Positions 1 through 64,000 of a DNA stretch of 64,000 bases are shown one piece after another (the first letter of the stretch is position 1; every line of letters begins with the position of its first letter). This stretch comes from Rhizobium sp. CCGE531. Lineage in GTDB: Bacteria > Pseudomonadota > Alphaproteobacteria > Rhizobiales > Rhizobiaceae. Made by a program: the position numbers and the translations under genes. A model generated the notes under the pieces. That model was not told the origin of the DNA, ran no database searches, and saw only the letters and a list, made by a program, of their open reading frames with translations. Where the stretch lies: NCBI RefSeq assembly GCF_003627795.1, contig NZ_CP032686.1, positions 310,001 through 374,000 of the forward strand. Reading direction: 5' to 3'.

Positions 1-525
1 GACGCGCAGTTCGTTGCGAAGCTTGGCGTCGAGATTGGAGAGCGGCTCGTCGAACAGGAAGACATCCACCTCGCGGACCAGCGCCCGGCCGATCGCAACG
101 CGCTGGCGCTGGCCGCCAGAGAGTTCCGAGGGGCGGCGATCGAGCAGATTTTCCAGATGCAGCAGAGATGCGGTGCGGGCGATGCGCGCCTCGATCTCCG
201 GCTTGGGCAGGCCGGCGACGCGCAGGCCGAAGGAGAGGTTCCTGCGCACCGTCATACGAGGGTAAAGCGCATAGGACTGGAAAACCATGCCGATCCCGCG
301 GTCCTTCGGTTCCTCCCAGGTCACGTTCTTGTCCGATATCCAGATCTCGCCATCGCGAATGTCCTGCAATCCGGCGATCGCGTTCAGGAGCGTCGATTTC
401 CCACAGCCGGATGGGCCGAGAAGCACCAGAAATTCGCGCGGAGCGATGTCGATGGAGAGCTTCTCGATGACGCTGTGGTCACCATAGGCGATCTTGAGGT
501 CTTTGACCGATACGGCAGGCTGCAT
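1..525 (-). CDS. Sugar ABC transporter ATP-binding protein (MsmX/UgpC type), partial at window edge
   Basis: This is the nucleotide-binding subunit of a CUT1-type carbohydrate importer, expected to act on the inner face of the membrane with the two permeases encoded just upstream. The 175 visible codons start MQPAVSVKDLKIAYG and contain a Walker A motif (GPSGCGKST), a Q-loop (VFQSYALYP), the ABC signature (LSGGQRQR) and a Walker B (VFLFDEPLSNLDAKLR). The family is about 350 residues, so the C-terminal half (including the regulatory OB-type domain) lies beyond base 1. The ATG lies 4 bases after the stop of the upstream permease, so it is the last gene of the operon seen here. Family assignment is firm; the substrate is inferred only from the binding protein. 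Confidence 0.95.
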   Translation of the reverse strand, partial: MQPAVSVKDLKIAYGDHSVIEKLSIDIAPREFLVLLGPSGCGKSTLLNAIAGLQDIRDGEIWISDKNVTWEEPKDRGIGMVFQSYALYPRMTVRRNLSFGLRVAGLPKPEIEARIARTASLLHLENLLDRRPSELSGGQRQRVAIGRALVREVDVFLFDEPLSNLDAKLRNELRV

Positions 526-529
526 GGCA

Positions 530-1417
530 TTACCCTTTGACGGCGCCGGCTGCAACACCGCGCAGGAACCAGCGGCCGGAGAAGAAATAGATGGCGAGCG
601 GAACGACGGCGGTCAGGATGGTGGCGGCCATGTTCACATTGTAGGCGCGTTCGCCCATGGTGGTGTTGACGATGTTGTTGAGCTGGACAGTCATCGGCAG
701 GTTGTCGCGCCCGGCAAAGACGAGGCCGATCAGGAAGTCGTTCCAGATTCCGGTGAACTGGAAGATGGAGGCGACGACCACCATCGGCACCGACATCGGC
801 AACATGATCTCGAGAAAAATGCACCAGAAGCCGGCGCCGTCGACGCGGGCAGCCTTGCAGAGCTCTTCGGGGATGGCGACGAAATAGTTGCGGAACAGCA
901 GCGTGACCAGCGGCAGGCCGAAGATGACGTGCACGAGGACGACGCCGGCCACCGAATTATAAAGGCTTAGATTGGCGAGCAGCCGCACCAGGGGGTAGAG
1001 GAAGATCTGATAGGGGATCAGGCCGCCGGCCATCAACAGCCCGAACAGGAGGTTCGAGCCCTTCGGCCGCCAGAGCGATAGTGCGTAACCGTTGATCGCC
1101 CCGATGAAGACGGAAATGACGACGGCGGGCACGGTGATCTTGACCGAATTCCAGAAGCCGACCCGCACGCCGAGGCACTGCGTGCCCATGCAGGCTCCCG
1201 ACCAGGCGGTCTTCCACGCATCGAAATCGATGGTGGCGGGCAGGGCGAAGATATGGCCCTGGCGGATTTCCTCCATAGACTTCAGCGAGGTCACGAGCAT
1301 GGTGTAGAGAGGCAGCAGGAAGAACAGCGCCGACAGGATCAGGAAGGCGTAGAGCCCGATCTGGCCGCCACTGAGCCTGGACGGCTTGGGACCACGAGGA
1401 TGGGGGTGGGTTGTCAT
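530..1417 (-). CDS. Carbohydrate ABC transporter permease (MalG/CUT1 type)
   Basis: Inner-membrane permease, 295 residues, starting MTTHPHPRGPKPSRLSGGQ and followed by a first membrane helix (IGLYAFLILSALFFLLPLY). Near the C-terminal third the EAA-loop region reads ELCKAARVDGAGFWCIFLEIMLP, the site that contacts the ATPase. It ends in GAVKG, a common end for this subfamily. The start was chosen at the ATG that overlaps the stop of the preceding permease (TGATG). An upstream AGGAGGGG is a plausible ribosome site, and longer upstream frames merely read through the neighbouring gene. It pairs with the permease at 1417-2304 and the ATPase at 1-525. Confidence 0.95.
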   Translation of the reverse strand: MTTHPHPRGPKPSRLSGGQIGLYAFLILSALFFLLPLYTMLVTSLKSMEEIRQGHIFALPATIDFDAWKTAWSGACMGTQCLGVRVGFWNSVKITVPAVVISVFIGAINGYALSLWRPKGSNLLFGLLMAGGLIPYQIFLYPLVRLLANLSLYNSVAGVVLVHVIFGLPLVTLLFRNYFVAIPEELCKAARVDGAGFWCIFLEIMLPMSVPMVVVASIFQFTGIWNDFLIGLVFAGRDNLPMTVQLNNIVNTTMGERAYNVNMAATILTAVVPLAIYFFSGRWFLRGVAAGAVKG

Positions 1418-2304
1418 CAATGCGCTCCCCTCCTTCTGGCGCGTATGGCCAGCGCATAGCGGAACGGGGCGACGGCCATGACGACGGAGAGCACCAGCAC
1501 GGTTGCACCGGCGCTGGCGAGCCCGAGGTTCTGGCGTTCGAATAGATTGTCCATGATGAATTTCGCAGGCACTTCGGTCGAGTAGCCGGGGCCGCCGCCG
1601 GTCTGCGCCACGATCAGATCGTAGGTCTTGATCACGCCCATGGAGAGCAGCATGCCCGAAGCGGCAAGCGCCGGCCCGAGTTGCGGCAGGATGATTGAAA
1701 GATAGATGCGCCAGACCGGTATGCCGTCGATCTGGGCGGCTTTCCATTGCTCCTCGCCGATGCCGCGCATGCCTGACAGTGCGATGACCATGACGAGACC
1801 GGCGCCTTGCCAGACGCCGGCGAAGACCACCGTATAGATCGCCATGTCGCGATTGACGATCCAATCGAAGACGAAGCCCTGCCAGCCGAGCGCCCGCACG
1901 GTTGCCTGGATGCCGAGGGTCGGGTTCAGCATCCATTGCCAGATGAGCCCCGTGACCACGAAGGACATGGCATAGGGATAGAGGAATATCGTGCGGAACG
2001 CGCTTTCGAAGCGAACCTTGCGATCAAGGGCCGCCGCCAGTACGAAGCCAAGGGCGAGGCATCCCGCGACATAGAGCACGCCGAAGATCAGCACATTCTC
2101 CAATGATGCGAGCCAGCGCGAATTTTTAAACAGCCTGGCATATTGGGCAAAGCCGACATAGTTCGACGACGGGAAGATCGTCGAATCCGTGAAGGACAGC
2201 CGGACCGACCAGACCATGGTGCCGATATAGACGAAAATTGCGGCGATCCATGTCGGCAGGAGTGCAAAGGTCGCAGCCAGGGAACGTCTGCGCTTGGCTT
2301 GCAT
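1417..2304 (-). CDS. Carbohydrate ABC transporter permease (MalF/CUT1 type)
   Basis: Second membrane subunit of the importer, about 295 residues starting MQAKRRRSLAATFALLPTW. Several hydrophobic helices are visible, and the EAA-like loop EEQWKAAQIDGIPVWRIYLSIILPQLG is present, followed by the conserved TGGGPGYSTEV stretch typical of MalF-type subunits. The start was placed at the ATG (bases 2302-2304) because GAGAGGG sits about 7 bases upstream; an in-frame TTG two codons earlier is less likely. It overlaps the next permease by one base, which indicates translational coupling. Family is firm, sugar specificity inferred. Confidence 0.95.
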   Translation of the reverse strand: MQAKRRRSLAATFALLPTWIAAIFVYIGTMVWSVRLSFTDSTIFPSSNYVGFAQYARLFKNSRWLASLENVLIFGVLYVAGCLALGFVLAAALDRKVRFESAFRTIFLYPYAMSFVVTGLIWQWMLNPTLGIQATVRALGWQGFVFDWIVNRDMAIYTVVFAGVWQGAGLVMVIALSGMRGIGEEQWKAAQIDGIPVWRIYLSIILPQLGPALAASGMLLSMGVIKTYDLIVAQTGGGPGYSTEVPAKFIMDNLFERQNLGLASAGATVLVLSVVMAVAPFRYALAIRARRRGAH

Positions 2305-2375
2305 GAGCAAACCCTCTCAAAAGAACGGAATGAGCCGATCGACGATCACACCGTCGACCGGCCGAAACAAAGGCG

Positions 2376-3608
2376 CTATTCGAAGATCCCGAAAAACTTC
2401 TCGGCACCGGAGGCGCTGCCTTCCGATGGGTTGCTCCAGAACTCGTCGACGAAGTCGTTGAGCGCGCCCGCCTGCTGCGGCGATAGGATCAGCGCCTGAT
2501 CCGGAACGATCTTGCCGGCGCTCATCAGCTCCAGGCCCTTCTGCGCGCAAACATCGAGTTTCGACTTGTCGACGTCGGTGCGCATCGGCACCGAGCCCTT
2601 CTTGAGCGAGAATTCGACCTGCACGGTCGGATCCATGGCGACTTCGGCCAGCAGCGCCTGTCCCTTTTGCGATGCCGCATCGGCGATCTTCGGGAAGGAG
2701 AAGGCGTCGGCGACATAGACCATGCCGGGGGATTGGGGAGCGAGCATGCAGCCGTAGTCCTTGCCAAGCTGCTTGCCCGCCGCAACGAATTCGCCCTTGG
2801 CCCAGTCGCCCATGAATTGTACGCCCGCCTTGCCGGTGATGACCATCGCGGTGGCATCGTTCCAGTTCCGCCCGGGCGCGCCCTCATCGACATAGCCGCG
2901 CAGCTTGCCGAGAATATCGAGCGTCTTCTTCACGCCCTCGACGGATGCATCACCCTTATCCTTGTCGCCATAGATCTTGAGGAAGCCGTCGATACCGACC
3001 TGCGTCAGCAGGATCATGTTGAAGACCTTGGATTCCTGCCAGGATTGGCCGCCCCAGGCAACCGGCTGCACGCCGGCGGCCTTAAGCTTGTCGAGTGCCG
3101 CGAAGAATTCGTCCCAGCTCTTGGGCTCCTCGTTCACGCCGGCCTTGGCAAAGGCATCCGTGGAATAGAAGACCCAGCTCTCGCCATGGGCACCGGTGGG
3201 CGAGAGATAGACCTGGCCATTATAGGTGATGAGGTCATGGATCGATTTCGGCAGCACATCCGCCCATTTGCCGGCCTTGGCGATATCGTCGATCGGGTTC
3301 ATGAGCCCCTGACTGACGAAATCCGTATTGGCAAGGCCGATCACCGCTTGCTTGGCGGCCGGCGGATCGCCGGCGACCAGCCGGTTCTGGAAGGCGGCAT
3401 CGGCGGCACCGAAGCCGGCAATGGACGAATCCTTCCAGACGCCGCCGCGCTTTTCGAACTCCTGCTTGATGACATCGAGGGCGGCTGCCTCGCCGCCTGA
3501 TGTCCAGGAGGTCATGACTTCGGCCTTTGCCTTGTCCTCGGCATCGGCAGGCGCGGAGGCCGCCGCAAGTGCTGCCCCCAACATGAGCAATTTCATCGTA
3601 TTCTTCAT
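2376..3608 (-). CDS. ABC transporter sugar-binding protein, probably glucose/mannose type
   Basis: Periplasmic extracellular solute-binding protein of family 1, 410 residues. It has a signal peptide (MKNTMKLLMLGAALAAASAPADAED) with predicted cleavage after PADA. The mature N-terminus reads VMTSWTSGGEAAALDVIKQEFEKRGG and is followed by VAGDPPAAKQ. From memory of the family, this resembles the glucose/mannose-binding GtsA-like group rather than maltose-binding proteins. The ribosome site GAGGTGGAAC lies just before the ATG. The gap to the permease is about 70 bases. The gene lies between the isomerase-like gene and the permeases on one strand, so all five genes probably form one operon read from about base 4700. 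Substrate is inferred, not shown. Confidence 0.9.
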   Translation of the reverse strand: MKNTMKLLMLGAALAAASAPADAEDKAKAEVMTSWTSGGEAAALDVIKQEFEKRGGVWKDSSIAGFGAADAAFQNRLVAGDPPAAKQAVIGLANTDFVSQGLMNPIDDIAKAGKWADVLPKSIHDLITYNGQVYLSPTGAHGESWVFYSTDAFAKAGVNEEPKSWDEFFAALDKLKAAGVQPVAWGGQSWQESKVFNMILLTQVGIDGFLKIYGDKDKGDASVEGVKKTLDILGKLRGYVDEGAPGRNWNDATAMVITGKAGVQFMGDWAKGEFVAAGKQLGKDYGCMLAPQSPGMVYVADAFSFPKIADAASQKGQALLAEVAMDPTVQVEFSLKKGSVPMRTDVDKSKLDVCAQKGLELMSAGKIVPDQALILSPQQAGALNDFVDEFWSNPSEGSASGAEKFFGIFE

Positions 3609-3666
3609 TGTTCCACCTCTTCAAGAAGGCCCTCTTTGCGGGGCCATTGGTTTTCAGGTCATGAAA

Positions 3667-4620
3667 TCAGCGATAGATTGGCAGCAATGCCTGCCGCACG
3701 AGCGTCAGGCCGTTGGCGATGTCGCCGACCGGATCGGGCGCGGCATCCAGCTCGAGAATGGCCCAGCCTTCGAAACCGCGGTCCCGCAGCAGCCTGATCC
3801 AGCCCGGCCAGTCGACACGGCCGAGGCCGAAGCCGCAGAAATAGGGACGGTGACGATCGTGGATATGCTCGTCGATCGGCGTGTCGGCGGGCATCGGCCC
3901 GAGCGCATCCTTCCAATGGGCGATGATGACCCGCTCGTGATGGCGTTCGACGACCTGGAGTGGGTCGGAACCGGCAACGATGATATGGGCCGTGTCGGGG
4001 CACATGTGGACATAGGCCGGATCCGTCAGCAGCATCATGAGATCGACATCGCGCGAGGCTGCAAAGATCGAATGCGCTTCCGTGTGCAGGGCAAGCCGCA
4101 CGCCCTTTGTGTAGAGGATTGCGCCAAGGCGGTTGAGAAAATCGGCAATCTTGCGGGCCTGCGCGAAATCGAAGAAGCGCACGGGCTCGGAACCCGGCGT
4201 CTGGCGCAGCGGCGCGCCGATGACCATGATATCGCTGCCGCAAGCCTTCAAAAACGCGGCATATTTCTCCGCCTTTTCGATGATGGCTGCCTGCGCCGAC
4301 GCTTCGGTGAAATCGCCAGCTGCCTCGAGTTCGGCAAAGAAGCCGCTTGCCAGTGTCAGGCCGCGCCTGGAAAGCTCGGTCGCGAAGGCTTCGACCGAAC
4401 CGTAGGTTTTCGTCGCATCCTGCCAGTTGAAAGGAGAAAAGGTCAGCTCGACACCGGTGACGCCGGATGCCTCAACGGCATCGAGGATCTTGTCCCAGAA
4501 GGCGCGGGGTTCGCTACGAGAAAGGGCGATGATGCCGTCGTAATCCTCGACGCCCCAGAAGTCGGGATGGAAAAAGGTGACGAGATCCACGCCAAAGCGA
4601 AGCCGTTCGGTCGAGCTCAT
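3667..4620 (-). CDS. Sugar phosphate isomerase/epimerase family TIM-barrel protein
   Basis: About 317 residues starting MSSTERLRFGVDLVTFFHPDFWG, a xylose-isomerase-like TIM barrel (AP endonuclease 2 superfamily, as in IolE/IolI). Visible features include FFAELEAAGDFTEASA, the strand region VRLALHTEAHSIFA, AYVHMCPDTAHIIVAGSDP and VIIAHWKDALG. In this family the His/Glu/Asp residues of such strands bind a divalent metal. It probably converts a sugar or polyol taken up by the adjacent importer; the exact reaction cannot be named. The internal ATG at 4618-4620 was chosen because the protein family starts there and the 22 residues upstream are basic and non-conserved in type. The gene is first in the operon and faces the LacI-type operators. 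Confidence 0.85.
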   Translation of the reverse strand: MSSTERLRFGVDLVTFFHPDFWGVEDYDGIIALSRSEPRAFWDKILDAVEASGVTGVELTFSPFNWQDATKTYGSVEAFATELSRRGLTLASGFFAELEAAGDFTEASAQAAIIEKAEKYAAFLKACGSDIMVIGAPLRQTPGSEPVRFFDFAQARKIADFLNRLGAILYTKGVRLALHTEAHSIFAASRDVDLMMLLTDPAYVHMCPDTAHIIVAGSDPLQVVERHHERVIIAHWKDALGPMPADTPIDEHIHDRHRPYFCGFGLGRVDWPGWIRLLRDRGFEGWAILELDAAPDPVGDIANGLTLVRQALLPIYR

Positions 4621-4709
4621 GATGCAGTCCGTTCTCAAGGATAGGGACAATCGCTTGCGGAACGCAGTCCGCAGCGAATAATCCATAATGATTTCATTGC
4701 GCTATCATT

Positions 4710-4725
4710 TGGCAATCGTTTGCCA
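4710..4725. promoter_or_regulatory. LacI-family operator-like palindrome 1
   Basis: TGGCAATCGTTTGCCA is a 16-base near-perfect palindrome (7 of 8 pairs) with the central CG usual in LacI/GalR operators. It lies in the 220-base divergent region between the isomerase/ABC operon and the LacI regulator gene, about 90 bases upstream of the operon's first ATG. A second copy centred 59 bases away supports a real site. Confidence 0.75.
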
Positions 4726-4768
4726 TATCGTGATAGTAGACCAGTCGTTTCCATATGCAAGCGATTTT

Positions 4769-4784
4769 TGGCAAACGTTTGCTA
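4769..4784. promoter_or_regulatory. LacI-family operator-like palindrome 2
   Basis: TGGCAAACGTTTGCTA shares the AAACGTTT-type core with the first site (TGGCAA.CGTTTGC) and is again symmetric at 7 of 8 pairs. It sits about 60-70 bases before the LacI-family gene start, so the regulator may control both itself and the divergent operon. The 59-base centre-to-centre spacing would place the sites about 5.6 helical turns apart. Confidence 0.75.
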
Positions 4785-4841
4785 AACGAAGGGAACTGCC
4801 ATAGCATCCGCCGCGTCAGGCATCGGGAAGGAAACAAAAAA

Positions 4842-5912
4842 GTGAAAGATAACAAGGATATGCCCCTTGAGGAGCATTCCGGGCCGTTGATGGCCGATGT
4901 CGCGAGGCTGGCAGGGGTCGCGATCTCCACGGTCAGCCGTGCCCTTGCCAATCCCGGACGTGTCAACGAGAAGACGCGCGCCAAGATCGATGCGGCCGCC
5001 AAGCAGCTGGGCTATACGCCGAACGCCATGGCTCGCGGCCTGCGGGTCGGCAAATCCAACACCATCATGATCATCCTTCCAGGATCGCTCTACTACGGCG
5101 TCTCCCAGGTCATCCCGCAGGTCCTGCAGAGCATCAACAAGGCCCTGCTGCAGAATGGCTACAACCTGATGATCGCCAATCTCGGCCGCGACCCGGAGTC
5201 GGAACGGCATATTCTCAATCTCGCCTTCGGCGGCACCATTCGCGGCGCCATCATCCTGTCGTCTAAGCTGCCGGAGATCGATGGCCGGTCTCTGGCCAAT
5301 GCCGGCCTGCCGATCGTCTCCATGCTGCTCGACATGAGTGACGCCGGCGTAGCGAGCGTCGTGACCAATGATCGTGAGGCGGTACGGGACGCGGTTGCGG
5401 AACTGATCAGGATGGGTCACAGGCGCTTTTTCTACATCGCAGGTCCGCAGGACAATTATCACGATGTCGAGCGCTATGGCGGCGCCCTGGAAGCCCTGCG
5501 CGATGCCGGGATTTCGAAAGAAGCGCTGCGGCGGTCCGGAGGCAATCTCGATTACCAGAAGGGCTTTGAGATCGGCGTCCAGGCTGCCGCCGATTTCGTC
5601 CTGCTGAAGGATCGGCCGACGGCGGTGATCGCCACCAGCGATGACATGGCGATCTCCTTCGTCAGCCGCATACGGCAAACGGGCCTGCGCATTCCCGACG
5701 ATCTGTCGGTGATTTCCTTCGACGGTGCGCCGGTCTGCGAATTCTGCTTCCCGCCCCTCTCGACGATCGAACAGCCGTTCGAGGAAATGGGCCAGGCCGC
5801 CGTCGCTCGCCTGCTTGATGCCCTCGGACAGGCGGCGAAGGTGCAGGACCTGCGCGTCACAATCCGCAGCAGGCTGATCCTGCGGGAGAGCGTCGCCCCG
5901 CCGAAGAATTGA
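4842..5912 (+). CDS. LacI/GalR-family transcriptional regulator
   Basis: The protein is about 356 residues. The N-terminal helix-turn-helix reads MADVARLAGVAISTVSRALANPGRVNEKTRAKI, the hallmark LacI-family signature, with the hinge SPNAMARGLR-like segment (TPNAMARGLRVGKSN). A periplasmic-binding-protein-like sensor follows, including the family motif RPTAVIATSDDMAISFVSRIRQTGLRIPDDLSVISFDG. Start: GTG at 4842 has GGAAGGA about 9 bases upstream; an ATG at 4860 is the alternative, and a far upstream ATG at 4755 would run through an operator. It is divergent from the ABC operon and almost certainly its local regulator, with the inducer unknown. Confidence 0.93.
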   Translation: MKDNKDMPLEEHSGPLMADVARLAGVAISTVSRALANPGRVNEKTRAKIDAAAKQLGYTPNAMARGLRVGKSNTIMIILPGSLYYGVSQVIPQVLQSINKALLQNGYNLMIANLGRDPESERHILNLAFGGTIRGAIILSSKLPEIDGRSLANAGLPIVSMLLDMSDAGVASVVTNDREAVRDAVAELIRMGHRRFFYIAGPQDNYHDVERYGGALEALRDAGISKEALRRSGGNLDYQKGFEIGVQAAADFVLLKDRPTAVIATSDDMAISFVSRIRQTGLRIPDDLSVISFDGAPVCEFCFPPLSTIEQPFEEMGQAAVARLLDALGQAAKVQDLRVTIRSRLILRESVAPPKN

Positions 5913-6034
5913 AGCGAGTGCGCCATGTGATGCGATTCGGGCGATCTGAGGAGATGGCCGCCACCACCCGATATCCCAGGGGCGCGGCTTGCCATGAAAG
6001 ATCATCAGGCGGGGGCTTTATGCGCCTTGCGCTC

Positions 6035-6286
6035 TTACGAGGCGATGCTGCGCGGCTCGACCATGATGGCTTCGATTCCCGCCGCCTCTTCATCGAAGAA
6101 CGATCGCCGTGCTCCGCCGCGGCGATAATCGCTCCATCTGTGCTCATGACAGAAAAACTGGTTTTCCCCATCGCCGACATCGTAGCCAAGGCTGCCCCGC
6201 TTCAGGCAGCCAGGATATTCGCAGTAATGGCTCTCCAAGGCGTGTATTTCGCGGGAGAGCGTCATCTCGGCTGCATCGTCGGTCAT
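6035..6286 (-). CDS. Small conserved protein with Cys/His metal-site pattern
   Basis: An 83-residue protein of unknown function starting MTDDAAEMTLSREIHALESHYCEYPGC. Two cysteines (CEYPGC) and a later CHEH (QFFCHEHRW) make a C-x4-C...C-x2-H pattern that could hold zinc; this is inference from spacing. AAAAAGGA lies about 8 bases before the chosen ATG, and a longer frame would add 15 residues without a good ribosome site. It stands alone between the LacI gene and the polysaccharide locus. Similar small proteins are, from memory, common in rhizobial genomes, which supports it being a real gene. Confidence 0.7.
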   Translation of the reverse strand: MTDDAAEMTLSREIHALESHYCEYPGCLKRGSLGYDVGDGENQFFCHEHRWSDYRRGGARRSFFDEEAAGIEAIMVEPRSIAS

Positions 6287-6527
6287 CGTCGAATCCTTTT
6301 TGCCTCGTCCCGTCTTGCCCGAGCCAGACATGGAATCAGTTCATTTTCGGAAGCGTCGGTGCGAACGGTAGGTTTCAGATGGTTAACCGACGGTTTCGGA
6401 CGCGCGGCACAATGGGTGCACGGCTTCGGTTGAAGATCACGGTGAGGAAGTGAGCGGGCGGAAAAAGCGGCGCGTCGGGAACATGCCCATCCCGGCGTGG
6501 CTCTCAGGTTATGATTCCGCAAATGAT

Positions 6528-7724
6528 CTATTGCAGCGTCGTGCTATGCGGCTTAGCGGCAAGGGCCGGCAATTGTGCTTCAAGTCCGCGTTGAACGGCC
6601 GCGACGACCTGGGGATTGCGAAGTCTGACGGCCTTGCGGATCATCAGCTCCTCGTTGATGATCGCCCGCATGCCCACCGTGAACTTGTGCAGGCTGAATT
6701 GCTCGGCATGTGCCCGCAGCGCTTCGGGGTGAAAGCGATGCTCCGTCGCCTCAAAATCGAGCACGGCGTCGATCAGGGCATCGACAGACTGCGTGTTGAA
6801 CAGAACACCGCTCAGGCCGGGCACGACGGTCTCCAGCGCTCCGCCGCTTCCATAGGCGATAACCGGCCTTCCGCTTGCCATGGCTTCGACCGGAACGATG
6901 CCGAAATCTTCTTCGCCGGGAAAGATCAGGGCGCGGCACCGCGCCAACTTCTCCTTCAGCACCGCAAACGGCGTTCGGCCCAGGAAAGTGATGGTGGGAC
7001 CGGCAATGCGTTTCAATTCGTCCATCTGCTTGCCTTCGCCGATGATCACCAGCTTGCGGTTCATCCGGGTGAACGCCTGCACGGCGAGATCGATCCGCTT
7101 ATAGGGGACCAGCTGGCCGGCGCAGAGATAGAAGTCTTCGATCGATGCGGCCGGGGCGAAGTCATCGACATTGACCGGCGGATAAAGCACCGTCGCGGGA
7201 CGCCGGTAATATTTGCTGATGCGATCGCAAACATGATGCGAGTTGGCGACGAAACGATCGACGCGCAGGCTGGTATTGACGTCCCAGGAGCGCAAAAGCG
7301 GCGCGAGCACCGGCAGCATCAGCCGTGATGCGAGCCCTGCGTGGGATCGGTAGAAATGATAGTGATCCCAGAGGTAGCGCATCGGCGAATGACAATAGCA
7401 GACATGCGTTGCCTGCGGCGGCGGAATGATGCCCTTGGCCGGGCCTGACTCGCTGGAGATGATCAGATCGTAATCCGAGAGATCGAAACTCTCGAGCGCG
7501 AACGGCATGAGCGGCAGAAGCGATTGATAGCCCCTGACCGCACCTGGAATCCGCTGCAGGAACGATGTGACGATCTTGTGTTTGCGGATCTTCTCCGAAA
7601 CGCGGCTTTCGTCGTAGACGAGAGTGAAGATGTCGGCGTCGGGATACATGTCGCAGAGCGCCTCGACGACTTTCTCTCCACCCCGCATCGACACAAGCCA
7701 GTAATGCACGATCGCTACCCGCAT
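6528..7724 (-). CDS. Glycosyltransferase family 4 protein
   Basis: A 398-residue GT-B fold glycosyltransferase starting MRVAIVHYWLVSMRGGEKVVEAL. The C-terminal GT4 nucleotide-sugar domain is clear: LCAGQLVPYKRIDLAVQAF, VIIGEGKQMDELKR, FPGEEDFGIVPVEAMASGRPVIAYGSGGALETV, containing the E-x7-E pattern. No signal peptide or membrane helix is seen, so it is probably a peripheral cytoplasmic enzyme adding a sugar to a lipid-linked repeat unit. The ATG was chosen for the GGAGGGAAGAAC ribosome site; 21 extra upstream codons are unlikely. It is transcribed away from the ExoF-like gene and marks the left edge of the polysaccharide locus. Confidence 0.92.
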   Translation of the reverse strand: MRVAIVHYWLVSMRGGEKVVEALCDMYPDADIFTLVYDESRVSEKIRKHKIVTSFLQRIPGAVRGYQSLLPLMPFALESFDLSDYDLIISSESGPAKGIIPPPQATHVCYCHSPMRYLWDHYHFYRSHAGLASRLMLPVLAPLLRSWDVNTSLRVDRFVANSHHVCDRISKYYRRPATVLYPPVNVDDFAPAASIEDFYLCAGQLVPYKRIDLAVQAFTRMNRKLVIIGEGKQMDELKRIAGPTITFLGRTPFAVLKEKLARCRALIFPGEEDFGIVPVEAMASGRPVIAYGSGGALETVVPGLSGVLFNTQSVDALIDAVLDFEATEHRFHPEALRAHAEQFSLHKFTVGMRAIINEELMIRKAVRLRNPQVVAAVQRGLEAQLPALAAKPHSTTLQ

Positions 7725-8036
7725 TGTTCTTCCCTCCATGGGTCGAAACAACATTGGCCAGACGGCAACTTTTGCGACAGGGCCCACATCGGTTCACTAC
7801 GGCATCCAAATGGCCGAAGGGAGTAACCAAAAGATTTAGCCGGGGATCGAAGCCTGCACACAAGGATATACCCACCCGCCTAAGAAACTGCAGGAACATC
7901 TCCTTCCCTGTCAGAAATGATAAGCCCTGTTGCTTCGGTAGGGGATTTACACGCTATGCGTTCGACTGCTGATCTCGTTGCATGGCGCCCTCGGTTGCCT
8001 GACGGCGCAAGCGACACGAAAGCGAGATTTCGGCTC
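7725..8036. other. Divergent intergenic region, no gene seen
   Basis: This 312-base stretch separates the divergent GT4 gene and the ExoF-like gene, so it must hold both promoters. I see no convincing palindrome or confident -35/-10 pair. An in-frame ATG at 7917 could extend the ExoF-like protein by 40 residues, but these do not look like a signal peptide. Confidence 0.5.
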
Positions 8037-9377
8037 ATGTTTAGAGTTTCAGCTTTGCCTTACCATTCCATCTCCAGGCCGCCTCGGCTCATGGCGCCAT
8101 GGCTGCTGGCATTGATGCTTTCCAGCGCGGGCGTGTTCCAAACCACCAATGTCGCCGCGGCGAGCGAGGTGTACCACGTCGGACCGCAGGCCCGGATCAA
8201 GATCGCCATTGTCGAATGGATCGCCGCAACCGGCGAATACAAGGAATGGACGGCGCTGAACGGCGAATATGTCGTGTCGCAATCGGGCTCGATTTCAATT
8301 CCGATGATCGGGCAGATGCAGGTCGGCGACAAGACCGTCGACGACATCAGTGCCAATATCGGCGAAAGGTTGAAGCAGATCACCGGCTTGGCGGTGGCGC
8401 CCACGGCTTCGGTCGAGGTTGTCAAATATCCGATGATTTACGTGTCCGGCGCAGTGGAGAAGCGGAGCGAGCTGGAATTCAGGCCGGGCCTGACCGTCAG
8501 GCAGGCGATCGCCATGGCCGGCGGGCGCGAGCGCCGCTCCAGCCAGACGGGGGATTCCTCCGAGGCGCAGCAGATCAGCTATGCGGGAGAAATCAGCCGT
8601 ATGGAGCTGCAGCTGAAGCAGCTCGGCGCGCGGCGGGCGCGCCTGATGGCGGAGCTCAATGATCAGCCGGCAATCACATTTCCGCCGGAGATCAAGGCAG
8701 CGCCGCAAGGATCGGCGGTCTCGCAGATCATGACGAGCGAGCTCGATCTGTTCAATGCCAGGGCCGAGGCCTTGCGCCAGCAACTTGCCGCGGCCGCGGA
8801 TCTGGAAGTGCTGTTGCGCAACGAAATCAACATTCTCGATGAGAAGATGTCGTCGCAGGACGAGCAGGTGAAGATTGCGCAGGATGAATTGAGCGATATT
8901 TCCAAGCTGGTCGACACCAAGATCCTGACGACGTCTCGCAAGACCTCGCTGGAACGGATCGTTGCCGAGATGCAGGCCGGCAAGCTGGACCTCGTCGTCG
9001 CATCGATGCAGGCAAAGCAGAAGCTGAACGAGACCGAGCGCGACGCACTCAATCTCAAAGGCCAGCGCAAGACGGAAGCCGGACAACAGCTCCAGATCGC
9101 CGAGACGGAAATGGAGGATACGAAGCTCAAGCGAAACACGACGCTGCAGCTGCTGCAGATTTCCGGCGCCTCGCTCACGCGTAGCCAGAGCATGAAGGCG
9201 CTCGATCTCCAGCCACTTGAATACTGGATCACCCGAAACGGCGACGAGGCCGCAGCCATCAAGGCGTCGGAAGCGACCGAGCTGCAGCCAGGGGATGTTC
9301 TCGATGTGCGCTACAATATTTCCGGAAGCCTGGACGGCACGACGCTTTCGTCGGTCGATGCCGGTCAATCGCAATAA
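8037..9377 (+). CDS. ExoF-like polysaccharide export protein
   Basis: About 446 residues. An N-terminal hydrophobic segment (MAPWLLALMLSSAGVFQTTNVAAAS) acts as signal sequence. It is followed by a polysaccharide export (Wza/SLBB-type) domain: YHVGPQARIKIAIVEW, GEYVVSQSGSISIPMIGQMQVG and VSGAVEKRSELEFRPGLTVRQAIAMAGG. The C-terminal half is Gln/Glu/Lys-rich and predicted coiled coil, as in the rhizobial ExoF group, where it reaches across the periplasm towards the Wzz-type partner. No Wza-style lipobox is seen. It is followed after 26 bases by the Wzz/BY-kinase-like gene, the usual ExoF-ExoP pairing. The ATG at 8037 was preferred; 8091 and 7917 are alternatives. Confidence 0.88.
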   Translation: MFRVSALPYHSISRPPRLMAPWLLALMLSSAGVFQTTNVAAASEVYHVGPQARIKIAIVEWIAATGEYKEWTALNGEYVVSQSGSISIPMIGQMQVGDKTVDDISANIGERLKQITGLAVAPTASVEVVKYPMIYVSGAVEKRSELEFRPGLTVRQAIAMAGGRERRSSQTGDSSEAQQISYAGEISRMELQLKQLGARRARLMAELNDQPAITFPPEIKAAPQGSAVSQIMTSELDLFNARAEALRQQLAAAADLEVLLRNEINILDEKMSSQDEQVKIAQDELSDISKLVDTKILTTSRKTSLERIVAEMQAGKLDLVVASMQAKQKLNETERDALNLKGQRKTEAGQQLQIAETEMEDTKLKRNTTLQLLQISGASLTRSQSMKALDLQPLEYWITRNGDEAAAIKASEATELQPGDVLDVRYNISGSLDGTTLSSVDAGQSQ

Positions 9378-9403
9378 CGATAAGTGAGCCAAGGGGGCGA
9401 GTG

Positions 9404-12400
9404 ATGGTAGTTCACGAGATCGGCAAAGGCTTGCGCAGCACGCCGTCGGACAGCAAGACCATGGGGGACAGCGAATATATTTCGTTTCGCGATGTCTGGC
9501 GTTTCGTACAGCGCCACTGGCTGATTTTTGCCTTGTTCACCGCCGCCGGCCTTGGCATCGGCATCTTCTACACGGTCACGACCCAACCGATCTATCTGGC
9601 GACTACACGCCTCGTCATGGATCCGGACCAGGGGCGCATCGTCTCGCAGGATGCATTCACCGGCACGGTCATCATCGAGGCCGCCGAAATTGCAAGCCAG
9701 GTCGAGATCGTCAAATCGGAGGCGATCGCACGCGCCGTTGTCCAGAAACTCAACCTCACCGAAGACCCCGAGATCATAGGCGGCATGTCATGGCAGGCCG
9801 CCTTGCGCGACAGGATGCGCGCGATCGCCAGTTATTTCAGGTATGGCGACGACGGCGCAAAGACCGAGGCCAGCGACGACGACGTGATGCGCCGGACCAT
9901 GGCATCATTCCTCTCTCGGGTTTCCGTCAATCGCGTCGGCCAATCCTATATTCTCGAGATCGGGTACAGCTCGGTCGATCCCACCAAGGCGGCGCAGGCG
10001 GCAAATGCAATTGCGGAAGCCTATATCAGCACCGGCCTGTCCGACCGCGCTTCCGCCGCGCAGAGCGGCGCCAGATGGCTGGAGACACGCCTGATCGAAG
10101 TCGGCAGGCAGGCGCGCGAAGCATCCATGGGCGTGGAGGAGTTTCGCGCCAAGAACGGCATCATGGAGATCAGTAAGTCCTCATCCCTCGATCAGCAGCA
10201 GCTGTCCGAAATCAGCAGTCAGGCCGTTGCGGCCAAAGCGCAGACCGCGGCCGAATCGGCCAAGCTTGTGACTCTCAACCAGCTGATGGCGGGCAGCAAG
10301 ATTGAGGGGGATGTCGACGAGACGATGAACAACCCGCGCATACAGAAGCTGCAGGAAGATCTCGGAGTCGCAACGACCAAGCTCAACAACCTTAGAAGCC
10401 GGTATGATGCCGACAATCCAGCCGTCATTGCCGCCCAGCAGGAAATCGATCGGGTAAAGGGTGACATGCGCAAGGAGTTCGAGCGCATCCAGTCCGTCTA
10501 CAGGGCAAATCTGGATGTCGCCAAGACCCGCGAGAGGCTTCTGAGTGACGAGTTGACCTCATTGAAGGATGCGGGAACGGACAAGAACTTGGCGCGGGTG
10601 GAGCTGTCGGAGATGGAAAGCCGGGCCACCACCTATCGCCGGATGTACGAAAGCATATTGCAGCAGCTGATCGGTGCGCTGCAGAAGGAATCCTTTCCCC
10701 TTGGCAATGTTCGCGTCGTGACGGCTGCCGCGGTGCCGCTTTCAAAGACCTGGCCGAAATCCTCTTTCGTGCTGCCCTTTACGGCCATGCTTGGTCTGGC
10801 GGCCGGCGTCATGGCGGCTCTTTTGCGGGATGGTCTGGATCGGCGCGTCAGCTCCAGCGAGAAACTGCGGCGCGAATTGGGGATCAGCTCCCTGGGCCAT
10901 GTTCCTGTCTATGTAAGCCCACCGTTCCTGTCCGGAAGCATGGTGGCGACGAATGCCACGTGGCGACGAACGATGCTGCCGCTGAGATCCGTGCTGGATA
11001 CGCCCTATTCGCAATTTTCCGAAGCCCTGCGCGGCGTCAAGCATTCGATCGACTCCGCTTTCCCGCCGAATGCGCCGATGGTGGTCGGCATCACCTCGGT
11101 CGGCACCGGCGAGGGCAAGACCACGATCGCAACCAATCTCGCACAACTCTACCAGCATGAGGGCGCATCCGTCGTGTTGATCGATGCCGACTTCCTCAAT
11201 GCAAGACTGAGCTGCGTGGTGACCGAGTCCGGCACGGAATTCGGCATGGAGGCGCTGAGCATCAACGACGTGCCGCGCCGCTATGCAGTTGCCCAGGAGG
11301 GTGGCCTGCTCGTTGCCAAGTCCGATCATGAGCCCGAGGCGGAAATCGTGCAGGGCCATGGGGGTGTTCCGGTCGTCACCGTCGACGAGACCGAAAAATC
11401 CGTCGCCACCTTTCAGCGCTATGGGCATCTGCCGGCGCTGAAGGCCGAGATCGACCTGCTGCGGCGGCGATACAAGGTCGTCATCGTCGACATGTCGGCT
11501 TTCGAGGATTCCGCCGATACCCGCGTCATCTGCAGCTATCTCGAAGGTATCATCGTGGTCGTCGGCCAGACGAACAAGATGACCGTCGAACGATTGTCGG
11601 ATGCGCTTGCAAGCTTCGGCACGTCGGCGATCAATGTCCTCGGCATCATCGCCAACCGCAGCTACGAGAAACGTCATGGCCAGCAGACGCGCCTTTGGCG
11701 TCGCAGACTGGATGGACGTCAGGTGCGTGCGTCCGCAAGGCGCCTCACGGGCCACGCGACGAGCCGTCCCTTGAAGATCGCCCTAGGCATCGCAAGCTCG
11801 GGCCGCCGCGATATCCTGTCGTCCATTCTTCCGCATATCGCCAATCAGACGCGCAAACCCGACGAGATTATTGTCTGCCTGTCCTCGCCGGAGGATATCG
11901 ATCCGAGCTGCCTTCGAAATCTCGACATTCCAGTCCAGGTTCTGATCTCCGAACGCGGTCTTTGCCGTCAGCGCAACAGGATCCTCGACAACGTCAAGCA
12001 TGCGGACGTCGTTCTTTTCCTCGACGACGATTTTCTGATGACCTCGACCTATGTCGAGGAAGCGGAACGGCTGTTCCAGCTCCAGCCGGACGTGGCCATG
12101 TGTACCGGCAAGGTCCTGGCGGACGGCATCACCGGTCCTGGCATCTCCGTTCGCGACGGCTTACGCTTGGTCGATGGCAAGCGCCGGCGGCGATCCGAGC
12201 CTGCCATGCAGATTCGGCCAATCTACAATGCCTATGGCTGTAATATGGCAATCCGCATGGCGATCGTCAGAGCCGCCGCGCTGCGCTTCGACGAGAACCT
12301 GCCTTTCTATGGCTGGCTCGAGGATGTCGATTTCAGCAGGCTCGTTGCCCACTACGGCCTGGTTGTCAGCGCCAGGCAGCTGGAAGGTGTCCACCTCGGC

Positions 12401-12658
12401 ACCAAGGGCGGCCGGGCGGGCGGCGTCCGTCTCGGCTATTCGCAGATCGCCAACCCGCTTTACCTCATGCGCAAGCGGACCATGAGCGTGCCGCAGGCCG
12501 CAGCCCAGATCGGCCGCAATCTTGCCGCCAATCTCGTCAAGGTCTGGCGGCCGGAGCCCTGGGTCGATCGCAAGGGACGGCTGAAGGGCAACGTCATGGC
12601 ATTTCGCGATCTGCTCAAAGGCAGGCTGGCGCCACAGAATATTGAAGCATTGGAGTAG
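9404..12658 (+). CDS. Wzz/BY-kinase-like chain-length protein fused to a GT2 glycosyltransferase
   Basis: A 1084-residue fusion. Residues about 20-470 form a Wzz/GumC co-polymerase: membrane helix WLIFALFTAAGLGIGIFYTV, long periplasmic coiled coils, second helix SSFVLPFTAMLGLAAGVMAAL. Residues about 555-740 are a BY-kinase-type P-loop domain (GITSVGTGEGKTTIATNLAQLY). However, the Walker A' (VVLIDADFLNARL) and Walker B (VVIVDMSAFED) are unusual, and no C-terminal tyrosine cluster is present. From about residue 789 a GT2 domain begins (LKIALGIASSGRRDILSSIL) with VVLFLDDDFLM and GWLEDVDFS. The frame is continuous; a TTG at about 11771 could start the GT2 part separately but has no clear ribosome site. 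ATG 9404 follows AAGGGGG. Confidence 0.88.
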   Translation: MVVHEIGKGLRSTPSDSKTMGDSEYISFRDVWRFVQRHWLIFALFTAAGLGIGIFYTVTTQPIYLATTRLVMDPDQGRIVSQDAFTGTVIIEAAEIASQVEIVKSEAIARAVVQKLNLTEDPEIIGGMSWQAALRDRMRAIASYFRYGDDGAKTEASDDDVMRRTMASFLSRVSVNRVGQSYILEIGYSSVDPTKAAQAANAIAEAYISTGLSDRASAAQSGARWLETRLIEVGRQAREASMGVEEFRAKNGIMEISKSSSLDQQQLSEISSQAVAAKAQTAAESAKLVTLNQLMAGSKIEGDVDETMNNPRIQKLQEDLGVATTKLNNLRSRYDADNPAVIAAQQEIDRVKGDMRKEFERIQSVYRANLDVAKTRERLLSDELTSLKDAGTDKNLARVELSEMESRATTYRRMYESILQQLIGALQKESFPLGNVRVVTAAAVPLSKTWPKSSFVLPFTAMLGLAAGVMAALLRDGLDRRVSSSEKLRRELGISSLGHVPVYVSPPFLSGSMVATNATWRRTMLPLRSVLDTPYSQFSEALRGVKHSIDSAFPPNAPMVVGITSVGTGEGKTTIATNLAQLYQHEGASVVLIDADFLNARLSCVVTESGTEFGMEALSINDVPRRYAVAQEGGLLVAKSDHEPEAEIVQGHGGVPVVTVDETEKSVATFQRYGHLPALKAEIDLLRRRYKVVIVDMSAFEDSADTRVICSYLEGIIVVVGQTNKMTVERLSDALASFGTSAINVLGIIANRSYEKRHGQQTRLWRRRLDGRQVRASARRLTGHATSRPLKIALGIASSGRRDILSSILPHIANQTRKPDEIIVCLSSPEDIDPSCLRNLDIPVQVLISERGLCRQRNRILDNVKHADVVLFLDDDFLMTSTYVEEAERLFQLQPDVAMCTGKVLADGITGPGISVRDGLRLVDGKRRRRSEPAMQIRPIYNAYGCNMAIRMAIVRAAALRFDENLPFYGWLEDVDFSRLVAHYGLVVSARQLEGVHLGTKGGRAGGVRLGYSQIANPLYLMRKRTMSVPQAAAQIGRNLAANLVKVWRPEPWVDRKGRLKGNVMAFRDLLKGRLAPQNIEALE

Positions 12659-12662
12659 TCCG

Positions 12663-13970
12663 GTGGCGCCTCCGTTCGGTCTCGATCGCGTCGTCGTCAT
12701 CAACGATCGCTCCGTCCGGGTGGGCGGAGCATCAAATCTCGCGATTCTTTCGGCCGATTTGCTGCGGAGTGCGGGGGTCGCGGTGACCTATTTCGCCGGC
12801 GATGCCGCCGGGTCCGACCCGCCGGCAGCGGAAACCATCAATCTGGCGGCGCAGCCGTTGATGCAGCAGGCGCGTCTCAGCGCATTCGCCAGCGGTCTTT
12901 ACAGCCGCCAAGCCCATGCCTCGCTGAAGGATCTCATTTCGCGCATCGACACCGAAGGCACCATCTATCACGTCCATGGCTGGTCGAAGATCCTCTCGCC
13001 TTCGATCTTTCGCGCTCTATGGCCTGTCCGCGAGCGCGTCGTCTTGCATGCCCACGACTATTTTCTCTCCTGTCCGAATGGAGGGTTCGCCAATTACCGC
13101 AAAAACCAGGTCTGCCCCCTGGCGCCGATGTCGATCGGATGCCTGACGACAAATTGCGACAAGCGCGGCTATCACGAGAAGATCTGGCGATCCGCGCGCC
13201 ATCTGGTGCGGGAGCATTATTATCCCGTCCGGCAGGTTGCCGCCAATATCGTGGTCGTCCATCAGCGCATGCGCGATTATTTCGTGCGCGGGCAAGTGCA
13301 GACGAGCAACATAGAAACGATCCGCAATCCGGTCGAGCCCTTCCTCACGCGTCCGACGGATCCGTGGAAAAAGCGCGATTTCTTCTTTGTCGGGCGGCTT
13401 GAGCCGGAAAAGGGATTCGAGGACGCGGCGATCGCGGCGCGGCTAGCCGGCGTCAAGCTGCACATCATAGGTGACGGCGCCGGCCGGGCGCGCCTGGAAA
13501 AGGACTTTCCGGAGGTCGTCATTCATGGCTGGAAATCCAAGGACGAGATGCGCGTCATTCTCGAGGAGGCGCGCGCGCTCGTCGTTTCGTCGCGGGTGCC
13601 CGAACCCTTCGGTCTGGCGGCGCTCGAGGCGGTAACAAGCGGCATACCCGTGATTCTACCCGACGCCGCACTTCTGGGCGAAGAGCTTGCAACGCTTGGA
13701 TGTGGGATTACCTTTCAGAGCGGCAAGGTGGAGACGCTCGCAAGCGGAATCCGCCGGCTTGCCGGCGACGATATGCTACTTCGTTTGATGAGCGTGAACT
13801 GCATCCGCCGGTCGGGCGACCTGGCCCACACGCCGGCATCGTGGCTCGAGGCTCTGCTGACGCTGTACGACGGTGTTCTGAAGCGCGCAAATGCGGTCAG
13901 GATGCCCCCAGGAACGACCATGGACGCTGACATTCCGGCCGCGGGTCGGCTGATCGATGAGACGAGCTGA
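12663..13970 (+). CDS. Glycosyltransferase family 4 protein
   Basis: A 435-residue GT-B glycosyltransferase. The N-terminal acceptor domain carries a cysteine-containing stretch (SCPNGGFANYRKNQVCPLAP, then CLTTNCDKRGYHEKIW) seen in several exopolysaccharide GT4 enzymes. The donor domain reads FFVGRLEPEKGFEDAAIAARLAG, HIIGDGAGRARLE and RVPEPFGLAALEAVTSGIPVILPD. The chosen start is GTG at 12663 with GGAG about 8 bases upstream. A TTG at 12642 would overlap the previous gene by 17 bases. It directly follows the BY-kinase/GT2 fusion and is co-oriented, so it belongs to the same operon. Sugar donor and acceptor are unknown. Confidence 0.9.
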   Translation: MAPPFGLDRVVVINDRSVRVGGASNLAILSADLLRSAGVAVTYFAGDAAGSDPPAAETINLAAQPLMQQARLSAFASGLYSRQAHASLKDLISRIDTEGTIYHVHGWSKILSPSIFRALWPVRERVVLHAHDYFLSCPNGGFANYRKNQVCPLAPMSIGCLTTNCDKRGYHEKIWRSARHLVREHYYPVRQVAANIVVVHQRMRDYFVRGQVQTSNIETIRNPVEPFLTRPTDPWKKRDFFFVGRLEPEKGFEDAAIAARLAGVKLHIIGDGAGRARLEKDFPEVVIHGWKSKDEMRVILEEARALVVSSRVPEPFGLAALEAVTSGIPVILPDAALLGEELATLGCGITFQSGKVETLASGIRRLAGDDMLLRLMSVNCIRRSGDLAHTPASWLEALLTLYDGVLKRANAVRMPPGTTMDADIPAAGRLIDETS

Positions 13971-14100
13971 CGCTTGTGGTTAGATGCGCGTTCGCCCCCT
14001 ACGCCAATGGGACTAGCCCAATGCCCGCAGGGTCAATTGTCAATGATGAGGGCAGCTGGCAGCCTCTGAAAGAAGCATACGGGTGGTGAGGGCCAGAGCC

Positions 14101-14793
14101 ATGTTATCGACTGTTGACGGCGTTGCCCACGGCGAGAGAGCTCGCCGCGACGTGAAGCGGGCGGAACGGCAGGGCCGCTCCAAACGCATTGCCGACATTC
14201 TTCTTTCCGGAGTAGGATTGCTGTTTCTGGCGCCGGCGCTGCTTGCGATCGCGATCGTATTGCTCCTGGTCGACGGCCGTCCCATCATCTATCGCCACAC
14301 ACGCATCGGCCGCGACGGCCGCCCGTTCGAATGCCTGAAATTCCGCACGATGCGCAAGGATGCCGACCGGCAGCTGGCAGAGCTTCTGGCTCGCGACGAG
14401 AACCGAAGGCTGGAATGGCTGTCCACGCAGAAGCTGACGAGCGATCCGCGCGTTCATTGGTTCGGAAAATATCTGCGGATGAGCAGTGCCGACGAGCTGC
14501 CCCAATTGCTGAATGTTCAGCGTGGCGACATGAGCCTGGTCGGGCCTCGCCCCGTCGTTGCCGCGGAACTCGAGCGCTACGGATCCGACCTCTATTGCTA
14601 TCTGGGGGTGCGGCCCGGCATCACCGGTCTTTGGCAAGTCAGCCGCCGCGCCGACACCACCTATGAAGAGCGCGTCCAATTCGATCTGGACTATTTCCAC
14701 AGCCGTTCGATGCGCACCGACTTTGCCATTCTCGTCAAAACCGCCGGCGTCGTACTGCTCGCGCGCAATGAAAAAGAACGTCTCACCAAATGA
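14101..14793 (+). CDS. ExoY-like undecaprenyl-phosphate sugar transferase
   Basis: A 230-residue member of the bacterial sugar transferase family (polyprenyl-phosphate phosphoglycosyl transferase, monotopic type), which starts a lipid-linked repeat unit by moving a sugar-1-phosphate to undecaprenyl phosphate. Seen: a basic N-terminus, hydrophobic re-entrant helix IADILLSGVGLLFLAPALLAIAIVLLL, the CLKFRTMRKDADRQ motif, SSADELPQLLNVQRGDMSLVGPRP (catalytic Asp-Glu) and VRPGITGLWQVSRR. The short N-terminus without extra membrane helices matches ExoY rather than WbaP. Start at the second ATG, with GAGGG upstream; a GTG six codons earlier is possible. Which sugar is moved cannot be told. Confidence 0.92.
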   Translation: MLSTVDGVAHGERARRDVKRAERQGRSKRIADILLSGVGLLFLAPALLAIAIVLLLVDGRPIIYRHTRIGRDGRPFECLKFRTMRKDADRQLAELLARDENRRLEWLSTQKLTSDPRVHWFGKYLRMSSADELPQLLNVQRGDMSLVGPRPVVAAELERYGSDLYCYLGVRPGITGLWQVSRRADTTYEERVQFDLDYFHSRSMRTDFAILVKTAGVVLLARNEKERLTK

Positions 14794-15226
14794 AGAACGC
14801 AGCTGCAGCAACCCATACGACGACACAGAAGATCACCAGCATCCACCGAAGGAGGTATTTCTGTCTCGATCTGCCCGGCGATCCTGGGGCGATGCGATCA
14901 TGGTTTTCGTCGTTCATAAGGGGCTCTGCGTGGTGTTTCATGATGTTTGCCGGCAAGCTCCTATTCTATTGCCGAGAATTTCGATCCGGCCCTGGCGGCC
15001 AAGGCAGAAGTATTTGTGAAATAAAATCGTATAGTTCCGGCATTCCCCGCTTGCAGGCAGCGCTTCATTGCACGGAATCATGTCCTGAATGGGAACGCTA
15101 CGGACTTTATCTGGTGCAAAACTGGATGAGACTACGCAACTGCTTGCGATATTTCGCGAAATTTTCTCAATCAAATGCCGTGAAAACGAGTTTCGCCCCG
15201 TGTCTGCTCGCAGGGATGGGGCGCTG
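14794..15226 (+). other. Intergenic stretch, no convincing gene
   Basis: A 433-base gap between the sugar transferase and the flippase. It holds an excellent ribosome-site-like AAGGAGGT near 14848-14856, but no ATG, GTG or TTG at suitable spacing, and the open frames crossing it have Cys/Trp/Arg-rich composition unlike a folded protein. It may be a leader region or the remnant of a lost gene. From about 14941 the base composition becomes less GC-rich, consistent with a promoter region for the flippase gene. Confidence 0.4.
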
Positions 15227-16744
15227 ATGGACAGTTTTCCGCTTCGCCGCAAGAGCCTTGGGTGGACTGGCCTGCGGCACTGGCTCCGCTCCCGCATGTC
15301 GTCGGTCGTCGGCGACGGAGCATCGACGCTCGTTTCGAAAATCGTCTCGCAGGTCGTCCAGCTCCTCATATTCCTTGTCGCCGCTCGCATGCTGGAATCG
15401 ACGGAATTCGGCCTCTATGCTTTCAGCTCCGCCATCGTGGTCATGCTGGTCGTGATTGCGGAAGGCGGATGGGGCGAATTCGTCATGAAGGCCGAGTGCA
15501 GCGCGCGGGAACTCGACCAGGTCGGCACGATTTCGATCATTGCCGGCACGCTCGTAACGATCGTCGGCTTGACGGCGGCGGCCGTTGCATGGCTCATCTT
15601 TCGGCGGCCTCACGAAGCGCTGCTTCTGGCTCTCTTCAGCTGCTGGTTCCTGCCATCGTCGCTTTATGCCGTTTATGACGGGCTGCTGGTCGCCCGAGGT
15701 CTCCTGCGCAAACAGGCCGTAATCCGGATGGCCAGCGAGACGGCCGGGCTTTGCAGCACCATGCTGGGACTGTGGCTGGGGTGGAACGTCTTTTCGCTTG
15801 TGGCCGGACGGCTCGTGTCGCAGCTGGTCTGCCTGGGCGCCTCCGCAGTCGTGCTCGGCTGGTATCCCAGAATATACCTGACCTGGCCGCTCGCGCGCGA
15901 GATTCTCGAATTTTCGCGCCATATCCTGTCGAACCGGCTGATCGTCTTTCTGCGCTCCTATTCCGGAACATTGGCGATCGGCAGTTTTCTCGGCCTTGCG
16001 GAGGCGGGCTATTACCGTGTCGCCGAGCGCATCGTCGCGGCATTTTCCGAGCTCATCGGCGAGCCGGCGCGGATGCTTGCCTGGACGCTGTTTCGCCGGT
16101 CCGCAATGGTGATGAGTTCAGACGGAAGGCCTGTTCGTGACACCGGGGCCGCCGCGACGGTTTTCATGATGGTCCTCATGGCAATTTCCACGCCGATCTA
16201 TCTCGGCCTCTCGCTGATTTCGTCCAATCTGATCGATGTCGTACTCGGCGACAAGTGGGCGCCTGCGGCAATCCTCGTGACGATACTCTCCATGAAGCAG
16301 GTTCTTTTGACGCCAGGCTATGTGACCGAGGCTCTGCTATCCTTGTCAGGCAATATCAGGCGCATGCCGGCGACCTTGCTGCTCAACGCATTGGTTTCCG
16401 TCTCGCTGATCCTCATTCTGGCACCTTTCGGCGTCACGGCTGCGGCATGGGGCCAATGCGCCGCATCACTGATCTCCTTTTTGACCTCGGTGCATCTGCA
16501 GAAGAACTATGGGGGCCTCGGCTGGGGAAAGGTCTTGCGCAAGAGCGGCTATGTCGTGGTCGCGATCGCCCTGATGGCGGCGGCGGTCTACGCGCTCGGC
16601 TATTTCGCCGAGACGCTCAGCATGCGGCATGTATTGACCGTGTTGCTGCAAGTTGCCGCCGGCAGCGCGATCTATGCCTGCACGCTATTCGTTCTGGAAA
16701 AGATGTTCGGAGGCACGGCCTCAATTCTGTCGGTCAGGCGATAA
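15227..16744 (+). CDS. Wzx-type polysaccharide flippase (MOP family)
   Basis: A 505-residue integral membrane protein with about 12-14 hydrophobic helices. The N-terminal region GASTLVSKIVSQVVQLLIFLVAARMLESTEFGLYAFSSAIV is the polysaccharide biosynthesis/MATE-like signature, and a later helix block follows (LSNRLIVFLRSYSGTLAIGSFLGLAEAGYYRVAERIV). It should turn lipid-linked repeat units from the inner to the outer leaflet for the Wzy-like polymerase (36907-38331). The ATG at 15227 was chosen after GGGATGGGG; the frame is open 46 codons further upstream but those residues look non-coding. Co-oriented with the sugar transferase and with the methyltransferase-like gene that follows after 34 bases. 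Confidence 0.93.
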   Translation: MDSFPLRRKSLGWTGLRHWLRSRMSSVVGDGASTLVSKIVSQVVQLLIFLVAARMLESTEFGLYAFSSAIVVMLVVIAEGGWGEFVMKAECSARELDQVGTISIIAGTLVTIVGLTAAAVAWLIFRRPHEALLLALFSCWFLPSSLYAVYDGLLVARGLLRKQAVIRMASETAGLCSTMLGLWLGWNVFSLVAGRLVSQLVCLGASAVVLGWYPRIYLTWPLAREILEFSRHILSNRLIVFLRSYSGTLAIGSFLGLAEAGYYRVAERIVAAFSELIGEPARMLAWTLFRRSAMVMSSDGRPVRDTGAAATVFMMVLMAISTPIYLGLSLISSNLIDVVLGDKWAPAAILVTILSMKQVLLTPGYVTEALLSLSGNIRRMPATLLLNALVSVSLILILAPFGVTAAAWGQCAASLISFLTSVHLQKNYGGLGWGKVLRKSGYVVVAIALMAAAVYALGYFAETLSMRHVLTVLLQVAAGSAIYACTLFVLEKMFGGTASILSVRR

Positions 16745-16778
16745 TGGCGGCGACCAGCTGGCACGGACGAGGAGAGGG

Positions 16779-17618
16779 ATGATGGCGACGTCGTTGTGGT
16801 CCAGTTCATCGTGGTCGGAATACGCGCGCACGGTTTTCAAGGGAGCGAAGCAAACCGCCGCCCAGGGACTTTCGCCTCTGCGGCTCGCCAGGGGACGGCT
16901 GACCTATCTTTCCCCCTTTCCGCGACGATTTACCGGCGCTTACGGCTCTTACGACGCGGCCATGGCAGCCGCCCGCAGGCGGACATTGGCCGGTTACGAT
17001 CACGAGGAGATCGCAAGCGTCGCCTTTGCCAAAATGTGCCAGGTGACGCCGTGGGATTATCCGGTGCTGTTCTGGATTCGCAGCCTGCTGCCCGAGATCG
17101 ATGGTCTCGTCGATGCAGGTGGTCATATGGGAACGAAATATCGCGCCTTTCGTCCTCTGCTGCCGCTGGAGAGCCCGTTTCGCTGGGTCGTCTATGATCT
17201 ACCCGCCATCGTTCATGCCGGACAAGGTCTTGCCCAAAAGGAAGGCTTGACCGGCCTCGGCTTTGTCGAGCGGATCGAGGATGCAGGCGCCATGCCGTTG
17301 TTCCTCGGGTCGGGGCTCATGCAATATCTCGATATGCCGCTCTCCAGCCTGCTGATGAAAATGCCCTCTCGGCCGCATCACGTGATCCTCAATAAAGTCG
17401 CGCTCCGCCAGGACAGCACCATCGTTACGCTTGAACGGATCGGCGGGTCATACGTCCCCTACCACATGCACAACGAGGCTGAATTCATCGCGGACATCAC
17501 AAGGCTTGGGTATAGACAGGTCGATCGCTGGTCCATTCCCTCCTTGTCGCACGCAATCGACACTCATCCTGAGCTGGGACGCAGCGAAAGCGCCGGATTC
17601 TACTTTCGACTTGGGTAG
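16779..17618 (+). CDS. Putative methyltransferase, TIGR04325-like
   Basis: About 279 residues, starting MMATSLWSSSSWSEYARTVF. The central part has an SAM-methyltransferase-like pattern: LLPEIDGLVDAGGHMGTKYRAF (glycine-rich motif I position), FRWVVYDLPAIVHAGQGLA (acidic residue of motif II) and SGLMQYLDMPLSSLL. From memory this matches the TIGR04325/LIC12133 family, found mainly in O-antigen and capsule loci, whose substrate is not established. Two adjacent ATG codons follow a GAGGAGAGGG ribosome site; either may be used. The 3' end overlaps that of the convergent GMC oxidoreductase gene by 19 bases. Role in methylating a sugar or the NRPS product is inference. Confidence 0.75.
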   Translation: MMATSLWSSSSWSEYARTVFKGAKQTAAQGLSPLRLARGRLTYLSPFPRRFTGAYGSYDAAMAAARRRTLAGYDHEEIASVAFAKMCQVTPWDYPVLFWIRSLLPEIDGLVDAGGHMGTKYRAFRPLLPLESPFRWVVYDLPAIVHAGQGLAQKEGLTGLGFVERIEDAGAMPLFLGSGLMQYLDMPLSSLLMKMPSRPHHVILNKVALRQDSTIVTLERIGGSYVPYHMHNEAEFIADITRLGYRQVDRWSIPSLSHAIDTHPELGRSESAGFYFRLG

Positions 17619-19330
17619 CCTTGAAGGAGGGACAGATCCAGTTCGTTGACACGAGGCTTGCGCGACTGTGCGGCCGCATACCGTTGCTTGAGATGGTCGG
17701 CGAGCCGGATCGACAAGGCAAGCAGCGTCAACGTCGGATTGGCGTGGCCGGATGTCGGAAACACGGAACTGCCGGCAATGAACAAGCCATGGGTGCCATG
17801 AACCATGGCATTGGTGTCGACGACGCTTGTTCGCGGATCGGTTCCCATGCGGGTCGTGCACGAAGGATGGGCCATGTCCATGAACATGGCACCCGTATTT
17901 TCGTCGGCAATGATCCAGTCCGGCAGCCGTGGTTTCGGCAGTCCGACGCGGACGAATTCATTCGAGATTGTCAGTGCAAGCCGTTTGACGCTATCTGTTT
18001 CGCGCGTGCCAATCTTCCAGTCGATGCGTGCCAGCGGTTGGCCGAGCTGATCGCGCTGGTCGGCAAGCGTGATGCGGCTTTCGGAATTGAGCTGCTGTTC
18101 CACCATGACGTCGAAACGCAATTCGGTCGAGCGGTGCGAAAGTCCGCGCTTACGGATGAGGCGATCATAAAGTCCTGACACAATCATATCAGTCGATTTC
18201 GCAACTGCGAGCAGATCGCCCTTGAACGTCTTGCTTGCTCCCTTCGTCAAGCGCTTGAGCGCCGCCCAGGGATCGTCGTCGGCGTGGACCTGAACGGGAT
18301 AGGCGGCACAATTGGTGAGGCCTTCGCGCGCCTGCATTTCCGGGCTCAGGGACAGCCCCCTGAGATAGAAATGCGTCCGCCCGCCGTGACCAAGGCCGTA
18401 GAAATTGAAATGCCGCGCAATGGCGTCAATATCGCGCCCTGTGAAGCGGCAGAGCGAGGTCCGGGGATGATCACAGAGATAGCGCCCGACGACGTCATGC
18501 GCGTTGCCTATGCCCGCGGGCAGCACGGAATTCGACGCAAGCAGGAGGCGTGCATTCTCGACGCCGCCGCCGCAAAGAACGACCGTATCGGCGCGGACGC
18601 TTGCGCTCCGGCCGGTCGGACTTTTGAGATCCAGCGAGGTCACCCTCCGGCCCTGGCTGTCGAGATTGATCTGGATCACCGTGGCATGCAGCAGAAAATC
18701 TATATTCGTTGCCCTGATGTCGAGGGCAAGGCGATTGAACCGCATCGGCTCCGCGCGCGGATGCCGCATATGACTGAACTGCCAGAAGAAGGGCCGCAGC
18801 AGCTGGGTGTCGAGACCGAGATCATCGGGGCGCGAATGCAACAGGGCAAAGAGGCTTTCATCATAAACATTAGGCCCGAGATTGAGCAGTTCCCCGGCGC
18901 GATCGAGAGCCGGCAGCAGTTCGCGACGCTTGATCGGCCAGCCGGAAAGCGGCAGCCAAGGTCGGCTGTTGAAGTCGATTTCATCGAAGGCGGCGCATTT
19001 GCCGATCCATGTATGGCTGCTGCCGCCAAGGATGCGGTTTCGCAACTCAAATGCCGGAATGTCGTTCAGCCACGCCAGGTTGCCGTTATAGCCTCGCCCT
19101 TCGGGTGTGGCGTTCGCCGCACTGAAAGGCTGGCCTATATTTTCGACGGCGTTCAACGCCTGAACCTCGGCCTCGTAATCATGGCCGCCGCTTTCGACGA
19201 CGAGAACGCGGATCTGCGTATCGGCAAGTTCGCGCGCGATCGCAATTCCTGCCGGTCCGCCGCCGATAATGGCAATATCTGCATATATTTCAATGCCATG
19301 TGGCATAGAGCTCAAGTCGCGGCTCATCAT
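17600..19330 (-). CDS. GMC-family FAD-dependent oxidoreductase
   Basis: A 576-residue flavoenzyme. The N-terminal FAD-binding Rossmann motif is DIAIIGGGPAGIAIARELADTQIRVLVVESGG. A second cofactor region is GRSASVRADTVVLCGGGVENARLLLAS. The C-terminal GMC signature GLFIAGSSVFPTSGHANPTLTLLALSIRLADHL carries the catalytic His/Asn pair in GHANPT. No signal peptide is visible, so it is cytoplasmic. Enzymes of this family oxidise alcohols (sugars, cholines, polyols). In this position it may oxidise a sugar of the repeat unit or a hydroxyl on the NRPS/PKS product, which is inference. Transcribed opposite to its neighbours and divergent from the DegT aminotransferase. Confidence 0.9.
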   Translation of the reverse strand: MMSRDLSSMPHGIEIYADIAIIGGGPAGIAIARELADTQIRVLVVESGGHDYEAEVQALNAVENIGQPFSAANATPEGRGYNGNLAWLNDIPAFELRNRILGGSSHTWIGKCAAFDEIDFNSRPWLPLSGWPIKRRELLPALDRAGELLNLGPNVYDESLFALLHSRPDDLGLDTQLLRPFFWQFSHMRHPRAEPMRFNRLALDIRATNIDFLLHATVIQINLDSQGRRVTSLDLKSPTGRSASVRADTVVLCGGGVENARLLLASNSVLPAGIGNAHDVVGRYLCDHPRTSLCRFTGRDIDAIARHFNFYGLGHGGRTHFYLRGLSLSPEMQAREGLTNCAAYPVQVHADDDPWAALKRLTKGASKTFKGDLLAVAKSTDMIVSGLYDRLIRKRGLSHRSTELRFDVMVEQQLNSESRITLADQRDQLGQPLARIDWKIGTRETDSVKRLALTISNEFVRVGLPKPRLPDWIIADENTGAMFMDMAHPSCTTRMGTDPRTSVVDTNAMVHGTHGLFIAGSSVFPTSGHANPTLTLLALSIRLADHLKQRYAAAQSRKPRVNELDLSLLQGYPSRK

Positions 19331-19543
19331 GGTCGTTTTCCATCCGCTTTTCTCGTTTTTACCAGCATTGCGAGCGCGCGGATAATTGTTCGATTGGCAT
19401 AGGCGGGGATGACATCTACCGATTTCGGATAGGTGCTTTGATCGTTTGCGATGTTCTTTTTCAGTCGGAAAGCCATGCTGAAAACGGAGCGATCACACGC
19501 TAGGCTCTCCTGCAAATGCCGTGTTTCCTGGGGAGCGAAAACT

Positions 19544-20728
19544 ATGGCCAAGGTTGGGTTACGGGAATGGTTGGCGCTCGCGCCGGTGTTTGCCTCTGGA
19601 AAGCTGGCACGTTACAGCGACGAAACCGGCGGCCCGCTGGGGCGTTTCGAGGCCGATTTCTGTACCAAGTTCGGCGTGCGGCATGCGCTCACGACAAGCA
19701 GCGGAACCGGGGCCCTGATTTCGGCCCTGGTGGCAGCCGGCGTCGGGCCTGGCGATGAAGTGCTGGTGCCCGCCTATACCTGGATCGCAACCGCCGCTGC
19801 GCCCTTGGCGGCCGGCGCAGTGCCCATTCTGGTCGATGTCGACCACACGCTCACCATGGATCCGCAGGATATCCTGCGCAAGATCACGCCGCAGACGAGG
19901 GCAATCATTCCTGTCCATATGTCGAACATGGTCTGCGACATGGACAGCATCATGCGCATAGCCCGCGAGAATAATCTCGTGGTGATCGAAGATGCCTGCC
20001 AGGCCGTCGGGTTGCGCTACAAGACTAAGCGGGTCGGCACGATCGGTGATTTCGGGGCGTTCAGCTTCAATCAATTCAAGAACATAAATTGCGGCGAGGG
20101 CGGCGCGTTCGTGACCAACGATGCGCGGCTGTTCGCGCGCGCCCGCATGTATCACGACATCGGCTCCATGTTTCGCGGCCATCTCGACAATGCCAACGAG
20201 CCGCCCATGCTGGGCGTGAACTTCAAGGCGAGCCAGATCCAGGGGGCGATGCTGAACGTACAGCTGAAGAAGCTCGATCCGATGATTGCCCGCATGCGCG
20301 AGCGTTACGACGTGATGAGCGAAATCTTTGCCAAGAACACGCGGCTGATGGTGGGCCCGCATAATGATGTCGGCAATGCGGCGGGGCTTCACGTCATCTT
20401 CGAGACCTCGGAAGAGGCAAAGAGATTTGCCGAGGAAAACAAGCGCGGCGTCTATCGGCTCTTCGATTCCAGCCGCCATGTCTATACCAACTGGCAGCCG
20501 ATACTGCAGCAGCGCACCGGCCATCCGGCGATGAATCCGTTTCACTGGACGGATCGGAAAATCGAGTACACACCGGAGCTCTGTGCGCAAACGCTGGATA
20601 TTCTGAAGCGCAGCTGTCGCATCAGTCTTGGGGAGAACTATCCCGTGGCTCTGGTTGCGCACATGGCTCGGCGAATGTCGCGACAGGCCAAATCCATACC
20701 CACCAACCTCTTCTATGCAACGATCTAG
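19544..20728 (+). CDS. DegT/DnrJ/EryC1/StrS-family PLP aminotransferase
   Basis: A 394-residue sugar-type aminotransferase. Seen: TSSGTGALISALVAAGVGPGDEVLVPAYTWIATAAAP, the Asp-containing VVIEDACQAVG, and the PLP-lysine motif SFNQFKNINCGEGG with Lys179, exactly placed for this family. These enzymes make amino sugars by transaminating nucleotide keto-sugars, or sometimes inosose-type cyclitols. The ATG follows GGGGAGCGAAAACT. The next gene, the phosphopantetheinyl transferase, overlaps its 3' end, so the two are co-translated. It may thus serve the polysaccharide (amino sugar) or the NRPS pathway (amino donor step); sequence cannot decide. Confidence 0.92.
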   Translation: MAKVGLREWLALAPVFASGKLARYSDETGGPLGRFEADFCTKFGVRHALTTSSGTGALISALVAAGVGPGDEVLVPAYTWIATAAAPLAAGAVPILVDVDHTLTMDPQDILRKITPQTRAIIPVHMSNMVCDMDSIMRIARENNLVVIEDACQAVGLRYKTKRVGTIGDFGAFSFNQFKNINCGEGGAFVTNDARLFARARMYHDIGSMFRGHLDNANEPPMLGVNFKASQIQGAMLNVQLKKLDPMIARMRERYDVMSEIFAKNTRLMVGPHNDVGNAAGLHVIFETSEEAKRFAEENKRGVYRLFDSSRHVYTNWQPILQQRTGHPAMNPFHWTDRKIEYTPELCAQTLDILKRSCRISLGENYPVALVAHMARRMSRQAKSIPTNLFYATI

Positions 20729-21467
20729 CATGGAGAGTATCGGCCCTGACGTCATCGATGTCTGGAGCTGGAGGCTGGACGCGCCGCCGACCGATCTCGG
20801 CGCGTCCACGACATTGCTGTCCCTCGACGAACGCGCTCGGGCGGATCGCTTCATTCATGACCATCACAGGCTTCGCTTTGTTGCGGCCAGAAGCGGGATG
20901 CGGCTGATATTGGGGCGCTATCTCGGCCTTCCGCCACAAGCGATCCGCTTCAACTATGGCGACCATGGAAAGCCTTCGGTGTCGGCTGGCGGCGCCGCCT
21001 CGATTCGTTTCAATCTCAGCCACAGCGCCGATCTAGCCGTCCTTGCCGTGTCCGATCGCTACGAGCTCGGTGTCGATATCGAGGAAATCCGGTTTCTGAA
21101 GGAGGACGTCGCAAAGCGGTTCTTCTCGCGCAGGGAGTATGGGACGCTTCGGTCTCTGCCGGCGGAATGCTATCTGGATGGTTTCTATCGCTGCTGGACG
21201 CGCAAGGAGGCCTTCATCAAGGCGCATGGCGCCGGGCTGTCGCTGCCGCTGGATAGCTTCGATGTCACCTTCGACTGGTCTAGTGAACCGCGATTGGAAC
21301 GACTGGAAGGGGAGCCCGACGCGCCGGAAAACTGGATCGTTCTGGAGCTTGCGACGCCGATCAACTTCGCCGGCGCGATTGTTGCCTCGACTGGAGGACG
21401 CCGGCTTCGCCTATGTTATCGCAGTGAGTGCACGGCTCAGATGGTCAGCCTGGCATCGAGAATGTAG
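20715..21467 (+). CDS. 4'-phosphopantetheinyl transferase (Sfp type)
   Basis: About 250 residues. It transfers phosphopantetheine from CoA to the conserved serine of carrier domains. Seen: RFNLSHSADLAVLAVSD, the magnesium-binding GVDIEEIRFL and WTRKEAFIKAHGAGLSLPL, which together define the Sfp/Gsp class. The proteins at 21437-35611 have four carrier domains (three PCP, one ACP) and are the obvious targets. Start: ATG 20715 overlaps the aminotransferase by 14 bases; ATG 20730 would give no overlap and is equally possible, as neither has a strong ribosome site. Its 3' end overlaps the convergent formyltransferase-like gene by 31 bases, showing how tightly this gene is packed with the NRPS operon. 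Confidence 0.93.
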   Translation: MQRSSMESIGPDVIDVWSWRLDAPPTDLGASTTLLSLDERARADRFIHDHHRLRFVAARSGMRLILGRYLGLPPQAIRFNYGDHGKPSVSAGGAASIRFNLSHSADLAVLAVSDRYELGVDIEEIRFLKEDVAKRFFSRREYGTLRSLPAECYLDGFYRCWTRKEAFIKAHGAGLSLPLDSFDVTFDWSSEPRLERLEGEPDAPENWIVLELATPINFAGAIVASTGGRRLRLCYRSECTAQMVSLASRM

Positions 21468-23041
21468 CGCCCACCCGTCTCATCGAAATGGTGGCAACCG
21501 TGCAGCCCGGCCTTGAAGCCGGGCGTTATGGTACGAATGCGACGCTCGCGATAGTCATCGAGCGTGAGCGTCTCGATCTCCATGATGTTGAGCCCGTAAC
21601 CATAGATGCCGTGCGCATTGTGCTGCGAAGGTCGCAGGAGCCTGCCGTCATGTTCGAAGATGCGTCCGGCGCCGCGAGCCTCCGTGCTGCCGATGACGAC
21701 GGGATTTCGTTTGTGAGGCTTGATGCCCGTGAGCGCCGGCCCATCGACCTCGAACAGGTAGAGCTCGCTGCAATGATCTTCGTAGGCATGAAAATCCGAC
21801 AGGTTGGTGAAGAGCCACCATTTGCCGCCGTGACGGACAAGAATGCTGTCGGCGGGTGATTGTCCCTCGAAGGCCGTGGCATGCAGCTCCCATTTCAATG
21901 GAAACTGGGAGCATCGCCAGATCTCGAGGCGCCGCGCCTGATGCGTTTCCGGTATCATGAAGATCTGATCGCCGTCGCGGAATATGAACGGATAGGAAAG
22001 ATGATAGGGGCGCTCCAGCGCGACCCCGACCTGTGTAAGTGCGTCTCCGTCGAAGCGGCCGACCGCGATATGCGCCTTGTGGTCGCCGCGGGCATAGGTC
22101 TCGTAGAACAGATAGCATTTGCCCTCGTGCTGGAAGAGAAACGGATCGGCCTTGATGCTGTTGTCGGAAGGGGGGATCTCGACCGCCTCGCTCGGATCGA
22201 AGTCATCGATCTGCCCGTATCCCGTATAGAGGGTCCACACGGCGGAATCGATATGGAGCCTCGCCTTGATCGATTTATATGCCCTGGTCGAGACAGAGCC
22301 CGCGACGATGCTACCGTAACGAAGGAGGTCGCCGAACGTCGGCGGGCGCGCGTCGGTTGCATCAACGAGGGCGGGCGGATCGAACTGTCTGACGTCGGCG
22401 AGCCGTGCCAATTCGCGCATGAGAAGCGTCACGCCTCGCTCCCGCACGAAGGCGCTCAATCTCGCCGCACTTGGCTTGGTGTTGAATGCTGCCCTTGCAA
22501 TCTCCCGCTTGCCGGCTTTACCGCCGCATCGTGCATAAAGAGCGATATCCGCGGTCGGAGCACGCGCCAGAACCTCGGCATATCCGAACCAATCCGCTTC
22601 GGCGGATCGCTGGTCGGAGAAATTGAAAGCCCATTCTCCGAACGGCAATGCTGCGACCGCATCGTCGGCCATGCCTCTCGGGGTCGTGCGGATGACAAGG
22701 TCGAGCTTCAGGCGACGCAGCATTGCGCCGGTGATGTTGTCGGCAACACACGTCTTATCGCCGTCGGCTTCGTAGCAATCGATAAAGTGGCGGTGGCTAT
22801 CGAAATATTTTGACGCATAGGCCGGCTGGCGCGCAAGGACGCTGGCCTCCAGCCGCGCGCTCCAGGATAACAGCTTCGACGTCGCGCCATCTTCGAACGG
22901 ATTGGGATGAGTGAAAACCGCCGCCAGCTCCAGAGAGGGTTCCGCGAGGATTCGATCCAGGATCATCAACTCCCAATTCTCGAGCGCGCGCCCGCGCGCA
23001 ACAAGGATGCCGATCCTCAATGGGTTGGTCTCGTTCATCAC
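21437..23041 (-). CDS. Formyltransferase-like protein with GINT1-like beta-propeller domain
   Basis: A 534-residue two-part protein. Residues about 1-220 resemble a formyltransferase/Rossmann domain (LRIGILVARGRALENWELMILDRIL, VRTTPRGMADDAV, FGEWAFNFSDQ), but the usual formyltransferase catalytic Asn-His-Asp set is not obvious to me. Residues about 255-534 look like a five-bladed glycosidase-type beta-propeller (IKADPFLFQHEGKCYLFYE, YHLSYPFIFRDGDQIFMIPET, WWLFTNL, RPSQHNAHGIYGYGLNI), as found beside the plant glucosamine inositolphosphorylceramide transferase. It is last in the NRPS operon, about 100 bases after the C-PCP-TE gene. It could modify or glycosylate the product; this is inference. 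Confidence 0.7.
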   Translation of the reverse strand: MMNETNPLRIGILVARGRALENWELMILDRILAEPSLELAAVFTHPNPFEDGATSKLLSWSARLEASVLARQPAYASKYFDSHRHFIDCYEADGDKTCVADNITGAMLRRLKLDLVIRTTPRGMADDAVAALPFGEWAFNFSDQRSAEADWFGYAEVLARAPTADIALYARCGGKAGKREIARAAFNTKPSAARLSAFVRERGVTLLMRELARLADVRQFDPPALVDATDARPPTFGDLLRYGSIVAGSVSTRAYKSIKARLHIDSAVWTLYTGYGQIDDFDPSEAVEIPPSDNSIKADPFLFQHEGKCYLFYETYARGDHKAHIAVGRFDGDALTQVGVALERPYHLSYPFIFRDGDQIFMIPETHQARRLEIWRCSQFPLKWELHATAFEGQSPADSILVRHGGKWWLFTNLSDFHAYEDHCSELYLFEVDGPALTGIKPHKRNPVVIGSTEARGAGRIFEHDGRLLRPSQHNAHGIYGYGLNIMEIETLTLDDYRERRIRTITPGFKAGLHGCHHFDETGGRYILDARLTI

Positions 23042-23093
23042 TTCTTCCCCTTATGGCTCGGCTCTTTCCACGCCATTGGACGAATCGAATGGG

Positions 23094-23145
23094 TAGAGCA
23101 TGATATCCTCCGAAAATTGCCTGCCCTTTTCGGTATCATGCTCTA
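23094..23145. repeat. Dispersed TAGAGCA palindromic repeat (hairpin)
   Basis: A 52-base hairpin with perfect 12-base outer arms (TAGAGCATGATA at 23094-23105, TATCATGCTCTA at 23134-23145) and inner arms CCGAAAA / TTTTCGG. It resembles the small TAGAGCATGAT repeats common in Rhizobiaceae. Its right end supplies the TAG stop codon of the C-PCP-TE gene, and it lies between two genes of one operon, where it could stabilise or process the mRNA. Confidence 0.85.
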
Positions 23146-25626
23146 GCCGCCGGCGAGTTTGCCAGAGAGTGTCGACGCCAGGTCGCGGATACCGTTGCTG
23201 GTGAGCGAATCCTCGTGCCAGCCATCGATATCGACCACCGGGCAGTCGTCCCCGATCGCATCGCCCCATCCGAACCGCAATTTGCGCGCCCGAGGATTGG
23301 TTGCGCTGCTTCGCAGCAGCACGATGCTGGGATCCTTCGTCTGCGGCGGCTTGTAGCGACGTGCTGACGCCACCAGCAACTTGGTAACGGCCTCGTTCGC
23401 TTCCTCTTCAGGCGAATACTGGCCAGCCTTGACACCGAATATCCTCAAAAGCGACAGCGAGACTTCGAACTCCTTGAGATAGTCGATCAGCCGGATACGG
23501 CCGGAGAGCAGCTTTCGGGTGAAATAGGCAAGCCGCTTGCGCCGCCGTTCGCGGTTCCAGCGTGCCTGCTCCCGTTTCGGCAGGGATACGAAAAAGCCCG
23601 GAGCCCATGCGTCGATGATTGCCGTGGTGCCGACATCGATGCCTCGTTCCTGCAATTGCCGTCCGACTTCCAGCGCCAGGATTCCATTGACGCAGAGCCC
23701 GACGATGGCAACACGACCCACGGCCTTGTCGATCCGCATGGCGTCTATCGCGCGGCTGGCTATATCCTCGATGCTCAGGCGATCCAGGCCGTTTGCCAGA
23801 TCTGCGTGGAACATGTTGACATTGTGCACCGAGACGCTGTCCGGCAGCTCGTTGGCGAGGCGATAATACAGGAACGGATGATTGAGCGTATAAACCGTAC
23901 CGGCCCCCGTGCCATGCTTGCAGGTGATCAGTTCCCATGGGTTTACCGACTTTTCCTGGGCTGCCGGCGTCGGATCGACATTGAAGATCGCCGCTGCAAA
24001 GCCTGCAAACGTCGGCTGCTTGAATAGAAGCTGCAATGTCGGTGCTGCTTCGAATCTTGCGCGTATTTCCGATAGGAGCCGTAACGCGAGGAGCGAGTGG
24101 CCGCCGAGTGCGAAGAAATCATCATCCGGACGTATTTGCGGAACCTGTAGGACTTCTTTCCAAAGCTCAGCAAGCGCTTCCATTCGCGTATCCGCCGGCG
24201 ATTTGCTTGTGACGGCGCCATCCAGCGGCGCAACCTCGGCGGAAGCTGCCAGGTGTCGTTCCGGCGCAGCGAGCGAAGAAAGCGGCGCCTCAGGGTGATC
24301 GAGAGCAATTTCATAAGCATTCCGCCATAGTTGCAGGAGGCTTTCGATCGTGCTGGCTTCGAAAAGATCGGCATTGTACTCGATCGACATGCGCCAGCCG
24401 GTCGGCCGGCCGATCATGATGAAGCTCAGATCGTAGATGACGCCGGGAGACTGCGAGGGCGAGCTGATCAGCTCGAAACCGCCATAGCGCCGATCTTCGA
24501 GAAACGCCTTCTGCAGATTGAAGTTGACGGAGATCAGCGGATTGCGTGCCGGGTCACGCACCGGATTGACGAGTTCCACGAGCTTGTTGAACGGCATGCG
24601 CTGATGGTTCAGCGCTCCTTCGATCGTCGCGCTGACGGAACGTATATGCTCGGCAAAGCTGGTATCGGAGCCGAAGTCGAAACGCAGGACCAGATTGTTG
24701 ATGAAGACGCCGATCAGGTCTTCCAGATCGCTTTGTTCGCGACCGGCGATCTGCGAGCCGAACAGAACGGTCGGGGCCTGTGTCAGGCGATGGAGGGCCG
24801 CGCTCAGGACCGCGGCGCCGAAGCTGTATTGCGAGACGCAGTGCGTACGCGCCGCCGCATCCATGCGATCGGTGAAAGCGGGCGCTTGGGCGGTGGAAAG
24901 AATGTCGCCGCGATTGGTCTTGACCTGACCGCGCGGTCGATCGGGGGCTACCTCGAAATAAGGAGCGCCCTGCATCGTTTCCCGCCAGAAGGCTTTCTCC
25001 GTCTCGAAGCCGTAGCTTTCCAGATATTCCTGCTGCCAGAGGGCATAGTCGCCATATTGCAATGGCAGCTCCGGCAGGACCGGCGCGCGTCCCGCATCGA
25101 TCGCCGCCGCTATTTCGCCGACCTCGCGCCCAAGGACGCGGATGGACCAGCCGTCGAAGCAGCTCTGATGCGCGGTGATCAACAGAAATCCGCGCTCGTT
25201 TTCGGCCATCAGCAGGGTGACGCGGAAGAGGCCCGGAGTGCTAAGATCGAAGGGCGCTTGCGCGGTCTCCTCGCCGATCGACAGGATTCGTGCCTGACGC
25301 TGCTCCGGCGGCATGCCGCGAAGATCGATCACCGACATCTTGAAATTGACGTCGCCGACGGCCTGCTGGAATGGCCGGCCGCTTTTTTCGATGAAGCGGG
25401 TTCTCAGTATTTCATGACGCTGGATGACTTTTCGAAAGGCCGCTTCGAGAGTCACGACCTTGAATGAACCCCGGATTTCCCACCGGACCGCGACATTGAG
25501 CGCCGGATTGCCGGGATTGAGCTGATCGAGAATCCAGCAGCGCAGCTGCGTCTGCGTACAGGGAAATTCGCCGATGATCTGCGGTTCGGCAAGGGAACCG
25601 CTTGGACTATTGTCGACTGTACTCAT
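23143..25626 (-). CDS. NRPS terminal protein C-PCP-TE, without adenylation domain
   Basis: An 827-residue protein: condensation domain (about 20-450), peptidyl carrier (about 480-550, FFALGGHSLLAL, Ser511) and thioesterase (about 570-820). In the condensation motif the canonical HHxxxDG is HQSCFDG (153-159), so the second, catalytic histidine is Gln154. The thioesterase nucleophile motif is GLCVNG with Cys645 in place of serine; a downstream Asp (AIIDAW) and His804 (DGWHED) complete a likely triad. There is no adenylation domain, so the carrier must be loaded in trans or left unloaded. It overlaps the PKS/NRPS gene by 4 bases (translational coupling). Its stop codon lies in a dispersed repeat. 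Domain calls are firm; function of the altered residues is open. Confidence 0.92.
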   Translation of the reverse strand: MSTVDNSPSGSLAEPQIIGEFPCTQTQLRCWILDQLNPGNPALNVAVRWEIRGSFKVVTLEAAFRKVIQRHEILRTRFIEKSGRPFQQAVGDVNFKMSVIDLRGMPPEQRQARILSIGEETAQAPFDLSTPGLFRVTLLMAENERGFLLITAHQSCFDGWSIRVLGREVGEIAAAIDAGRAPVLPELPLQYGDYALWQQEYLESYGFETEKAFWRETMQGAPYFEVAPDRPRGQVKTNRGDILSTAQAPAFTDRMDAAARTHCVSQYSFGAAVLSAALHRLTQAPTVLFGSQIAGREQSDLEDLIGVFINNLVLRFDFGSDTSFAEHIRSVSATIEGALNHQRMPFNKLVELVNPVRDPARNPLISVNFNLQKAFLEDRRYGGFELISSPSQSPGVIYDLSFIMIGRPTGWRMSIEYNADLFEASTIESLLQLWRNAYEIALDHPEAPLSSLAAPERHLAASAEVAPLDGAVTSKSPADTRMEALAELWKEVLQVPQIRPDDDFFALGGHSLLALRLLSEIRARFEAAPTLQLLFKQPTFAGFAAAIFNVDPTPAAQEKSVNPWELITCKHGTGAGTVYTLNHPFLYYRLANELPDSVSVHNVNMFHADLANGLDRLSIEDIASRAIDAMRIDKAVGRVAIVGLCVNGILALEVGRQLQERGIDVGTTAIIDAWAPGFFVSLPKREQARWNRERRRKRLAYFTRKLLSGRIRLIDYLKEFEVSLSLLRIFGVKAGQYSPEEEANEAVTKLLVASARRYKPPQTKDPSIVLLRSSATNPRARKLRFGWGDAIGDDCPVVDIDGWHEDSLTSNGIRDLASTLSGKLAGG

Positions 25627-28600
25627 AGAGATGCCCCCAGGCCGCGGCGTGCGCCGTTACGAAAATCTCGCAGTGATGGTATGTGGAGTTGAACCGGATC
25701 GGACGGAGCCTCTGCCTGGCTGTCGGCAAAGGCAGCCAATGCGGCGATCGTCGGATGACGCAGCAGATGTTTTGCTTCCAGCGGCAAGCCGTCGTCGCGC
25801 ATGCGGGCGGCGATGCGGAAGATGGCAAGCGAATCTGCGCCGAGTGCGTAGAGATTGTCATCGATGCCAATATCGCTAAGGCTTAGAACATCCTGCCAGA
25901 TCGCCAGCAACCGTTGTTCCATCTCGGTTTTTGGCTGGACCTTGGCTGGCGCAGCTCCCCGCTGCGGCACGCCGCGCTGCTGCAGGGCTTTGCGGTCGAG
26001 CTTACCGTTGGCGGTGTGCGGCAGCTCGCTTTCCATCACCCAGAAGCTCGGGATCATATGTCCGGGCAGACTGGCCTTGGCATGTGCGGCGATATCGGCC
26101 GTCAATGCGTCATTGCCGGCTGTGTCAGGCACGATATAGCAGACCAGCGAGCGATCGCCCTTGGCGTTCTCGGCGACGACGGTGGCACATTGGCGTACAC
26201 CTTCCGCCTTGGAGATGACGGCCTCTATGTCGCCGAGCTCGATGCGGAAGCCGCGCAGCTTGACCTGCTGGTCACGCCGCCCGAGCAATTGCAGCGAGCC
26301 ATCCGCCAGCCGCCGCCCGACGTCGCCGGTCTTGTAAAGCCGCATCGGCCTGCCGATCGCGAAGCAATGCGGGACGAAGGCTTTCTCGGTGAGATCGAGG
26401 CGATCGAAATAGCCTTCCGCCAAGCCGTCGCCACCGATATACAGCTCGCCGACGACGCCGACTGGCGCGATATTCTCGCTTTGGTCGAGAATGAAGAGCT
26501 GGGTATTGTCGATGGGATGGCCGATGGTGATCGGCTGATCGGCATCCGTGATGCGTTGCAGGGATGACCAGATCGTCGTTTCCGTCGGGCCGTACATGTT
26601 CCAGAGTTCGCCGCCGATACCAAGCAGCGAGCGTGCCAGCTCCCTGGGCAGGGGTTCGCCGCCGCAGAGCATTTTCAGCGTCCGCCGCTCCTTCAGGCCG
26701 GCTTCGACCAGCATCTGCCAAAGCGTTGGCGTGGCCTGCAGCACCGTGGCATCCTGTTCGTCGATGAGCTTGACCAGTGCAAAGCCGTCCTGGACCTGGC
26801 TGCGGCTGGCAATGACGACCTTTCCGCCCGATATCAGCGGCAGGTAGAGTTCCAGACCGGCGATATCGAAGGAGATGGTCGTGACTGCGACAAGCGTGTC
26901 ATCAGCGCCAAAGCCCGGTTCCCTCGCCATGGAGAGAAGGAAGTTTGTCAGGGATCGATGTGAAACCTCGACCCCCTTGGGCATGCCGGTCGAGCCCGAC
27001 GTGAAGATGATATAGGCGGATGCGGTCGTATCGACAGGCAGGGTCTTCAGGGCAAGGCCGGTCATCGAACCGATCGCCTTGGCATCCTGGTCGAGCCGGA
27101 TAACGGGAGCGTCCTTGGACGCAAGCCGGGCCATGTCGTCGCTGTCGCAAATCAGGCCGCCGATGCGGGCGATATCCAGCGTCTGCAGCAGGCGCGGTTC
27201 CGGATGAGCGGGATCCATCGGGACATAGGTATGTCCTGCCTTCATGACCGCGAGCAGGGCGACGATCATGTTCAGCGAGCGCTCGACCAATATTGCAATG
27301 CGCTGGCCGGGATCGGGAAGCGCCATCTGGAGGTAGAGAGCAAGCTGGTTCGAGCGCGTTTCCAGCTCGCCATAGGTGAGTGTCTGGCCGTCATGTTGCG
27401 CGGCGATGGCATTCGGCTGTTCGGCTGCCCGTTTGGAAAAGAGCGAGAAGACGAACTGATCGTGGTCATGGGGCACAGCCGTCCGATTGAGATCGTCGAC
27501 CAGCCAGGATTTCTCCTCCGCCGAGAGCAGCGACAGTTCACCGACCTTGTGATCCATGTCTTTGGCCAAGGTGGCTGCAAGCGTCGAGAAGTGACTGATC
27601 CATCGTTCCACGGTGGAGCGGTCGAAGACATCGGCATTGTAGTCGACGTCGATGCGGATGTGGTCGCCTGCCTCGATCATGTTGAAGAACAGGTCGAAGT
27701 TGGAGAAGGCCTTCGCGTTCGGCTCCATCGTCGGCTTAAGATCGCCGAAGGATGATCCGCCGGCCATGCGTTCGAGGTTGAACTGTATTTCGGTAAGCGG
27801 CAGGCGGCGCGGATCGCGCTTGGTATCCAGTTTGCGCACCAGCGTGCCGTATGTGTAATCCTGATGTTCAAAGGCCTGGAAGACGAGCTGCTGCGTTGCC
27901 TTCAAGTGATCCGCGAACGGCTCCGTCAGCGATACCGCCTGACGCAGCGGCAGCAGGTTGACGCAATGGCCAACGAGGATCTGGCCGTCGAGCAGGCTTT
28001 GACCAGCCGATGGAATGGCGATGACGATATCGTCCTGACCCGACAACCGCGATATCATCACCTGGAGGGTCGCCAGCAGCGTCGAGAACAGCGTGGCGCC
28101 CGATTTGGCGCCCTTCTTCTTCAGCGCCTTATAGACGTCGGCATCGATATAGCCGGTGCAGCTGCCGCCCGCGAAGCTGCGATATTCCGGACGCGGCCGA
28201 TCGAGCGGCAGGTCGGGAAGGTCGGGAACCGTCTTGAACTGATCGAGCCAGAACTGTTCGGTCGCCTGGGATTTCTCCGGCCTGGGGGAAAGCTCCGTCG
28301 AATAGGTGGCGAAGGAAAGGGCCGGCTGGAATTCCGGACCATTGCCCGTCCTCAAAGCCTCGTAGGCGGCCGTAAGCTCTTCGACGAAGGTGTTGATCGA
28401 CCAGCCATCGCAGATGATGTGATGGGCCGTGAAGACCAGCACGTGCCTGTCGGCTGCGAGCTTGACGATGCTTGCGCGAACCAGGGGGCCGTTGATGAGA
28501 TCGAAGGGCGTATGAGCATCATCGTCTACAAGAATGGCAAGGCCCTGGTCATCGATGTCCTCAAGGATCGGCAGGTCGAGCTTGAAATCCGGAATGAAAC

Positions 28601-31600
28601 GGAAATGTTCGCCGCCGCGGTCAAAGCGAATATGAAACGCGTCGTGGCGCGCAATAACCGTGTCGAAGGCCTTCCGGATGGCTGTCTCGTCGAGTGTTCC
28701 TTCCAGCGTCAGCGAAAAGGACTCGTTGAATGAGCAGGAGGCTTCGTCACCCGCCTGGGCTGCGAGCCATATTTCCGTCTGTGCCTCCGTCAGCGGCGCG
28801 GAGTCCGGCCTCGCGACGGATGCCTGCGTCGGCTTTGCCGATACGGATGGATCTTCCTTTGCCGTGAATATTCCGACGCCCTGCATGGCGTCGAGACTGT
28901 CGCGGAAGGCTTTCGCGATCGTGCGGAAGTCGTCTTCGCTGTGGGCTGTCGTCAGGAAGCAGGGGTAGCCGTCCTGTATGTGGACGCCATTTAGCCGCAT
29001 CTGGGCATAGAACAGCGCGCCGAGCGGATCCTGGCTGGAGAAGTCGGTGGCGAACCAGCTCTTGTAGCCATGAACCACGTCGGCGATGCCGCGCCTGGCA
29101 AGATCGGCCCTGATCTCAGCGACCAGCGCTTCCGTTCGCTCGGCGACACGGCTGTAGAGAGCCGATCCCTCTCCCTTGATGTGGTGCAGCACGGCGTCGG
29201 CGGCTGCGAGCGTGAGGGGATGACGGACGAAGGTACCGGCAAAGAATGTCGGCGCCGTCATGGGCACGGAGCTGTCGCCGTAATCCCAATAGCCGCCGTC
29301 GAGCGCATCCATGAAGCGCGGGCTGCCGACAAGCACGCCGATCGGCATTCCGCCGCCGACGACCTTGCCATAGGTTGCCATATCGCCCTTGATGCCCCAG
29401 ATCGCCTGCATGCCGCCGGGATCGACGCGGAACCCGGTGACGACCTCATCGAAGACCAGGGCGAATTCGGACTTGGTGGCGATGTCACGGAGTTCCAGGA
29501 CGAATTCACGCGGCTGCAATTCGGGATGACGGCTCTGGATCGGCTCGATGATGACAGCCGCTATATCGGCGGCGTTGGCGCGGATGAAGTCGAGGCTTTC
29601 CGGAGCGCCATAGCGCAGCACGGTCATGTTCGACACCGAGGCCATCGGGATGCCGGAGGCGACGGGCAGGGCGATCGGCTTGTCGGCGCGATTGCGGCCC
29701 TTGACCAGCACTTCGTCGAACTGGCCGTGATAATCATTGGCAAAGACCACGACCCGATCACGGCCGGTGACGGCGCGGGCAAGCCGCATCGCAGCCATGA
29801 CCGCTTCCGAACCGGTATTGCAGAAGGTGACCCGCTCGTGACCGGTTACCTCGGCAATCATTTTTGCGACGTCGCCGGCAAGCGGCGTCTGCGGGCCGAT
29901 GGCAAATCCCCGGTCGGCCTGAGCCTTGACGGCGTCGATAACGAAATCAGGGGCATGACCGAAGGCCGTCTGTCCGAAACCATTGACCAGATCGACGTAT
30001 TGGTTGCCGTCGACGTCCCAGATATAGGCGCCCTTGGAATGGTCGCAGACGATCGGGAACACCATCTCCTTCCAATCCGCCCGGAAGCCCGAGGCGGAAC
30101 GGGGATCGGCCAGATGTCCGCGATGACCCTGGGTGAAGCTCTTTGATTTGGCGTTCTTGGTTTCGTAAGCCTTGGTGAGGCTGGTGATGAAATCCTGCTT
30201 GGCCGCGGTAATCTCCGGCGCCAGGCTCTTGGCATTCGGGCGATAGAGCTTGATGCGTTCGGTGCCGAAATCGCTTTCCGTCGCGGCGGGGGCAGAAGGC
30301 GCACTTATTGTCGGTTGCGGCACCGGCGCAACCGCTGCCACCGGCATCGCGCCCGAGGTTAAGGGGGGCTGGGCTCCGCTCTGCATGGCCTGCAGCATCA
30401 GCAGCTGTTGAGAGAACAGGGTCTGCGCCATCTGGATCTGGGATTGCAGCACGGTGGCGAGATCCGAAGCCGCGGCCGGCATTGCTGCAGCTTGTGTAGC
30501 GGCAGGCATGATTGGCGCTGACACGATTGGTGCTGACATAACCGGCATCGGCGCGGCCGCGATGGCGGCGGCGGATGGCGCGGGTTCAGCCGCCTTTATC
30601 GCCTCGGGTGGCATCTGCTGATCGAGGTGGACGGCGAGATCGGCAACGGAGGGGATATCGCTCAGCAATTCCCGGAAGGAGATTTTGACCTTGAAGTCTT
30701 TTTCGATGCGTTGCGCGAACTGACCGACGAAGAGCGAGTCGAAGCCGAGCTCCAGGAATGTCGCCGCCCGTTCGTCGGGGCCTAGCGTTTCACCCGACAT
30801 GTCGCTCAATAGCGTCAGAAGGGCCGTTTCCAATTGCGGCAGGCGGCTGGAGATGGAAATTGATGCTGCAACATTCATCGCTTGTTTCTCCTCGGTGATG
30901 TTGACGTCAGAGACAAAGGGTCCGTTTTCGGGATGGCTCTCCGGATTGGCGGAGGCGCTCAGGCTTGACGCGCGGCGCGCGGATGGGGGCGCGTCGATCC
31001 AATGACGCTGTCGCTGGAATGGGTAGGTGGGCAGAGACAGACGCCGCCGCGCAGCCGATGGAAGAGCCGGCCAACTGAGCCGGCAGCCCGCCATCCATAC
31101 CTTGCCATGCGCTTCGGCGAGAGTTTCGGCGGCAGAGGAGGCCCGGTCATGTTCCGGCAGGGATTGCACGACGGCGGCAAGCTCGTCACGTGCGATCGTC
31201 TGGGCGGCAAACACCGAAAGCGTCCGCCCCGGACCGACTTCGAGTAGAACCGGCTTGCGGTCGCGACAAAGCGTGACCAGGCCATCGGCAAAGCGGACGG
31301 CATCGCGGCAATGCATGGCCCAATAATTGGGAGACGTCATCAGCTCGGCGGTTTGCCAGTCGCCGGTAACGCCCGAGATGAATGGGAGCGTCGCGGTGCC
31401 ATAGGTTACCTTTTCCGTCTCCTGGCGGAGCGCAAGAGCCGCGTCTTTCATCATTGCGGAATGAAAGGCGTGTGATGTGTGCACGCGGCTGAAGGCTATA
31501 TCGGCGGCTTCAAGCGCTGCGCATACCTTGTCGATATCGCCGAACGGCCCGGAGATGACACAAAGCTTCGGAGCATTGATCGCGGCGATCTCGGCATCGC

Positions 31601-33701
31601 CTTGCAGAAAGGAAGCCGTCGTTGTGGCGTCGGCGCGAACGGACACCATCGCGCCCTGCGGCTGATGCTGCATCAGCCGCCCGCGATTGGCCACGAGGCG
31701 CAGTCCGTCTTCGAAGGAAATGACGTTGGCGAGCGTTGCGGCAACAAACTCGCCAACGCTGTGACCGATCATGGCATACGGTTTGACGCCGCGGCTGAGC
31801 CACAATCGGGCAAGCGCATATTCGACAAGGTAGAGACAGGGTTGGGCGATCCGGGTTTCGCGTTGTTCGTCGGTGATCGCCTGCGTTACCGGGCCGGTGT
31901 GGCAGATGTAGTCACGCAGGTCGAGGCCGAGAGTCATTTTCAGAAGCTCGGAACCACGATCGATCCAGCGGGCAAATTCCGGCTCGGAGCTGTAGAGGCC
32001 GGCGCCCATGCCGACATATTGGGCGCCCTGACCGGGAAACATGAACGCAACCGGCGGCCGATCCGCGGCAACGAGCGATTGATAGCTGTCTGTCGTCAGC
32101 TTGATGATCGCTTCCTCGACACTTCCGGCGGCAACCGCCAGCCGATGGCCGAACTCGCGCCGCCCCGATTGCAGCGTGTAGGCAAGCTGCGCGATCGAAA
32201 GCTTCGGGTTCTCGGCGAGATGGTTACTCAAATTGGTGCGCATCTGCGCAAGGGCCGGCTTGTCGCGCGCCGAAAGGGGGAGGATGTAGTGCCCTTCTAC
32301 CTCTTTGGACGTAGTCGATGGATGAGGAGCCTCCTCCAAAACGACATGGACATTCGTACCGCCGACGCCGAATGCGCTCACCCCGGCTCTGCGCGGCACC
32401 TGCCCCTGCGGCCAGTCGATCATTGCGGTCGGAATGTAGAAGGGACTTCCTTCGAGATTGATGCGTGGATTGGGCTGAAGATAATTCGGCATCGGCGGGA
32501 TTTTTGCGCTCTGAAGCGCCAGCGCCGTCTTGATGAGCCCGGTTACGCCGGCTGCTGCATCCGTATGGCCGATGGTGCCCTTGACCGATCCAAGCGCGCA
32601 ACTGGCGGCTCCCGGCGCGCCGTCCGCAAAGGCTCTCGTCAGGCCATTGAACTCGATGGGATCGCCGAGCGGCGTCGCGGTGCCGTGGCATTCGATATAG
32701 CCGATCGTCGAGGGGTCGACGCCCGCATTAGCGATCGCGGTGGCGATCGCCTCGGCTTGCCCCTCCACGCTCGGCGCCGTGAAACCGATCTTGTCGCTGC
32801 CGTCATTGTTGATGCCGTAGCCGCGAATGAGCGCATAGATATGATCGCCATCCTGAAGCGCATCCTCATAGCGCTTCAGGAGAACGACGCCGGCGCCGCT
32901 CGCAAAGACCGTCCCGGCGGCGTCGGCGTCGAAAGGTCGGCAGGTGCCATCCGGCGAGGCCATGCCGCCTTCCTGATAGATGTAGCCCCTCTTTTGCGGA
33001 ATGGTGACCGAGATGCCGCCGGCAAGAGCCATGTCGCAGCCATAGGTAAGCAGATTCTGACACGCCTGTGAAACGGCAAGAAGCGAGGTCGAGCATGCCG
33101 ACTGCAGCGTGAAGGCGGGGCCGCGCAGGTTGAACTTGTAGGCGACGCGGGTTGACAACGTATCGTTGAGCGCGCCGACAAGCTCATGGAACGAGCCGAT
33201 CTGGTAGTTCGATGTGAACTCCTCCGCCTTGACGCGATCGCGCAGGACGTTGTTGATCAGATAGGTCGGCATCGAGGAGCCGGCGAAGACGCCGATCGGG
33301 CCGGCATAGCGCTGCGGATCGTATCCCCCGTCCTCGAGCGCTTCCCAGCATATTTCCAGGAAGATGCGATGCTGCGGATCGGTGACGGCAGCCTCGCGCG
33401 GAAACATGCCGAAGAATTCGGCGTCGAACATATCGGCATTGTCGAGATGAGGTCTTGCGGCGACATAATTCGGCTGTGCCCGCTCCTCGTCGGTGAACGC
33501 GTCTTCGATTTCATCCGGCGAGAAACGGGAAAAGGCGTTCTTTCCTTCGAGCACGAGCTTCCAAAGTTCATCGACGGAGGGGGCGCCCGGGAAACGACCG
33601 GACATGCCGATAATGGCGATGTGCCCGGAAATTTGTCCGTTCAGATCCTCGCTCTCTTCGAAATCACGCTGTTCGCCCTTCTCCTGGTGACTTCGTTTCA
33701 T
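25623..33701 (-). CDS. Hybrid PKS-NRPS: KS-AT-ACP-aminotransferase-C-A-PCP
   Basis: A 2692-residue megasynthase. KS (28-460): Cys203 (SACSTS), His339 (ECHGTA), His379 (GTIGHTD). AT (550-850): Ser648 in GHSVGE, and HAFH (744-747), the malonyl-CoA type. ACP: Ser989 in LGFDSL. An Ala/Pro/Met/Gln linker follows, then a class III PLP aminotransferase (1150-1605) with FDEVVTGFR and Lys1446 (TYGKVVGGGMPIG), as in MycA/McyE-type synthases. C (1635-2070): intact HHIICDG at 1760. A (2080-2570): FTSGSTGMPKG, SFDIAGLEL, YKTGD, NGKLDRK; the pocket reads roughly DILQLGMIW, resembling glycine codes from memory. PCP: Ser2624 in LGADSL. No ketoreductase, so the beta-keto group should become a beta-amine. Overlaps both neighbours by 4 bases. 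Confidence 0.95.
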   Translation of the reverse strand: MKRSHQEKGEQRDFEESEDLNGQISGHIAIIGMSGRFPGAPSVDELWKLVLEGKNAFSRFSPDEIEDAFTDEERAQPNYVAARPHLDNADMFDAEFFGMFPREAAVTDPQHRIFLEICWEALEDGGYDPQRYAGPIGVFAGSSMPTYLINNVLRDRVKAEEFTSNYQIGSFHELVGALNDTLSTRVAYKFNLRGPAFTLQSACSTSLLAVSQACQNLLTYGCDMALAGGISVTIPQKRGYIYQEGGMASPDGTCRPFDADAAGTVFASGAGVVLLKRYEDALQDGDHIYALIRGYGINNDGSDKIGFTAPSVEGQAEAIATAIANAGVDPSTIGYIECHGTATPLGDPIEFNGLTRAFADGAPGAASCALGSVKGTIGHTDAAAGVTGLIKTALALQSAKIPPMPNYLQPNPRINLEGSPFYIPTAMIDWPQGQVPRRAGVSAFGVGGTNVHVVLEEAPHPSTTSKEVEGHYILPLSARDKPALAQMRTNLSNHLAENPKLSIAQLAYTLQSGRREFGHRLAVAAGSVEEAIIKLTTDSYQSLVAADRPPVAFMFPGQGAQYVGMGAGLYSSEPEFARWIDRGSELLKMTLGLDLRDYICHTGPVTQAITDEQRETRIAQPCLYLVEYALARLWLSRGVKPYAMIGHSVGEFVAATLANVISFEDGLRLVANRGRLMQHQPQGAMVSVRADATTTASFLQGDAEIAAINAPKLCVISGPFGDIDKVCAALEAADIAFSRVHTSHAFHSAMMKDAALALRQETEKVTYGTATLPFISGVTGDWQTAELMTSPNYWAMHCRDAVRFADGLVTLCRDRKPVLLEVGPGRTLSVFAAQTIARDELAAVVQSLPEHDRASSAAETLAEAHGKVWMAGCRLSWPALPSAARRRLSLPTYPFQRQRHWIDAPPSARRASSLSASANPESHPENGPFVSDVNITEEKQAMNVAASISISSRLPQLETALLTLLSDMSGETLGPDERAATFLELGFDSLFVGQFAQRIEKDFKVKISFRELLSDIPSVADLAVHLDQQMPPEAIKAAEPAPSAAAIAAAPMPVMSAPIVSAPIMPAATQAAAMPAAASDLATVLQSQIQMAQTLFSQQLLMLQAMQSGAQPPLTSGAMPVAAVAPVPQPTISAPSAPAATESDFGTERIKLYRPNAKSLAPEITAAKQDFITSLTKAYETKNAKSKSFTQGHRGHLADPRSASGFRADWKEMVFPIVCDHSKGAYIWDVDGNQYVDLVNGFGQTAFGHAPDFVIDAVKAQADRGFAIGPQTPLAGDVAKMIAEVTGHERVTFCNTGSEAVMAAMRLARAVTGRDRVVVFANDYHGQFDEVLVKGRNRADKPIALPVASGIPMASVSNMTVLRYGAPESLDFIRANAADIAAVIIEPIQSRHPELQPREFVLELRDIATKSEFALVFDEVVTGFRVDPGGMQAIWGIKGDMATYGKVVGGGMPIGVLVGSPRFMDALDGGYWDYGDSSVPMTAPTFFAGTFVRHPLTLAAADAVLHHIKGEGSALYSRVAERTEALVAEIRADLARRGIADVVHGYKSWFATDFSSQDPLGALFYAQMRLNGVHIQDGYPCFLTTAHSEDDFRTIAKAFRDSLDAMQGVGIFTAKEDPSVSAKPTQASVARPDSAPLTEAQTEIWLAAQAGDEASCSFNESFSLTLEGTLDETAIRKAFDTVIARHDAFHIRFDRGGEHFRFIPDFKLDLPILEDIDDQGLAILVDDDAHTPFDLINGPLVRASIVKLAADRHVLVFTAHHIICDGWSINTFVEELTAAYEALRTGNGPEFQPALSFATYSTELSPRPEKSQATEQFWLDQFKTVPDLPDLPLDRPRPEYRSFAGGSCTGYIDADVYKALKKKGAKSGATLFSTLLATLQVMISRLSGQDDIVIAIPSAGQSLLDGQILVGHCVNLLPLRQAVSLTEPFADHLKATQQLVFQAFEHQDYTYGTLVRKLDTKRDPRRLPLTEIQFNLERMAGGSSFGDLKPTMEPNAKAFSNFDLFFNMIEAGDHIRIDVDYNADVFDRSTVERWISHFSTLAATLAKDMDHKVGELSLLSAEEKSWLVDDLNRTAVPHDHDQFVFSLFSKRAAEQPNAIAAQHDGQTLTYGELETRSNQLALYLQMALPDPGQRIAILVERSLNMIVALLAVMKAGHTYVPMDPAHPEPRLLQTLDIARIGGLICDSDDMARLASKDAPVIRLDQDAKAIGSMTGLALKTLPVDTTASAYIIFTSGSTGMPKGVEVSHRSLTNFLLSMAREPGFGADDTLVAVTTISFDIAGLELYLPLISGGKVVIASRSQVQDGFALVKLIDEQDATVLQATPTLWQMLVEAGLKERRTLKMLCGGEPLPRELARSLLGIGGELWNMYGPTETTIWSSLQRITDADQPITIGHPIDNTQLFILDQSENIAPVGVVGELYIGGDGLAEGYFDRLDLTEKAFVPHCFAIGRPMRLYKTGDVGRRLADGSLQLLGRRDQQVKLRGFRIELGDIEAVISKAEGVRQCATVVAENAKGDRSLVCYIVPDTAGNDALTADIAAHAKASLPGHMIPSFWVMESELPHTANGKLDRKALQQRGVPQRGAAPAKVQPKTEMEQRLLAIWQDVLSLSDIGIDDNLYALGADSLAIFRIAARMRDDGLPLEAKHLLRHPTIAALAAFADSQAEAPSDPVQLHIPSLRDFRNGARRGLGASL

Positions 33702-35611
33702 AAGGAGCTCCTGCGGATGTGAGAGATTGCTTTCTTTTGCAGTGCGGCGCGCTGGGCCGCCGCGGCAATCCGCGTTGGGCCAGGCGTCCTGCCGTCCAGA
33801 TAAAGTGCCAGTTCCCGGATGGTCGTATGGCGCAGCAATGCAACCACATCGATCGAACGACCGAGCCCTTCCTCAAGACCGGCATGAATTTCCATCAGTT
33901 GCAGGGAGGTGCCGCCAAGGTCGAAGAAGTTCCTGTCGACATCGACGGCGGCAAGGCTCAATGCATCCTGCCACAGCGCCGTCAACAGCTCTTCGGTCCG
34001 GCTCCTGGTATCCATCGGCTTCGCCTGCATTTCGACAGGCGGCGGCAAGAGTTTGGAGCGATCGACCTTGCCGGCTGCCGTGAGCGGCAGGGTGTCGACG
34101 ATGACGGCGGCGCTCGGGATCATATAGGCCGGGAGCGTCATGCGCAGCGTCGCCATGACGTCCTGCGTAAGGTCGGCGCCCGCGCCCATATGGCTTTCCT
34201 TGGGGCATAGATATGCAACGATGCGTTTCAGGTTCTCGCCCTGGACGTGGCAAAGGACGATGCCGTCGGTAAGGCGCGGATCACGCCTGAGCGCGGCTTC
34301 GATCTCGTCGAGCTCTATGCGCTTGCCATTGACCTTGACCTGCCTGTCGCGGCGTCCCTTGAAGGTAACGGTGCCATCAGGTTTCATGGAGGCCATGTCG
34401 CCGGTCAGATAGAAGCGTGTCGCGCCGTCCTTTGTGGCGATGGTCACGAATTTCTGCTCCGTCAGTTCCGGGTGCTTGAAATAGCCGATGGCCAGGCCAT
34501 CGCCCGATATCGCCAACTGGCCTTCGATCCCGGGCGGAACGACGCGCAATTCCTCGTCCAGGATGGCGATCCCTGTATGCGCGATAGCCTTGCCGATCGG
34601 CAGCTCGCCGCCTGAAAAACTGGGCAAGACTTGGAAAGCGGTAGCAAAGACCGTCGTCTCGGTCGGGCCGTAGACATTGGTAAGCTTGCAGCCGGGATGG
34701 TGTTCGAGAAAACGCCGGGCATGAACGGCCGAACCTACATCGCCACCGAAAAGAATATGACGAAGCTTCGGCAGGGATGCGCGGGCATGATCTGCAAAAA
34801 GATTGAACAACCCTGTCGTAAGGAAGGAGATGCTGACATCCGTCGCTCGCATGAAGTCGGACAGGCGCGAAATGGAAAAATCGGCATCCGGCATGATTGC
34901 CATTGTGCAACCATTGAGAAGCGCACCCCATATTTCGAAAGTCGACGCGTCGAAGGAAATAGTGGCCGTGTGAAGAATGACGTCGTCCCGGCGGAAATCG
35001 ATATAATTCTGGTCGAGAACGACCCGCGCAATGGCGCGATGGCAGATCATTGTTCCCTTGGGGCGCCCGGTCGAGCCGGACGTGTACATGATGTAGGCGA
35101 GATCGGCGCCGGTGATCGTCGGTGCTGTCGGAGCAACCCGCGGTTGGCTTGCCATTTCGGCGATAATGGCATTTGCCTCGATGACCTTGGCATTCATGCT
35201 CGGCACACTGCAAAGCTTATCGCCAAAAGCTGAATCGACGAAAATGACCTTCGGCAGGCATTCGCCGATGACGAAATCGAGATGTTCGATCGGGAGGGCG
35301 GGATCAAGCGGGAGATAGGCGCCGCCGGCCTTGAGGATCGCCACCTTGCAAATGATGGCGTTGGCGCTCCGCGGCAGGAAGAGACCGACAATATCGGCCC
35401 TGTGGACGCCGATCCTGACCAGATGCAACGCAAGCGCGTCGGATATCCGGTCGAGATCACGGTAGCTGAGCCTGGTGTCGCCATAGACAAGAGCGCTTGC
35501 CTCCGGTGTCGCCCGAGCCTGAATGCGCAGCATTTCGTGAAGGCAAAGGTTGCAATCGTAGTGCAGGCCCGCTGCACCAGTTGTTTCTGCTCGAGCCTCG
35601 TGGTCAATCAT
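33698..35611 (-). CDS. NRPS loading protein A-PCP
   Basis: A 637-residue stand-alone loading module. The adenylation domain (about 20-525) has YTSGSTGRPKGTM, SFDASTFEIWG, NVYGPTETTVF, YLTGD and the A10 lysine (TAAGKVDRSK, Lys515). The carrier has Ser569 (FFDLGGTSL). No condensation domain precedes it, so it should start the chain. Pocket residues read by eye as about DAFFLGVVF, closest in my memory to branched hydrophobic codes (Ile/Val type); this is a weak prediction. The chosen ATG (second of two) follows GGAGGG by about 5 bases; the open frame continues 85 codons upstream without coding character. It overlaps the PKS-NRPS gene by 4 bases, so the aminoacyl group probably passes to its ketosynthase. 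Confidence 0.93.
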   Translation of the reverse strand: MIDHEARAETTGAAGLHYDCNLCLHEMLRIQARATPEASALVYGDTRLSYRDLDRISDALALHLVRIGVHRADIVGLFLPRSANAIICKVAILKAGGAYLPLDPALPIEHLDFVIGECLPKVIFVDSAFGDKLCSVPSMNAKVIEANAIIAEMASQPRVAPTAPTITGADLAYIMYTSGSTGRPKGTMICHRAIARVVLDQNYIDFRRDDVILHTATISFDASTFEIWGALLNGCTMAIMPDADFSISRLSDFMRATDVSISFLTTGLFNLFADHARASLPKLRHILFGGDVGSAVHARRFLEHHPGCKLTNVYGPTETTVFATAFQVLPSFSGGELPIGKAIAHTGIAILDEELRVVPPGIEGQLAISGDGLAIGYFKHPELTEQKFVTIATKDGATRFYLTGDMASMKPDGTVTFKGRRDRQVKVNGKRIELDEIEAALRRDPRLTDGIVLCHVQGENLKRIVAYLCPKESHMGAGADLTQDVMATLRMTLPAYMIPSAAVIVDTLPLTAAGKVDRSKLLPPPVEMQAKPMDTRSRTEELLTALWQDALSLAAVDVDRNFFDLGGTSLQLMEIHAGLEEGLGRSIDVVALLRHTTIRELALYLDGRTPGPTRIAAAAQRAALQKKAISHIRRSSL

Positions 35612-35914
35612 CATCACCCTCCGGGTCATCCTGCGACTGACGATGGCACGGCATGCGATGCCTGATCGTCCATCGCAGAATTTCACGCTGCGGCAAAAGC
35701 ACCAGTTGATCATTGGGATGATCGTCCTCACCACCGAAAGTCGTAAGTCCTGGGGGTGCGTAGCCAATTCGTCGGAAACATCCGATACGGCGGTAACAAC
35801 TCGGCCAAAAGCATTACGCATGGCAGCAACGGCAACAGGCAACGAGTGCCATGCAAGGTACATTCTCAATCACGCTGATCGAGACGATGCTGAGTTGGGT
35901 TGGTGATGAGGCAG
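35612..35914. other. Upstream region of the NRPS operon, no gene
   Basis: About 300 bases between the GH16 glycanase stop and the A-PCP start, both minus strand. It must hold the NRPS operon promoter unless the operon is read through from the glycanase gene. I could not pick a confident -35/-10 pair or operator. The only open frames are arginine- or serine-rich extensions of the NRPS frame. Confidence 0.45.
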
Positions 35915-36769
35915 CTACCTGAACTGGTAGGCTCTGACGTAATCCACAAACATGAAGGATGGATCAGCCGCGGCCATCTTCGTTATGCCTTCGACGATAC
36001 CGAGATCGACGAGCATATACATGGGCTGGCGATGTTCTGGTAAAGCTCTGGTCTTCCAAACGAGCTTTCCATCGAAATACATTCGTATGAAATCGGAATC
36101 GATCTTCACGCCATAAGTGTGCAAATCACTGGGACTTGCGGCAGCGAATGCATCGATGCGGGCATAATCGGAATCGTGGCGCCCATCCCGGTGCCAGACA
36201 TGCGCTGTCGAGGAATAGGCACCCGGCTTATCACCATAATATTCGATGACGTCTATCTCGGCGGTGGCCTTTGAGCGATCTTTGCCGATCAGCCAGAAGG
36301 CCGGCCAGACACCGGGGCCATCGGGCAGTCGTGCCCGCATTTCGAAATAGCCATATTGCTGAGAGAAGCCATCTCCATTTCGATCGACGGAAGCAATCAG
36401 GCCGGAGCGCCATGCACCTTTGCCATCACGCGCCGCGGTAATGCGCAGCATGCCGTCCTGTATTGCAAAGGGGAAGTCGTTACCCGGATCGGAGAAGCGG
36501 GCACCTCCGAAATCACCATTCCACGGAGTATGGGAAATCCAGCGGGTGCCAGGCCCCCTGGCAGAGATACTGAGATCATCGAAAGGATCTTCGAATGTCA
36601 GCGTCATGCCGCTGACATCGAGCATATCCCCTGTGTCGCCAGCGCGTGCAATGTCGATGTCCACGATCGCAATGAGTGCGGCGGCAATAGACGCGCGAAG
36701 GAACCCGCGACGGTTGTGCAGGCATCGAGCAGGACATGTTTGTGAGAAGCGATCCATGTGCATAAGCAT
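35915..36769 (-). CDS. Secreted GH16 family glycanase (ExoK/ExsH-like)
   Basis: About 284 residues. A twin-arginine signal (NRRGFLRASIAAALIAIVDIDIARAG) predicts Tat export. The GH16 core includes YGYFEMRARLPDGPGVWPAFWLIG and the catalytic motif AEIDVIEYYG, whose two glutamates are nucleophile and acid/base in this family. GH16 enzymes cut beta-1,3 or mixed beta-glucan-like chains; in rhizobia such enzymes (ExoK) trim the exopolysaccharide made by the same locus. The start is uncertain: three ATG codons (36769, 36763, 36757) lie within five codons, and the frame runs on upstream. It is divergent from the polymerase gene and upstream of the NRPS operon on the same strand. Confidence 0.9.
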   Translation of the reverse strand: MLMHMDRFSQTCPARCLHNRRGFLRASIAAALIAIVDIDIARAGDTGDMLDVSGMTLTFEDPFDDLSISARGPGTRWISHTPWNGDFGGARFSDPGNDFPFAIQDGMLRITAARDGKGAWRSGLIASVDRNGDGFSQQYGYFEMRARLPDGPGVWPAFWLIGKDRSKATAEIDVIEYYGDKPGAYSSTAHVWHRDGRHDSDYARIDAFAAASPSDLHTYGVKIDSDFIRMYFDGKLVWKTRALPEHRQPMYMLVDLGIVEGITKMAAADPSFMFVDYVRAYQFR

Positions 36770-36906
36770 GAACGGCACAACCCGCAGGGTATAGAACGTA
36801 TTTCGGCCAGCATGTCCCCCAAAAGGCTTAGACACGGCGGAGATACAGTTGCACGGCTGCGTGGTAGTTTTTGGCAATAAAGAGGAAGAACACTAGGCGG
36901 ACACCT

Positions 36907-38331
36907 ATGAATTTCATGGGACTTATAACATTAATTGTCGGTATTGCGACATTGACTGCACCGGTTCGACTGGCATTCATCATCATGATCCTGTCGACGG
37001 TCTTTGGCGCTGCCGCCGCTTTCAGCGTACCCGGCCTTGGCGGAGCATCTGTGCTGGTGCCAAGCCTCTTTCTACTATTCTTCGCGGTCCGGTTGTTCGC
37101 AGCTTATGGCGAGGCGCATTTCCTCGCTTCCGTGGCACCCTGGCGTCCAGGCTTCTTCCTGCTGATTTTGACGGCATTTGGCATCTTCACCGCGATCTTC
37201 TTCCCGCGACTGTTTCAGGGTGTGGTGCAGACAATGACGGTGGAGCGCTCAATCGGCGCGCGTAGCCTTATCGCGCTGGTGCCGCTGCAATTTTCTTCGA
37301 ACAACATCACCCAATCGGTCTATGCCGCCGGTGGACTCATCTGCTTCATCGCCACTTTCGCCTTCTTTCGTGGCAACGGCGTTCCAAAAATTTTCATCAG
37401 CGGCATTTTGATAGTCGCGGGCGTCAACCTCGGTTTCGCGCTTGCCGATATCATCACGCATTTCACGCATACGGATTTCCTGCTCGATTTCGTGCGAACG
37501 GCCAACTACGCGCTTTTGACCAACGCTGAGAAAGGCGGACTAAAACGCATTTCCGGGACCTTTCCCGAAGCCTCGGCATTCGCCGATTTCACGCTCGTTC
37601 TCTTCGCGATCGTCACAAGCCTATGGCTCAGCGGCATTCGCTCCGGTGTGACCGGTGTCGTCGGGGGTTTGCTTCTTATGGCCCTGATCCTGTCGACATC
37701 GGCAACCGCCCTTGTCGGGCTTGCCATCATCCTGCCGGTCCTCTGCCTGCAGTCATTCCTGGCCGCTCGGCGCGACCCGGGCGCCGGCCGGCCAGTCCTG
37801 ATCGTATCCATTCTTGCCAGCATGCCGCTCGTCATCTTCTTCGTTCTGATCGTCATGCCGGATCTTGCGCATAATCTGCATGATTTTCTTGACGAAATGC
37901 TGTTCTCGAAGGCCGACAGCCAGTCCGGGCGCGAGCGCTTCATGTGGAATGCCATGGCTTATGAGGCGTTCGTGGATACCGGTGGATTTGGCGCGGGCCT
38001 TGGAAGTGCCCGCGCATCGAGCTTTGGCCTCGTTTTGTTGTCCAATATCGGCGTCTTCGGCACGGTGCTGTTTGCGCTTTTTGTCGGCCGAGTGCTGATG
38101 GCCGATACGCGGCCCGGGCATGCGTCATCACGCGAGGCCGTCGCGGTCGTCCGCGCGGCCAAGGCCGGCTTCATTACCGTCCTCATTTCCGCGGTTATCT
38201 CAGGCACGGTCTACGATCTCGGGTTGATGTTTTACATCCTCGCGGGCAGCGTTTCAGCGCTCACCGCCGGCATGCGCGTGGCCAAGGCTGGATATGACAC
38301 CCGCTTGAGCGCCGCTGGAGGTTTGAGATGA
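36907..38331 (+). CDS. Wzy-like polysaccharide polymerase (O-antigen ligase-like membrane protein)
   Basis: A 474-residue membrane protein with about 11-12 hydrophobic helices and a large loop before the last helices (DLAHNLHDFLDEMLFSKADSQSGRERFMWNAMAYEAFVDTGGFGAGLGSARASSFGLVLLSNIGVFGT). The R-x-x-x-W...G-x-G-x-G layout is typical of the O-antigen polymerase/ligase superfamily. It probably joins repeat units flipped by Wzx on the outer side of the inner membrane. The ATG at 36907 was chosen after AGGCGG; a TTG 12 codons earlier is unlikely. It overlaps the pyruvyl transferase gene by 4 bases. Confidence 0.87.
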   Translation: MNFMGLITLIVGIATLTAPVRLAFIIMILSTVFGAAAAFSVPGLGGASVLVPSLFLLFFAVRLFAAYGEAHFLASVAPWRPGFFLLILTAFGIFTAIFFPRLFQGVVQTMTVERSIGARSLIALVPLQFSSNNITQSVYAAGGLICFIATFAFFRGNGVPKIFISGILIVAGVNLGFALADIITHFTHTDFLLDFVRTANYALLTNAEKGGLKRISGTFPEASAFADFTLVLFAIVTSLWLSGIRSGVTGVVGGLLLMALILSTSATALVGLAIILPVLCLQSFLAARRDPGAGRPVLIVSILASMPLVIFFVLIVMPDLAHNLHDFLDEMLFSKADSQSGRERFMWNAMAYEAFVDTGGFGAGLGSARASSFGLVLLSNIGVFGTVLFALFVGRVLMADTRPGHASSREAVAVVRAAKAGFITVLISAVISGTVYDLGLMFYILAGSVSALTAGMRVAKAGYDTRLSAAGGLR

Positions 38332-39548
38332 AGATCGTCGTCTTCAACGTCAAGTATAGCGAGAATCTCGGCGACGGACTGCTCGCGGAATGCGTCGAAG
38401 CCGCCCTGACGAAAAGCGGCGACGAGATCGAGGTGGAAACGATCGATCTCGCCGGGCGTCGAGCCTATGCCGCAAGCAATGGCGGTCGCAGGCGCCTGGC
38501 GCTCGGATTGCTCCGCCGGTTGCCCTTCTTCGCCCGGCGGCGGCTCGTCCGCCTGGTGCTCGAGCGCAGGCTGAACAGGCTTCGCGGCCTGTGGGACGAC
38601 AAGATTGCCCTCGCGGACGCCGTCATTATCGGCGGCGGCAATTTGTTTCAGGACGACGACCTCAATTTTCCGCTGAAGATCGGTGAGGTGCTCGATTGCG
38701 TCTCGCGCTACGATCGTCCTCTGGCGGTTTACGCCGTCGGTGTCAGCAAGCAGTGGTCGGAGCCCGCCTACGATCTCTTCGCGCGATTGAGACGGACAAG
38801 GCTTGTTCATCTTTCCGTGCGGGACGGCTTTGCGCAGGACAACTGGCAGGAACACTTTCCCGAAGGACCGAGCGCGAAAATCGTGCGGGATCCGGGACTC
38901 TTGGTTCATGCGATGCCGATCGCGGAAAAACCCGCGTCATCCTCCAAGCGCCAGCTGACCGTCGGTCTATGCGTGACCGACCCCGTCATCCTGGACAGGC
39001 ACGGCAAGGATCATGCCTCCCACATCCCATTTTCCAGCATCGGTGCTTACCGGGATCTGATCGGAGTGCTTCTGGAAGATGGCCAGCGCGTCGTTTTATT
39101 TTGCAATGGTGCGAGGGAAGATCACTTATTTGCGGAGCGCATCCGGAATTCGGTCAGCAAGCATCGTGCCGTTGAAGCCGGTACGCTCGATATTGCCAGT
39201 CGCCCGCGGGTTCCGGCTGATCTCATTCAGACAATCCAGTCGATGGATGTGGTCCTGGCCCATAGGCTGCATGCCTGTATCGCGGCCTATGCCCTCAAAA
39301 TCCCGCATGTCGGCCTGAGCTGGGACAGTAAGGTCGAAGGTTTCTTCAATTCTGTCGGTCGCGAGGCCTATTTCATAAAAGATTCGCGATCGCCGGCCGT
39401 GCATGTCGCCCTGCTGCTGAAGGCGGCCGAAAAGGAAGGGATAGAGGCACTCCGGCACCGTGTCACAATTGCAGAAGCCCGAGCCGGAATCTCGAACATG
39501 CGCCGCCACTTGGTCGGAAGCGACGAATGCGCCATATCGGGAATATAA
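38328..39548 (+). CDS. Polysaccharide pyruvyl transferase family protein
   Basis: A 406-residue member of the PS_pyruv_trans family (CsaB/ExoV/WcaK type), which adds ketal pyruvate from phosphoenolpyruvate to a sugar of the repeat unit, giving acidic polysaccharide. Seen: N-terminal KIVVFNVKYSENLGDGLLAECVEAAL with the NLGD motif, ADAVIIGGGNLFQDDDLNFP, and the C-terminal DVVLAHRLHACIAAYALKIPHVGLSWDSKVEGFF, where the R-x-H residues are conserved in the family. It starts at an ATG overlapping the polymerase stop (ATGA), so the pair is translationally coupled and ends the plus-strand polysaccharide block. Confidence 0.9.
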   Translation: MKIVVFNVKYSENLGDGLLAECVEAALTKSGDEIEVETIDLAGRRAYAASNGGRRRLALGLLRRLPFFARRRLVRLVLERRLNRLRGLWDDKIALADAVIIGGGNLFQDDDLNFPLKIGEVLDCVSRYDRPLAVYAVGVSKQWSEPAYDLFARLRRTRLVHLSVRDGFAQDNWQEHFPEGPSAKIVRDPGLLVHAMPIAEKPASSSKRQLTVGLCVTDPVILDRHGKDHASHIPFSSIGAYRDLIGVLLEDGQRVVLFCNGAREDHLFAERIRNSVSKHRAVEAGTLDIASRPRVPADLIQTIQSMDVVLAHRLHACIAAYALKIPHVGLSWDSKVEGFFNSVGREAYFIKDSRSPAVHVALLLKAAEKEGIEALRHRVTIAEARAGISNMRRHLVGSDECAISGI

Positions 39549-39803
39549 CCAGCGCATTGGTAAAATACCGCGTGATTGGAATATATGTAACGCATAGATG
39601 AGTTTAGCGTTATTACCAATACATTAAAGTTGTGCTATTGCGCAGGTGGTTGTGACACATGTTAGAAGAATGACAAATATTGATTTGCATTAAAGACATC
39701 AAAAAATGTTTATGATATAAAATACTTGGAGCTGACGAAATTTATATTTTAAGATGACCATTTTGGCATTCGGGATATGCTTTTCGACCGAGGGGACGAC
39801 GGT
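39549..39803. other. AT-rich intergenic region
   Basis: A 255-base region clearly richer in A/T than the genes around it, between the pyruvyl transferase and the Crp/Fnr gene. It contains long A/T runs (for example near 39690-39760) and no open frame with coding character. It probably holds the regulator's promoter. The composition contrast is seen by eye, not computed. Confidence 0.5.
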
Positions 39804-40475
39804 ATGGCAGGGCAGATTTCGATCGGGAATATCCAGAGCATGGGTGGCATGGCACGGACCTTTGCTGCTGGTAGCATGATCTGCGACTATGAGACCAATG
39901 CGCCGCGTCTTCTCTTCCTCTTGGATGGGTGGGCCGCGTCCAGCAAGATGCTGCCGAACGGCACGCGCTTCGTGACGGAGTTCGTTCTGCGCGGCGATAT
40001 GATTTCGACGTCGTTGACGGCGCATTCGCGCGAGACCGTGCAGGCCATCACCAATGTATCCGTGATGGCCTTCCCGGATTTCACCTCCATTCCCAAGATC
40101 GACGCGCCGGCATTGTTTTATCGAATTGCCATCGCGGAGTTGGTGAGGCGCCAGGCTCGCATGTCTGAGAGCCTCGCCAACATAGGACGGCGTGACGCGC
40201 TGGAGAGGACCGGCTACCTGCTGCTCGAGCTCGGGACGCGGATCGGGACCTCGCAAGACTACCCCAATTCGGAATGCTTCGATTGTCCGTTGACGCAGGC
40301 GGATATCGGGGATGCCGTCGGCTTGTCGACGGTCCACATAAACCGCGTGCTCAGGGACATGCGCGAAGCCGGTCTCTTGTCGTTCCGCAACGGTATTGTT
40401 GCCTTTCTTGACCGTCCGCGTCTCATGGATCTCGTCGATTTCGACGAATCTTATTTCGACACAACTATGGTTTGA
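39804..40475 (+). CDS. Crp/Fnr-family transcriptional regulator
   Basis: A 223-residue regulator. The N-terminal cyclic-nucleotide-binding-like barrel includes FAAGSMICDYETNAPRLLFLLDGWAASSKMLPNGTRFVTEFVLRGDMIS; the cAMP-binding RxS pattern of true Crp is not seen, so the signal is unknown. The C-terminal winged helix-turn-helix LTQADIGDAVGLSTVHINRVLRDMREAGLLSF is characteristic. No N-terminal FNR-type cysteine cluster is present. Start: ATG 39804 has GAGGGG about 8 bases upstream; ATG 39777 would add nine residues. Its position between the polysaccharide/NRPS genes and a LuxR-type gene makes it a candidate regulator of the locus. Confidence 0.9.
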   Translation: MAGQISIGNIQSMGGMARTFAAGSMICDYETNAPRLLFLLDGWAASSKMLPNGTRFVTEFVLRGDMISTSLTAHSRETVQAITNVSVMAFPDFTSIPKIDAPALFYRIAIAELVRRQARMSESLANIGRRDALERTGYLLLELGTRIGTSQDYPNSECFDCPLTQADIGDAVGLSTVHINRVLRDMREAGLLSFRNGIVAFLDRPRLMDLVDFDESYFDTTMV

Positions 40476-40620
40476 AGAATAGAGCGAATCAAATTCTAAA
40501 TAGAATTTGAAAAGAATTATTTTAGTCAATATTTAAATTCATTGTTAACCTATGTTAATGCGCATAAAAACAAAATAAGCGATTACTGCAGTAAGAAAAA
40601 CCTAAAAAAAGGGGGACGTC

Positions 40621-40761
40621 ATGAGAAAGAAAGAAAAGTTTCAATTTAGACAAATATCTTGCTGTCGATATGACAACAATACTGAGTTAGTTACAAGAAA
40701 TACAAGGGCCATTTTAAAAGTTGGGGATGCCGGCCATGAATGGACAAATGCTAACAACTGA
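40621..40761 (+). CDS. Possible 46-residue leader peptide overlapping the LuxR-type gene
   Basis: A short frame starting ATGAGAAAG with a polypurine AAAAAAGGGGG ribosome-like site about 7 bases upstream. It encodes MRKKEKFQFRQISCCRYDNN and continues, basic and rich in Asn/Thr, to a TGA at 40761, overlapping the start of the LuxR-type gene by 26 bases in another frame. Such overlap could couple translation of the two. Composition is AT-rich like the surrounding intergenic DNA, so chance is a real alternative. No family recognised. Confidence 0.35.
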   Translation: MRKKEKFQFRQISCCRYDNNTELVTRNTRAILKVGDAGHEWTNANN

Positions 40762-41503
40762 GAAATTCACCTCGGATGCAGGCGCACGCCTTATTTCGGT
40801 TCGGACATCCGACACCTTACGGCCGTTCATTGCATCCGGCACACCCGGCGTCGATGAATGGGAAGATTACATTCTTCTTATCGATTCCCGGGCCTTGGAT
40901 CGCGAATGTCTCTCGAAGAGCCTAAGCGAGTATGACGATGGCATGCATATTGTCACCGTCGGATCGCTCGACGAATGGCAAATGCGCAATATGCAGGTAC
41001 TGCCGTCCGCAATTCTTATCATGATCGGCGGCCGCAAAGTCTCCGACACCGATATCAGCGCGAAGATCTGCGCCTTGGTGGAGCGATTCCAGACAAGTCC
41101 CGTGATCGTCGGCGCAGATGGCGATGAGCTTGCGCAGCTCCTGCATGCGCTGGAGTGCGGGGCTCGCGGCTATATCCCGACCAGTGTCGGGATCCGGGTT
41201 GCCGCGGAAGCCGTTGCTCTTGCTCGCGCAGGCGGCGTCTTCGTACCGGCAAGCAGCCTTCTCGCCGCCAAGGAGGCGATTGCGCCCGTGGCCAGCCGAA
41301 ATGACTGCCTCGACAGCCTCTTCACGCCGCGTGAAGTCGTGGTCGCGGAAGCGCTGAGGCGAGGAAAAGCGAACAAAATCATCGCCTACGAGATGGATCT
41401 TTGCGAGAGCACCGTCAAAGTTCACATCCGCAATATCATGAAGAAGCTGAATGCGACGAACCGAACTGAAGTCGCCTATAAGATCCGGGAACTCGTCCGC
41501 TAA
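40736..41503 (+). CDS. LuxR/NarL-type response-regulator-like transcription factor
   Basis: About 255 residues. The C-terminal HTH reads LFTPREVVVAEALRRGKANKIIAYEMDLCESTVKVHIRNIMKKLNATNRTEVAYKIREL, a clear LuxR/FixJ/NarL DNA-binding domain. The N-terminal part is receiver-like (YILLIDSRALDRECLSKSLSEYD, ALECGARGYIPTSVG), but the acidic pocket of a phosphorylatable receiver is not clearly present, so it may work without a histidine kinase. Several starts are possible (TTG 40721, ATG 40727, ATG 40736); GGGGA precedes the last by about 8 bases. It is co-oriented with the Crp/Fnr gene. No sensor kinase or autoinducer synthase lies nearby. Confidence 0.87.
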   Translation: MNGQMLTTEKFTSDAGARLISVRTSDTLRPFIASGTPGVDEWEDYILLIDSRALDRECLSKSLSEYDDGMHIVTVGSLDEWQMRNMQVLPSAILIMIGGRKVSDTDISAKICALVERFQTSPVIVGADGDELAQLLHALECGARGYIPTSVGIRVAAEAVALARAGGVFVPASSLLAAKEAIAPVASRNDCLDSLFTPREVVVAEALRRGKANKIIAYEMDLCESTVKVHIRNIMKKLNATNRTEVAYKIRELVR

Positions 41504-41939
41504 CGCAGGTTGCGCACGGTTTTGCGATAACGACGCGCTTTCGCGTCTCCGCTGTGTCGGTCGCCCATCGCGGCGGCAATATTGGATGAACCCGCCTGAT
41601 GTATTTCGCAGCTACCGGTCCCGGTTTCGGGGCAGGGCAAGGATCAGGAATAGCGCTCGGCCGGGCGCATGTACTGGCCAATGGCCGCCGATTGCCGAAG
41701 AGCGATGGCGCCCGTCCGGGCGCTGAAAGGCTATATCGCCAAGCCCCACATATCCGCCAGGCTTAAACGCCCTGCCAGGATTCGAGCGATCCCGCCAGCC
41801 CGCCATGCACTATGGCCGGTTCGTATTTGTCCCGACCGGCCGTTGGCGCGACGGGGCTCGAATATCTCCTGAAGCACTACTGCATAATTCCTTGAATCGG
41901 AATCGAGTTATACCAGAGCTTGATGAGGACGACTCACGC
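41504..41939. other. Intergenic stretch up to the IS91-type element, no gene
   Basis: A 436-base stretch between the LuxR-type gene and the left inverted repeat of the IS91-family element. A small hairpin GACGCG-CTTT-CGCGTC (41532-41547) lies 29 bases after the LuxR stop and may be a weak terminator, although no T-run follows. Open frames here are Arg/Pro-rich and unconvincing; the area may be remnant sequence beside the insertion. Confidence 0.45.
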
Positions 41940-41951
41940 GATTGAACTAAG
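41940..41951 (+). repeat. Left copy of the 12-base inverted repeat
   Basis: GATTGAACTAAG, the perfect inverse of 44365-44376, lies about 95 bases before the recombinase ATG and may mark the left part of the IS91-type element. Confidence 0.6.
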
Positions 41952-42046
41952 CCGCTGATCGCGGCGATTTGAGGCAGGCTTTGACGAGAGCGCCCTGACT
42001 GAGAGGATGGTTGTGTTGCAACCCACCCTTCAGACAGGAGGCCCCG

Positions 42047-42910
42047 ATGGCTGAGATGAGCCCTCTTCGCCGCCGGATGATTGAGGACATGACGGTCCGC
42101 AATTTGTCCCCGGCGACCCAACGATCCTACATCAGTGCAGTCCGGAAGTTCAGCCGCTATTTCGCCCGATCGCCTGATCGGCTCGATCTTGACGATATTC
42201 GTAGCTTCCAGGTTTACCTCGTCTCAACCGGGATATCCTGGGCATCGTTGAACCAGATTGTATGCGCTCTTCGGTTTTTCTATGGGATCACTCTGGGTCA
42301 GGACGATGTCCCCGAGCGGATCCCGTACGCGCGCGAGCCACGGAAACTTCCTGTTATTCTGTCGGCGGACGAAGTGGTGCAATTTCTTGAGGCCGTCTCC
42401 AGTCTGAAGGCGCGCGTGGCGCTGACTACGGCTTATGCTGCTGGCCTCAGGGTCGGTGAGGTCTGCGGACTGAAGGTCGAGGATGTCGACAGCTCCCGCA
42501 TGGTGATGCATGTTCGCCATGGTAAAGGCGCCAAAGCCCGATACGTTATGCTGTCGACAGAACTGCTCGGCATCCTGCGCAGCTATTGGCGTCTATCGCG
42601 CCCCACGGCATTCCTTTTTCCAGGGCGTGATGCCGACAAACCGATCGAACCGACAGTCTTGAATGCCGCTTGCCGATCGGCGGTTGCCGCAACGGGTCTT
42701 TCAAAACGCGTCACCGTTCATACGTTGCGGCATTCCTTTGCCACTCACCTACTGGAGAATGGCACTGACATCCGGATCATCCAGGTCCTGCTCGGCCATG
42801 CCCATCTGTCGAGCACGGCACACTATACGCAGGTTTCCACCGACACGATCCGATCAACAGCCAGCCCACTTGATCTGTTGCAGCTGGAGGTGACGCCGCC
42901 GGGATCGTAA
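42047..42910 (+). CDS. Tyrosine recombinase (phage integrase family) of the IS91-type element
   Basis: A 287-residue recombinase. The N-terminal SAM-like core-binding domain is MTVRNLSPATQRSYISAVRKFSRYFARSPDRLDLDDIRSFQVYLV. The catalytic domain has the first Arg in AAGLRVGEVCGLKVEDVD, the HxLRHSFATHLLENG box (VHTLRHSFATHL) and VLLGHAHLSSTAHYTQVS with the nucleophilic Tyr. All four key residue positions (R, H-x-x-R, H, Y) appear intact. CAGGAGG precedes the ATG. The transposase gene begins 5 bases after its stop. In this element family the recombinase is accessory; its exact role is unsettled. Confidence 0.92.
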   Translation: MAEMSPLRRRMIEDMTVRNLSPATQRSYISAVRKFSRYFARSPDRLDLDDIRSFQVYLVSTGISWASLNQIVCALRFFYGITLGQDDVPERIPYAREPRKLPVILSADEVVQFLEAVSSLKARVALTTAYAAGLRVGEVCGLKVEDVDSSRMVMHVRHGKGAKARYVMLSTELLGILRSYWRLSRPTAFLFPGRDADKPIEPTVLNAACRSAVAATGLSKRVTVHTLRHSFATHLLENGTDIRIIQVLLGHAHLSSTAHYTQVSTDTIRSTASPLDLLQLEVTPPGS

Positions 42911-42915
42911 ATCGG

Positions 42916-44103
42916 TTGCGCCCGACCTTCGAAGTCGCCGACATCTTCCGGCGACATGGGGACTCTTATAGGTGGGAGAACGTCGGTCATCTTGGCCGCG
43001 GCGAACGACGCGTCATGGGCGCGATAGAAGCTTGCCGGACACCCAGGCTCGGGGGTCACGTCGATGCCTGCGACGAGTGCGGCAAGACCCGCATCTCTTA
43101 CAATTCCTGCCGTAACCGCCACTGCCCGAAGTGTCAGGGCGCGGCTCGCAAGGAGTGGGTCGACGCACGCGTCGCCGATCTCTTGCCAGTCCCATACTTC
43201 CATGTGGTCTTCACGCTACCGCGTGGCGTCGCCGAGATCGCCTTCCAGAACAAGGCGGTCGTCTATGCATTGCTGATGCGGATCTCAGCCGAGACGCTGC
43301 AGACCATCGCGGCCAACCCCAAATGGCTGGGCGCCGAGATCGGCGTCACCGCCGTCCTTCACACTTGGGGCCAGGCGATGACCCACCATCCCCATGCCCA
43401 TTGTCTCGTGCCGGGCGGCGGTCTTTCACCAGACAGATCAAGGTGGGTCGCGTGCCGACCGGGCTTCTTTCTACCCGTTCGGGTGTTGTCACGCCTGTTT
43501 CGGCGACTCTTTCTGACCGCCCTCGCTGAAGCTTTCGCCCAAGGTGAGCTGCACTTCGTCAACGAACTCGCTCATCTCAACGACGACAACACATTCACCT
43601 GCCATCTCTCGCGCGCTCGCAGCATCGAATGGGTCGTCTATGCCAAGCCGCCCTTCGGTGGGCCGGACCAGGTGCTTGCCTATCTCGGCCGCTACACCCA
43701 TCGTGTCGCTATCGCAAACAGCCGTATCGTTCATGCCGATGGCGACCACGTCGCCTTCCGATGGAAGGATTATCGTGGCAATGGTCGCGACCGTGACAAG
43801 ATCATGCGCCTTCGTCCCTACGAGTTCATTCGGCGCTTTCTCCTTCATGTAATTCCGGATGGTTTCCACCGCATGCGCCACTTCGGCTTTCTCGCCAATT
43901 GTCATCGGCGGGATCGTATCAGTCTCTGCAGAAGCCTCCTCGGCCAGCCATCACCAACAGGCGGGCAACCCCATTCAGCCAAATCGCAGCAAACGCACTC
44001 CTACGAATGCCCCGACTGCCGGCGCCCCATGCGTAGGACAGGCGTCAACGTTGCACCAGTTGCGCCCCTCCGACCTTCATCCTTCCGGTGCGATACATCA
44101 TGA
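42916..44103 (+). CDS. IS91-family transposase (HUH/rolling-circle type)
   Basis: A 395-residue transposase. The N-terminal zinc-binding region has CDECGKTRISYNSCRNRHCPKCQ. The HUH motif is THHPHAHCLVPGGGLS, with catalytic tyrosine candidates in YLGRYTHRVAIANSRI. The C-terminal part (HSYECPDCRRPMRR) again has paired cysteines. Enzymes of this type nick single-stranded DNA and move the element by rolling circle. Start: a TTG 5 bases after the recombinase stop gives LRPTFEVADIFRRHGDSYRW, the usual N-terminus of the family; no ATG exists upstream in frame. It looks full length, so the element may be active. Confidence 0.92.
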   Translation: MRPTFEVADIFRRHGDSYRWENVGHLGRGERRVMGAIEACRTPRLGGHVDACDECGKTRISYNSCRNRHCPKCQGAARKEWVDARVADLLPVPYFHVVFTLPRGVAEIAFQNKAVVYALLMRISAETLQTIAANPKWLGAEIGVTAVLHTWGQAMTHHPHAHCLVPGGGLSPDRSRWVACRPGFFLPVRVLSRLFRRLFLTALAEAFAQGELHFVNELAHLNDDNTFTCHLSRARSIEWVVYAKPPFGGPDQVLAYLGRYTHRVAIANSRIVHADGDHVAFRWKDYRGNGRDRDKIMRLRPYEFIRRFLLHVIPDGFHRMRHFGFLANCHRRDRISLCRSLLGQPSPTGGQPHSAKSQQTHSYECPDCRRPMRRTGVNVAPVAPLRPSSFRCDTS

Positions 44104-44364
44104 CGCCCGACAATCCGCGCCACGTTATACGACCACAGACCCAGCGCATCTCCAGCGTGCGATATCGCTTGACCTTAGCCAGGTCAAAAGACCGCCGGTA
44201 CCGACCCATTTCGCAAATAGATCCCCGAAACGTACGGCAAACCGCTCCTGAAAGCGTACATTCGACCTATCTTCCCGATGGACCGGCCGTGGCTAAATTG
44301 TTCCCGGTACCGCTCCGGCGGGCGTGCTCTAAAATTCCCCATAGCAGCGTCAAACTACCCGCGC

Positions 44365-44376
44365 CTTAGTTCAATC
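44365..44376 (-). repeat. Right copy of the 12-base inverted repeat
   Basis: CTTAGTTCAATC, the inverse of 41940-41951, lies about 260 bases after the transposase stop. The stretch between (44104-44364) has no gene. Confidence 0.6.
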
Positions 44377-44490
44377 CGGCTTACATGAGGTCGCCCGAAT
44401 TCGCCGGACCGCCTGATGCGCCCTCAAATAACCCTCCAGATTCCATTTTCCGGCAAATCATGATTCAAGATGGCGAAAGGAGATTTCGCC

Positions 44491-45039
44491 ATGGGAACAG
44501 CGCTGACCATTCGTGGAGATTATACGGCTGATGATCTGCGTCGGCTGGCAAGGCAGAGCCGTGACGCGGATTGGTCGCGCCGATTGTTGGCCTTGTCGAT
44601 CATTTACGAGGGTGGTTCGCGCAGCCAGGCAGCATCGATGGGTGGGGTCGGTTTGCAAATTGTCCGTGACTGGGTCGAGCGTTTCAATCTGCATGGTCCA
44701 GATGGCCTGAAAACGGGAAAGGCGAAGGGACGTGAGCCCTTGTTGAACGATCAGCAGCGGAAGGCGCTGGTCGAGGCGGTTGAGAACGGTCCCGTTCCCT
44801 ATCTCGATGGCGTCGTGCGCTGGCGGCTGGTCGATCTGGCGCAATGGCTTTGGCAGGAGCATCGTATCTCCATCAGCCGCCAGACGCTTGGGCGCGAATT
44901 GAATGCCCTGGGCTATCGCAAACTCACTGCCCGACCGAAGCATCATGCGCAGGACCCGCATGCGATTGAGGAATTTAAAAAAACTTTCCCGCCGCAGTGG
45001 GAGAAATCGCCGCCGGGGCCGCTAAAGGCAAGCGAATAG
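44491..45039 (+). CDS. IS630-family transposase, N-terminal frame (orfA)
   Basis: About 182 residues starting MGTALTIRGDYTADDLRRLARQSRDADWSRRLLALSIIYEGGSRSQAASMGGV, the helix-turn-helix DNA-binding part of IS630-type transposases. AAAGGAG lies 8 bases before the ATG. The frame continues to ARPKHHAQDPHAIEEFKK and then hits a run of seven A (44977-44983). Past the run this frame reads TFPPQWEKS and stops at 45039, whereas slipping back by one base reads NFPAAVGEIAAGAAKG and continues into orfB, which restores the expected family sequence. Thus the full transposase is probably made by -1 frameshifting. Confidence 0.85.
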   Translation: MGTALTIRGDYTADDLRRLARQSRDADWSRRLLALSIIYEGGSRSQAASMGGVGLQIVRDWVERFNLHGPDGLKTGKAKGREPLLNDQQRKALVEAVENGPVPYLDGVVRWRLVDLAQWLWQEHRISISRQTLGRELNALGYRKLTARPKHHAQDPHAIEEFKKTFPPQWEKSPPGPLKASE

Positions 45040-45551
45040 AAATCTGGTTCCAGGACGAGGCCCGCATCGGCCAGAAGAATAAGATCGCCAGGCGATGGGC
45101 CAAACGAGGGACACGGCCCTCGGCTCCGCATGATCAGCGAACGAGATCCGCTTATATCTTCGGCGCGATCTGCCCGAAATTTGGCAAGGCCGCCGCCCTC
45201 GTCATGCCATGGTGCGATACCCATGCCATGAACCAGCATTTGATCGAGATATCCGGCCATGTTGCCAATGACGCCCACGCCATCCTCGTCATGGATCAGG
45301 CGGGTTGGCATTTATCGAACAATCTCATGGTGCCCGAAAACATCACCATTCTACCGCTGCCAGCGAAGTCACCCGAACTCAATCCGGTCGAAAATCTCTG
45401 GCAGTTCATGCGCGAAAACTGGCTCTCTAACCGTGTGTACACATCCTACGAAGACATCGTCGATCACTGCTGCGATGCCTGGCGCAAGCTTCAACGTCAG
45501 CCTTGGCGCATCATGTCGATCGGGCGCAGAAAATGGGCCAATGAGTTCTAG
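44997..45551 (+). CDS. IS630-family transposase, C-terminal catalytic frame (orfB)
   Basis: This frame, offset by -1 from orfA, carries the DDE catalytic domain: IEIWFQDEARIGQKNKIARRW (first Asp), AILVMDQAGWHLS (second Asp), LPAKSPELNPVENLWQFMRENWLSNRVY (Glu in NPVENLW). It lacks a proper start of its own (only a GTG at 44997 without a ribosome site), so it is expected to be expressed as an orfA-orfB fusion through the A7 slippery run. The catalytic triad is complete, so the element could be functional. Confidence 0.85.
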   Translation: MGEIAAGAAKGKRIEIWFQDEARIGQKNKIARRWAKRGTRPSAPHDQRTRSAYIFGAICPKFGKAAALVMPWCDTHAMNQHLIEISGHVANDAHAILVMDQAGWHLSNNLMVPENITILPLPAKSPELNPVENLWQFMRENWLSNRVYTSYEDIVDHCCDAWRKLQRQPWRIMSIGRRKWANEF

Positions 45552-45573
45552 TCATCAAGCCTTGGTATTAGAC

Positions 45574-45620
45574 AATTCCAGGAAAAGTGCGCTGCGGTTT
45601 TCCTGGAATTGCTCCGGGTG
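45574..45620. repeat. Fragment of a dispersed rhizobial repeat (13-base inverted arms)
   Basis: AATTCCAGGAAAA (45574-45586) and TTTTCCTGGAATT (45598-45610) form perfect inverted arms around an 11-base loop, followed by GCTCCGG. The arm matches the TTTTCCTGGAATTGCTC end of the element at 59135-59240 and the related end at 49049-49067, so this is a short member or remnant of the same repeat family, just after the IS630 element. Confidence 0.75.
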
Positions 45621-45690
45621 TCTTAAAAGACGCGCGGCGCTGTAGTGCCGCAAAGATTTAGGGAAGGACACAGCCCGATGAAACTCGGCG

Positions 45691-46152
45691 TCAATTGACC
45701 AGTGATCTTGAATCTTGAGAGATCGGTCCGCGCTGGGCTACGCGCAGGGAGGCGATTTCCGCCGGTTTGTCGTCGATTATCGCGCTTACCGTCAGCAATC
45801 CCGGACGGCGCAGTCTCAATGGTGAAAAGACAAGGCTGGCGCCGACCACGACGTGCATGGGGACGTCGCCCGTTTCGGACTCATTCGTCAGGTCGTTCTG
45901 CTCGTTGAGCTGGGCCGACTCCAAGCGTTCCTCAAGAAGCGGCTGTTGATCTCCGGGAGCCATGCAGCGTAGCACGATCGAACGATAGGGTTCCGTTGCC
46001 AAGGTGACCAAGTTCACATGCACGCAAAACTTGGCCAGCGAAATGGGAAACTCCGGCAGCATCAGCACGCCGCTATAGACGCCGATGAAGCTCAGCTTCT
46101 CGCCGACTTCGGTGCGAATGTCATCGCAAAAGATGCAATATCCGTAGCGCAT
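45691..46152 (-). CDS. DUF6941-like hypothetical protein
   Basis: A 153-residue protein starting MRYGYCIFCDDIRTEVGEKLSFIGVYSGVLMLPEFPISLAKFCVHVNL. From memory the beginning (YCIFCDDIR.E...SFIGVY) matches the DUF6941 family, whose function is unknown. Two early cysteines (YCIFCDD) are notable. There is no signal peptide or membrane helix. It is the last of three tightly packed minus-strand genes and starts 5 bases after the stop of the XRE gene; the TTG three codons upstream is less likely. Family members often sit on mobile or variable DNA, consistent with the adjacent insertion sequences. Confidence 0.7.
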   Translation of the reverse strand: MRYGYCIFCDDIRTEVGEKLSFIGVYSGVLMLPEFPISLAKFCVHVNLVTLATEPYRSIVLRCMAPGDQQPLLEERLESAQLNEQNDLTNESETGDVPMHVVVGASLVFSPLRLRRPGLLTVSAIIDDKPAEIASLRVAQRGPISQDSRSLVN

Positions 46153-46157
46153 GCGTT

Positions 46158-46589
46158 TCAATCGTCCCTATCAGCAATGGCGCGGGCAACAATGGTGCGG
46201 ATCGCGCGCGAAGAGCTCCAGGAGATGACCTCTCTGAAGCTAGTGGAGTGAACGGCTGCCTGCGCCTCGACCCGTGTCTCGGCCGGTATCTCGGATTGAG
46301 CAAGGCAACCGCTTTCCGTTGAACCCGCCGGATCGCGCAGTTCAACGTGAATCTCCTTGTCGAGCGCCCAGGCTAGGTCCGCGATCGAACGAAGCGGAAG
46401 CTCTCTTTGTCCGCAAAAATAGCGGTTCAACTCCTGTCGGCTGACGCCCACCAGCTCCGCGAGCTGCTGCTGCGTAAAACCCGTTTGGGATCGCCTTTCG
46501 ACGGCGGCGGCAATGAGATCGCTGCGAACGTTTGCGATGAAGCGGCTGGCCGCACGCGCACGCGCGCCTATCTCAAACCGAAATGACAT
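46158..46589 (-). CDS. XRE/Cro-type helix-turn-helix protein, possible HigA-like antitoxin
   Basis: A 143-residue protein with an XRE helix-turn-helix at about 37-65 (GFTQQQLAELVGVSRQELNRYFCGQRELPLRSIADLAWALDKEIHVEL). The C-terminal extension is Ser/Ala/Arg-rich and probably flexible. Its ATG overlaps the 3' end of the upstream gene by 17 bases, a toxin-antitoxin-like arrangement with the antitoxin second, as in HigBA. It may repress its own operon. Function as antitoxin is inferred from order and the HTH only. Confidence 0.75.
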   Translation of the reverse strand: MSFRFEIGARARAASRFIANVRSDLIAAAVERRSQTGFTQQQLAELVGVSRQELNRYFCGQRELPLRSIADLAWALDKEIHVELRDPAGSTESGCLAQSEIPAETRVEAQAAVHSTSFREVISWSSSRAIRTIVARAIADRDD

Positions 46590-47058
46590 CTTCCGGGTTT
46601 ACTCCCTCGACACACAACGCATCACCCACACCAAGCTCGCGGCGCAGTCGGCGCACCTCCAGCCGATAGCCGCGGTAAAGATCGTGATCCTTCACATGAT
46701 CGGCCCAGTCTCCGAAAACCGCTACAAAGCAATCGCGCATGGCAAACCAGCCGAATATGCGCAGATCAACGGTCTTCAATTCCCAAACTGCATTTCGTTC
46801 GACCCGGATTGCCCGGAATTGTCTGCAATGAATAAGCGGCTTTCCGGAGACGAACGTATAAAAGAGAAAATCCAGCTGTTCGATCGGGGTGAGGACGGCG
46901 CCTAGCGACGATGGTTCGTTCTTGCTTACGCGTTCGCTCAACCAGTATGCAAAGCTTGGGGTCGCGAAAAGCAGCCGCTTGGGCAACTGCCTTCCGCCAA
47001 GCTGAATCTCAACTTTAACGATTGCTTCGGATGCTACGAGACTGTCAAACGTAGTCAT
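46573..47058 (-). CDS. Hypothetical protein, possible HigB/Gp49-like toxin
   Basis: A 161-residue protein starting MTTFDSLVASEAIVKVEIQLGGRQLPKRLLFATPSFAYWL. The C-terminal half, AVWELKTVDLRIFGWFAMRDCFVAVFGDWADHVKDHDLYRGYRLEVRRLRREL, resembles in layout the HigB/RelE-type toxins (a strand with WEL.., a basic F-containing strand, then a helix rich in Arg/Lys). The resemblance is from memory and weak. It precedes and overlaps the XRE gene. The start codon is an ATG with AGG close by; a TTG three codons upstream is an alternative. If it is not a toxin, it remains an unrecognised protein of the IS island. Confidence 0.6.
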   Translation of the reverse strand: MTTFDSLVASEAIVKVEIQLGGRQLPKRLLFATPSFAYWLSERVSKNEPSSLGAVLTPIEQLDFLFYTFVSGKPLIHCRQFRAIRVERNAVWELKTVDLRIFGWFAMRDCFVAVFGDWADHVKDHDLYRGYRLEVRRLRRELGVGDALCVEGVNPEDVISV

Positions 47059-47385
47059 GCCTGTCAACTAATCCATTATAATGTGGCAAGCCTTTCGCGG
47101 GGCCTCCTTGAGGGTATCATGAATTGCCGCACATTTGGATTGTATTTATTTGCCTTTCCGATGGCGTAGTCCCTTCTAATCAAAGAAGAGTATAGCTGAG
47201 ACGCCACGTCGATACATGTTTCATTCGCTACCCATTTCGAGGTATCGCATTTATATTTGATGCTATCCGATGCTATCACCCTAATACGAACGGTTCTCTT
47301 GTTCGGCTCTCCGTCAACGGCCTATTAACAAGCTTGAGGGCGGCGAATGATCGCTTGCCCCGTCTTGGACAACAGGGAGGATCAT
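47059..47385. other. Intergenic region upstream of the curlin gene
   Basis: A 327-base region between divergent genes, moderately AT-rich. It should contain the curli promoter. A partial direct duplication TATCCGATGCTATC is visible near 47264-47279 (GATGCTATC occurs twice, 10 bases apart), which might be a regulator site. No gene is supported. Confidence 0.4.
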
Positions 47386-48480
47386 ATGAGGACGATTGCA
47401 GCTCTCTCCATTTTGCTGGCAAGCACGTCTTTGGCTCTTGCCGGCCCCAGCGGCCCGCACGGCGGAAGCCCGCCGACACCGGCGGAAAATGAATCGTTTA
47501 TCGGCCAGGTGGGCGCGTTCAACGGTGCTTTCGTCAGCCAGAACAGCGGCAATAATCAAGCCCTGACACTGCAGAACGGCTTTGGCAATTTCGCGGTCAC
47601 CAACCAGAATACGGCCAAGTCCAATACCTCCGATATCCTGCAGTTTGGTTCCGGCAACTTCGCGGTTGCCGACCAGAAGGGCAAAACCAACGATCAGAGT
47701 ACCCTACAGGTCGGCGCCCTGAATTTTGCCTCCACCCTGCAGCGTGATGGGGCGGAGAACAACTCGACGATCAGCCAGTTCGGCTTCGGCAATTCCGCCT
47801 TCGCGGATCAGTCCAAGGGAGACAACTCCCAGGATACGCTGCAGGTCGGTGGCCTGAATTTCGCCTCGACGACCCAGACCGACGGCAAGCCTGGCTCCAA
47901 CACGTCCAATATCATGCAGTTCGGCTGGGGTAACGGGGCGATCGTGGGTCAGGACGGCGGCAACAACGATCAGACGACGTTGCAGGTCGGCACCGGGAAT
48001 TTCGCGGCAACATCCCAGGGGGGCGTTATCGGGAGCCACGGCAATTCCTCTTCGACGACACAGTTTGGTTGGGGCAACATATCCTTTGCCGATCAAGCGG
48101 GCGGCAATAACTCACAGGACACGTTCCAGGCCGGCGGGCGTAACTTCGCCGTCACTGGTCAGTCCTCGTTCTTCGGCGTGAACAAGTCGGCTACGGCGCA
48201 GTTCGGCGTCGGCAACACCGCCTTGACCTCTCAGATCGCCAACCCGCTGGGCTCCAACGATTCGCTGATCGTGCAGGCCGGCTATCGCAATACGGCGATC
48301 GCATCTCAGACGGGCGTACAGACCGTGTTCCCCTACGGAGGTTCCAACCTCCAGGGAACCATTCAGATCGGTACGGGTAACTATGCCGTTACCTCTCAGA
48401 ACAGCGCGAGCGCACTGACGAATACGTCGGTCACCGCGCAGTTCGGCTATCGAAACATGGCCGTTACGGTCCAGCACTGA
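47386..48480 (+). CDS. Curlin (CsgA-like) amyloid repeat protein
   Basis: A 364-residue secreted protein. The signal peptide is MRTIAALSILLASTSLALAG. The mature part has about 14 imperfect repeats of 20-26 residues with the curlin pattern Q-x-G-x-x-N-x-A-x3-Q, for example LQNGFGNFAVTNQ, LQFGSGNFAVADQ, LQVGALNFASTLQ and AQFGYRNMAVTVQ at the very end. Escherichia coli CsgA has five repeats in about 150 residues, so this is a long version. Each repeat should form one strand-turn-strand rung of a secreted amyloid fibre used in biofilm and attachment. AGGGAGG lies 5 bases before the ATG. It heads the curli gene set (csgH, curlin-like, csgF, csgG). Confidence 0.9.
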   Translation: MRTIAALSILLASTSLALAGPSGPHGGSPPTPAENESFIGQVGAFNGAFVSQNSGNNQALTLQNGFGNFAVTNQNTAKSNTSDILQFGSGNFAVADQKGKTNDQSTLQVGALNFASTLQRDGAENNSTISQFGFGNSAFADQSKGDNSQDTLQVGGLNFASTTQTDGKPGSNTSNIMQFGWGNGAIVGQDGGNNDQTTLQVGTGNFAATSQGGVIGSHGNSSSTTQFGWGNISFADQAGGNNSQDTFQAGGRNFAVTGQSSFFGVNKSATAQFGVGNTALTSQIANPLGSNDSLIVQAGYRNTAIASQTGVQTVFPYGGSNLQGTIQIGTGNYAVTSQNSASALTNTSVTAQFGYRNMAVTVQH

Positions 48481-48507
48481 GTGAGCCGACGGAGGAGGCG
48501 AGAGCAA

Positions 48508-48936
48508 ATGTCCGCCTCCTCCTTCAAAGCGACTGAGCCAGTCCCATGCGCTGGAATCGATTGCGGGCGATCAGCGCTCACCTTGCTGCTGAAGGCTTTC
48601 TTCCTTTCGATCTTGCTGTTCTCATGCATCGTTCCGGCCTCATCGCAGGCCGGTGTCGAGTGCTTGATAAAGACAGACAGGAAGGAACAGTTTCTCGTCG
48701 TGCAGGCCATCGCAAGATCCGAGGGAGCGGTGTCCGGGAGATACAGGCTGGTTCTCGTCAAGCATAGCGCCGCAGGCACGAGCCAGAGCATTCAGCAGGG
48801 CAATTTTGCCTTGCGGCCCGATTCGGACGGTCTTCTCGCCACGACGGTGGTCGATGCGTCGGACCAGGTAGAACTGACTGCAAGACTATTGATCGAAACC
48901 GATCGAGGTACATCACAATGCGGATTACCAGAATGA
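48508..48936 (+). CDS. csgH: CsgH-like curli assembly chaperone
   Basis: A 142-residue protein starting MSASSFKATEPVPCAGIDC, with a long N-terminal region before a signal-like helix (LTLLLKAFFLSILLFSCIVPASSQAG). The mature domain has beta-rich character (VECLIKTDRKEQFLVVQAIARSEGAVSGRYRLVLVKHSAAGTSQSIQQGNF) and two cysteines (VECLI and SQCGL) at both ends that could form a disulfide. This fits CsgH, the alphaproteobacterial periplasmic protein that holds curlin subunits unfolded. The ATG follows GGAGGAGGCG; an in-frame GTG at the curlin stop is an alternative. Position directly after the curlin gene supports the call. Confidence 0.8.
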   Translation: MSASSFKATEPVPCAGIDCGRSALTLLLKAFFLSILLFSCIVPASSQAGVECLIKTDRKEQFLVVQAIARSEGAVSGRYRLVLVKHSAAGTSQSIQQGNFALRPDSDGLLATTVVDASDQVELTARLLIETDRGTSQCGLPE

Positions 48937-49538
48937 AATGCCCGAACGGTTCGAAACGCGCGCTAGAGCATTTCCGTTTTAAACGGAGTCACGGAAATGC
49001 TCTATCACTTTGTTTTTACGCAGTTCCGGACGCAAAACCGCTTCGCACTTTTGCTGGAACTGCTCTAGGCGCTGTTGTCGCGTTGATTGCTTTGACGGCC
49101 GCGGAATGCCGGGCCGAAACCGCATATGTGGCCCAGATCCCGGCCAATGTGACGACGAGCGTGCCGTTCAGCGGCGTGATGCCCCAGCAGCCGCCGCAGC
49201 AATATCACCATTCGCCGAATTATGCTTCGGCCGGCATCGTTGGCTTGCCTGAGGGCCCCGTCGCGACGCACGGCAACAACCTGGCGCAGACGCTGGAAAT
49301 AGGCATGCGCAACAGCGTGTATCATCTTCAGTCCGGAGGTGGTAATACTTCGACTGCGGGAATTATCGGGAATTATGGCAATATAAATGTGCTACAAGCA
49401 GGAAATAATCTCAGATCAAACGTCGTACTGCTGAATGGAGCGGGTTTGAGCGTAAGCGTCCTTCAGCCTGCCGGTTCCGCGCCGGTCAATGTCCTGATCG
49501 CGCGGTTGCCGGGTGGTGGTTTGCTTATCAAGCGTTGA
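48918..49538 (+). CDS. Curlin-like minor subunit with repeat-derived N-terminus
   Basis: A 206-residue frame overlapping the csgH 3' end by 19 bases. The C-terminal part has two or three curlin-type units (LAQTLEIGMRNSVYHLQSGGGN, IGNYGNINVLQAGNN), so it may be a nucleator or minor subunit (CsgB-like role, inferred). The N-terminal 50 residues are odd: bases 48964-49067, a complete dispersed palindromic repeat, are read through in frame and provide residues up to about TFAGTALG, the first half of the signal helix (TFAGTALGAVVALIALTAAECRAE). The true start is uncertain (ATG 48918, 48933 or 48939), since all lie upstream of the repeat. Confidence 0.7.
   Translation: MRITRMKCPNGSKRALEHFRFKRSHGNALSLCFYAVPDAKPLRTFAGTALGAVVALIALTAAECRAETAYVAQIPANVTTSVPFSGVMPQQPPQQYHHSPNYASAGIVGLPEGPVATHGNNLAQTLEIGMRNSVYHLQSGGGNTSTAGIIGNYGNINVLQAGNNLRSNVVLLNGAGLSVSVLQPAGSAPVNVLIARLPGGGLLIKR
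48964..49067. repeat. Dispersed rhizobial palindromic repeat inside a coding frame
   Basis: A 104-base element bounded by TAGAGCA and TGCTCTA. It holds a perfect 14-base inverted repeat, TAGAGCATTTCCGT (48964-48977) and ACGGAAATGCTCTA (48991-49004). Then come the family's second half with TTCCGGACG, AAAACCGCTTCGCACTTTT and TGGAACTGCTCTA. Related copies lie at 45574-45620 and 59135-59240. It interrupts the 5' part of the curlin-like gene without breaking the frame. Confidence 0.9.
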
Positions 49539-49572
49539 GCGGCGCAGCCGCGTCCGGAAACAAGGGAGAGGA

Positions 49573-49887
49573 ATGGCAATGATGATACGTGTAACGATGG
49601 TCGCGGTTGGTTTGTCTGCCGTTATGGCAGTGCCGGCTTTGGCGGGGCAATTGGTCTACCAGCCAACCAACCCGACATTCGGCGGCAACCCGTTGAATGG
49701 CTCATTCCTGCTATCGACGGCGCAGACACAAGGCGATGGTGTCAAGTCCGGCCAGCAACAGACGCCGGATCTCTCAGGTCTCAACAATGCGCTGGGTAAT
49801 CTCGGAAACGTCAATCAGGGTACGGGTTCAACCGGAACGTCTCCGATCATCGTGATTGGAAACGGCCAGGTGCCGACCAATCCTTGA
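49573..49887 (+). CDS. csgF: CsgF-like curli assembly factor
   Basis: A 104-residue secreted protein. The signal peptide is MAMMIRVTMVAVGLSAVMAVPALAG. The mature N-terminus QLVYQPTNPTFGGNPLNGSFLLSTAQTQ is the diagnostic CsgF segment, which in E. coli inserts in the CsgG channel. The rest (SGLNNALGNLGNVNQG) is Gly/Asn-rich. CsgF helps anchor fibre nucleation at the cell surface. The ribosome site GGGAGAGGA is followed by three nearby ATG codons (49573, 49579 and 49582); any could be used. It lies 34 bases after the curlin-like gene and 56 bases before csgG. Confidence 0.93.
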   Translation: MAMMIRVTMVAVGLSAVMAVPALAGQLVYQPTNPTFGGNPLNGSFLLSTAQTQGDGVKSGQQQTPDLSGLNNALGNLGNVNQGTGSTGTSPIIVIGNGQVPTNP

Positions 49888-49943
49888 ACGAAATTGGTTG
49901 CGTAACAATTCAGTTCTGTTGGGAGCGATTTATTCGAGCGGCG

Positions 49944-50924
49944 ATGTCACGTATCGGTTTTCCCGTTGTAGCCATTTTGTGCGGATTAGGTTTAGGCGGC
50001 TGCGCTGCTGCAGGCAGCAGTCTTGATCCGATGAGTACTCCAGCGACACTGATGCCCTCGACGAAGACGGGGGTGGCGCTGGAAAGCCTGCCACGGCCCA
50101 GGCAAAAGCTCGATGTGGCCGTTTACTCGTTTCCCGATCTTACGGGGCAAAACAAGCCCAATGAGAACTTCGCCGAGTATTCCCGCGCTTTGACGCAGGG
50201 CGGCGCGCAACTGTTGACCGACGTCCTGACCAGGGCGGGCAACGGCGATTGGTTCAGCGTCGTCGAGCGTACCGACCTGCAGTCGCTTCTGCAGGAGCGG
50301 CAGATCATCCAGAATACGCGGGCCGCCGTCTATGGCGGGAAGGCTGGCGGCATACCGCCGCTTCGCTTCGCCGGCGTCCTGCTCGACGGCGGCGTCATAG
50401 GCTATGATTCCAATGAAACGACCGGCGGCCTCGGCGCCAATTACCTTGGGATCGGAGGAAATACTCAATACCGCAAGGATATCGTGACCGTATCGCTGCG
50501 TGCGGTGAGTGTCAGCACGGGTCGCGTGCTTGCATCCGTGAGCACGACCAAGACCATCTATTCCGTTCAGGTGCAGGGCTCGGCGTTCCGTTTCGTCGGC
50601 GTCGATCAGCTGCTGCAGATCGAAGGCGGCATTACACGAAATGCGCCGACGACGCTGGGGGTCCAGGAAGGCATACAGCTCGCGGTCTATTCGCTGATCT
50701 TCGAAGGTGTGAAGAACGGGCTTTGGGAATTCCAGGATGCCGCGGCTGGAGCCGCGTTCATGCGGTATCTGGAGCAACATCAAAGAGCGATGACGTACAA
50801 GCTCGACGCGAATGGCCGCCCGATCGCGCCGGCAATCGATCCCGCCGCGGTCAGCGCTGCGCAACCGGCTGCCGAGGCGGTATCAAGGCCTGCCGCGATC
50901 ACGAGCAAGCCGACGAATTCGTGA
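49944..50924 (+). CDS. csgG: CsgG-like curli secretion channel lipoprotein
   Basis: A 326-residue outer-membrane lipoprotein. Signal and lipobox: MSRIGFPVVAILCGLGLGGCAAAGSS, cleavage before Cys. The CsgG domain is evident: KLDVAVYSFPDLTGQNKPNE, GAQLLTDVLTRAGNGDWFSVVERTDLQSLLQERQIIQNTR, FAGVLLDGGVIGYDSN, VTVSLRAVSVSTGRVLASVSTTKTIYSVQVQ. The protein forms the ring-shaped pore that exports curlin. The C-terminus is extended by an Ala/Pro-rich tail (RPIAPAIDPAAVSAAQPAAEAV), longer than the E. coli protein. The ATG at 49944 was chosen because the signal peptide starts there; upstream TTG extension is improbable. No csgE is seen nearby. Confidence 0.94.
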   Translation: MSRIGFPVVAILCGLGLGGCAAAGSSLDPMSTPATLMPSTKTGVALESLPRPRQKLDVAVYSFPDLTGQNKPNENFAEYSRALTQGGAQLLTDVLTRAGNGDWFSVVERTDLQSLLQERQIIQNTRAAVYGGKAGGIPPLRFAGVLLDGGVIGYDSNETTGGLGANYLGIGGNTQYRKDIVTVSLRAVSVSTGRVLASVSTTKTIYSVQVQGSAFRFVGVDQLLQIEGGITRNAPTTLGVQEGIQLAVYSLIFEGVKNGLWEFQDAAAGAAFMRYLEQHQRAMTYKLDANGRPIAPAIDPAAVSAAQPAAEAVSRPAAITSKPTNS

Positions 50925-50941
50925 TTGCTACCGGCGCCGCA

Positions 50942-51232
50942 TCATTTCTTCCGGCAGAATTCGGATTGGGCGTTGTCGGGTCCGCAGGTTGCGGCTCCGC
51001 CCTGCGCATTTCCGCTTTGGCCTGGCTTGGCTGCGGTCTTGGCGGTCGTTCCTTTTTCGAGAGTGCCGCTCTTCTTGATGGGAACACGCCCATTGACCTG
51101 CGGAATACGGGTTTCTGAAAATCCGGAACGCCGAATGATGGACTGGTCCGTGGCAAAGGCGTTCATCGAACCGAGCGCGCCCGCAACCAGCATGATGGCT
51201 GTGGCCGCAATGACTTTATTGGGGTTTACCAT
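50942..51232 (-). CDS. Small secreted hypothetical protein
   Basis: A 96-residue protein with a clear signal peptide (MVNPNKVIAATAIMLVAGALGSMNAFA). The mature part is polar and basic (SIIRRSGFSETRIPQVNGRVPIKKSGTLEKGTTAKTAAKPGQSG) and ends with a two-cysteine tail (ATCGPDNAQSEFCRKK), which could form a disulfide loop. GGAGCAG stands about 9 bases before the ATG. It is convergent with csgG (18-base gap). It is not recognised as any known Csg protein; location suggests an envelope or biofilm link but this is not shown. Confidence 0.65.
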   Translation of the reverse strand: MVNPNKVIAATAIMLVAGALGSMNAFATDQSIIRRSGFSETRIPQVNGRVPIKKSGTLEKGTTAKTAAKPGQSGNAQGGAATCGPDNAQSEFCRKK

Positions 51233-51428
51233 TTCGATGCTGCTCCTGGATCATGGCTGTGAGCCGAGATTGAGCCATTGGCCTTGGACATGCCGCCCAC
51301 GAAATTTCAACGGAATGCCTGCTTTTCGGTTCCGTATTCACCGGGGGTTCCTTCATTGGCATCGTTCTGGCTTGCAGCCTTGGGGCTCCGGTCTGGCGCT
51401 GTTAGGCCGACCTGTCATCGCCATGCCG

Positions 51429-51770
51429 TCAATGTCCCACAGTGCCTGGCCCCACCGTCGGCAGGCGATTGTCCGCAGGCCCAGGCGCGGATCGCTCCGT
51501 AACGCCTGTGCCTACGCTCGGAAAGATGCTGTTTGCCAAGAGGGCAGGCGGCCGCGCTCGCGGTTGCTGCCTTGGTCTATGCGAGAGCTTCCGGTTGTCG
51601 GCTGGCGGCGGCGTTGCGGGCACGACGGAAGTCTCCGGCAGCTGCTCGACGAACGCGGGATTCGTTTCCAGGGGAGGTGCCTGCTGCAGATAGCTTTCGC
51701 CAAATACAGCGCTCTCGCTCAGTGCCAGCAACACGATCAGAGCATGGTTTGCAATGATCATTGGCGCCAT
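51429..51770 (-). CDS. Small secreted Pro-rich hypothetical protein
   Basis: A 113-residue protein starting MAPMIIANHALIVLLALSESAVFGESYLQQ, with a probable signal helix cleaved near SAVFG or after. The mature part is low-complexity and rich in Pro and Arg (VVPATPPPADNRKLSHRPRQQPRARPPALL). GGGAG lies about 8 bases before the ATG, which supports translation; the 18 upstream in-frame codons were left out. Function unknown. It is divergent from the IalB-like gene and about 200 bases from the other small secreted protein on the same strand; that gap holds nothing I can name. Confidence 0.5.
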   Translation of the reverse strand: MAPMIIANHALIVLLALSESAVFGESYLQQAPPLETNPAFVEQLPETSVVPATPPPADNRKLSHRPRQQPRARPPALLANSIFPSVGTGVTERSAPGPADNRLPTVGPGTVGH

Positions 51771-51944
51771 CTGAATTACTCCCTTGGAGGTATATTCAAA
51801 TATAAAACTCAAATTCCCTTGCATTTCCGCAAGGAAATTGAATCAATATAATATTGATCTCTATTAAACTGCAATTTCCCCGCGATTTATTCGACATTAT
51901 TGTTCATTTATTGTAGGATTGCAAACTAAATTATGGAGGAGTGT

Positions 51945-52577
51945 ATGCGTCCATCCTGGCAGTCAGCTATGTGCTGTATCGCATTTTTGCTTTTACAGGC
52001 CATCGCGCCTTCGGCATTCGCCGGCGACAATGCGGCGACGCCGCAATCCGATCCCCCCAAAGCGGCCGAACCTGACAAGAGCAATCCAGGCCCCATTACC
52101 TCGGCGCCATCGACAGGCTCATCGGCGGCCCCGTCGGCCGGTCCGCAGGTCACGGAACAGAAGTTTGATGCGTGGACGCTGCAATGCAGCACCGATAAAG
52201 CAATGAAACCTCCCTGCCAAATCATGTACCGGTTGACGTCGCCGGATCAAAAGCAGGTGTTTTTGGTGATCAGCATGGCGCGCTCCGCCGAAAACAAGGT
52301 CGGCATGCAGATGGCGCTTCCGCTCGGCTTCTCCATCCAGGCCGGCGTCAAGATCGGCTTCGGCGGCAAATATTCGACGATGGCAAAGGTGTCGCGCTGC
52401 ACCAACCAGGGCTGCCTCGTGGAAGGCCTGTGTCCGCCCGGAATGCTCGATGCTCTGCTGAAGGAAAAGTCGGGAAAGGTTTCAATCCGGATGATGCAGG
52501 GAAATATGGCGGAGCTTCCCATATCCCTTGGCGGCTTCAGCGCGGCGTACCGGGCAATGCAAGCCAATAACGGGTGA
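51945..52577 (+). CDS. IalB-like (invasion associated locus B) periplasmic protein
   Basis: A 210-residue protein with signal peptide (MRPSWQSAMCCIAFLLLQAIAPSAFAGD), a Pro/Ala/Ser-rich linker (about 25-65), then the IalB domain: FDAWTLQCSTDKAMKPPCQIMYRLTSPDQKQVFLVISMAR, LPLGFSIQAGVKIGF and ARCTNQGCLVEG-type cysteines (SRCTNQGCLVEGLCPPGM). The cysteine pairs probably form disulfides in the periplasm. IalB proteins were named from Bartonella and are widespread in Alphaproteobacteria with an unsettled role, often as inner or outer envelope proteins. GGAGGAGTGT precedes the ATG directly. It stands at the right edge of the curli region. Confidence 0.85.
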   Translation: MRPSWQSAMCCIAFLLLQAIAPSAFAGDNAATPQSDPPKAAEPDKSNPGPITSAPSTGSSAAPSAGPQVTEQKFDAWTLQCSTDKAMKPPCQIMYRLTSPDQKQVFLVISMARSAENKVGMQMALPLGFSIQAGVKIGFGGKYSTMAKVSRCTNQGCLVEGLCPPGMLDALLKEKSGKVSIRMMQGNMAELPISLGGFSAAYRAMQANNG

Positions 52578-52605
52578 TGATATAGGTCACTTTCCACCAG
52601 TCCAT

Positions 52606-53661
52606 CTAACTGGTCTTTTCGGCGGTGATGCGCTGCCCGGCCTCGTCAAACAGATGGACGGCGTCGTGGACCGGCGCAATCCGCAGCACGTCGCCGGGGG
52701 CGGCCCTGATCCGCTCGCGGAAAACGCAGGTGATCGTTTGCGTGCCCAGGCGCGCAATGACCATGGTCTCGGATCCCGTCGGTTCGACGACGACGGTCTC
52801 TACCTCGATGCCATCGGGATCAAGCCTGATATCTTCCGGGCGAAGGCCGTAGGTGACGGCGCCGGATGGGCGCCGCTCGCTCGGCAGGAGAAGCCCGTCC
52901 GCCATGCGGAAGCCTTCGCCCGTCATGCCGCCCCTGATGAAATTCATGGAGGGAGAGCCGATGAAGCCCGCGACGAAGAGGTTGTTCGGCCGGTCATAGA
53001 GCTCGAGCGGCGATCCCGACTGCTCGATCAGGCCATCCTTCATGACGACGATCTTGTCGGCCATCGTCATCGCTTCGATCTGGTCGTGGGTGACGTAGAT
53101 GGTGGTGGTTTGCAGCCGCTGGTGCATCTCCTTGATTTCGGATCGCATCTGGACGCGGAGCTTGGCATCGAGGTTGGACAAAGGTTCGTCGAAGAGGAAG
53201 ACGGCCGGATCGCGAACGATCGCCCGGCCCATCGCAACGCGCTGCCTCTGGCCGCCGGAAAGCTGTTTCGGATACCGCTCGAGAAGATTTTCAAGCCCGA
53301 GGATCTTTGCGGCATTGCCGACCCGCTGGTCGATTTCCGCCTTTGGCATCCGCTTCAGCCGCAGGGAGAAACCCATGTTCTTCGCGACCGTCATATGCGG
53401 GTAGAGGGCGTAGTTCTGGAACACCATCGCGATGTCGCGATCCTTCGGCGCGAGATCGTTGACGATATGCTTGCCGATCTGGATATCGCCTGACGTGATG
53501 CCTTCCAGGCCGGCGATCATTCTGAGCAGGGTTGATTTCCCGCAGCCGGAGGGACCGACAAGCACGACGAATTCGCCGTCGCGGATATCGACCGACACGC
53601 CCTTGATGGCTTTGAACGCGCCGTAGTCCTTGCGTGCATTGTTCACTCTGACATGTGCCAT
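52606..53661 (-). CDS. Sugar ABC transporter ATP-binding protein (MsmX/UgpC type)
   Basis: A complete 351-residue ATPase: Walker A GPSGCGKST, Q-loop VFQNYALYPHMTV, signature LSGGQRQRVAMGRA, Walker B VFLFDEPLSNLDAKLR, and the switch histidine in TIYVTHDQIEAMTMAD. The C-terminal regulatory domain (SGAVTYGLRPEDIRL) is present, which marks the MalK/UgpC-like group. It energises the importer encoded upstream (SBP and permeases at 55846-58982) and is the last gene of that minus-strand operon. The start follows GGGACGGAAA; a much longer open frame upstream is not used. Confidence 0.95.
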   Translation of the reverse strand: MAHVRVNNARKDYGAFKAIKGVSVDIRDGEFVVLVGPSGCGKSTLLRMIAGLEGITSGDIQIGKHIVNDLAPKDRDIAMVFQNYALYPHMTVAKNMGFSLRLKRMPKAEIDQRVGNAAKILGLENLLERYPKQLSGGQRQRVAMGRAIVRDPAVFLFDEPLSNLDAKLRVQMRSEIKEMHQRLQTTTIYVTHDQIEAMTMADKIVVMKDGLIEQSGSPLELYDRPNNLFVAGFIGSPSMNFIRGGMTGEGFRMADGLLLPSERRPSGAVTYGLRPEDIRLDPDGIEVETVVVEPTGSETMVIARLGTQTITCVFRERIRAAPGDVLRIAPVHDAVHLFDEAGQRITAEKTS

Positions 53662-53683
53662 TTTCCGTCCCCCCCAGATAGCT

Positions 53684-54538
53684 TCAAAGCCCGTCCAAGA
53701 CCTTTCGGAGATAGGCAAGGCCGAGGCGCTCGCCTTCTTTCCTTTGAGCAAGATCCTTGCCCGGCCATCCGTAGGCAGCGTCCTCGTGCTCGATCGAGAG
53801 CGTGCCGTCAAAGCCGTTGGCGCGGGCCTGGCGCAGGAAGCGGGGCCAATCGAGAAGACCATGACCCGGAAGCTTGTACTGCCACCAGCCCTTGCCGTGA
53901 TAGCCGACGGCCTGCTGCGCGGCGGCGTCGATCGCCGTATCCTTGGCATGAAGGATGGCGATGCGATCCTTGACCGCGTCCATCGCGGTATAAGGATCGA
54001 CGCCAATGCGGATAAGGTGGGAGGGATCGAATTCGAGACCGAAACGCCGATCCGGGATCCGCTTGAAAAGCTCCTGCCAGCCCTTCGGCGTGGTCCCGAT
54101 GAAATTATCCTTGGGGCCGGGCCAGTTCTCGATCGCGAAGACGAGCCCGCTCGACGTCGTCTTGGCAATCAGCCGGTTGGCGAAGTCGGTGAAATCATCG
54201 TAGTTGGCCTCGTCGTCCGCGCTGTCATCGCGGCCGGGAAAAATCACGAAAACAGGCACGCCGGCTTCGCCGATCGCCTGCGCAAACTCCTCGGTGATAG
54301 CCCTGAGTTCGCTGCGCTTGGCGCGATCGGCATCGAGCTGATTGCCGAAATAGGCAATCGAGGAAACGAAGAGATTGTGACTGCGCGCAAGCGCAACGGC
54401 CGCCTGCACCTTATCGGGGGTCTTGATGTGGCCGCGGACATCGATCTCGATCGCATCGAAACCGGCGGAAGCGGCGAAATCCACCACCTCTTCGAATGGT
54501 CGGTCGTTGAACGTCGACGTATAAAAGCCGATCTTCAT
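53684..54538 (-). CDS. Sugar phosphate isomerase/epimerase family TIM-barrel protein
   Basis: A 284-residue xylose-isomerase-like TIM barrel starting MKIGFYTSTFNDRPFEEVVDFAASAGFDAIEIDVRGH. Metal-ligand strands are visible: VFAIENWPG (Glu), FGLEFDPSHLIR (Asp-His), IAILHAKDT (His) and LSIEHEDAAYGWPG (Glu). It should isomerise or epimerise a sugar derived from the imported substrate, possibly together with the Gfo/Idh/MocA dehydrogenase across the divergent region; the reaction is not identifiable. GGGAGGATTTTG precedes the ATG. It sits between the ROK regulator and the ATPase in the operon. Confidence 0.88.
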   Translation of the reverse strand: MKIGFYTSTFNDRPFEEVVDFAASAGFDAIEIDVRGHIKTPDKVQAAVALARSHNLFVSSIAYFGNQLDADRAKRSELRAITEEFAQAIGEAGVPVFVIFPGRDDSADDEANYDDFTDFANRLIAKTTSSGLVFAIENWPGPKDNFIGTTPKGWQELFKRIPDRRFGLEFDPSHLIRIGVDPYTAMDAVKDRIAILHAKDTAIDAAAQQAVGYHGKGWWQYKLPGHGLLDWPRFLRQARANGFDGTLSIEHEDAAYGWPGKDLAQRKEGERLGLAYLRKVLDGL

Positions 54539-54569
54539 CAAAATCCTCCCTATGGCCGTGCCGGCCGTG

Positions 54570-55808
54570 TCAGTTGTTCAGGCGATCCATGAACTTGAGT
54601 GGTGAACGCGTGCGTTGAACCTGGTCGGCCGATGCGAGCATGAGGGCTGCCGCCATGGGCATTGCCGCGGCGCCGATCGCGCAGGCGTCCTCGCCGAGCG
54701 AAGCGCGATGGAGGGAGGGGAGGGCAGCATCTTCGGCATCGAGATGCTCGTGGACGTAACGCAGCAGCTCATCGACCATGCGAATGGGCAAGCGGCCGCC
54801 GAGGATGATGGCGTCGGGATCGACGATCATGCCGATGTGCTTTACCGCGACGGCGAGATGCGCGCTCATGGTCTTCAGCCATTGGGACACCAGCTTCCTG
54901 CCGCGGGCATCCAGAGTGAGGAGGTCCTGCGGCACGCTTGCCTCGATGCCGTGTTCTCCCAGAAACCTGTAAAGGAAGAAGAGCGAGAATATCTCGCCAA
55001 GGAGCTCGACCTTCTGCGCTTTCTTATCCCGGGGGTCGGCGATCGGAAGCCAGCCGATTTCGCCGCTGAGGCCCATGGCGCCGCGATGACCGTTGCCGTC
55101 GAGCACGAGGCCGCCGCCGGGGCAAGCATTGACCGAAATATAAAAGAAGCTGCGGCTTTCGGCGCCGAGCCCATAATCGAGTTCCGCAAGTGCTGCGGCA
55201 TTGGTCTCGTTTTCGATGAAGACCGGATGCGGCGTCAGGTTTTCTAGTGCGGCCCGCACGTCGAATTCCATCCACTCGCCATAGTCGTCGGGCTTGCCCA
55301 TGAAGGCGATTTCGCCGAGCCAGTCCGGCATGGCAAGGCCGATGCCGGCCAGATGCGCATCGTCGATCAGGCGGCTTCGCTGGAAGTGCGATATCGCGTC
55401 GGCCGTCAGCTGCATGAATTCGGCCGGCAGAATGTAGCGTTTCTCGTGGTGGACACGGGCGCGGACGTTGCCGACCGCATCGACGGCAAGAATTGTCAGA
55501 TGATCGCGATCGATGTTGATGCCGATAGCGAAGAATGCATCCGGATTGATCTCAAGCTCGATCGCCGGCTGTCCCCTGAGGCCGTGGCGCCGGCGAGCCT
55601 CGATGATCAGGCCTTCATCGAGCAGGCGATCGACGATCCGGGCGATCGCCGGCTTGGTGAAGCCGGTCTGCCGGGCGATCTCGGCCCGCGAGATCGGCGC
55701 TTGGCGATGAATGCAGCGCAGAACGATGGCCCTGTTGTACTCGCCTGCATCCTCGACATTGGCGCCGGTCAGGTCGGGAGAGGGTTTGACGCCGGTCGTT
55801 TGGTTCAT
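54570..55808 (-). CDS. ROK-family transcriptional regulator (NagC/XylR type)
   Basis: A 412-residue regulator with N-terminal winged helix (NRAIVLRCIHRQAPISRAEIARQTGFTKPAIARIVDRLLDEGLI) and a ROK sugar-binding domain (FFAIGINIDRDHLTILAVDAVGNV, FIENETNAAALAELDYG, GAMGLSGEIGW, PDAIILGGRLP). The cysteine zinc motif usual in ROK proteins (CxCGxxGCxE) is not seen in the expected place. It is embedded in the ABC operon between the permease and the isomerase gene, so it probably senses the imported sugar and feeds back on the operon promoter near 59075. Start: ATG at 55808, the only reasonable one. Confidence 0.9.
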   Translation of the reverse strand: MNQTTGVKPSPDLTGANVEDAGEYNRAIVLRCIHRQAPISRAEIARQTGFTKPAIARIVDRLLDEGLIIEARRRHGLRGQPAIELEINPDAFFAIGINIDRDHLTILAVDAVGNVRARVHHEKRYILPAEFMQLTADAISHFQRSRLIDDAHLAGIGLAMPDWLGEIAFMGKPDDYGEWMEFDVRAALENLTPHPVFIENETNAAALAELDYGLGAESRSFFYISVNACPGGGLVLDGNGHRGAMGLSGEIGWLPIADPRDKKAQKVELLGEIFSLFFLYRFLGEHGIEASVPQDLLTLDARGRKLVSQWLKTMSAHLAVAVKHIGMIVDPDAIILGGRLPIRMVDELLRYVHEHLDAEDAALPSLHRASLGEDACAIGAAAMPMAAALMLASADQVQRTRSPLKFMDRLNN

Positions 55809-55845
55809 CGTCGGGATCCTCTGTCAGCCATGGCACGCAACCATC

Positions 55846-56688
55846 TTAGCCCTTCACCGAGCCGCTGGTCATGGAGCCAAGGATCAACCGCTGAAGGGAT
55901 AGGAATGCCACGATCGCCGGTACGACGGAGATCAGGCAGGCGGCTGCCAGTAGCTGGATGGACGAGTCGGTTTGCATGCCCCGGAAGTTAAAGATTCCGA
56001 CGCCGATCGGCATCAAATTGTTTTGCGTCAGCAGCAGAAAAGGCACGAGGAACTGCGACCAGCCGGCAATCACGGTGATGATGAAGACCGAGGCTATGCC
56101 CGGCGCCGATAATGGCAGGACGATCCGCCAGAACACCGAAAACCGGTTGCATCCGTCGATCATCGCCGCCTCGTCGAGACTGCGCGGAATGCCATCCACC
56201 GTGCTTTTCAGGAGCCATGTCGCAAGCGGCACGCCAAGCGCAATATAGACCATCGTCACGGCGAAATGCGTATCGAGCAGCCCGAGGCGGTTCATGTAGC
56301 GGTAGAGCGGCACCATGATGACCAGCGGCGAAATCATCTGGAACAGCAGAAGGCCCATCATCGACAGGCCCTTGCCCCTGAACTGGAAGCGCGAGAAGGC
56401 ATAGGCAGCCGGCAGTGCGACGATCAGAACCCCGAAACCGCTCAGCGTCGCAAGCTTCAGGCCATTCCAGAGGTAGAGCGGGAAGTAGCTATTGTTGAGG
56501 ACGGTGACGAAATTGTCGATGGTTGGATTGTGCGGGATATAGCGCGCCACGCCGCGATAGATCTCCCGCCGGTCACGCAGTGCCAGCGACAGAAGGTAGG
56601 TGAGGGGACCGGCGAAAAAGATGAACATCGCCAGCATGAAGAGGTAGCTCAGGAAATCGCCGAAACCTGTGCCGGTGCGCCTGCTCAT
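55846..56688 (-). CDS. Carbohydrate ABC transporter permease (MalG/CUT1 type)
   Basis: A 280-residue membrane permease with six expected helices, starting MSRRTGTGFGDFLSYLFMLAMFIFFAGPLTYLLSLAL. The EAA loop SLDEAAMIDGCNRFSVFWRIVLPLSAPG is well conserved, marking the ATPase contact. It ends in GSVKG, like the corresponding permease at 530-1417. Its start overlaps the stop of the preceding permease by 4 bases (ATGA). It belongs to the importer with the SBP at 57684-58982. Confidence 0.95.
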   Translation of the reverse strand: MSRRTGTGFGDFLSYLFMLAMFIFFAGPLTYLLSLALRDRREIYRGVARYIPHNPTIDNFVTVLNNSYFPLYLWNGLKLATLSGFGVLIVALPAAYAFSRFQFRGKGLSMMGLLLFQMISPLVIMVPLYRYMNRLGLLDTHFAVTMVYIALGVPLATWLLKSTVDGIPRSLDEAAMIDGCNRFSVFWRIVLPLSAPGIASVFIITVIAGWSQFLVPFLLLTQNNLMPIGVGIFNFRGMQTDSSIQLLAAACLISVVPAIVAFLSLQRLILGSMTSGSVKG

Positions 56689-57614
56689 CTCTCTTCCTCC
56701 TTCGGCAGGAACGACGCGTAAACAAGCGCCAGTCCGAGGCTTATGATCAGCATCAGCACGGAAAGCACGCTTCCGCCTGATAAATCGTAGTTGCGGAAGA
56801 CGATGTTGAAGACATAGAGCGAGATGACTTCGGTCGCGCGCCCCGGTCCGCCGCCCGTCAGTGTGATGATCGCGTCGAACGTGTTCAGCGTCATGATCGT
56901 GATCAGGATCATGTTGACGAGGATAGCCGCGCGCAACTGCGGAAGGGTGATGAAGAAGAACTGCTGCGAACCCGTTGCGCCATCGACCTCGGCCGCCTCG
57001 TAGAGCGAGGGGTCGATCGCCTTAAGCGCGGCGTACATGACGACCATCGAGAAGGCAGTCCCACGCCAGATGTTCGAAATCAGGGCCGACCAGGGCGCGA
57101 TCGCCGGATCTGACAGCCAGGCGACGACGGGCAGATGCATGAGCCGCAAGATGCTGTTCAGCGCGCCATAGGGAGCTTCCGAAAACAGCATCTGCCAGAT
57201 GATGCCGCCGGCAATCCCCGGAACGACCCAGGCGATGAGCGCCGTGGTTCGCAAAATCGTCGTGCCGAACAGGCCACGCTTTTCGCCGCGAACAACGACG
57301 AAGGCAACGGCAAGGCCGAGGATCTGCTGGCCGATGACGCTGCCGCCGACGAAGACCAGGGTCGCCCACAGGATATCGGGAAGCTGCGGCGAGCTCAGCA
57401 TGTTGGCAATCGAGCCGAGCGTATAGTCCTGATTGTTACCGATGAGTGTGGCATTGGTGAACGACAGGCGGAACACGTCGATCATCGGATAGAGATAGAA
57501 GATGCCGATGACGATGATCACGGGCAACATCCAGGGCAGGGGTGCCCCGGCGAAACGGCGCATGAACGATCTGCTGTTCGGCCGGTCGGCAGCCTCGATG
57601 GCGATGGGGGTCAT
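56685..57614 (-). CDS. Carbohydrate ABC transporter permease (MalF/CUT1 type)
   Basis: A 309-residue permease. Seen: MLPVIIVIGIFYLYPMIDVFRLSFTNATL as first helix and periplasmic entry, IAWVVPGIAGGIIWQMLFSEAPYGALN, the EAA loop PSLYEAAEVDGATGSQQFFFITLPQLR, and TLTGGGPGRATEVISLYVFN near the C-terminus. These features define the MalF-like subunit. It lies about 70 bases after the binding-protein gene and overlaps the second permease by 4 bases. Confidence 0.95.
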   Translation of the reverse strand: MTPIAIEAADRPNSRSFMRRFAGAPLPWMLPVIIVIGIFYLYPMIDVFRLSFTNATLIGNNQDYTLGSIANMLSSPQLPDILWATLVFVGGSVIGQQILGLAVAFVVVRGEKRGLFGTTILRTTALIAWVVPGIAGGIIWQMLFSEAPYGALNSILRLMHLPVVAWLSDPAIAPWSALISNIWRGTAFSMVVMYAALKAIDPSLYEAAEVDGATGSQQFFFITLPQLRAAILVNMILITIMTLNTFDAIITLTGGGPGRATEVISLYVFNIVFRNYDLSGGSVLSVLMLIISLGLALVYASFLPKEEER

Positions 57615-57683
57615 GGGCTTCTCTGTCCGGGTTTGACGCTGCCGGTGGCGCCCCTTTCGGAGGCGCCGCCGCGATCACAATCG

Positions 57684-58982
57684 TTAGAGACGCTTGTAAG
57701 CCTCCATCGTCGCCTTGAAGGCGGCGTTCAGAGCTTCTTCCGGTTGCTTGGTTCCCGACAGGACGTCGCCCATCATGATCTGGATCTGGTTGGAGATCTC
57801 CGGATAGATCGGGGCGCCCGGACGGGCCTGGCCGTTGGCAAGCGCTTCGGCAAAGGTCTTGTTGGCGTCGGTCGCGAAGACCTGATACTTGTCGAAGAGC
57901 GATTTGCGCGTCGGCAATTGCTGCTGGAGCGCGTTGGCCGGTCCCATATAGATATCGCGGGCAAGGTTGGCGCACATCTCGATCTTGTCCTTGTCCTTGC
58001 TGAACGAGGCGATCGTCCAGCCGCCGGTGCCGGTGGAACGCTGATCGGCCGTGGGGCCGGGGATCGGCGAGAAGGTCCAGTTGGCGAATTCATCTTCGTC
58101 CAGCGTGACTTTCAACTGGGCAAGCTGCCAGTTGCCGCCGATGAAGAGCGCCGTGGTTCCGGCCGCCGCGGCCGCGTTGAGGTCGTCATAGTTGGCAATC
58201 GTGGTCACGCGCTTGGGCGCGGCGCCAGTATCGACGAGATCCTTGTAGTACGTCAGGGCCTTGAGGAACTTCTCCTTGTTTTCGCCCTCGCCGAAAACAG
58301 GCTTGCCGCTGTCGTCGACGAGCTTGCCGCCGAGCGCCCAATAATTCGCGAGCCAGTCGAAGGTGGAGCCTTCGTAGCGGCCGGCATTGAAGAGGATGCC
58401 TTCCATACCCTCCTTGACGGAGGCGATGCCGGCCTTCTTCAGGTCGTCCCAGGTTTGCGGCGCATCGGCGACGATGGACTTGTTGCGGTAGAGCACGCGA
58501 AGATCTGTATCCCACCACCAGGCACGGATCGTCTGGTCCTTGTCGGTGATGCCGCTGCGGATGAAGGGGAAGAGGTCGGCGATCTCTTCCTTCGAGAAAT
58601 AGGGGGTGAAGTCGGCTAGCACGTGGTTGACCATGAACTGCGACAAGACGAAGGAATCGACGGCGGCGCAATCCGGAGCATTGCCGGCCTTTGCCTGCTC
58701 GAGCATCTTTGCCTGTTCGGTACCGATATCCGTCGACATGAACTGCATCTGCAGCTTCCAGTCGGGATGCTTCTTGATGAAGTCGATGAAGAGCGTCTGA
58801 TAGCCCTTGGCGATCGCCGGATCGGCATTGTTGGGACTATCGTTCGTCAGCCGGACGGTGAGGGTTTTCGGCGCATCGGCAAGGCCGATCCGATCCTTTG
58901 TCGCGATTTCCTGGGCAAATGCGGTAGGCACTGAAAACAACATTGTGCTCAGCGCTAGCGCGCTGACGAACGCTCTCTTCAT
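57684..58982 (-). CDS. ABC transporter sugar-binding protein (family 1)
   Basis: A 432-residue periplasmic solute-binding protein with signal peptide MKRAFVSALALSTMLFSVPTAFAQE. The mature sequence shows TLTVRLTNDSPNNADPAIAKGYQTLFIDFIKKHPDWKLQMQFM, QAKAGNAPDCAAVDSFVLSQF, PQTWDDLKKAG and GGWTIASFSKDKDK, typical of the family 1 extracellular binding proteins. The sugar is unknown; the neighbouring alpha-mannosidase and dehydrogenase suggest a mannose-containing oligosaccharide or its products, which is inference. GGGGAGGAG precedes the ATG. It is the first gene of the operon and is read from the promoter at 59060-59089. Confidence 0.93.
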   Translation of the reverse strand: MKRAFVSALALSTMLFSVPTAFAQEIATKDRIGLADAPKTLTVRLTNDSPNNADPAIAKGYQTLFIDFIKKHPDWKLQMQFMSTDIGTEQAKMLEQAKAGNAPDCAAVDSFVLSQFMVNHVLADFTPYFSKEEIADLFPFIRSGITDKDQTIRAWWWDTDLRVLYRNKSIVADAPQTWDDLKKAGIASVKEGMEGILFNAGRYEGSTFDWLANYWALGGKLVDDSGKPVFGEGENKEKFLKALTYYKDLVDTGAAPKRVTTIANYDDLNAAAAAGTTALFIGGNWQLAQLKVTLDEDEFANWTFSPIPGPTADQRSTGTGGWTIASFSKDKDKIEMCANLARDIYMGPANALQQQLPTRKSLFDKYQVFATDANKTFAEALANGQARPGAPIYPEISNQIQIMMGDVLSGTKQPEEALNAAFKATMEAYKRL

Positions 58983-59059
58983 GATGGGTCTCCTCCCCAT
59001 TTTAAACGGATACAGCCTGGCGGCCGGTTGACCTCTCCTCATTTCCATGCTGCATTAAA

Positions 59060-59089
59060 TAGATTAAGTTACTTTGATTTGATGTCAAG
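59060..59089 (-). promoter_or_regulatory. Sigma70-like promoter with operator-like core, for the sugar ABC operon
   Basis: On the minus strand: -35 TTGACA (59083-59088), 16-base spacer, -10 TAATCT (59061-59066). The spacer has the palindromic core AAGTAACTT. It matches the promoter at 61631-61660 in about 25 of 30 positions. It lies about 80 bases upstream of the SBP start. The rest of the 379-base gap (58983-59361) holds only the repeat at 59135-59240. Confidence 0.7.
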
Positions 59090-59134
59090 CCGCAGCTTCG
59101 GAGGATCAAGATGCCGGCGACATTCAACAGCAGC

Positions 59135-59240
59135 TAGCGCATTTCCGCTTTTCTTCGAATCGCGAAAACGCCCTATCTTCTTGTTTTGCTACGCATTCCG
59201 GACGGAAAACCGCTGCGCACTTTTCCTGGAATTGCTCTTG
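59135..59240. repeat. Dispersed rhizobial repeat element
   Basis: About 106 bases related to the element at 48964-49067: GCGCATTTCCG at the left, then the shared ACGCATTCCGGACGGAAAA, CCGCTGCGCACTTTTCC and TGGAATTGCTCTTG. The left inverted-repeat half is degenerate here, so it would fold less well. It sits in the divergent region between the SBP and the dehydrogenase gene. Confidence 0.8.
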
Positions 59241-59361
59241 CCGCGCGCGGCCGCATTCCCAATCACGGAATAAACGAGCCATCGCGGGCAGCTGCGGTGG
59301 ACGGTGAGCTTTGCCTTCGGCTGGCGAGAGCCGGCCGACCCTGACATCCATGGAGGATCAG

Positions 59362-60408
59362 ATGCGCTTACTCATTCTCGGCACGGGCGGAATGGCCAAC
59401 AAGCATGCTGCAAGTTTCAAGGCGATCGAGGGCGTCAGCGTCGTCGGCGGCGTCGACGTCGTTCCCGAGCGGCTCGCTGCCTTTTGCTCTGAACATGGCA
59501 TCCCCAACCATTTCGGCTCGCTTGAGGAAGCCCTTGCCTGGGGCGAGTTCGATGCCATCGCCAATGTGACGCCCGACAGCGTTCACCATGCGACGACGCT
59601 TCAGGCGATTGCGGCCGGCAAGCACGTCTTTTGTGAAAAGCCGCTCGCGACCGACGCGATCAAGGCGATGGAAATGACCGAAGCCATCGAGAAGGCGGGC
59701 AAGGTCGGCATGGTGAACTTCACCTACCGCAACTCGCCCGCCCTGCAGAAGGGCCGGCAGATGGTGCTTGCCGGCGAGGTAGGCGAGGTGAGACATGTCG
59801 AAGCCTCCTACCTTCAGAGCTGGCTCGTCGGACGGCATTGGGGGGACTGGAAGACCGAAAGCAAATGGCTTTGGCGTCTGAGCAAGAAACATGGATCGAA
59901 CGGTGCACTCGGCGACATCGGCATCCATATCGTCGATTTCGCCTCCTATGGTTCAGGCCTCGACGTCGCCCATGTCTTTGCGCGGCTGAAGACCTTCAAC
60001 AAGGCGCCGGGTCACAAGATCGGCGACTATGACCTCGACGCGAATGACAGTTTTACCATGAATGTCGATTTCACCACTGGAGCGATCGGCACCATCCAGG
60101 CGACGCGCACCGCCGCCGGCCAGATGGATCAACTTCGTCTCAGGGTCTATGGCGAGACGGGTTCGATCGAGATGATCTACGACACCGGAAGGTCGACGCT
60201 TCGCGCCTGCCTTGGCGAAGACGTCCACACCGCGACATGGCGCGACGTTCCCTTCGACGAGGTGGAAACGAACTACCAGCGGTTCGTCCAGGCCGTCAGG
60301 ATGGGCAAGACGCAGGAGCCTTCCTTTCGTCGTGCGGCGAATATCCAGAAGGTTCTCGACAAGGCGATCGCCTCGGATATCAGCCATGCGGACGAGGCGC
60401 TTGCCTGA
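59362..60408 (+). CDS. Gfo/Idh/MocA-family oxidoreductase
   Basis: A 348-residue NAD(P)-dependent dehydrogenase starting MRLLILGTGGMANKHAASFKAIEGVSVVGGVDVV (Rossmann fold). The family motif AGKHVFCEKPLATD carries the conserved Glu-Lys-Pro, and GALGDIGIHIVDFASYGSG contains the Asp-x-x-x-His pair of the catalytic region. It probably oxidises or reduces a sugar or inositol-type compound brought in by the adjacent transporter. GGAGGATCAG lies directly before the chosen ATG; upstream in-frame ATGs lack such a site. It is divergent from the ABC operon and convergent with the second ROK gene. Confidence 0.93.
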   Translation: MRLLILGTGGMANKHAASFKAIEGVSVVGGVDVVPERLAAFCSEHGIPNHFGSLEEALAWGEFDAIANVTPDSVHHATTLQAIAAGKHVFCEKPLATDAIKAMEMTEAIEKAGKVGMVNFTYRNSPALQKGRQMVLAGEVGEVRHVEASYLQSWLVGRHWGDWKTESKWLWRLSKKHGSNGALGDIGIHIVDFASYGSGLDVAHVFARLKTFNKAPGHKIGDYDLDANDSFTMNVDFTTGAIGTIQATRTAAGQMDQLRLRVYGETGSIEMIYDTGRSTLRACLGEDVHTATWRDVPFDEVETNYQRFVQAVRMGKTQEPSFRRAANIQKVLDKAIASDISHADEALA

Positions 60409-60423
60409 GCCGGTATCTTTGGG

Positions 60424-61560
60424 TCAGGCGGAAACCGGCGGCAGCAGGGTGTTGAGGAAAGGTAGGAGTGCCGCCCCCAGCGCCACGCCGCCGCCACTGA
60501 AGCTTGCGGGCTTCATCGGCGAAATCCATGGCGTCAGGAAGGGCCGCTTCGACGTGTCGCGCCGCTCGACGGAAAGCTGATGGATCAGCGCCTCGATGAC
60601 GCTTCGCGGCAGGTCGCCGCCGATCATGATGACGCTCGGCGCGATGAAGCCGGCAATTGCGATGATCGGGTCGAGCAGATGGCTTGCCGCCTCGCGGATC
60701 CATTGCGTCAGCAGCGGAGAAGACGGCTCCTTTCCCTCCAAAAGGCGGGCGAATTCGTCATCGCCGATAAGCGCGCACAGGGCGCCGAAGCCGACGACAG
60801 TGTTCAACGGGACATTGTCGGGGCCTGTGCGCATGTCGCCGATATTGCCGGCGCGCCCGTGGACGCCCGAATAGGGAATACCGCGAACGAGGAAACCGGC
60901 CTGGACATCCTCGTCGATGATGATCATCGCTAGCCCGCCTTCGGCGGCAGGCGTGCCGATCGCGCGCTCGGCGAGCAGGCTTGCCGTGCATTCGTTCTCG
61001 ACATGGCTGCGCGGAAGTTTCGATGCCGCATCAAACTCGTCTGCCTCTTCCGCGGTCCAATCATTCGAACCGATCCCCAAGCCGATGATCGGCAGACCGG
61101 CATGGCGGCCGGTCATGGCTTCTATGACAGAGAGGACGGATTCCACTCTCGTCGTTTGGGCGAGGGGAAAACAAACGCGGTCGTGAACCCGGCCGCTGAG
61201 GTCGACGAGAACGGCTTCGCCCCGGTTTTGACGGATCCTGACGCCGATCGAAAAGGCTGCCTCGGGCCGCAGGGCGAATTCGGTCGCGGTCGTGCCGTTG
61301 CCCGCGCCGTTGCGGCGGTGCGACGTCACCAATCCTTCGTCGCCAAGGCGCCGCAGAATGTTGGTAATTCCAGGGCCGGTCAGCCCGGAGTGCCGGCCGA
61401 GCTCCATGCGGGTCAATGGACCGTGGCGACGGATTGCCTCCAAGATGACACGGATATTTCTGTCGGCGATTTCTCCTGACCGCAGACCAAGTGTTTTACC
61501 CCGCGCAGCGTCCGTTCCTTCCGGCGGACGCCGCCGTGGACTGGATCGAAGATACCGCAT
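60424..61560 (-). CDS. ROK-family transcriptional regulator
   Basis: A 378-residue regulator with winged helix (NIRVILEAIRRHGPLTRMELGRHSGLTGPGITNILRRLGDEGLV) and a ROK domain (AFSIGVRIRQNRGEAVLVDLSGRV, HVENECTASLLAERAIG, GRAGNIGDMRTG, PSVIMIGGDLP). The ROK cysteine zinc motif is not apparent. It is unlike the ROK protein at 54570-55808 in sequence, so the two are not a recent duplication. It lies divergent from the alpha-mannosidase gene and 15 bases from the convergent dehydrogenase gene. It is the best candidate to bind the shared operator in the promoters at 59060 and 61631. Confidence 0.9.
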   Translation of the reverse strand: MRYLRSSPRRRPPEGTDAARGKTLGLRSGEIADRNIRVILEAIRRHGPLTRMELGRHSGLTGPGITNILRRLGDEGLVTSHRRNGAGNGTTATEFALRPEAAFSIGVRIRQNRGEAVLVDLSGRVHDRVCFPLAQTTRVESVLSVIEAMTGRHAGLPIIGLGIGSNDWTAEEADEFDAASKLPRSHVENECTASLLAERAIGTPAAEGGLAMIIIDEDVQAGFLVRGIPYSGVHGRAGNIGDMRTGPDNVPLNTVVGFGALCALIGDDEFARLLEGKEPSSPLLTQWIREAASHLLDPIIAIAGFIAPSVIMIGGDLPRSVIEALIHQLSVERRDTSKRPFLTPWISPMKPASFSGGGVALGAALLPFLNTLLPPVSA

Positions 61561-61630
61561 ACCCGACTTCCCTGAGCACCTTCATGCTTGTGTACCACGG
61601 CAAAAACTCTCGCAACTTATTTCTTGGCTG

Positions 61631-61660
61631 CTTGACGCAAAAACAAAGTTACTTAATCTA
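61631..61660 (+). promoter_or_regulatory. Sigma70-like promoter with the same operator-like core, facing the alpha-mannosidase
   Basis: Plus strand: -35 TTGACG (61632-61637), 16-base spacer with AAGTTACTT, -10 TAATCT (61654-61659). The core AAAGTTACTTAATCTA differs by one base from its counterpart at 59060-59089 (minus strand). It lies about 110 bases before the mannosidase ATG and 70 bases upstream of the divergent ROK start, so it could serve to regulate both. Confidence 0.7.
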
Positions 61661-61771
61661 AGTTCAGCGATGCGATCCGCCTGGAGGAGACGGGACGTGG
61701 TGCTTGCGACCTATTCGCGCTGATATGTTCTCTCCCCGCCGTCAATTGCCGATTTTCCGATAGGACCCGCC

Positions 61772-64000
61772 ATGTCTCTCACCATTGCTCAACGCCTCGA
61801 TCGCTTGAAGGTCCGTATTGCCGAGCTTGCCCATTGGCGCGACAGACAGAGCCGCGACATCGATGGCTGGACCTTTGACGGCGAGCCGATTGCGCATCGC
61901 CAGGACTGGCCGCACCGCAGGGGAACGGTCCATTTCGCCGCATCGGCAACGGCGCCGCACGACTGGCCGCTTGAACAGACCCGCCTGCAGCTCGATCTGG
62001 GCGGCGAGAGCCTGCTGACATTGCGTTACCCCGATGGCGAAACAGAGACGTTCGGGCTCGACCCCTACCACCAGGAGTTTCCGATCAAGGGGCGGGACTT
62101 CCAGATCGCGACCGAGAGCGTCGCACGCTTTCCTTTCGGTGAGCCGAACAGGGCGCCGCGATTGAACAAGGCGCGGCTGATCTGGCTGGACGAGCCGGTC
62201 CACCGGCTGCATCTCCTGTTGCAGCAGATCGGCGAGGCCGCCGATGTGCTCGACGGTCACGACGTCGTGCCGCATCTGATCGATGCGGCGGAACGGGCGC
62301 TGCGCAGCCTCGATTGGCCTTCCGACACGGCTGCCTACATCGCGCGCATATCGGGTGCGGAAATGCAGCAGAAGATCTGGGAACTGCCGGAACTTCAGGA
62401 CAATCCCGCCGGTCTCAGTGAAACGCAGAGCGCTTCGGCCTCCGCCGCCCATGATCGCCTGCTTGAACAATTGAAGGGGCTTCAGAAGCGCTTTCCGCAA
62501 AATGGCGAACTGCTGCTGACCGGCCATGCGCATATCGATCTCGCATGGCTTTGGCCCTATGGCGAGACGCGACGGAAGATGCGCCGCACCTTCAATACGG
62601 CGCTGTCGTTGATGGAACGCTCCGACGATTTCCGCTTCAATCAATCGACCGCCCATTATTACGCGCAGATGGAAGAGGATGATCCGAAGCTTCTCGAGCG
62701 GATCAAGAAGAAGGTCGCCGAGGGCAAATGGGAAACCGTCGGCGGCATGTGGGTCGAGCCCGATACCAATATGCCGACGGGTGAGAGCCTCGCCCGCCAG
62801 GTGCTCTATGGGCAGCGCTATTTCGAAAAGCATTTCGGTCTGCGCCACACCGTTTGCTGGCTGCCGGATTGCTTCGGCTTTTCGGGCGCCCTGCCGCAGA
62901 TCCTGCGGCTCGGAGGCATCGACAGCTTCTTCACGATCAAGGTGAACTGGAGCGAGACCAATCGCATCCCGTCCGACCTCTTCTGGTGGAAGGGGCTCGA
63001 CGGCAGCAAGGTGCTGACCCATACGTTCGACAATCCCATGCAAGGCTACAACGGCTTCGTGCAGCCGGATTGCTTCGTGCCGACATGGAAGAATTTCCGT
63101 GGCAAGACGGAGCACGACACGTCGCTGCTGGCCGTCGGTTATGGTGACGGCGGCGGCGGTGTCACACCGGAAATGGTCGAGCGCGAAGTGCAGCTGCGCG
63201 ACTTTCCGGCGATCCCGAGGGCGCGCTGGGGCACCGTGAAGGGCTATTATGAAAGGGCGCATCGCACGGCAGCGGAAAAGGATCTGCCGGTCTGGGATGG
63301 AGAAATCTACCTCGAACTGCACCGCGCGACGCTGACGACGCAAAGCGGCGTCAAGCGCAAGCATCGCCAGGCCGAACGTGCGCTAATCACGGCCGAGACG
63401 CTGGCTTCGCTCGGGCACATGCTGGGTGCCGCCGCGCCTCAAAGCCTCGAAGCGGAATGGCGCACCGTCCTGAAGAACGAGTTTCACGACATCCTGCCGG
63501 GATCGAGCATTCGCGAGGTCTATGCCGATGCCGAACGGGAACTCGATGGTGTGATCGATAATGCCAAGGCCGAGCAGGCCAAGGCGCTGAAGGCCCTATC
63601 GGCCCATCTGCCGACGGGCGGCGTCACGGATGCTTTGATTGTCGTCAACCCGTCACTTTCACCGCGAACGCTCACCACAGTGCTTTCCGACGGAACGATC
63701 CTGTCATCCGCCGATCTTGTCGCGCCGCTTTCCGTCGCGATCTTCGACCGCAAGGCGCTCAAGCCCGCCGGCATGCTGAAAGCTGATGCCCATCACCTTG
63801 AGAACGAACATCTCTCTGTCGTCATCGGCAAGGACGGCGCCGTATCGAGCCTTGTTCATAAGGCGACGGGGCGGGAGGCAATCGAAGGGGCTGCCAATCA
63901 GCTCTGGGTCTATCCCGCCGACAAGCCGCGCAACTGGGATGCCTGGGACGTCGATGCCGACTATGCGGAGAAAGGCATTCGCCTCGATCAGCCCGAGAGC
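61772..64000 (+). CDS. GH38 family alpha-mannosidase, partial at window end
   Basis: 743 codons are visible and the frame runs off the window; the family is about 1000 residues. An N-terminal accessory domain (about 1-240) precedes the GH38 catalytic domain: GELLLTGHAHIDLAWLWPYGETRRK (metal-binding His and Asp), GMWVEPDTNMPTGESLARQ, and HTVCWLPDCFGFSGALPQIL, where the Asp of LPDCFGFS is the expected nucleophile. A mid domain contains LKNEFHDILPGSSIREVYADAE (metal-binding His). No signal peptide is seen, so it should act in the cytoplasm on imported manno-oligosaccharides. It shares promoter sequence with the ABC operon, which supports a common catabolic pathway. ATG at 61772. Confidence 0.93.
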   Translation, partial: MSLTIAQRLDRLKVRIAELAHWRDRQSRDIDGWTFDGEPIAHRQDWPHRRGTVHFAASATAPHDWPLEQTRLQLDLGGESLLTLRYPDGETETFGLDPYHQEFPIKGRDFQIATESVARFPFGEPNRAPRLNKARLIWLDEPVHRLHLLLQQIGEAADVLDGHDVVPHLIDAAERALRSLDWPSDTAAYIARISGAEMQQKIWELPELQDNPAGLSETQSASASAAHDRLLEQLKGLQKRFPQNGELLLTGHAHIDLAWLWPYGETRRKMRRTFNTALSLMERSDDFRFNQSTAHYYAQMEEDDPKLLERIKKKVAEGKWETVGGMWVEPDTNMPTGESLARQVLYGQRYFEKHFGLRHTVCWLPDCFGFSGALPQILRLGGIDSFFTIKVNWSETNRIPSDLFWWKGLDGSKVLTHTFDNPMQGYNGFVQPDCFVPTWKNFRGKTEHDTSLLAVGYGDGGGGVTPEMVEREVQLRDFPAIPRARWGTVKGYYERAHRTAAEKDLPVWDGEIYLELHRATLTTQSGVKRKHRQAERALITAETLASLGHMLGAAAPQSLEAEWRTVLKNEFHDILPGSSIREVYADAERELDGVIDNAKAEQAKALKALSAHLPTGGVTDALIVVNPSLSPRTLTTVLSDGTILSSADLVAPLSVAIFDRKALKPAGMLKADAHHLENEHLSVVIGKDGAVSSLVHKATGREAIEGAANQLWVYPADKPRNWDAWDVDADYAEKGIRLDQPES

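Follow-up and report, generated by a model that had tools for sequence, protein, structure and literature searches.

Bacterial polysaccharides carry small substituents. In the Dlt system, which D-alanylates teichoic acids, one D-Ala is transferred outside the membrane by the system's own membrane proteins. The locus described here, in which a nonribosomal peptide synthetase/polyketide synthase (NRPS/PKS) lies among exopolysaccharide (EPS) genes, shares with Dlt, which decorates a cell-surface polymer, the adenylation and carrier chemistry, and may share with it a covalent transfer; it differs in having a PKS/NRPS chain with an aminotransferase (AMT) and a TE domain, and among the genes of the block none was recognisable as a Dlt-like transfer gene. 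Among the rhizobial polysaccharide genes of the Sinorhizobium K-antigen region, RkpA is a type I PKS/FAS-like protein, set apart from the present line by its description, as it is not known as an aminotransferase-bearing NRPS. EPS loci of the exosortase A type include an acyl-CoA ligase and thereby resemble our locus in having an acyl-activating enzyme among EPS genes, but this is a single ligase and not a multimodular synthetase. PKS modules with an embedded aminotransferase, in the order KS-AT-ACP-AMT-C-A-PCP, are known from mycosubtilin MycA and microcystin McyE. The line reported here has the same domain order and an AMT nearest to that of MycA in the PDB, but MycA and McyE make free lipopeptides or cyclic peptides, whereas here the line is short, starts with an amino-acid A-PCP protein and is set in an EPS locus.

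In R. tropici CIAT 899 an exo cluster gives a succinoglycan-like EPS that bears acetyl and pyruvyl groups (PMC3557214), a rhizobial EPS comparable in this to that of our locus; the words nonribosomal, non-ribosomal, NRPS and polyketide are all absent from that paper. The available part of a further report presents NRPS clusters in two Rhizobium strains, with no tie to EPS (PMC9354803). Among the open-access PMC papers listed in our searches, no such NRPS/PKS-EPS system was found.

Organization of the locus

The window, i.e. the whole stretch of DNA analysed, comprises 64,000 nucleotides from Rhizobium sp. CCGE531. It contains a 12.7-kb NRPS/PKS line (A-PCP / KS-AT-ACP-AMT-C-A-PCP / C-PCP-TE) flanked on both sides by the halves of a Wzx/Wzy EPS locus (Table 1). 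By Pfam the left half comprises Poly_export, Wzz plus GT2, GT4, Bac_transf and the flippase, and the right half GH16 and the pyruvyl transferase. The Wzx/Wzy-dependent set of initiating sugar transferase, flippase, glycosyltransferases, Wzz-like protein and export protein lies entirely above the Pfam cut-off.

Table 1. Genes of the locus, with positions counted from the first nucleotide of the window.
Gene product	Position	Strand	Basis and remarks
GT4 glycosyltransferase	6528..7787	-	Pfam PF00534/PF13692; common to other rhizobial loci
Polysaccharide export protein (Poly_export/SLBB)	8091..9377	+	Pfam PF02563 on ORF 7917-9377; start re-called here
Wzz-like/tyrosine-autokinase-like protein fused to GT2	9401..12658	+	Pfam PF02706, PF13807, PF00535
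GT4 glycosyltransferase	12642..13970	+	Pfam
Initiating sugar transferase	14083..14793	+	Pfam PF02397, 195 bits
Wzx-type flippase	15089..16744	+	Pfam PF13440, PF01943; real start possibly further right
TIGR04325 methyltransferase	16779..17618	+	NCBIfam TIGR04325, 178 bits vs cut-off 80
GMC oxidoreductase	17600..19330	-	Pfam PF05199
DegT/DnrJ aminotransferase	19544..20728	+	Pfam PF01041
Sfp-type phosphopantetheinyl transferase	20730..21467	+	Pfam PF01648; same gene bears that name in L001
Formyltransferase-like/GINT1_N protein, C-terminal propeller	21437..23041	-	Pfam PF24793; model; fold searches
NRPS C-PCP-TE	23143..25626	-	Pfam; C motif HQSCFDG, TE nucleophile Cys
Hybrid PKS/NRPS KS-AT-ACP-AMT-C-A-PCP	25623..33701	-	Pfam; active-site motifs intact
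NRPS A-PCP loading protein	33698..35869	-	Pfam; start re-called, probably near 35629
GH16 glycanase	35915..36877	-	Pfam PF00722; start probably near 36769
Wzy-like polymerase	36907..38331	+	No Pfam match; orthologue distribution
Polysaccharide pyruvyl transferase	38328..39548	+	Pfam PF04230
Crp-type regulator	39777..40475	+	Pfam PF13545; present in 10/13 fetched rhizobial replicons
LuxR-type regulator	40721..41503	+	Pfam PF00196; present in 13/13 fetched rhizobial replicons

The first-pass annotation had placed the NRPS set inside rather than beside the EPS locus, and this observation is confirmed, as Pfam-supported NRPS/PKS genes have EPS genes on both sides. Its three domain orders were recovered by Pfam together with the DegT aminotransferase and the Sfp-type phosphopantetheinyl transferase, and the overlap of 4 bases between neighbouring NRPS genes agrees with the coordinates. 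The overlap of the phosphopantetheinyl transferase gene with the last gene of the operon also holds; the two genes are convergent, and 31 bases at the 3' end of this “formyltransferase-like” gene are shared. The GMC oxidoreductase, the TIGR04325 methyltransferase and the last module, with its missing A domain and altered C domain, are additions of the present analysis.

The Wzz-like protein and GT2 form one fused ORF in the window and are two genes in Rhizobium SL42, Sinorhizobium and Ensifer (L002, L114-L117). The mobile genes of the window lie outside the block at 42011-45548, integrase and IS91-type transposase genes being found 0.5-4 kb to its right. For eight intergenic regions scanned in the window, the yield was a single AT-rich match and no shared promoter motif. 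Curli genes adjoin the locus in the window and in L001, L003, L004, L109 and L119.

Domain organization and predicted product

The large central protein combines KS, AT, ACP, AMT, C, A and PCP with intact catalytic motifs. The best PDB match of its AMT domain is MycA, the mycosubtilin beta-aminotransferase, with 380 bits compared to 184 bits for glutamate-1-semialdehyde aminomutase. A further likeness to the exosortase A-type loci is one weak match of the A domain, to TIGR03098 and under the cut-off. The code columns of the A domains were taken from our own alignment scripts and read with the reference positions of PheA and the codes for Gly, Val and Ile; one of the 68 first-domain A entries (L028) was mis-split and hence wrong, and the A2 domain of L028 was taken from a separate alignment. 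The A1 code is probably that of a branched-chain amino acid (Ile/Val-like), and the A2 code probably that of glycine. For the line as a whole the sequence predicts a branched-chain residue that is extended by malonyl and beta-aminated, with glycine following last.

The terminal module does not have the canonical C-A-PCP-TE form: an A domain is missing, the C motif reads HQSCFDG instead of HHxxxDG and has thus lost the second catalytic His, and the TE nucleophile is Cys. A decaying last module was considered and rejected. With dN/dS values of 0.05-0.08 in three comparisons, purifying selection on the terminal C domain is strong and on a par with that on C1, so that the domain is not just decaying. 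The small PCP behind it shows higher values of 0.14-0.24 (73 codons, low dS). The last C domain retains HH in Loktanella, Rhodobacter and Lysobacter. By sequence the TE has only weak solved relatives, the best being NocB (E 0.003). A siderophore cluster was also rejected, as no MbtH, TonB receptor or siderophore transport genes were found around the line in the annotation of L001 and L002, the gene tables of which are possibly incomplete.

Distribution of the line and proposed fate of its product

A search for conserved co-occurrence had been proposed in the first-pass annotation. In 61 genomes (the own genome and 60 relatives) the Wzy orthologue of the locus is found in exactly the 13 genomes which carry the NRPS, and the 48 others have neither. 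All 13 fetched rhizobial replicons keep NRPS and EPS genes together. Two arrangements named earlier as speaking against a functional link, an NRPS block without polysaccharide genes and an uninterrupted EPS locus with the NRPS block flanked by mobile DNA, were not found in the rhizobia examined, although the former does occur in more distant relatives. The line is the sole NRPS of the genome in 8 of the 13 NRPS-carrying Rhizobium genomes. The near-identical record to the window (L001) is a plasmid, and the block is also carried by R. freirei PRF 81 (L023), which we take to be the Rhizobium sp. PRF 81 of the CIAT 899 EPS paper. The search for relatives gave at least 581.

An initiating sugar transferase lies at most 30 kb from the line in 29 of 46 genomes compared to 1 of 24 other NRPS clusters, a Nostoc cluster. 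The Fisher p value of 8e-7 is optimistic because the genomes are related, and the control of 24 clusters is small, some being on short contigs which may hide neighbours. In the AMT clade of the window 21 of 23 members are EPS-linked; by the marker rule 43 of all 89 AMT-bearing loci are not, part of these on short contigs. The line is also found within EPS loci of Loktanella, Jannaschia, Lysobacter and Dyella, and EPS-linked members occur in Alpha-, Beta- and Gammaproteobacteria, Acidobacteria and Verrucomicrobia. In most loci, genes and markers were called with home-made HMMs and a codon model, for which alphaproteobacterial proteins made up the main training material; the count of EPS genes in distant phyla is therefore probably too low. 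Five loci of the Reyranella/Rhodospirillales group and Variovorax (L017) show no EPS marker over 20-38 kb, and the line can therefore operate without an adjoining EPS locus. With these more distant relatives included, the NRPS-EPS link is frequent but not universal.

The dedication of the NRPS/PKS to the EPS pathway is well supported, and its recurrent pairing with EPS genes in other bacteria suggests that the line makes a polymer decoration. We give an about even chance to the explanation that it is a dedicated EPS-tailoring synthetase, the short acyl-peptide of which would be attached to the repeat unit. A1 would load the branched-chain amino acid, KS-AT would extend the chain by malonate, and the AMT would convert the beta-keto group to a beta-amine, yielding a 3,4-diamino acyl chain which C1 could couple to glycine from A2. 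The last protein, having probably lost condensation activity, would append no residue and pass on the acyl-glycine, the acceptor most likely being the amine group of an amino sugar produced with the DegT enzyme; the formyltransferase-like/propeller protein perhaps assists this transfer. Wzx would flip the decorated unit and Wzy polymerise it; pyruvylation, export and trimming by GH16 would follow. The link proposed in the first-pass annotation is supported by these data, and its caution that the pathways might be merely co-located or co-regulated stays valid. Rather more tentatively, and with less than an even chance, such lines could represent a widespread unnamed class of nonribosomal peptidyl-polysaccharides, in which a line with a His-less C domain and a Cys-type TE puts a beta-aminated acyl-glycine directly on a Wzx/Wzy sugar in one peptide/glycan pathway.

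If true, EPS loci with built-in assembly-line peptide chemistry would provide matrix polymers with functional groups by a new route, with positive charge, metal binding or host recognition as possible gains for the polymer. Many of these genomes have no other NRPS, and genome mining would class this one as an orphan cluster for a secondary metabolite; a decoration of the matrix would explain the lack of a known free product. Across many genera it would also open biofilm formation and plant interaction to experimental tests.

We consider it unlikely, but worth serious attention, that the product is a peptide that diffuses freely and serves as signal, surfactant, metal binder or antibiotic, co-regulated with the biofilm matrix and unattached to it. 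The strict co-inheritance of the NRPS with the locus's own Wzy and the recurrence of the line inside differing EPS loci argue against it, as do the block listings of L001 and L002, possibly incomplete, in which no exporter besides Wzx and no MbtH or TonB-type gene appears; it would agree with the Variovorax and Reyranella-group loci, with a TE that might just hydrolyse, and with the biofilm neighbourhood suggested by the curli genes. A small glycosylated peptide or glycolipid, exported via Wzx with little or no polymer, is improbable: sugar and peptide genes do form a single set with a flippase, but all 13 fetched rhizobial replicons retain the polymer genes (Wzz-like, export, Wzy-like, GH16). 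Co-location by chance, or a recent insertion through mobile DNA, to which the plasmid record and the nearby mobile genes might point, is very improbable and largely refuted by the phyletic pattern, synteny and the proximity control. For the integrase and IS91-type transposase outside the block, tblastn found no match in L001 or L109-L119.

Accessory and polymer genes

The formyltransferase fold carries a conserved N-x-H motif. In the protein that the first-pass annotation had called “formyltransferase-like”, the modelled N-terminal half bears a weak resemblance to a formyltransferase; in Pfam only PF24793 (GINT1_N) is above the cut-off and no formyltransferase match was found. The model (pLDDT 88.8) shows a C-terminal propeller behind this half, and the Foldseek list includes the formyltransferases 2cfi and 3tqq (E about 2e-5, TM about 0.3-0.4). 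The propeller fills the fold-search list, with the VIA rows covering only residues 279-534, so that little of this search bears on the N-terminal half. In the consensus of 55 relatives the expected N-x-H site, placed by eye, reads S-F-S.

The Wzy assigned earlier to the locus has no Pfam match; we keep the name because the sequence looks multi-membrane by eye and four distant paralogues lie in ordinary EPS loci. Of the 13 genomes with the NRPS, 12 have the TIGR04325 gene, compared to none of the 48 others, and a search by sequence found no solved relative of its protein. The best PDB match of DegT is 8-amino-Kdo transaminase, followed by perosamine synthetase, so that its nearest solved relatives are sugar enzymes. 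DegT and GMC are missing from some EPS-linked loci; the GMC gene occurs in 11 of the 13 fetched rhizobial replicons, and a GMC protein also adjoins the line in Dyella.

Gene content and conservation of the block

The window has a near-identical counterpart in plasmid pRCCGE532c of Rhizobium sp. CCGE532, to which both NRPS proteins searched matched at 100%. The genes listed by the first-pass annotation for an NRPS/PKS line between two halves of an exopolysaccharide (EPS) locus were borne out by Pfam and NCBIfam. The left half comprises GT4, Poly_export, a Wzz/kinase-like-GT2 fusion, a further GT4, the initiating sugar transferase (Bac_transf), a flippase and a TIGR04325 methyltransferase. The core consists of a GMC oxidoreductase, a DegT aminotransferase, a PPTase, a GINT1_N protein and the three NRPS/PKS genes, which overlap by 4 bases each. 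GH16, a Wzy-like protein and a pyruvyl transferase form the right half, followed by a Crp-type and then a LuxR-type regulator.

To the large NRPS/PKS protein 14 plasmid records had a best place of at least 60% identity, and 13 were compared; the fourteenth is another entry for one of the strains among them. All 13 replicons contain the export protein, Wzz, GT2, GT4, sugar transferase, flippase and TIGR04325 genes, DegT, PPTase, the GINT1_N protein and all three NRPS genes, as well as GH16, Wzy, pyruvyl transferase and the LuxR regulator. Two genes are less constant: L111 and L118 lack the GMC oxidoreductase (11 of 13 have it), and L114-L116 lack the Crp regulator (10 of 13 have it). In Rhizobium SL42 (L002) the gene order differs and the gene set is the same. 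The fused Wzz/kinase-like and GT2 parts are two separate genes in L002 and L114-L117.

Of the 61 genomes compared, one was the window's own, 36 belonged to its genus and 24 came from other families within the order. The same 13 genomes have both the last NRPS protein and a Wzy orthologue (at least 60% identity); the next-best Wzy matches reach at most 40% identity, and four paralogues inspected lie among ordinary EPS genes without NRPS. The TIGR04325 gene is present in 12 of these 13 genomes compared to 0 of the 48 others. The thirteenth (G030) has another Wzx-like gene in its place in the stretch examined.

Coordinates of features in the window and in loci of relatives
Feature	Sequence	Positions
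Wzz/kinase-like-GT2 fusion	window	9401-12658
GINT1_N protein	window	21437-23041
AT-rich 22-base inverted repeat, between Crp-type and LuxR-type genes	window	40489-40510
Integrase, IS91-type transposase, IS630-like/DDE_3 genes, between LuxR and curli genes	window	42011-45548
Curli-type genes (curlin repeats, CsgG), adjoining the block	window	47347-50924
Curli-type genes, adjoining the block	L001 (near-identical plasmid record)	6439-9977
Curli-type entries	L003 and L004	1-211
C-TE fusion	L033	14467-16656
Two TIGR04325 methyltransferases, directly after the line	L017 (Variovorax RA8)	24971-26649

Association with EPS genes in relatives

From the best 80 of at least 581 relatives' loci, 46 genomes were chosen mainly for long contigs, leaving out 34 loci. 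In 29 of the 46, Bac_transf is found no more than 30 kb from the aminotransferase domain (AMT), compared to approximately 1.6 expected from gene density alone; in 31 it is no more than 40 kb away. The control comprised 24 NRPS clusters other than this line, 10 of them from 19 of the 46 genomes and 14 from Rhizobium genomes; one has Bac_transf within 30 kb. The resulting Fisher p of 8e-7 errs on the optimistic side: the genomes share ancestry, the two sets have at least one genome in common, and short contigs constrain each set. Where a genome has a single Bac_transf, it adjoins the NRPS in 11 of 13 cases. In 8 of the 13 Rhizobium genomes with the NRPS, the window's among them, both condensation domains found are the line's own, so that the line is the only NRPS there; every condensation domain found sits in the line in 13 of the 19 control-source genomes.

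The module order A-PCP / KS-AT-AMT / C-A-PCP / C, the last optionally with A, PCP and TE, is found again among the best 80 of at least 581 relatives: in Alpha-, Beta- and Gammaproteobacteria, Acidobacteria, Verrucomicrobia and cyanobacteria. In a quick AMT tree of 89 rows, the window falls into a Hyphomicrobiales/Rhodobacterales clade of 23 rows (SH-aLRT 96). Under a fixed rule, a row counted as EPS-linked if it had at least two of seven marker classes or a Bac_transf no more than 40 kb away; this holds for 21 of the 23. The exceptions are L061, a short contig carrying a sugar transferase plus two glycosyltransferases, and L076, which has none of these. Outside the clade, the line lies within EPS loci of Lysobacter MMG2 and Dyella jiangningensis, which share a sugar transferase, a Wzy_C protein, a polysaccharide deacetylase and glycosyltransferases; the former adds a flippase, a UDP-sugar dehydrogenase and an epimerase, the latter a GMC oxidoreductase. 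The NRPS is very probably part of the EPS locus, a well-supported reading. Our searches of open-access PMC papers gave no published description of such a system.

Predicted product and its possible use

The motifs of KS, AT, ACP, AMT, the large protein's C domain (C1), both A domains and all PCPs are intact in the window. The AT motif is HAFH, which we take to be the malonyl type, and the AMT most resembles the mycosubtilin aminotransferase. Of 79 loci, 52 have a code starting with DILQ, presumably the glycine type, in the A domain after the AMT, as do all 22 counted in the window's clade. The first A domain is variable: in the window it is Ile/Val-like, across the clade it is diverse, and in 31 of 68 loci it is presumably of the valine type. 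From the A-domain codes, the product is predicted to be a 3,4-diamino acyl-glycine.

The terminal C domain reads HQSCFDG, compared to HHIICDG in C1. We surveyed 61 loci with a readable line end; five that differ in architecture were left out, as were any having fewer than two C domains on the strand. HH is kept in 13/17 loci with a following A domain, 6/6 with A-less C-PCP without TE and 2/2 with C-PCP-TE-PCP, in 8/25 with A-less C-PCP-TE, and in 0/2 with a bare terminal C (one unreadable). Where C is fused directly to TE with no carrier domain found between (L032, L033, L036, L037, L039, L040, L048, L050, L057), it is kept in 1/9 and the second His replaced in 8/9. Many Gln cases are close rhizobial kin and therefore reflect few independent events, and two (L034, L052) run counter to the trend in having an A domain. 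The altered domain shows dN/dS of 0.05-0.08 in three Rhizobium pairs, similar to C1 (approximately 0.08). The TE has a Cys nucleophile in 39 of 53 loci, and in all 18 counted within the window's clade. We read the last protein as a putative transfer device rather than an elongation module, since in loci without this PCP the protein would itself offer no carrier-bound acceptor.

Decoration of the polymer by the NRPS product is the best single mechanism, with roughly even chances; a free peptide co-regulated with the EPS is the main rival, possible at rather lower probability. The EPS rule selects 46 of the 89 AMT rows overall and is failed by 43; some of these are short contigs, and some carry single markers (L049 a flippase; L071 a sugar transferase and GT2). 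Five Reyranella/Rhodospirillales-group loci (L033, L039, L040, L048, L050) and Variovorax RA8 have no EPS marker over 20-38 kb, the neighbours identified in L033 being DnaJ, GST, an acyl-CoA dehydrogenase and a hydrolase. The product can therefore be of use where no EPS locus adjoins the line. In Variovorax RA8, with no annotated EPS genes over 38 kb, two TIGR04325 genes directly follow the line, so this methyltransferase may belong with the peptide.

Further features of the block and its surroundings

The GINT1_N family is large (368 matches at E 1e-20 or better), with many rhizobial members among the 120 matches listed; a sugar-enzyme-like propeller is predicted. The inverted repeat is a possible operator. 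Neither L001 nor L109-L119 contains a match to the window's integrase or IS91 protein, and the insertion of mobile genes therefore looks recent. Homologues of the curli-type genes also occur in L109 and L119, and in Loktanella CsgG/HfaB genes lie close to the NRPS locus.
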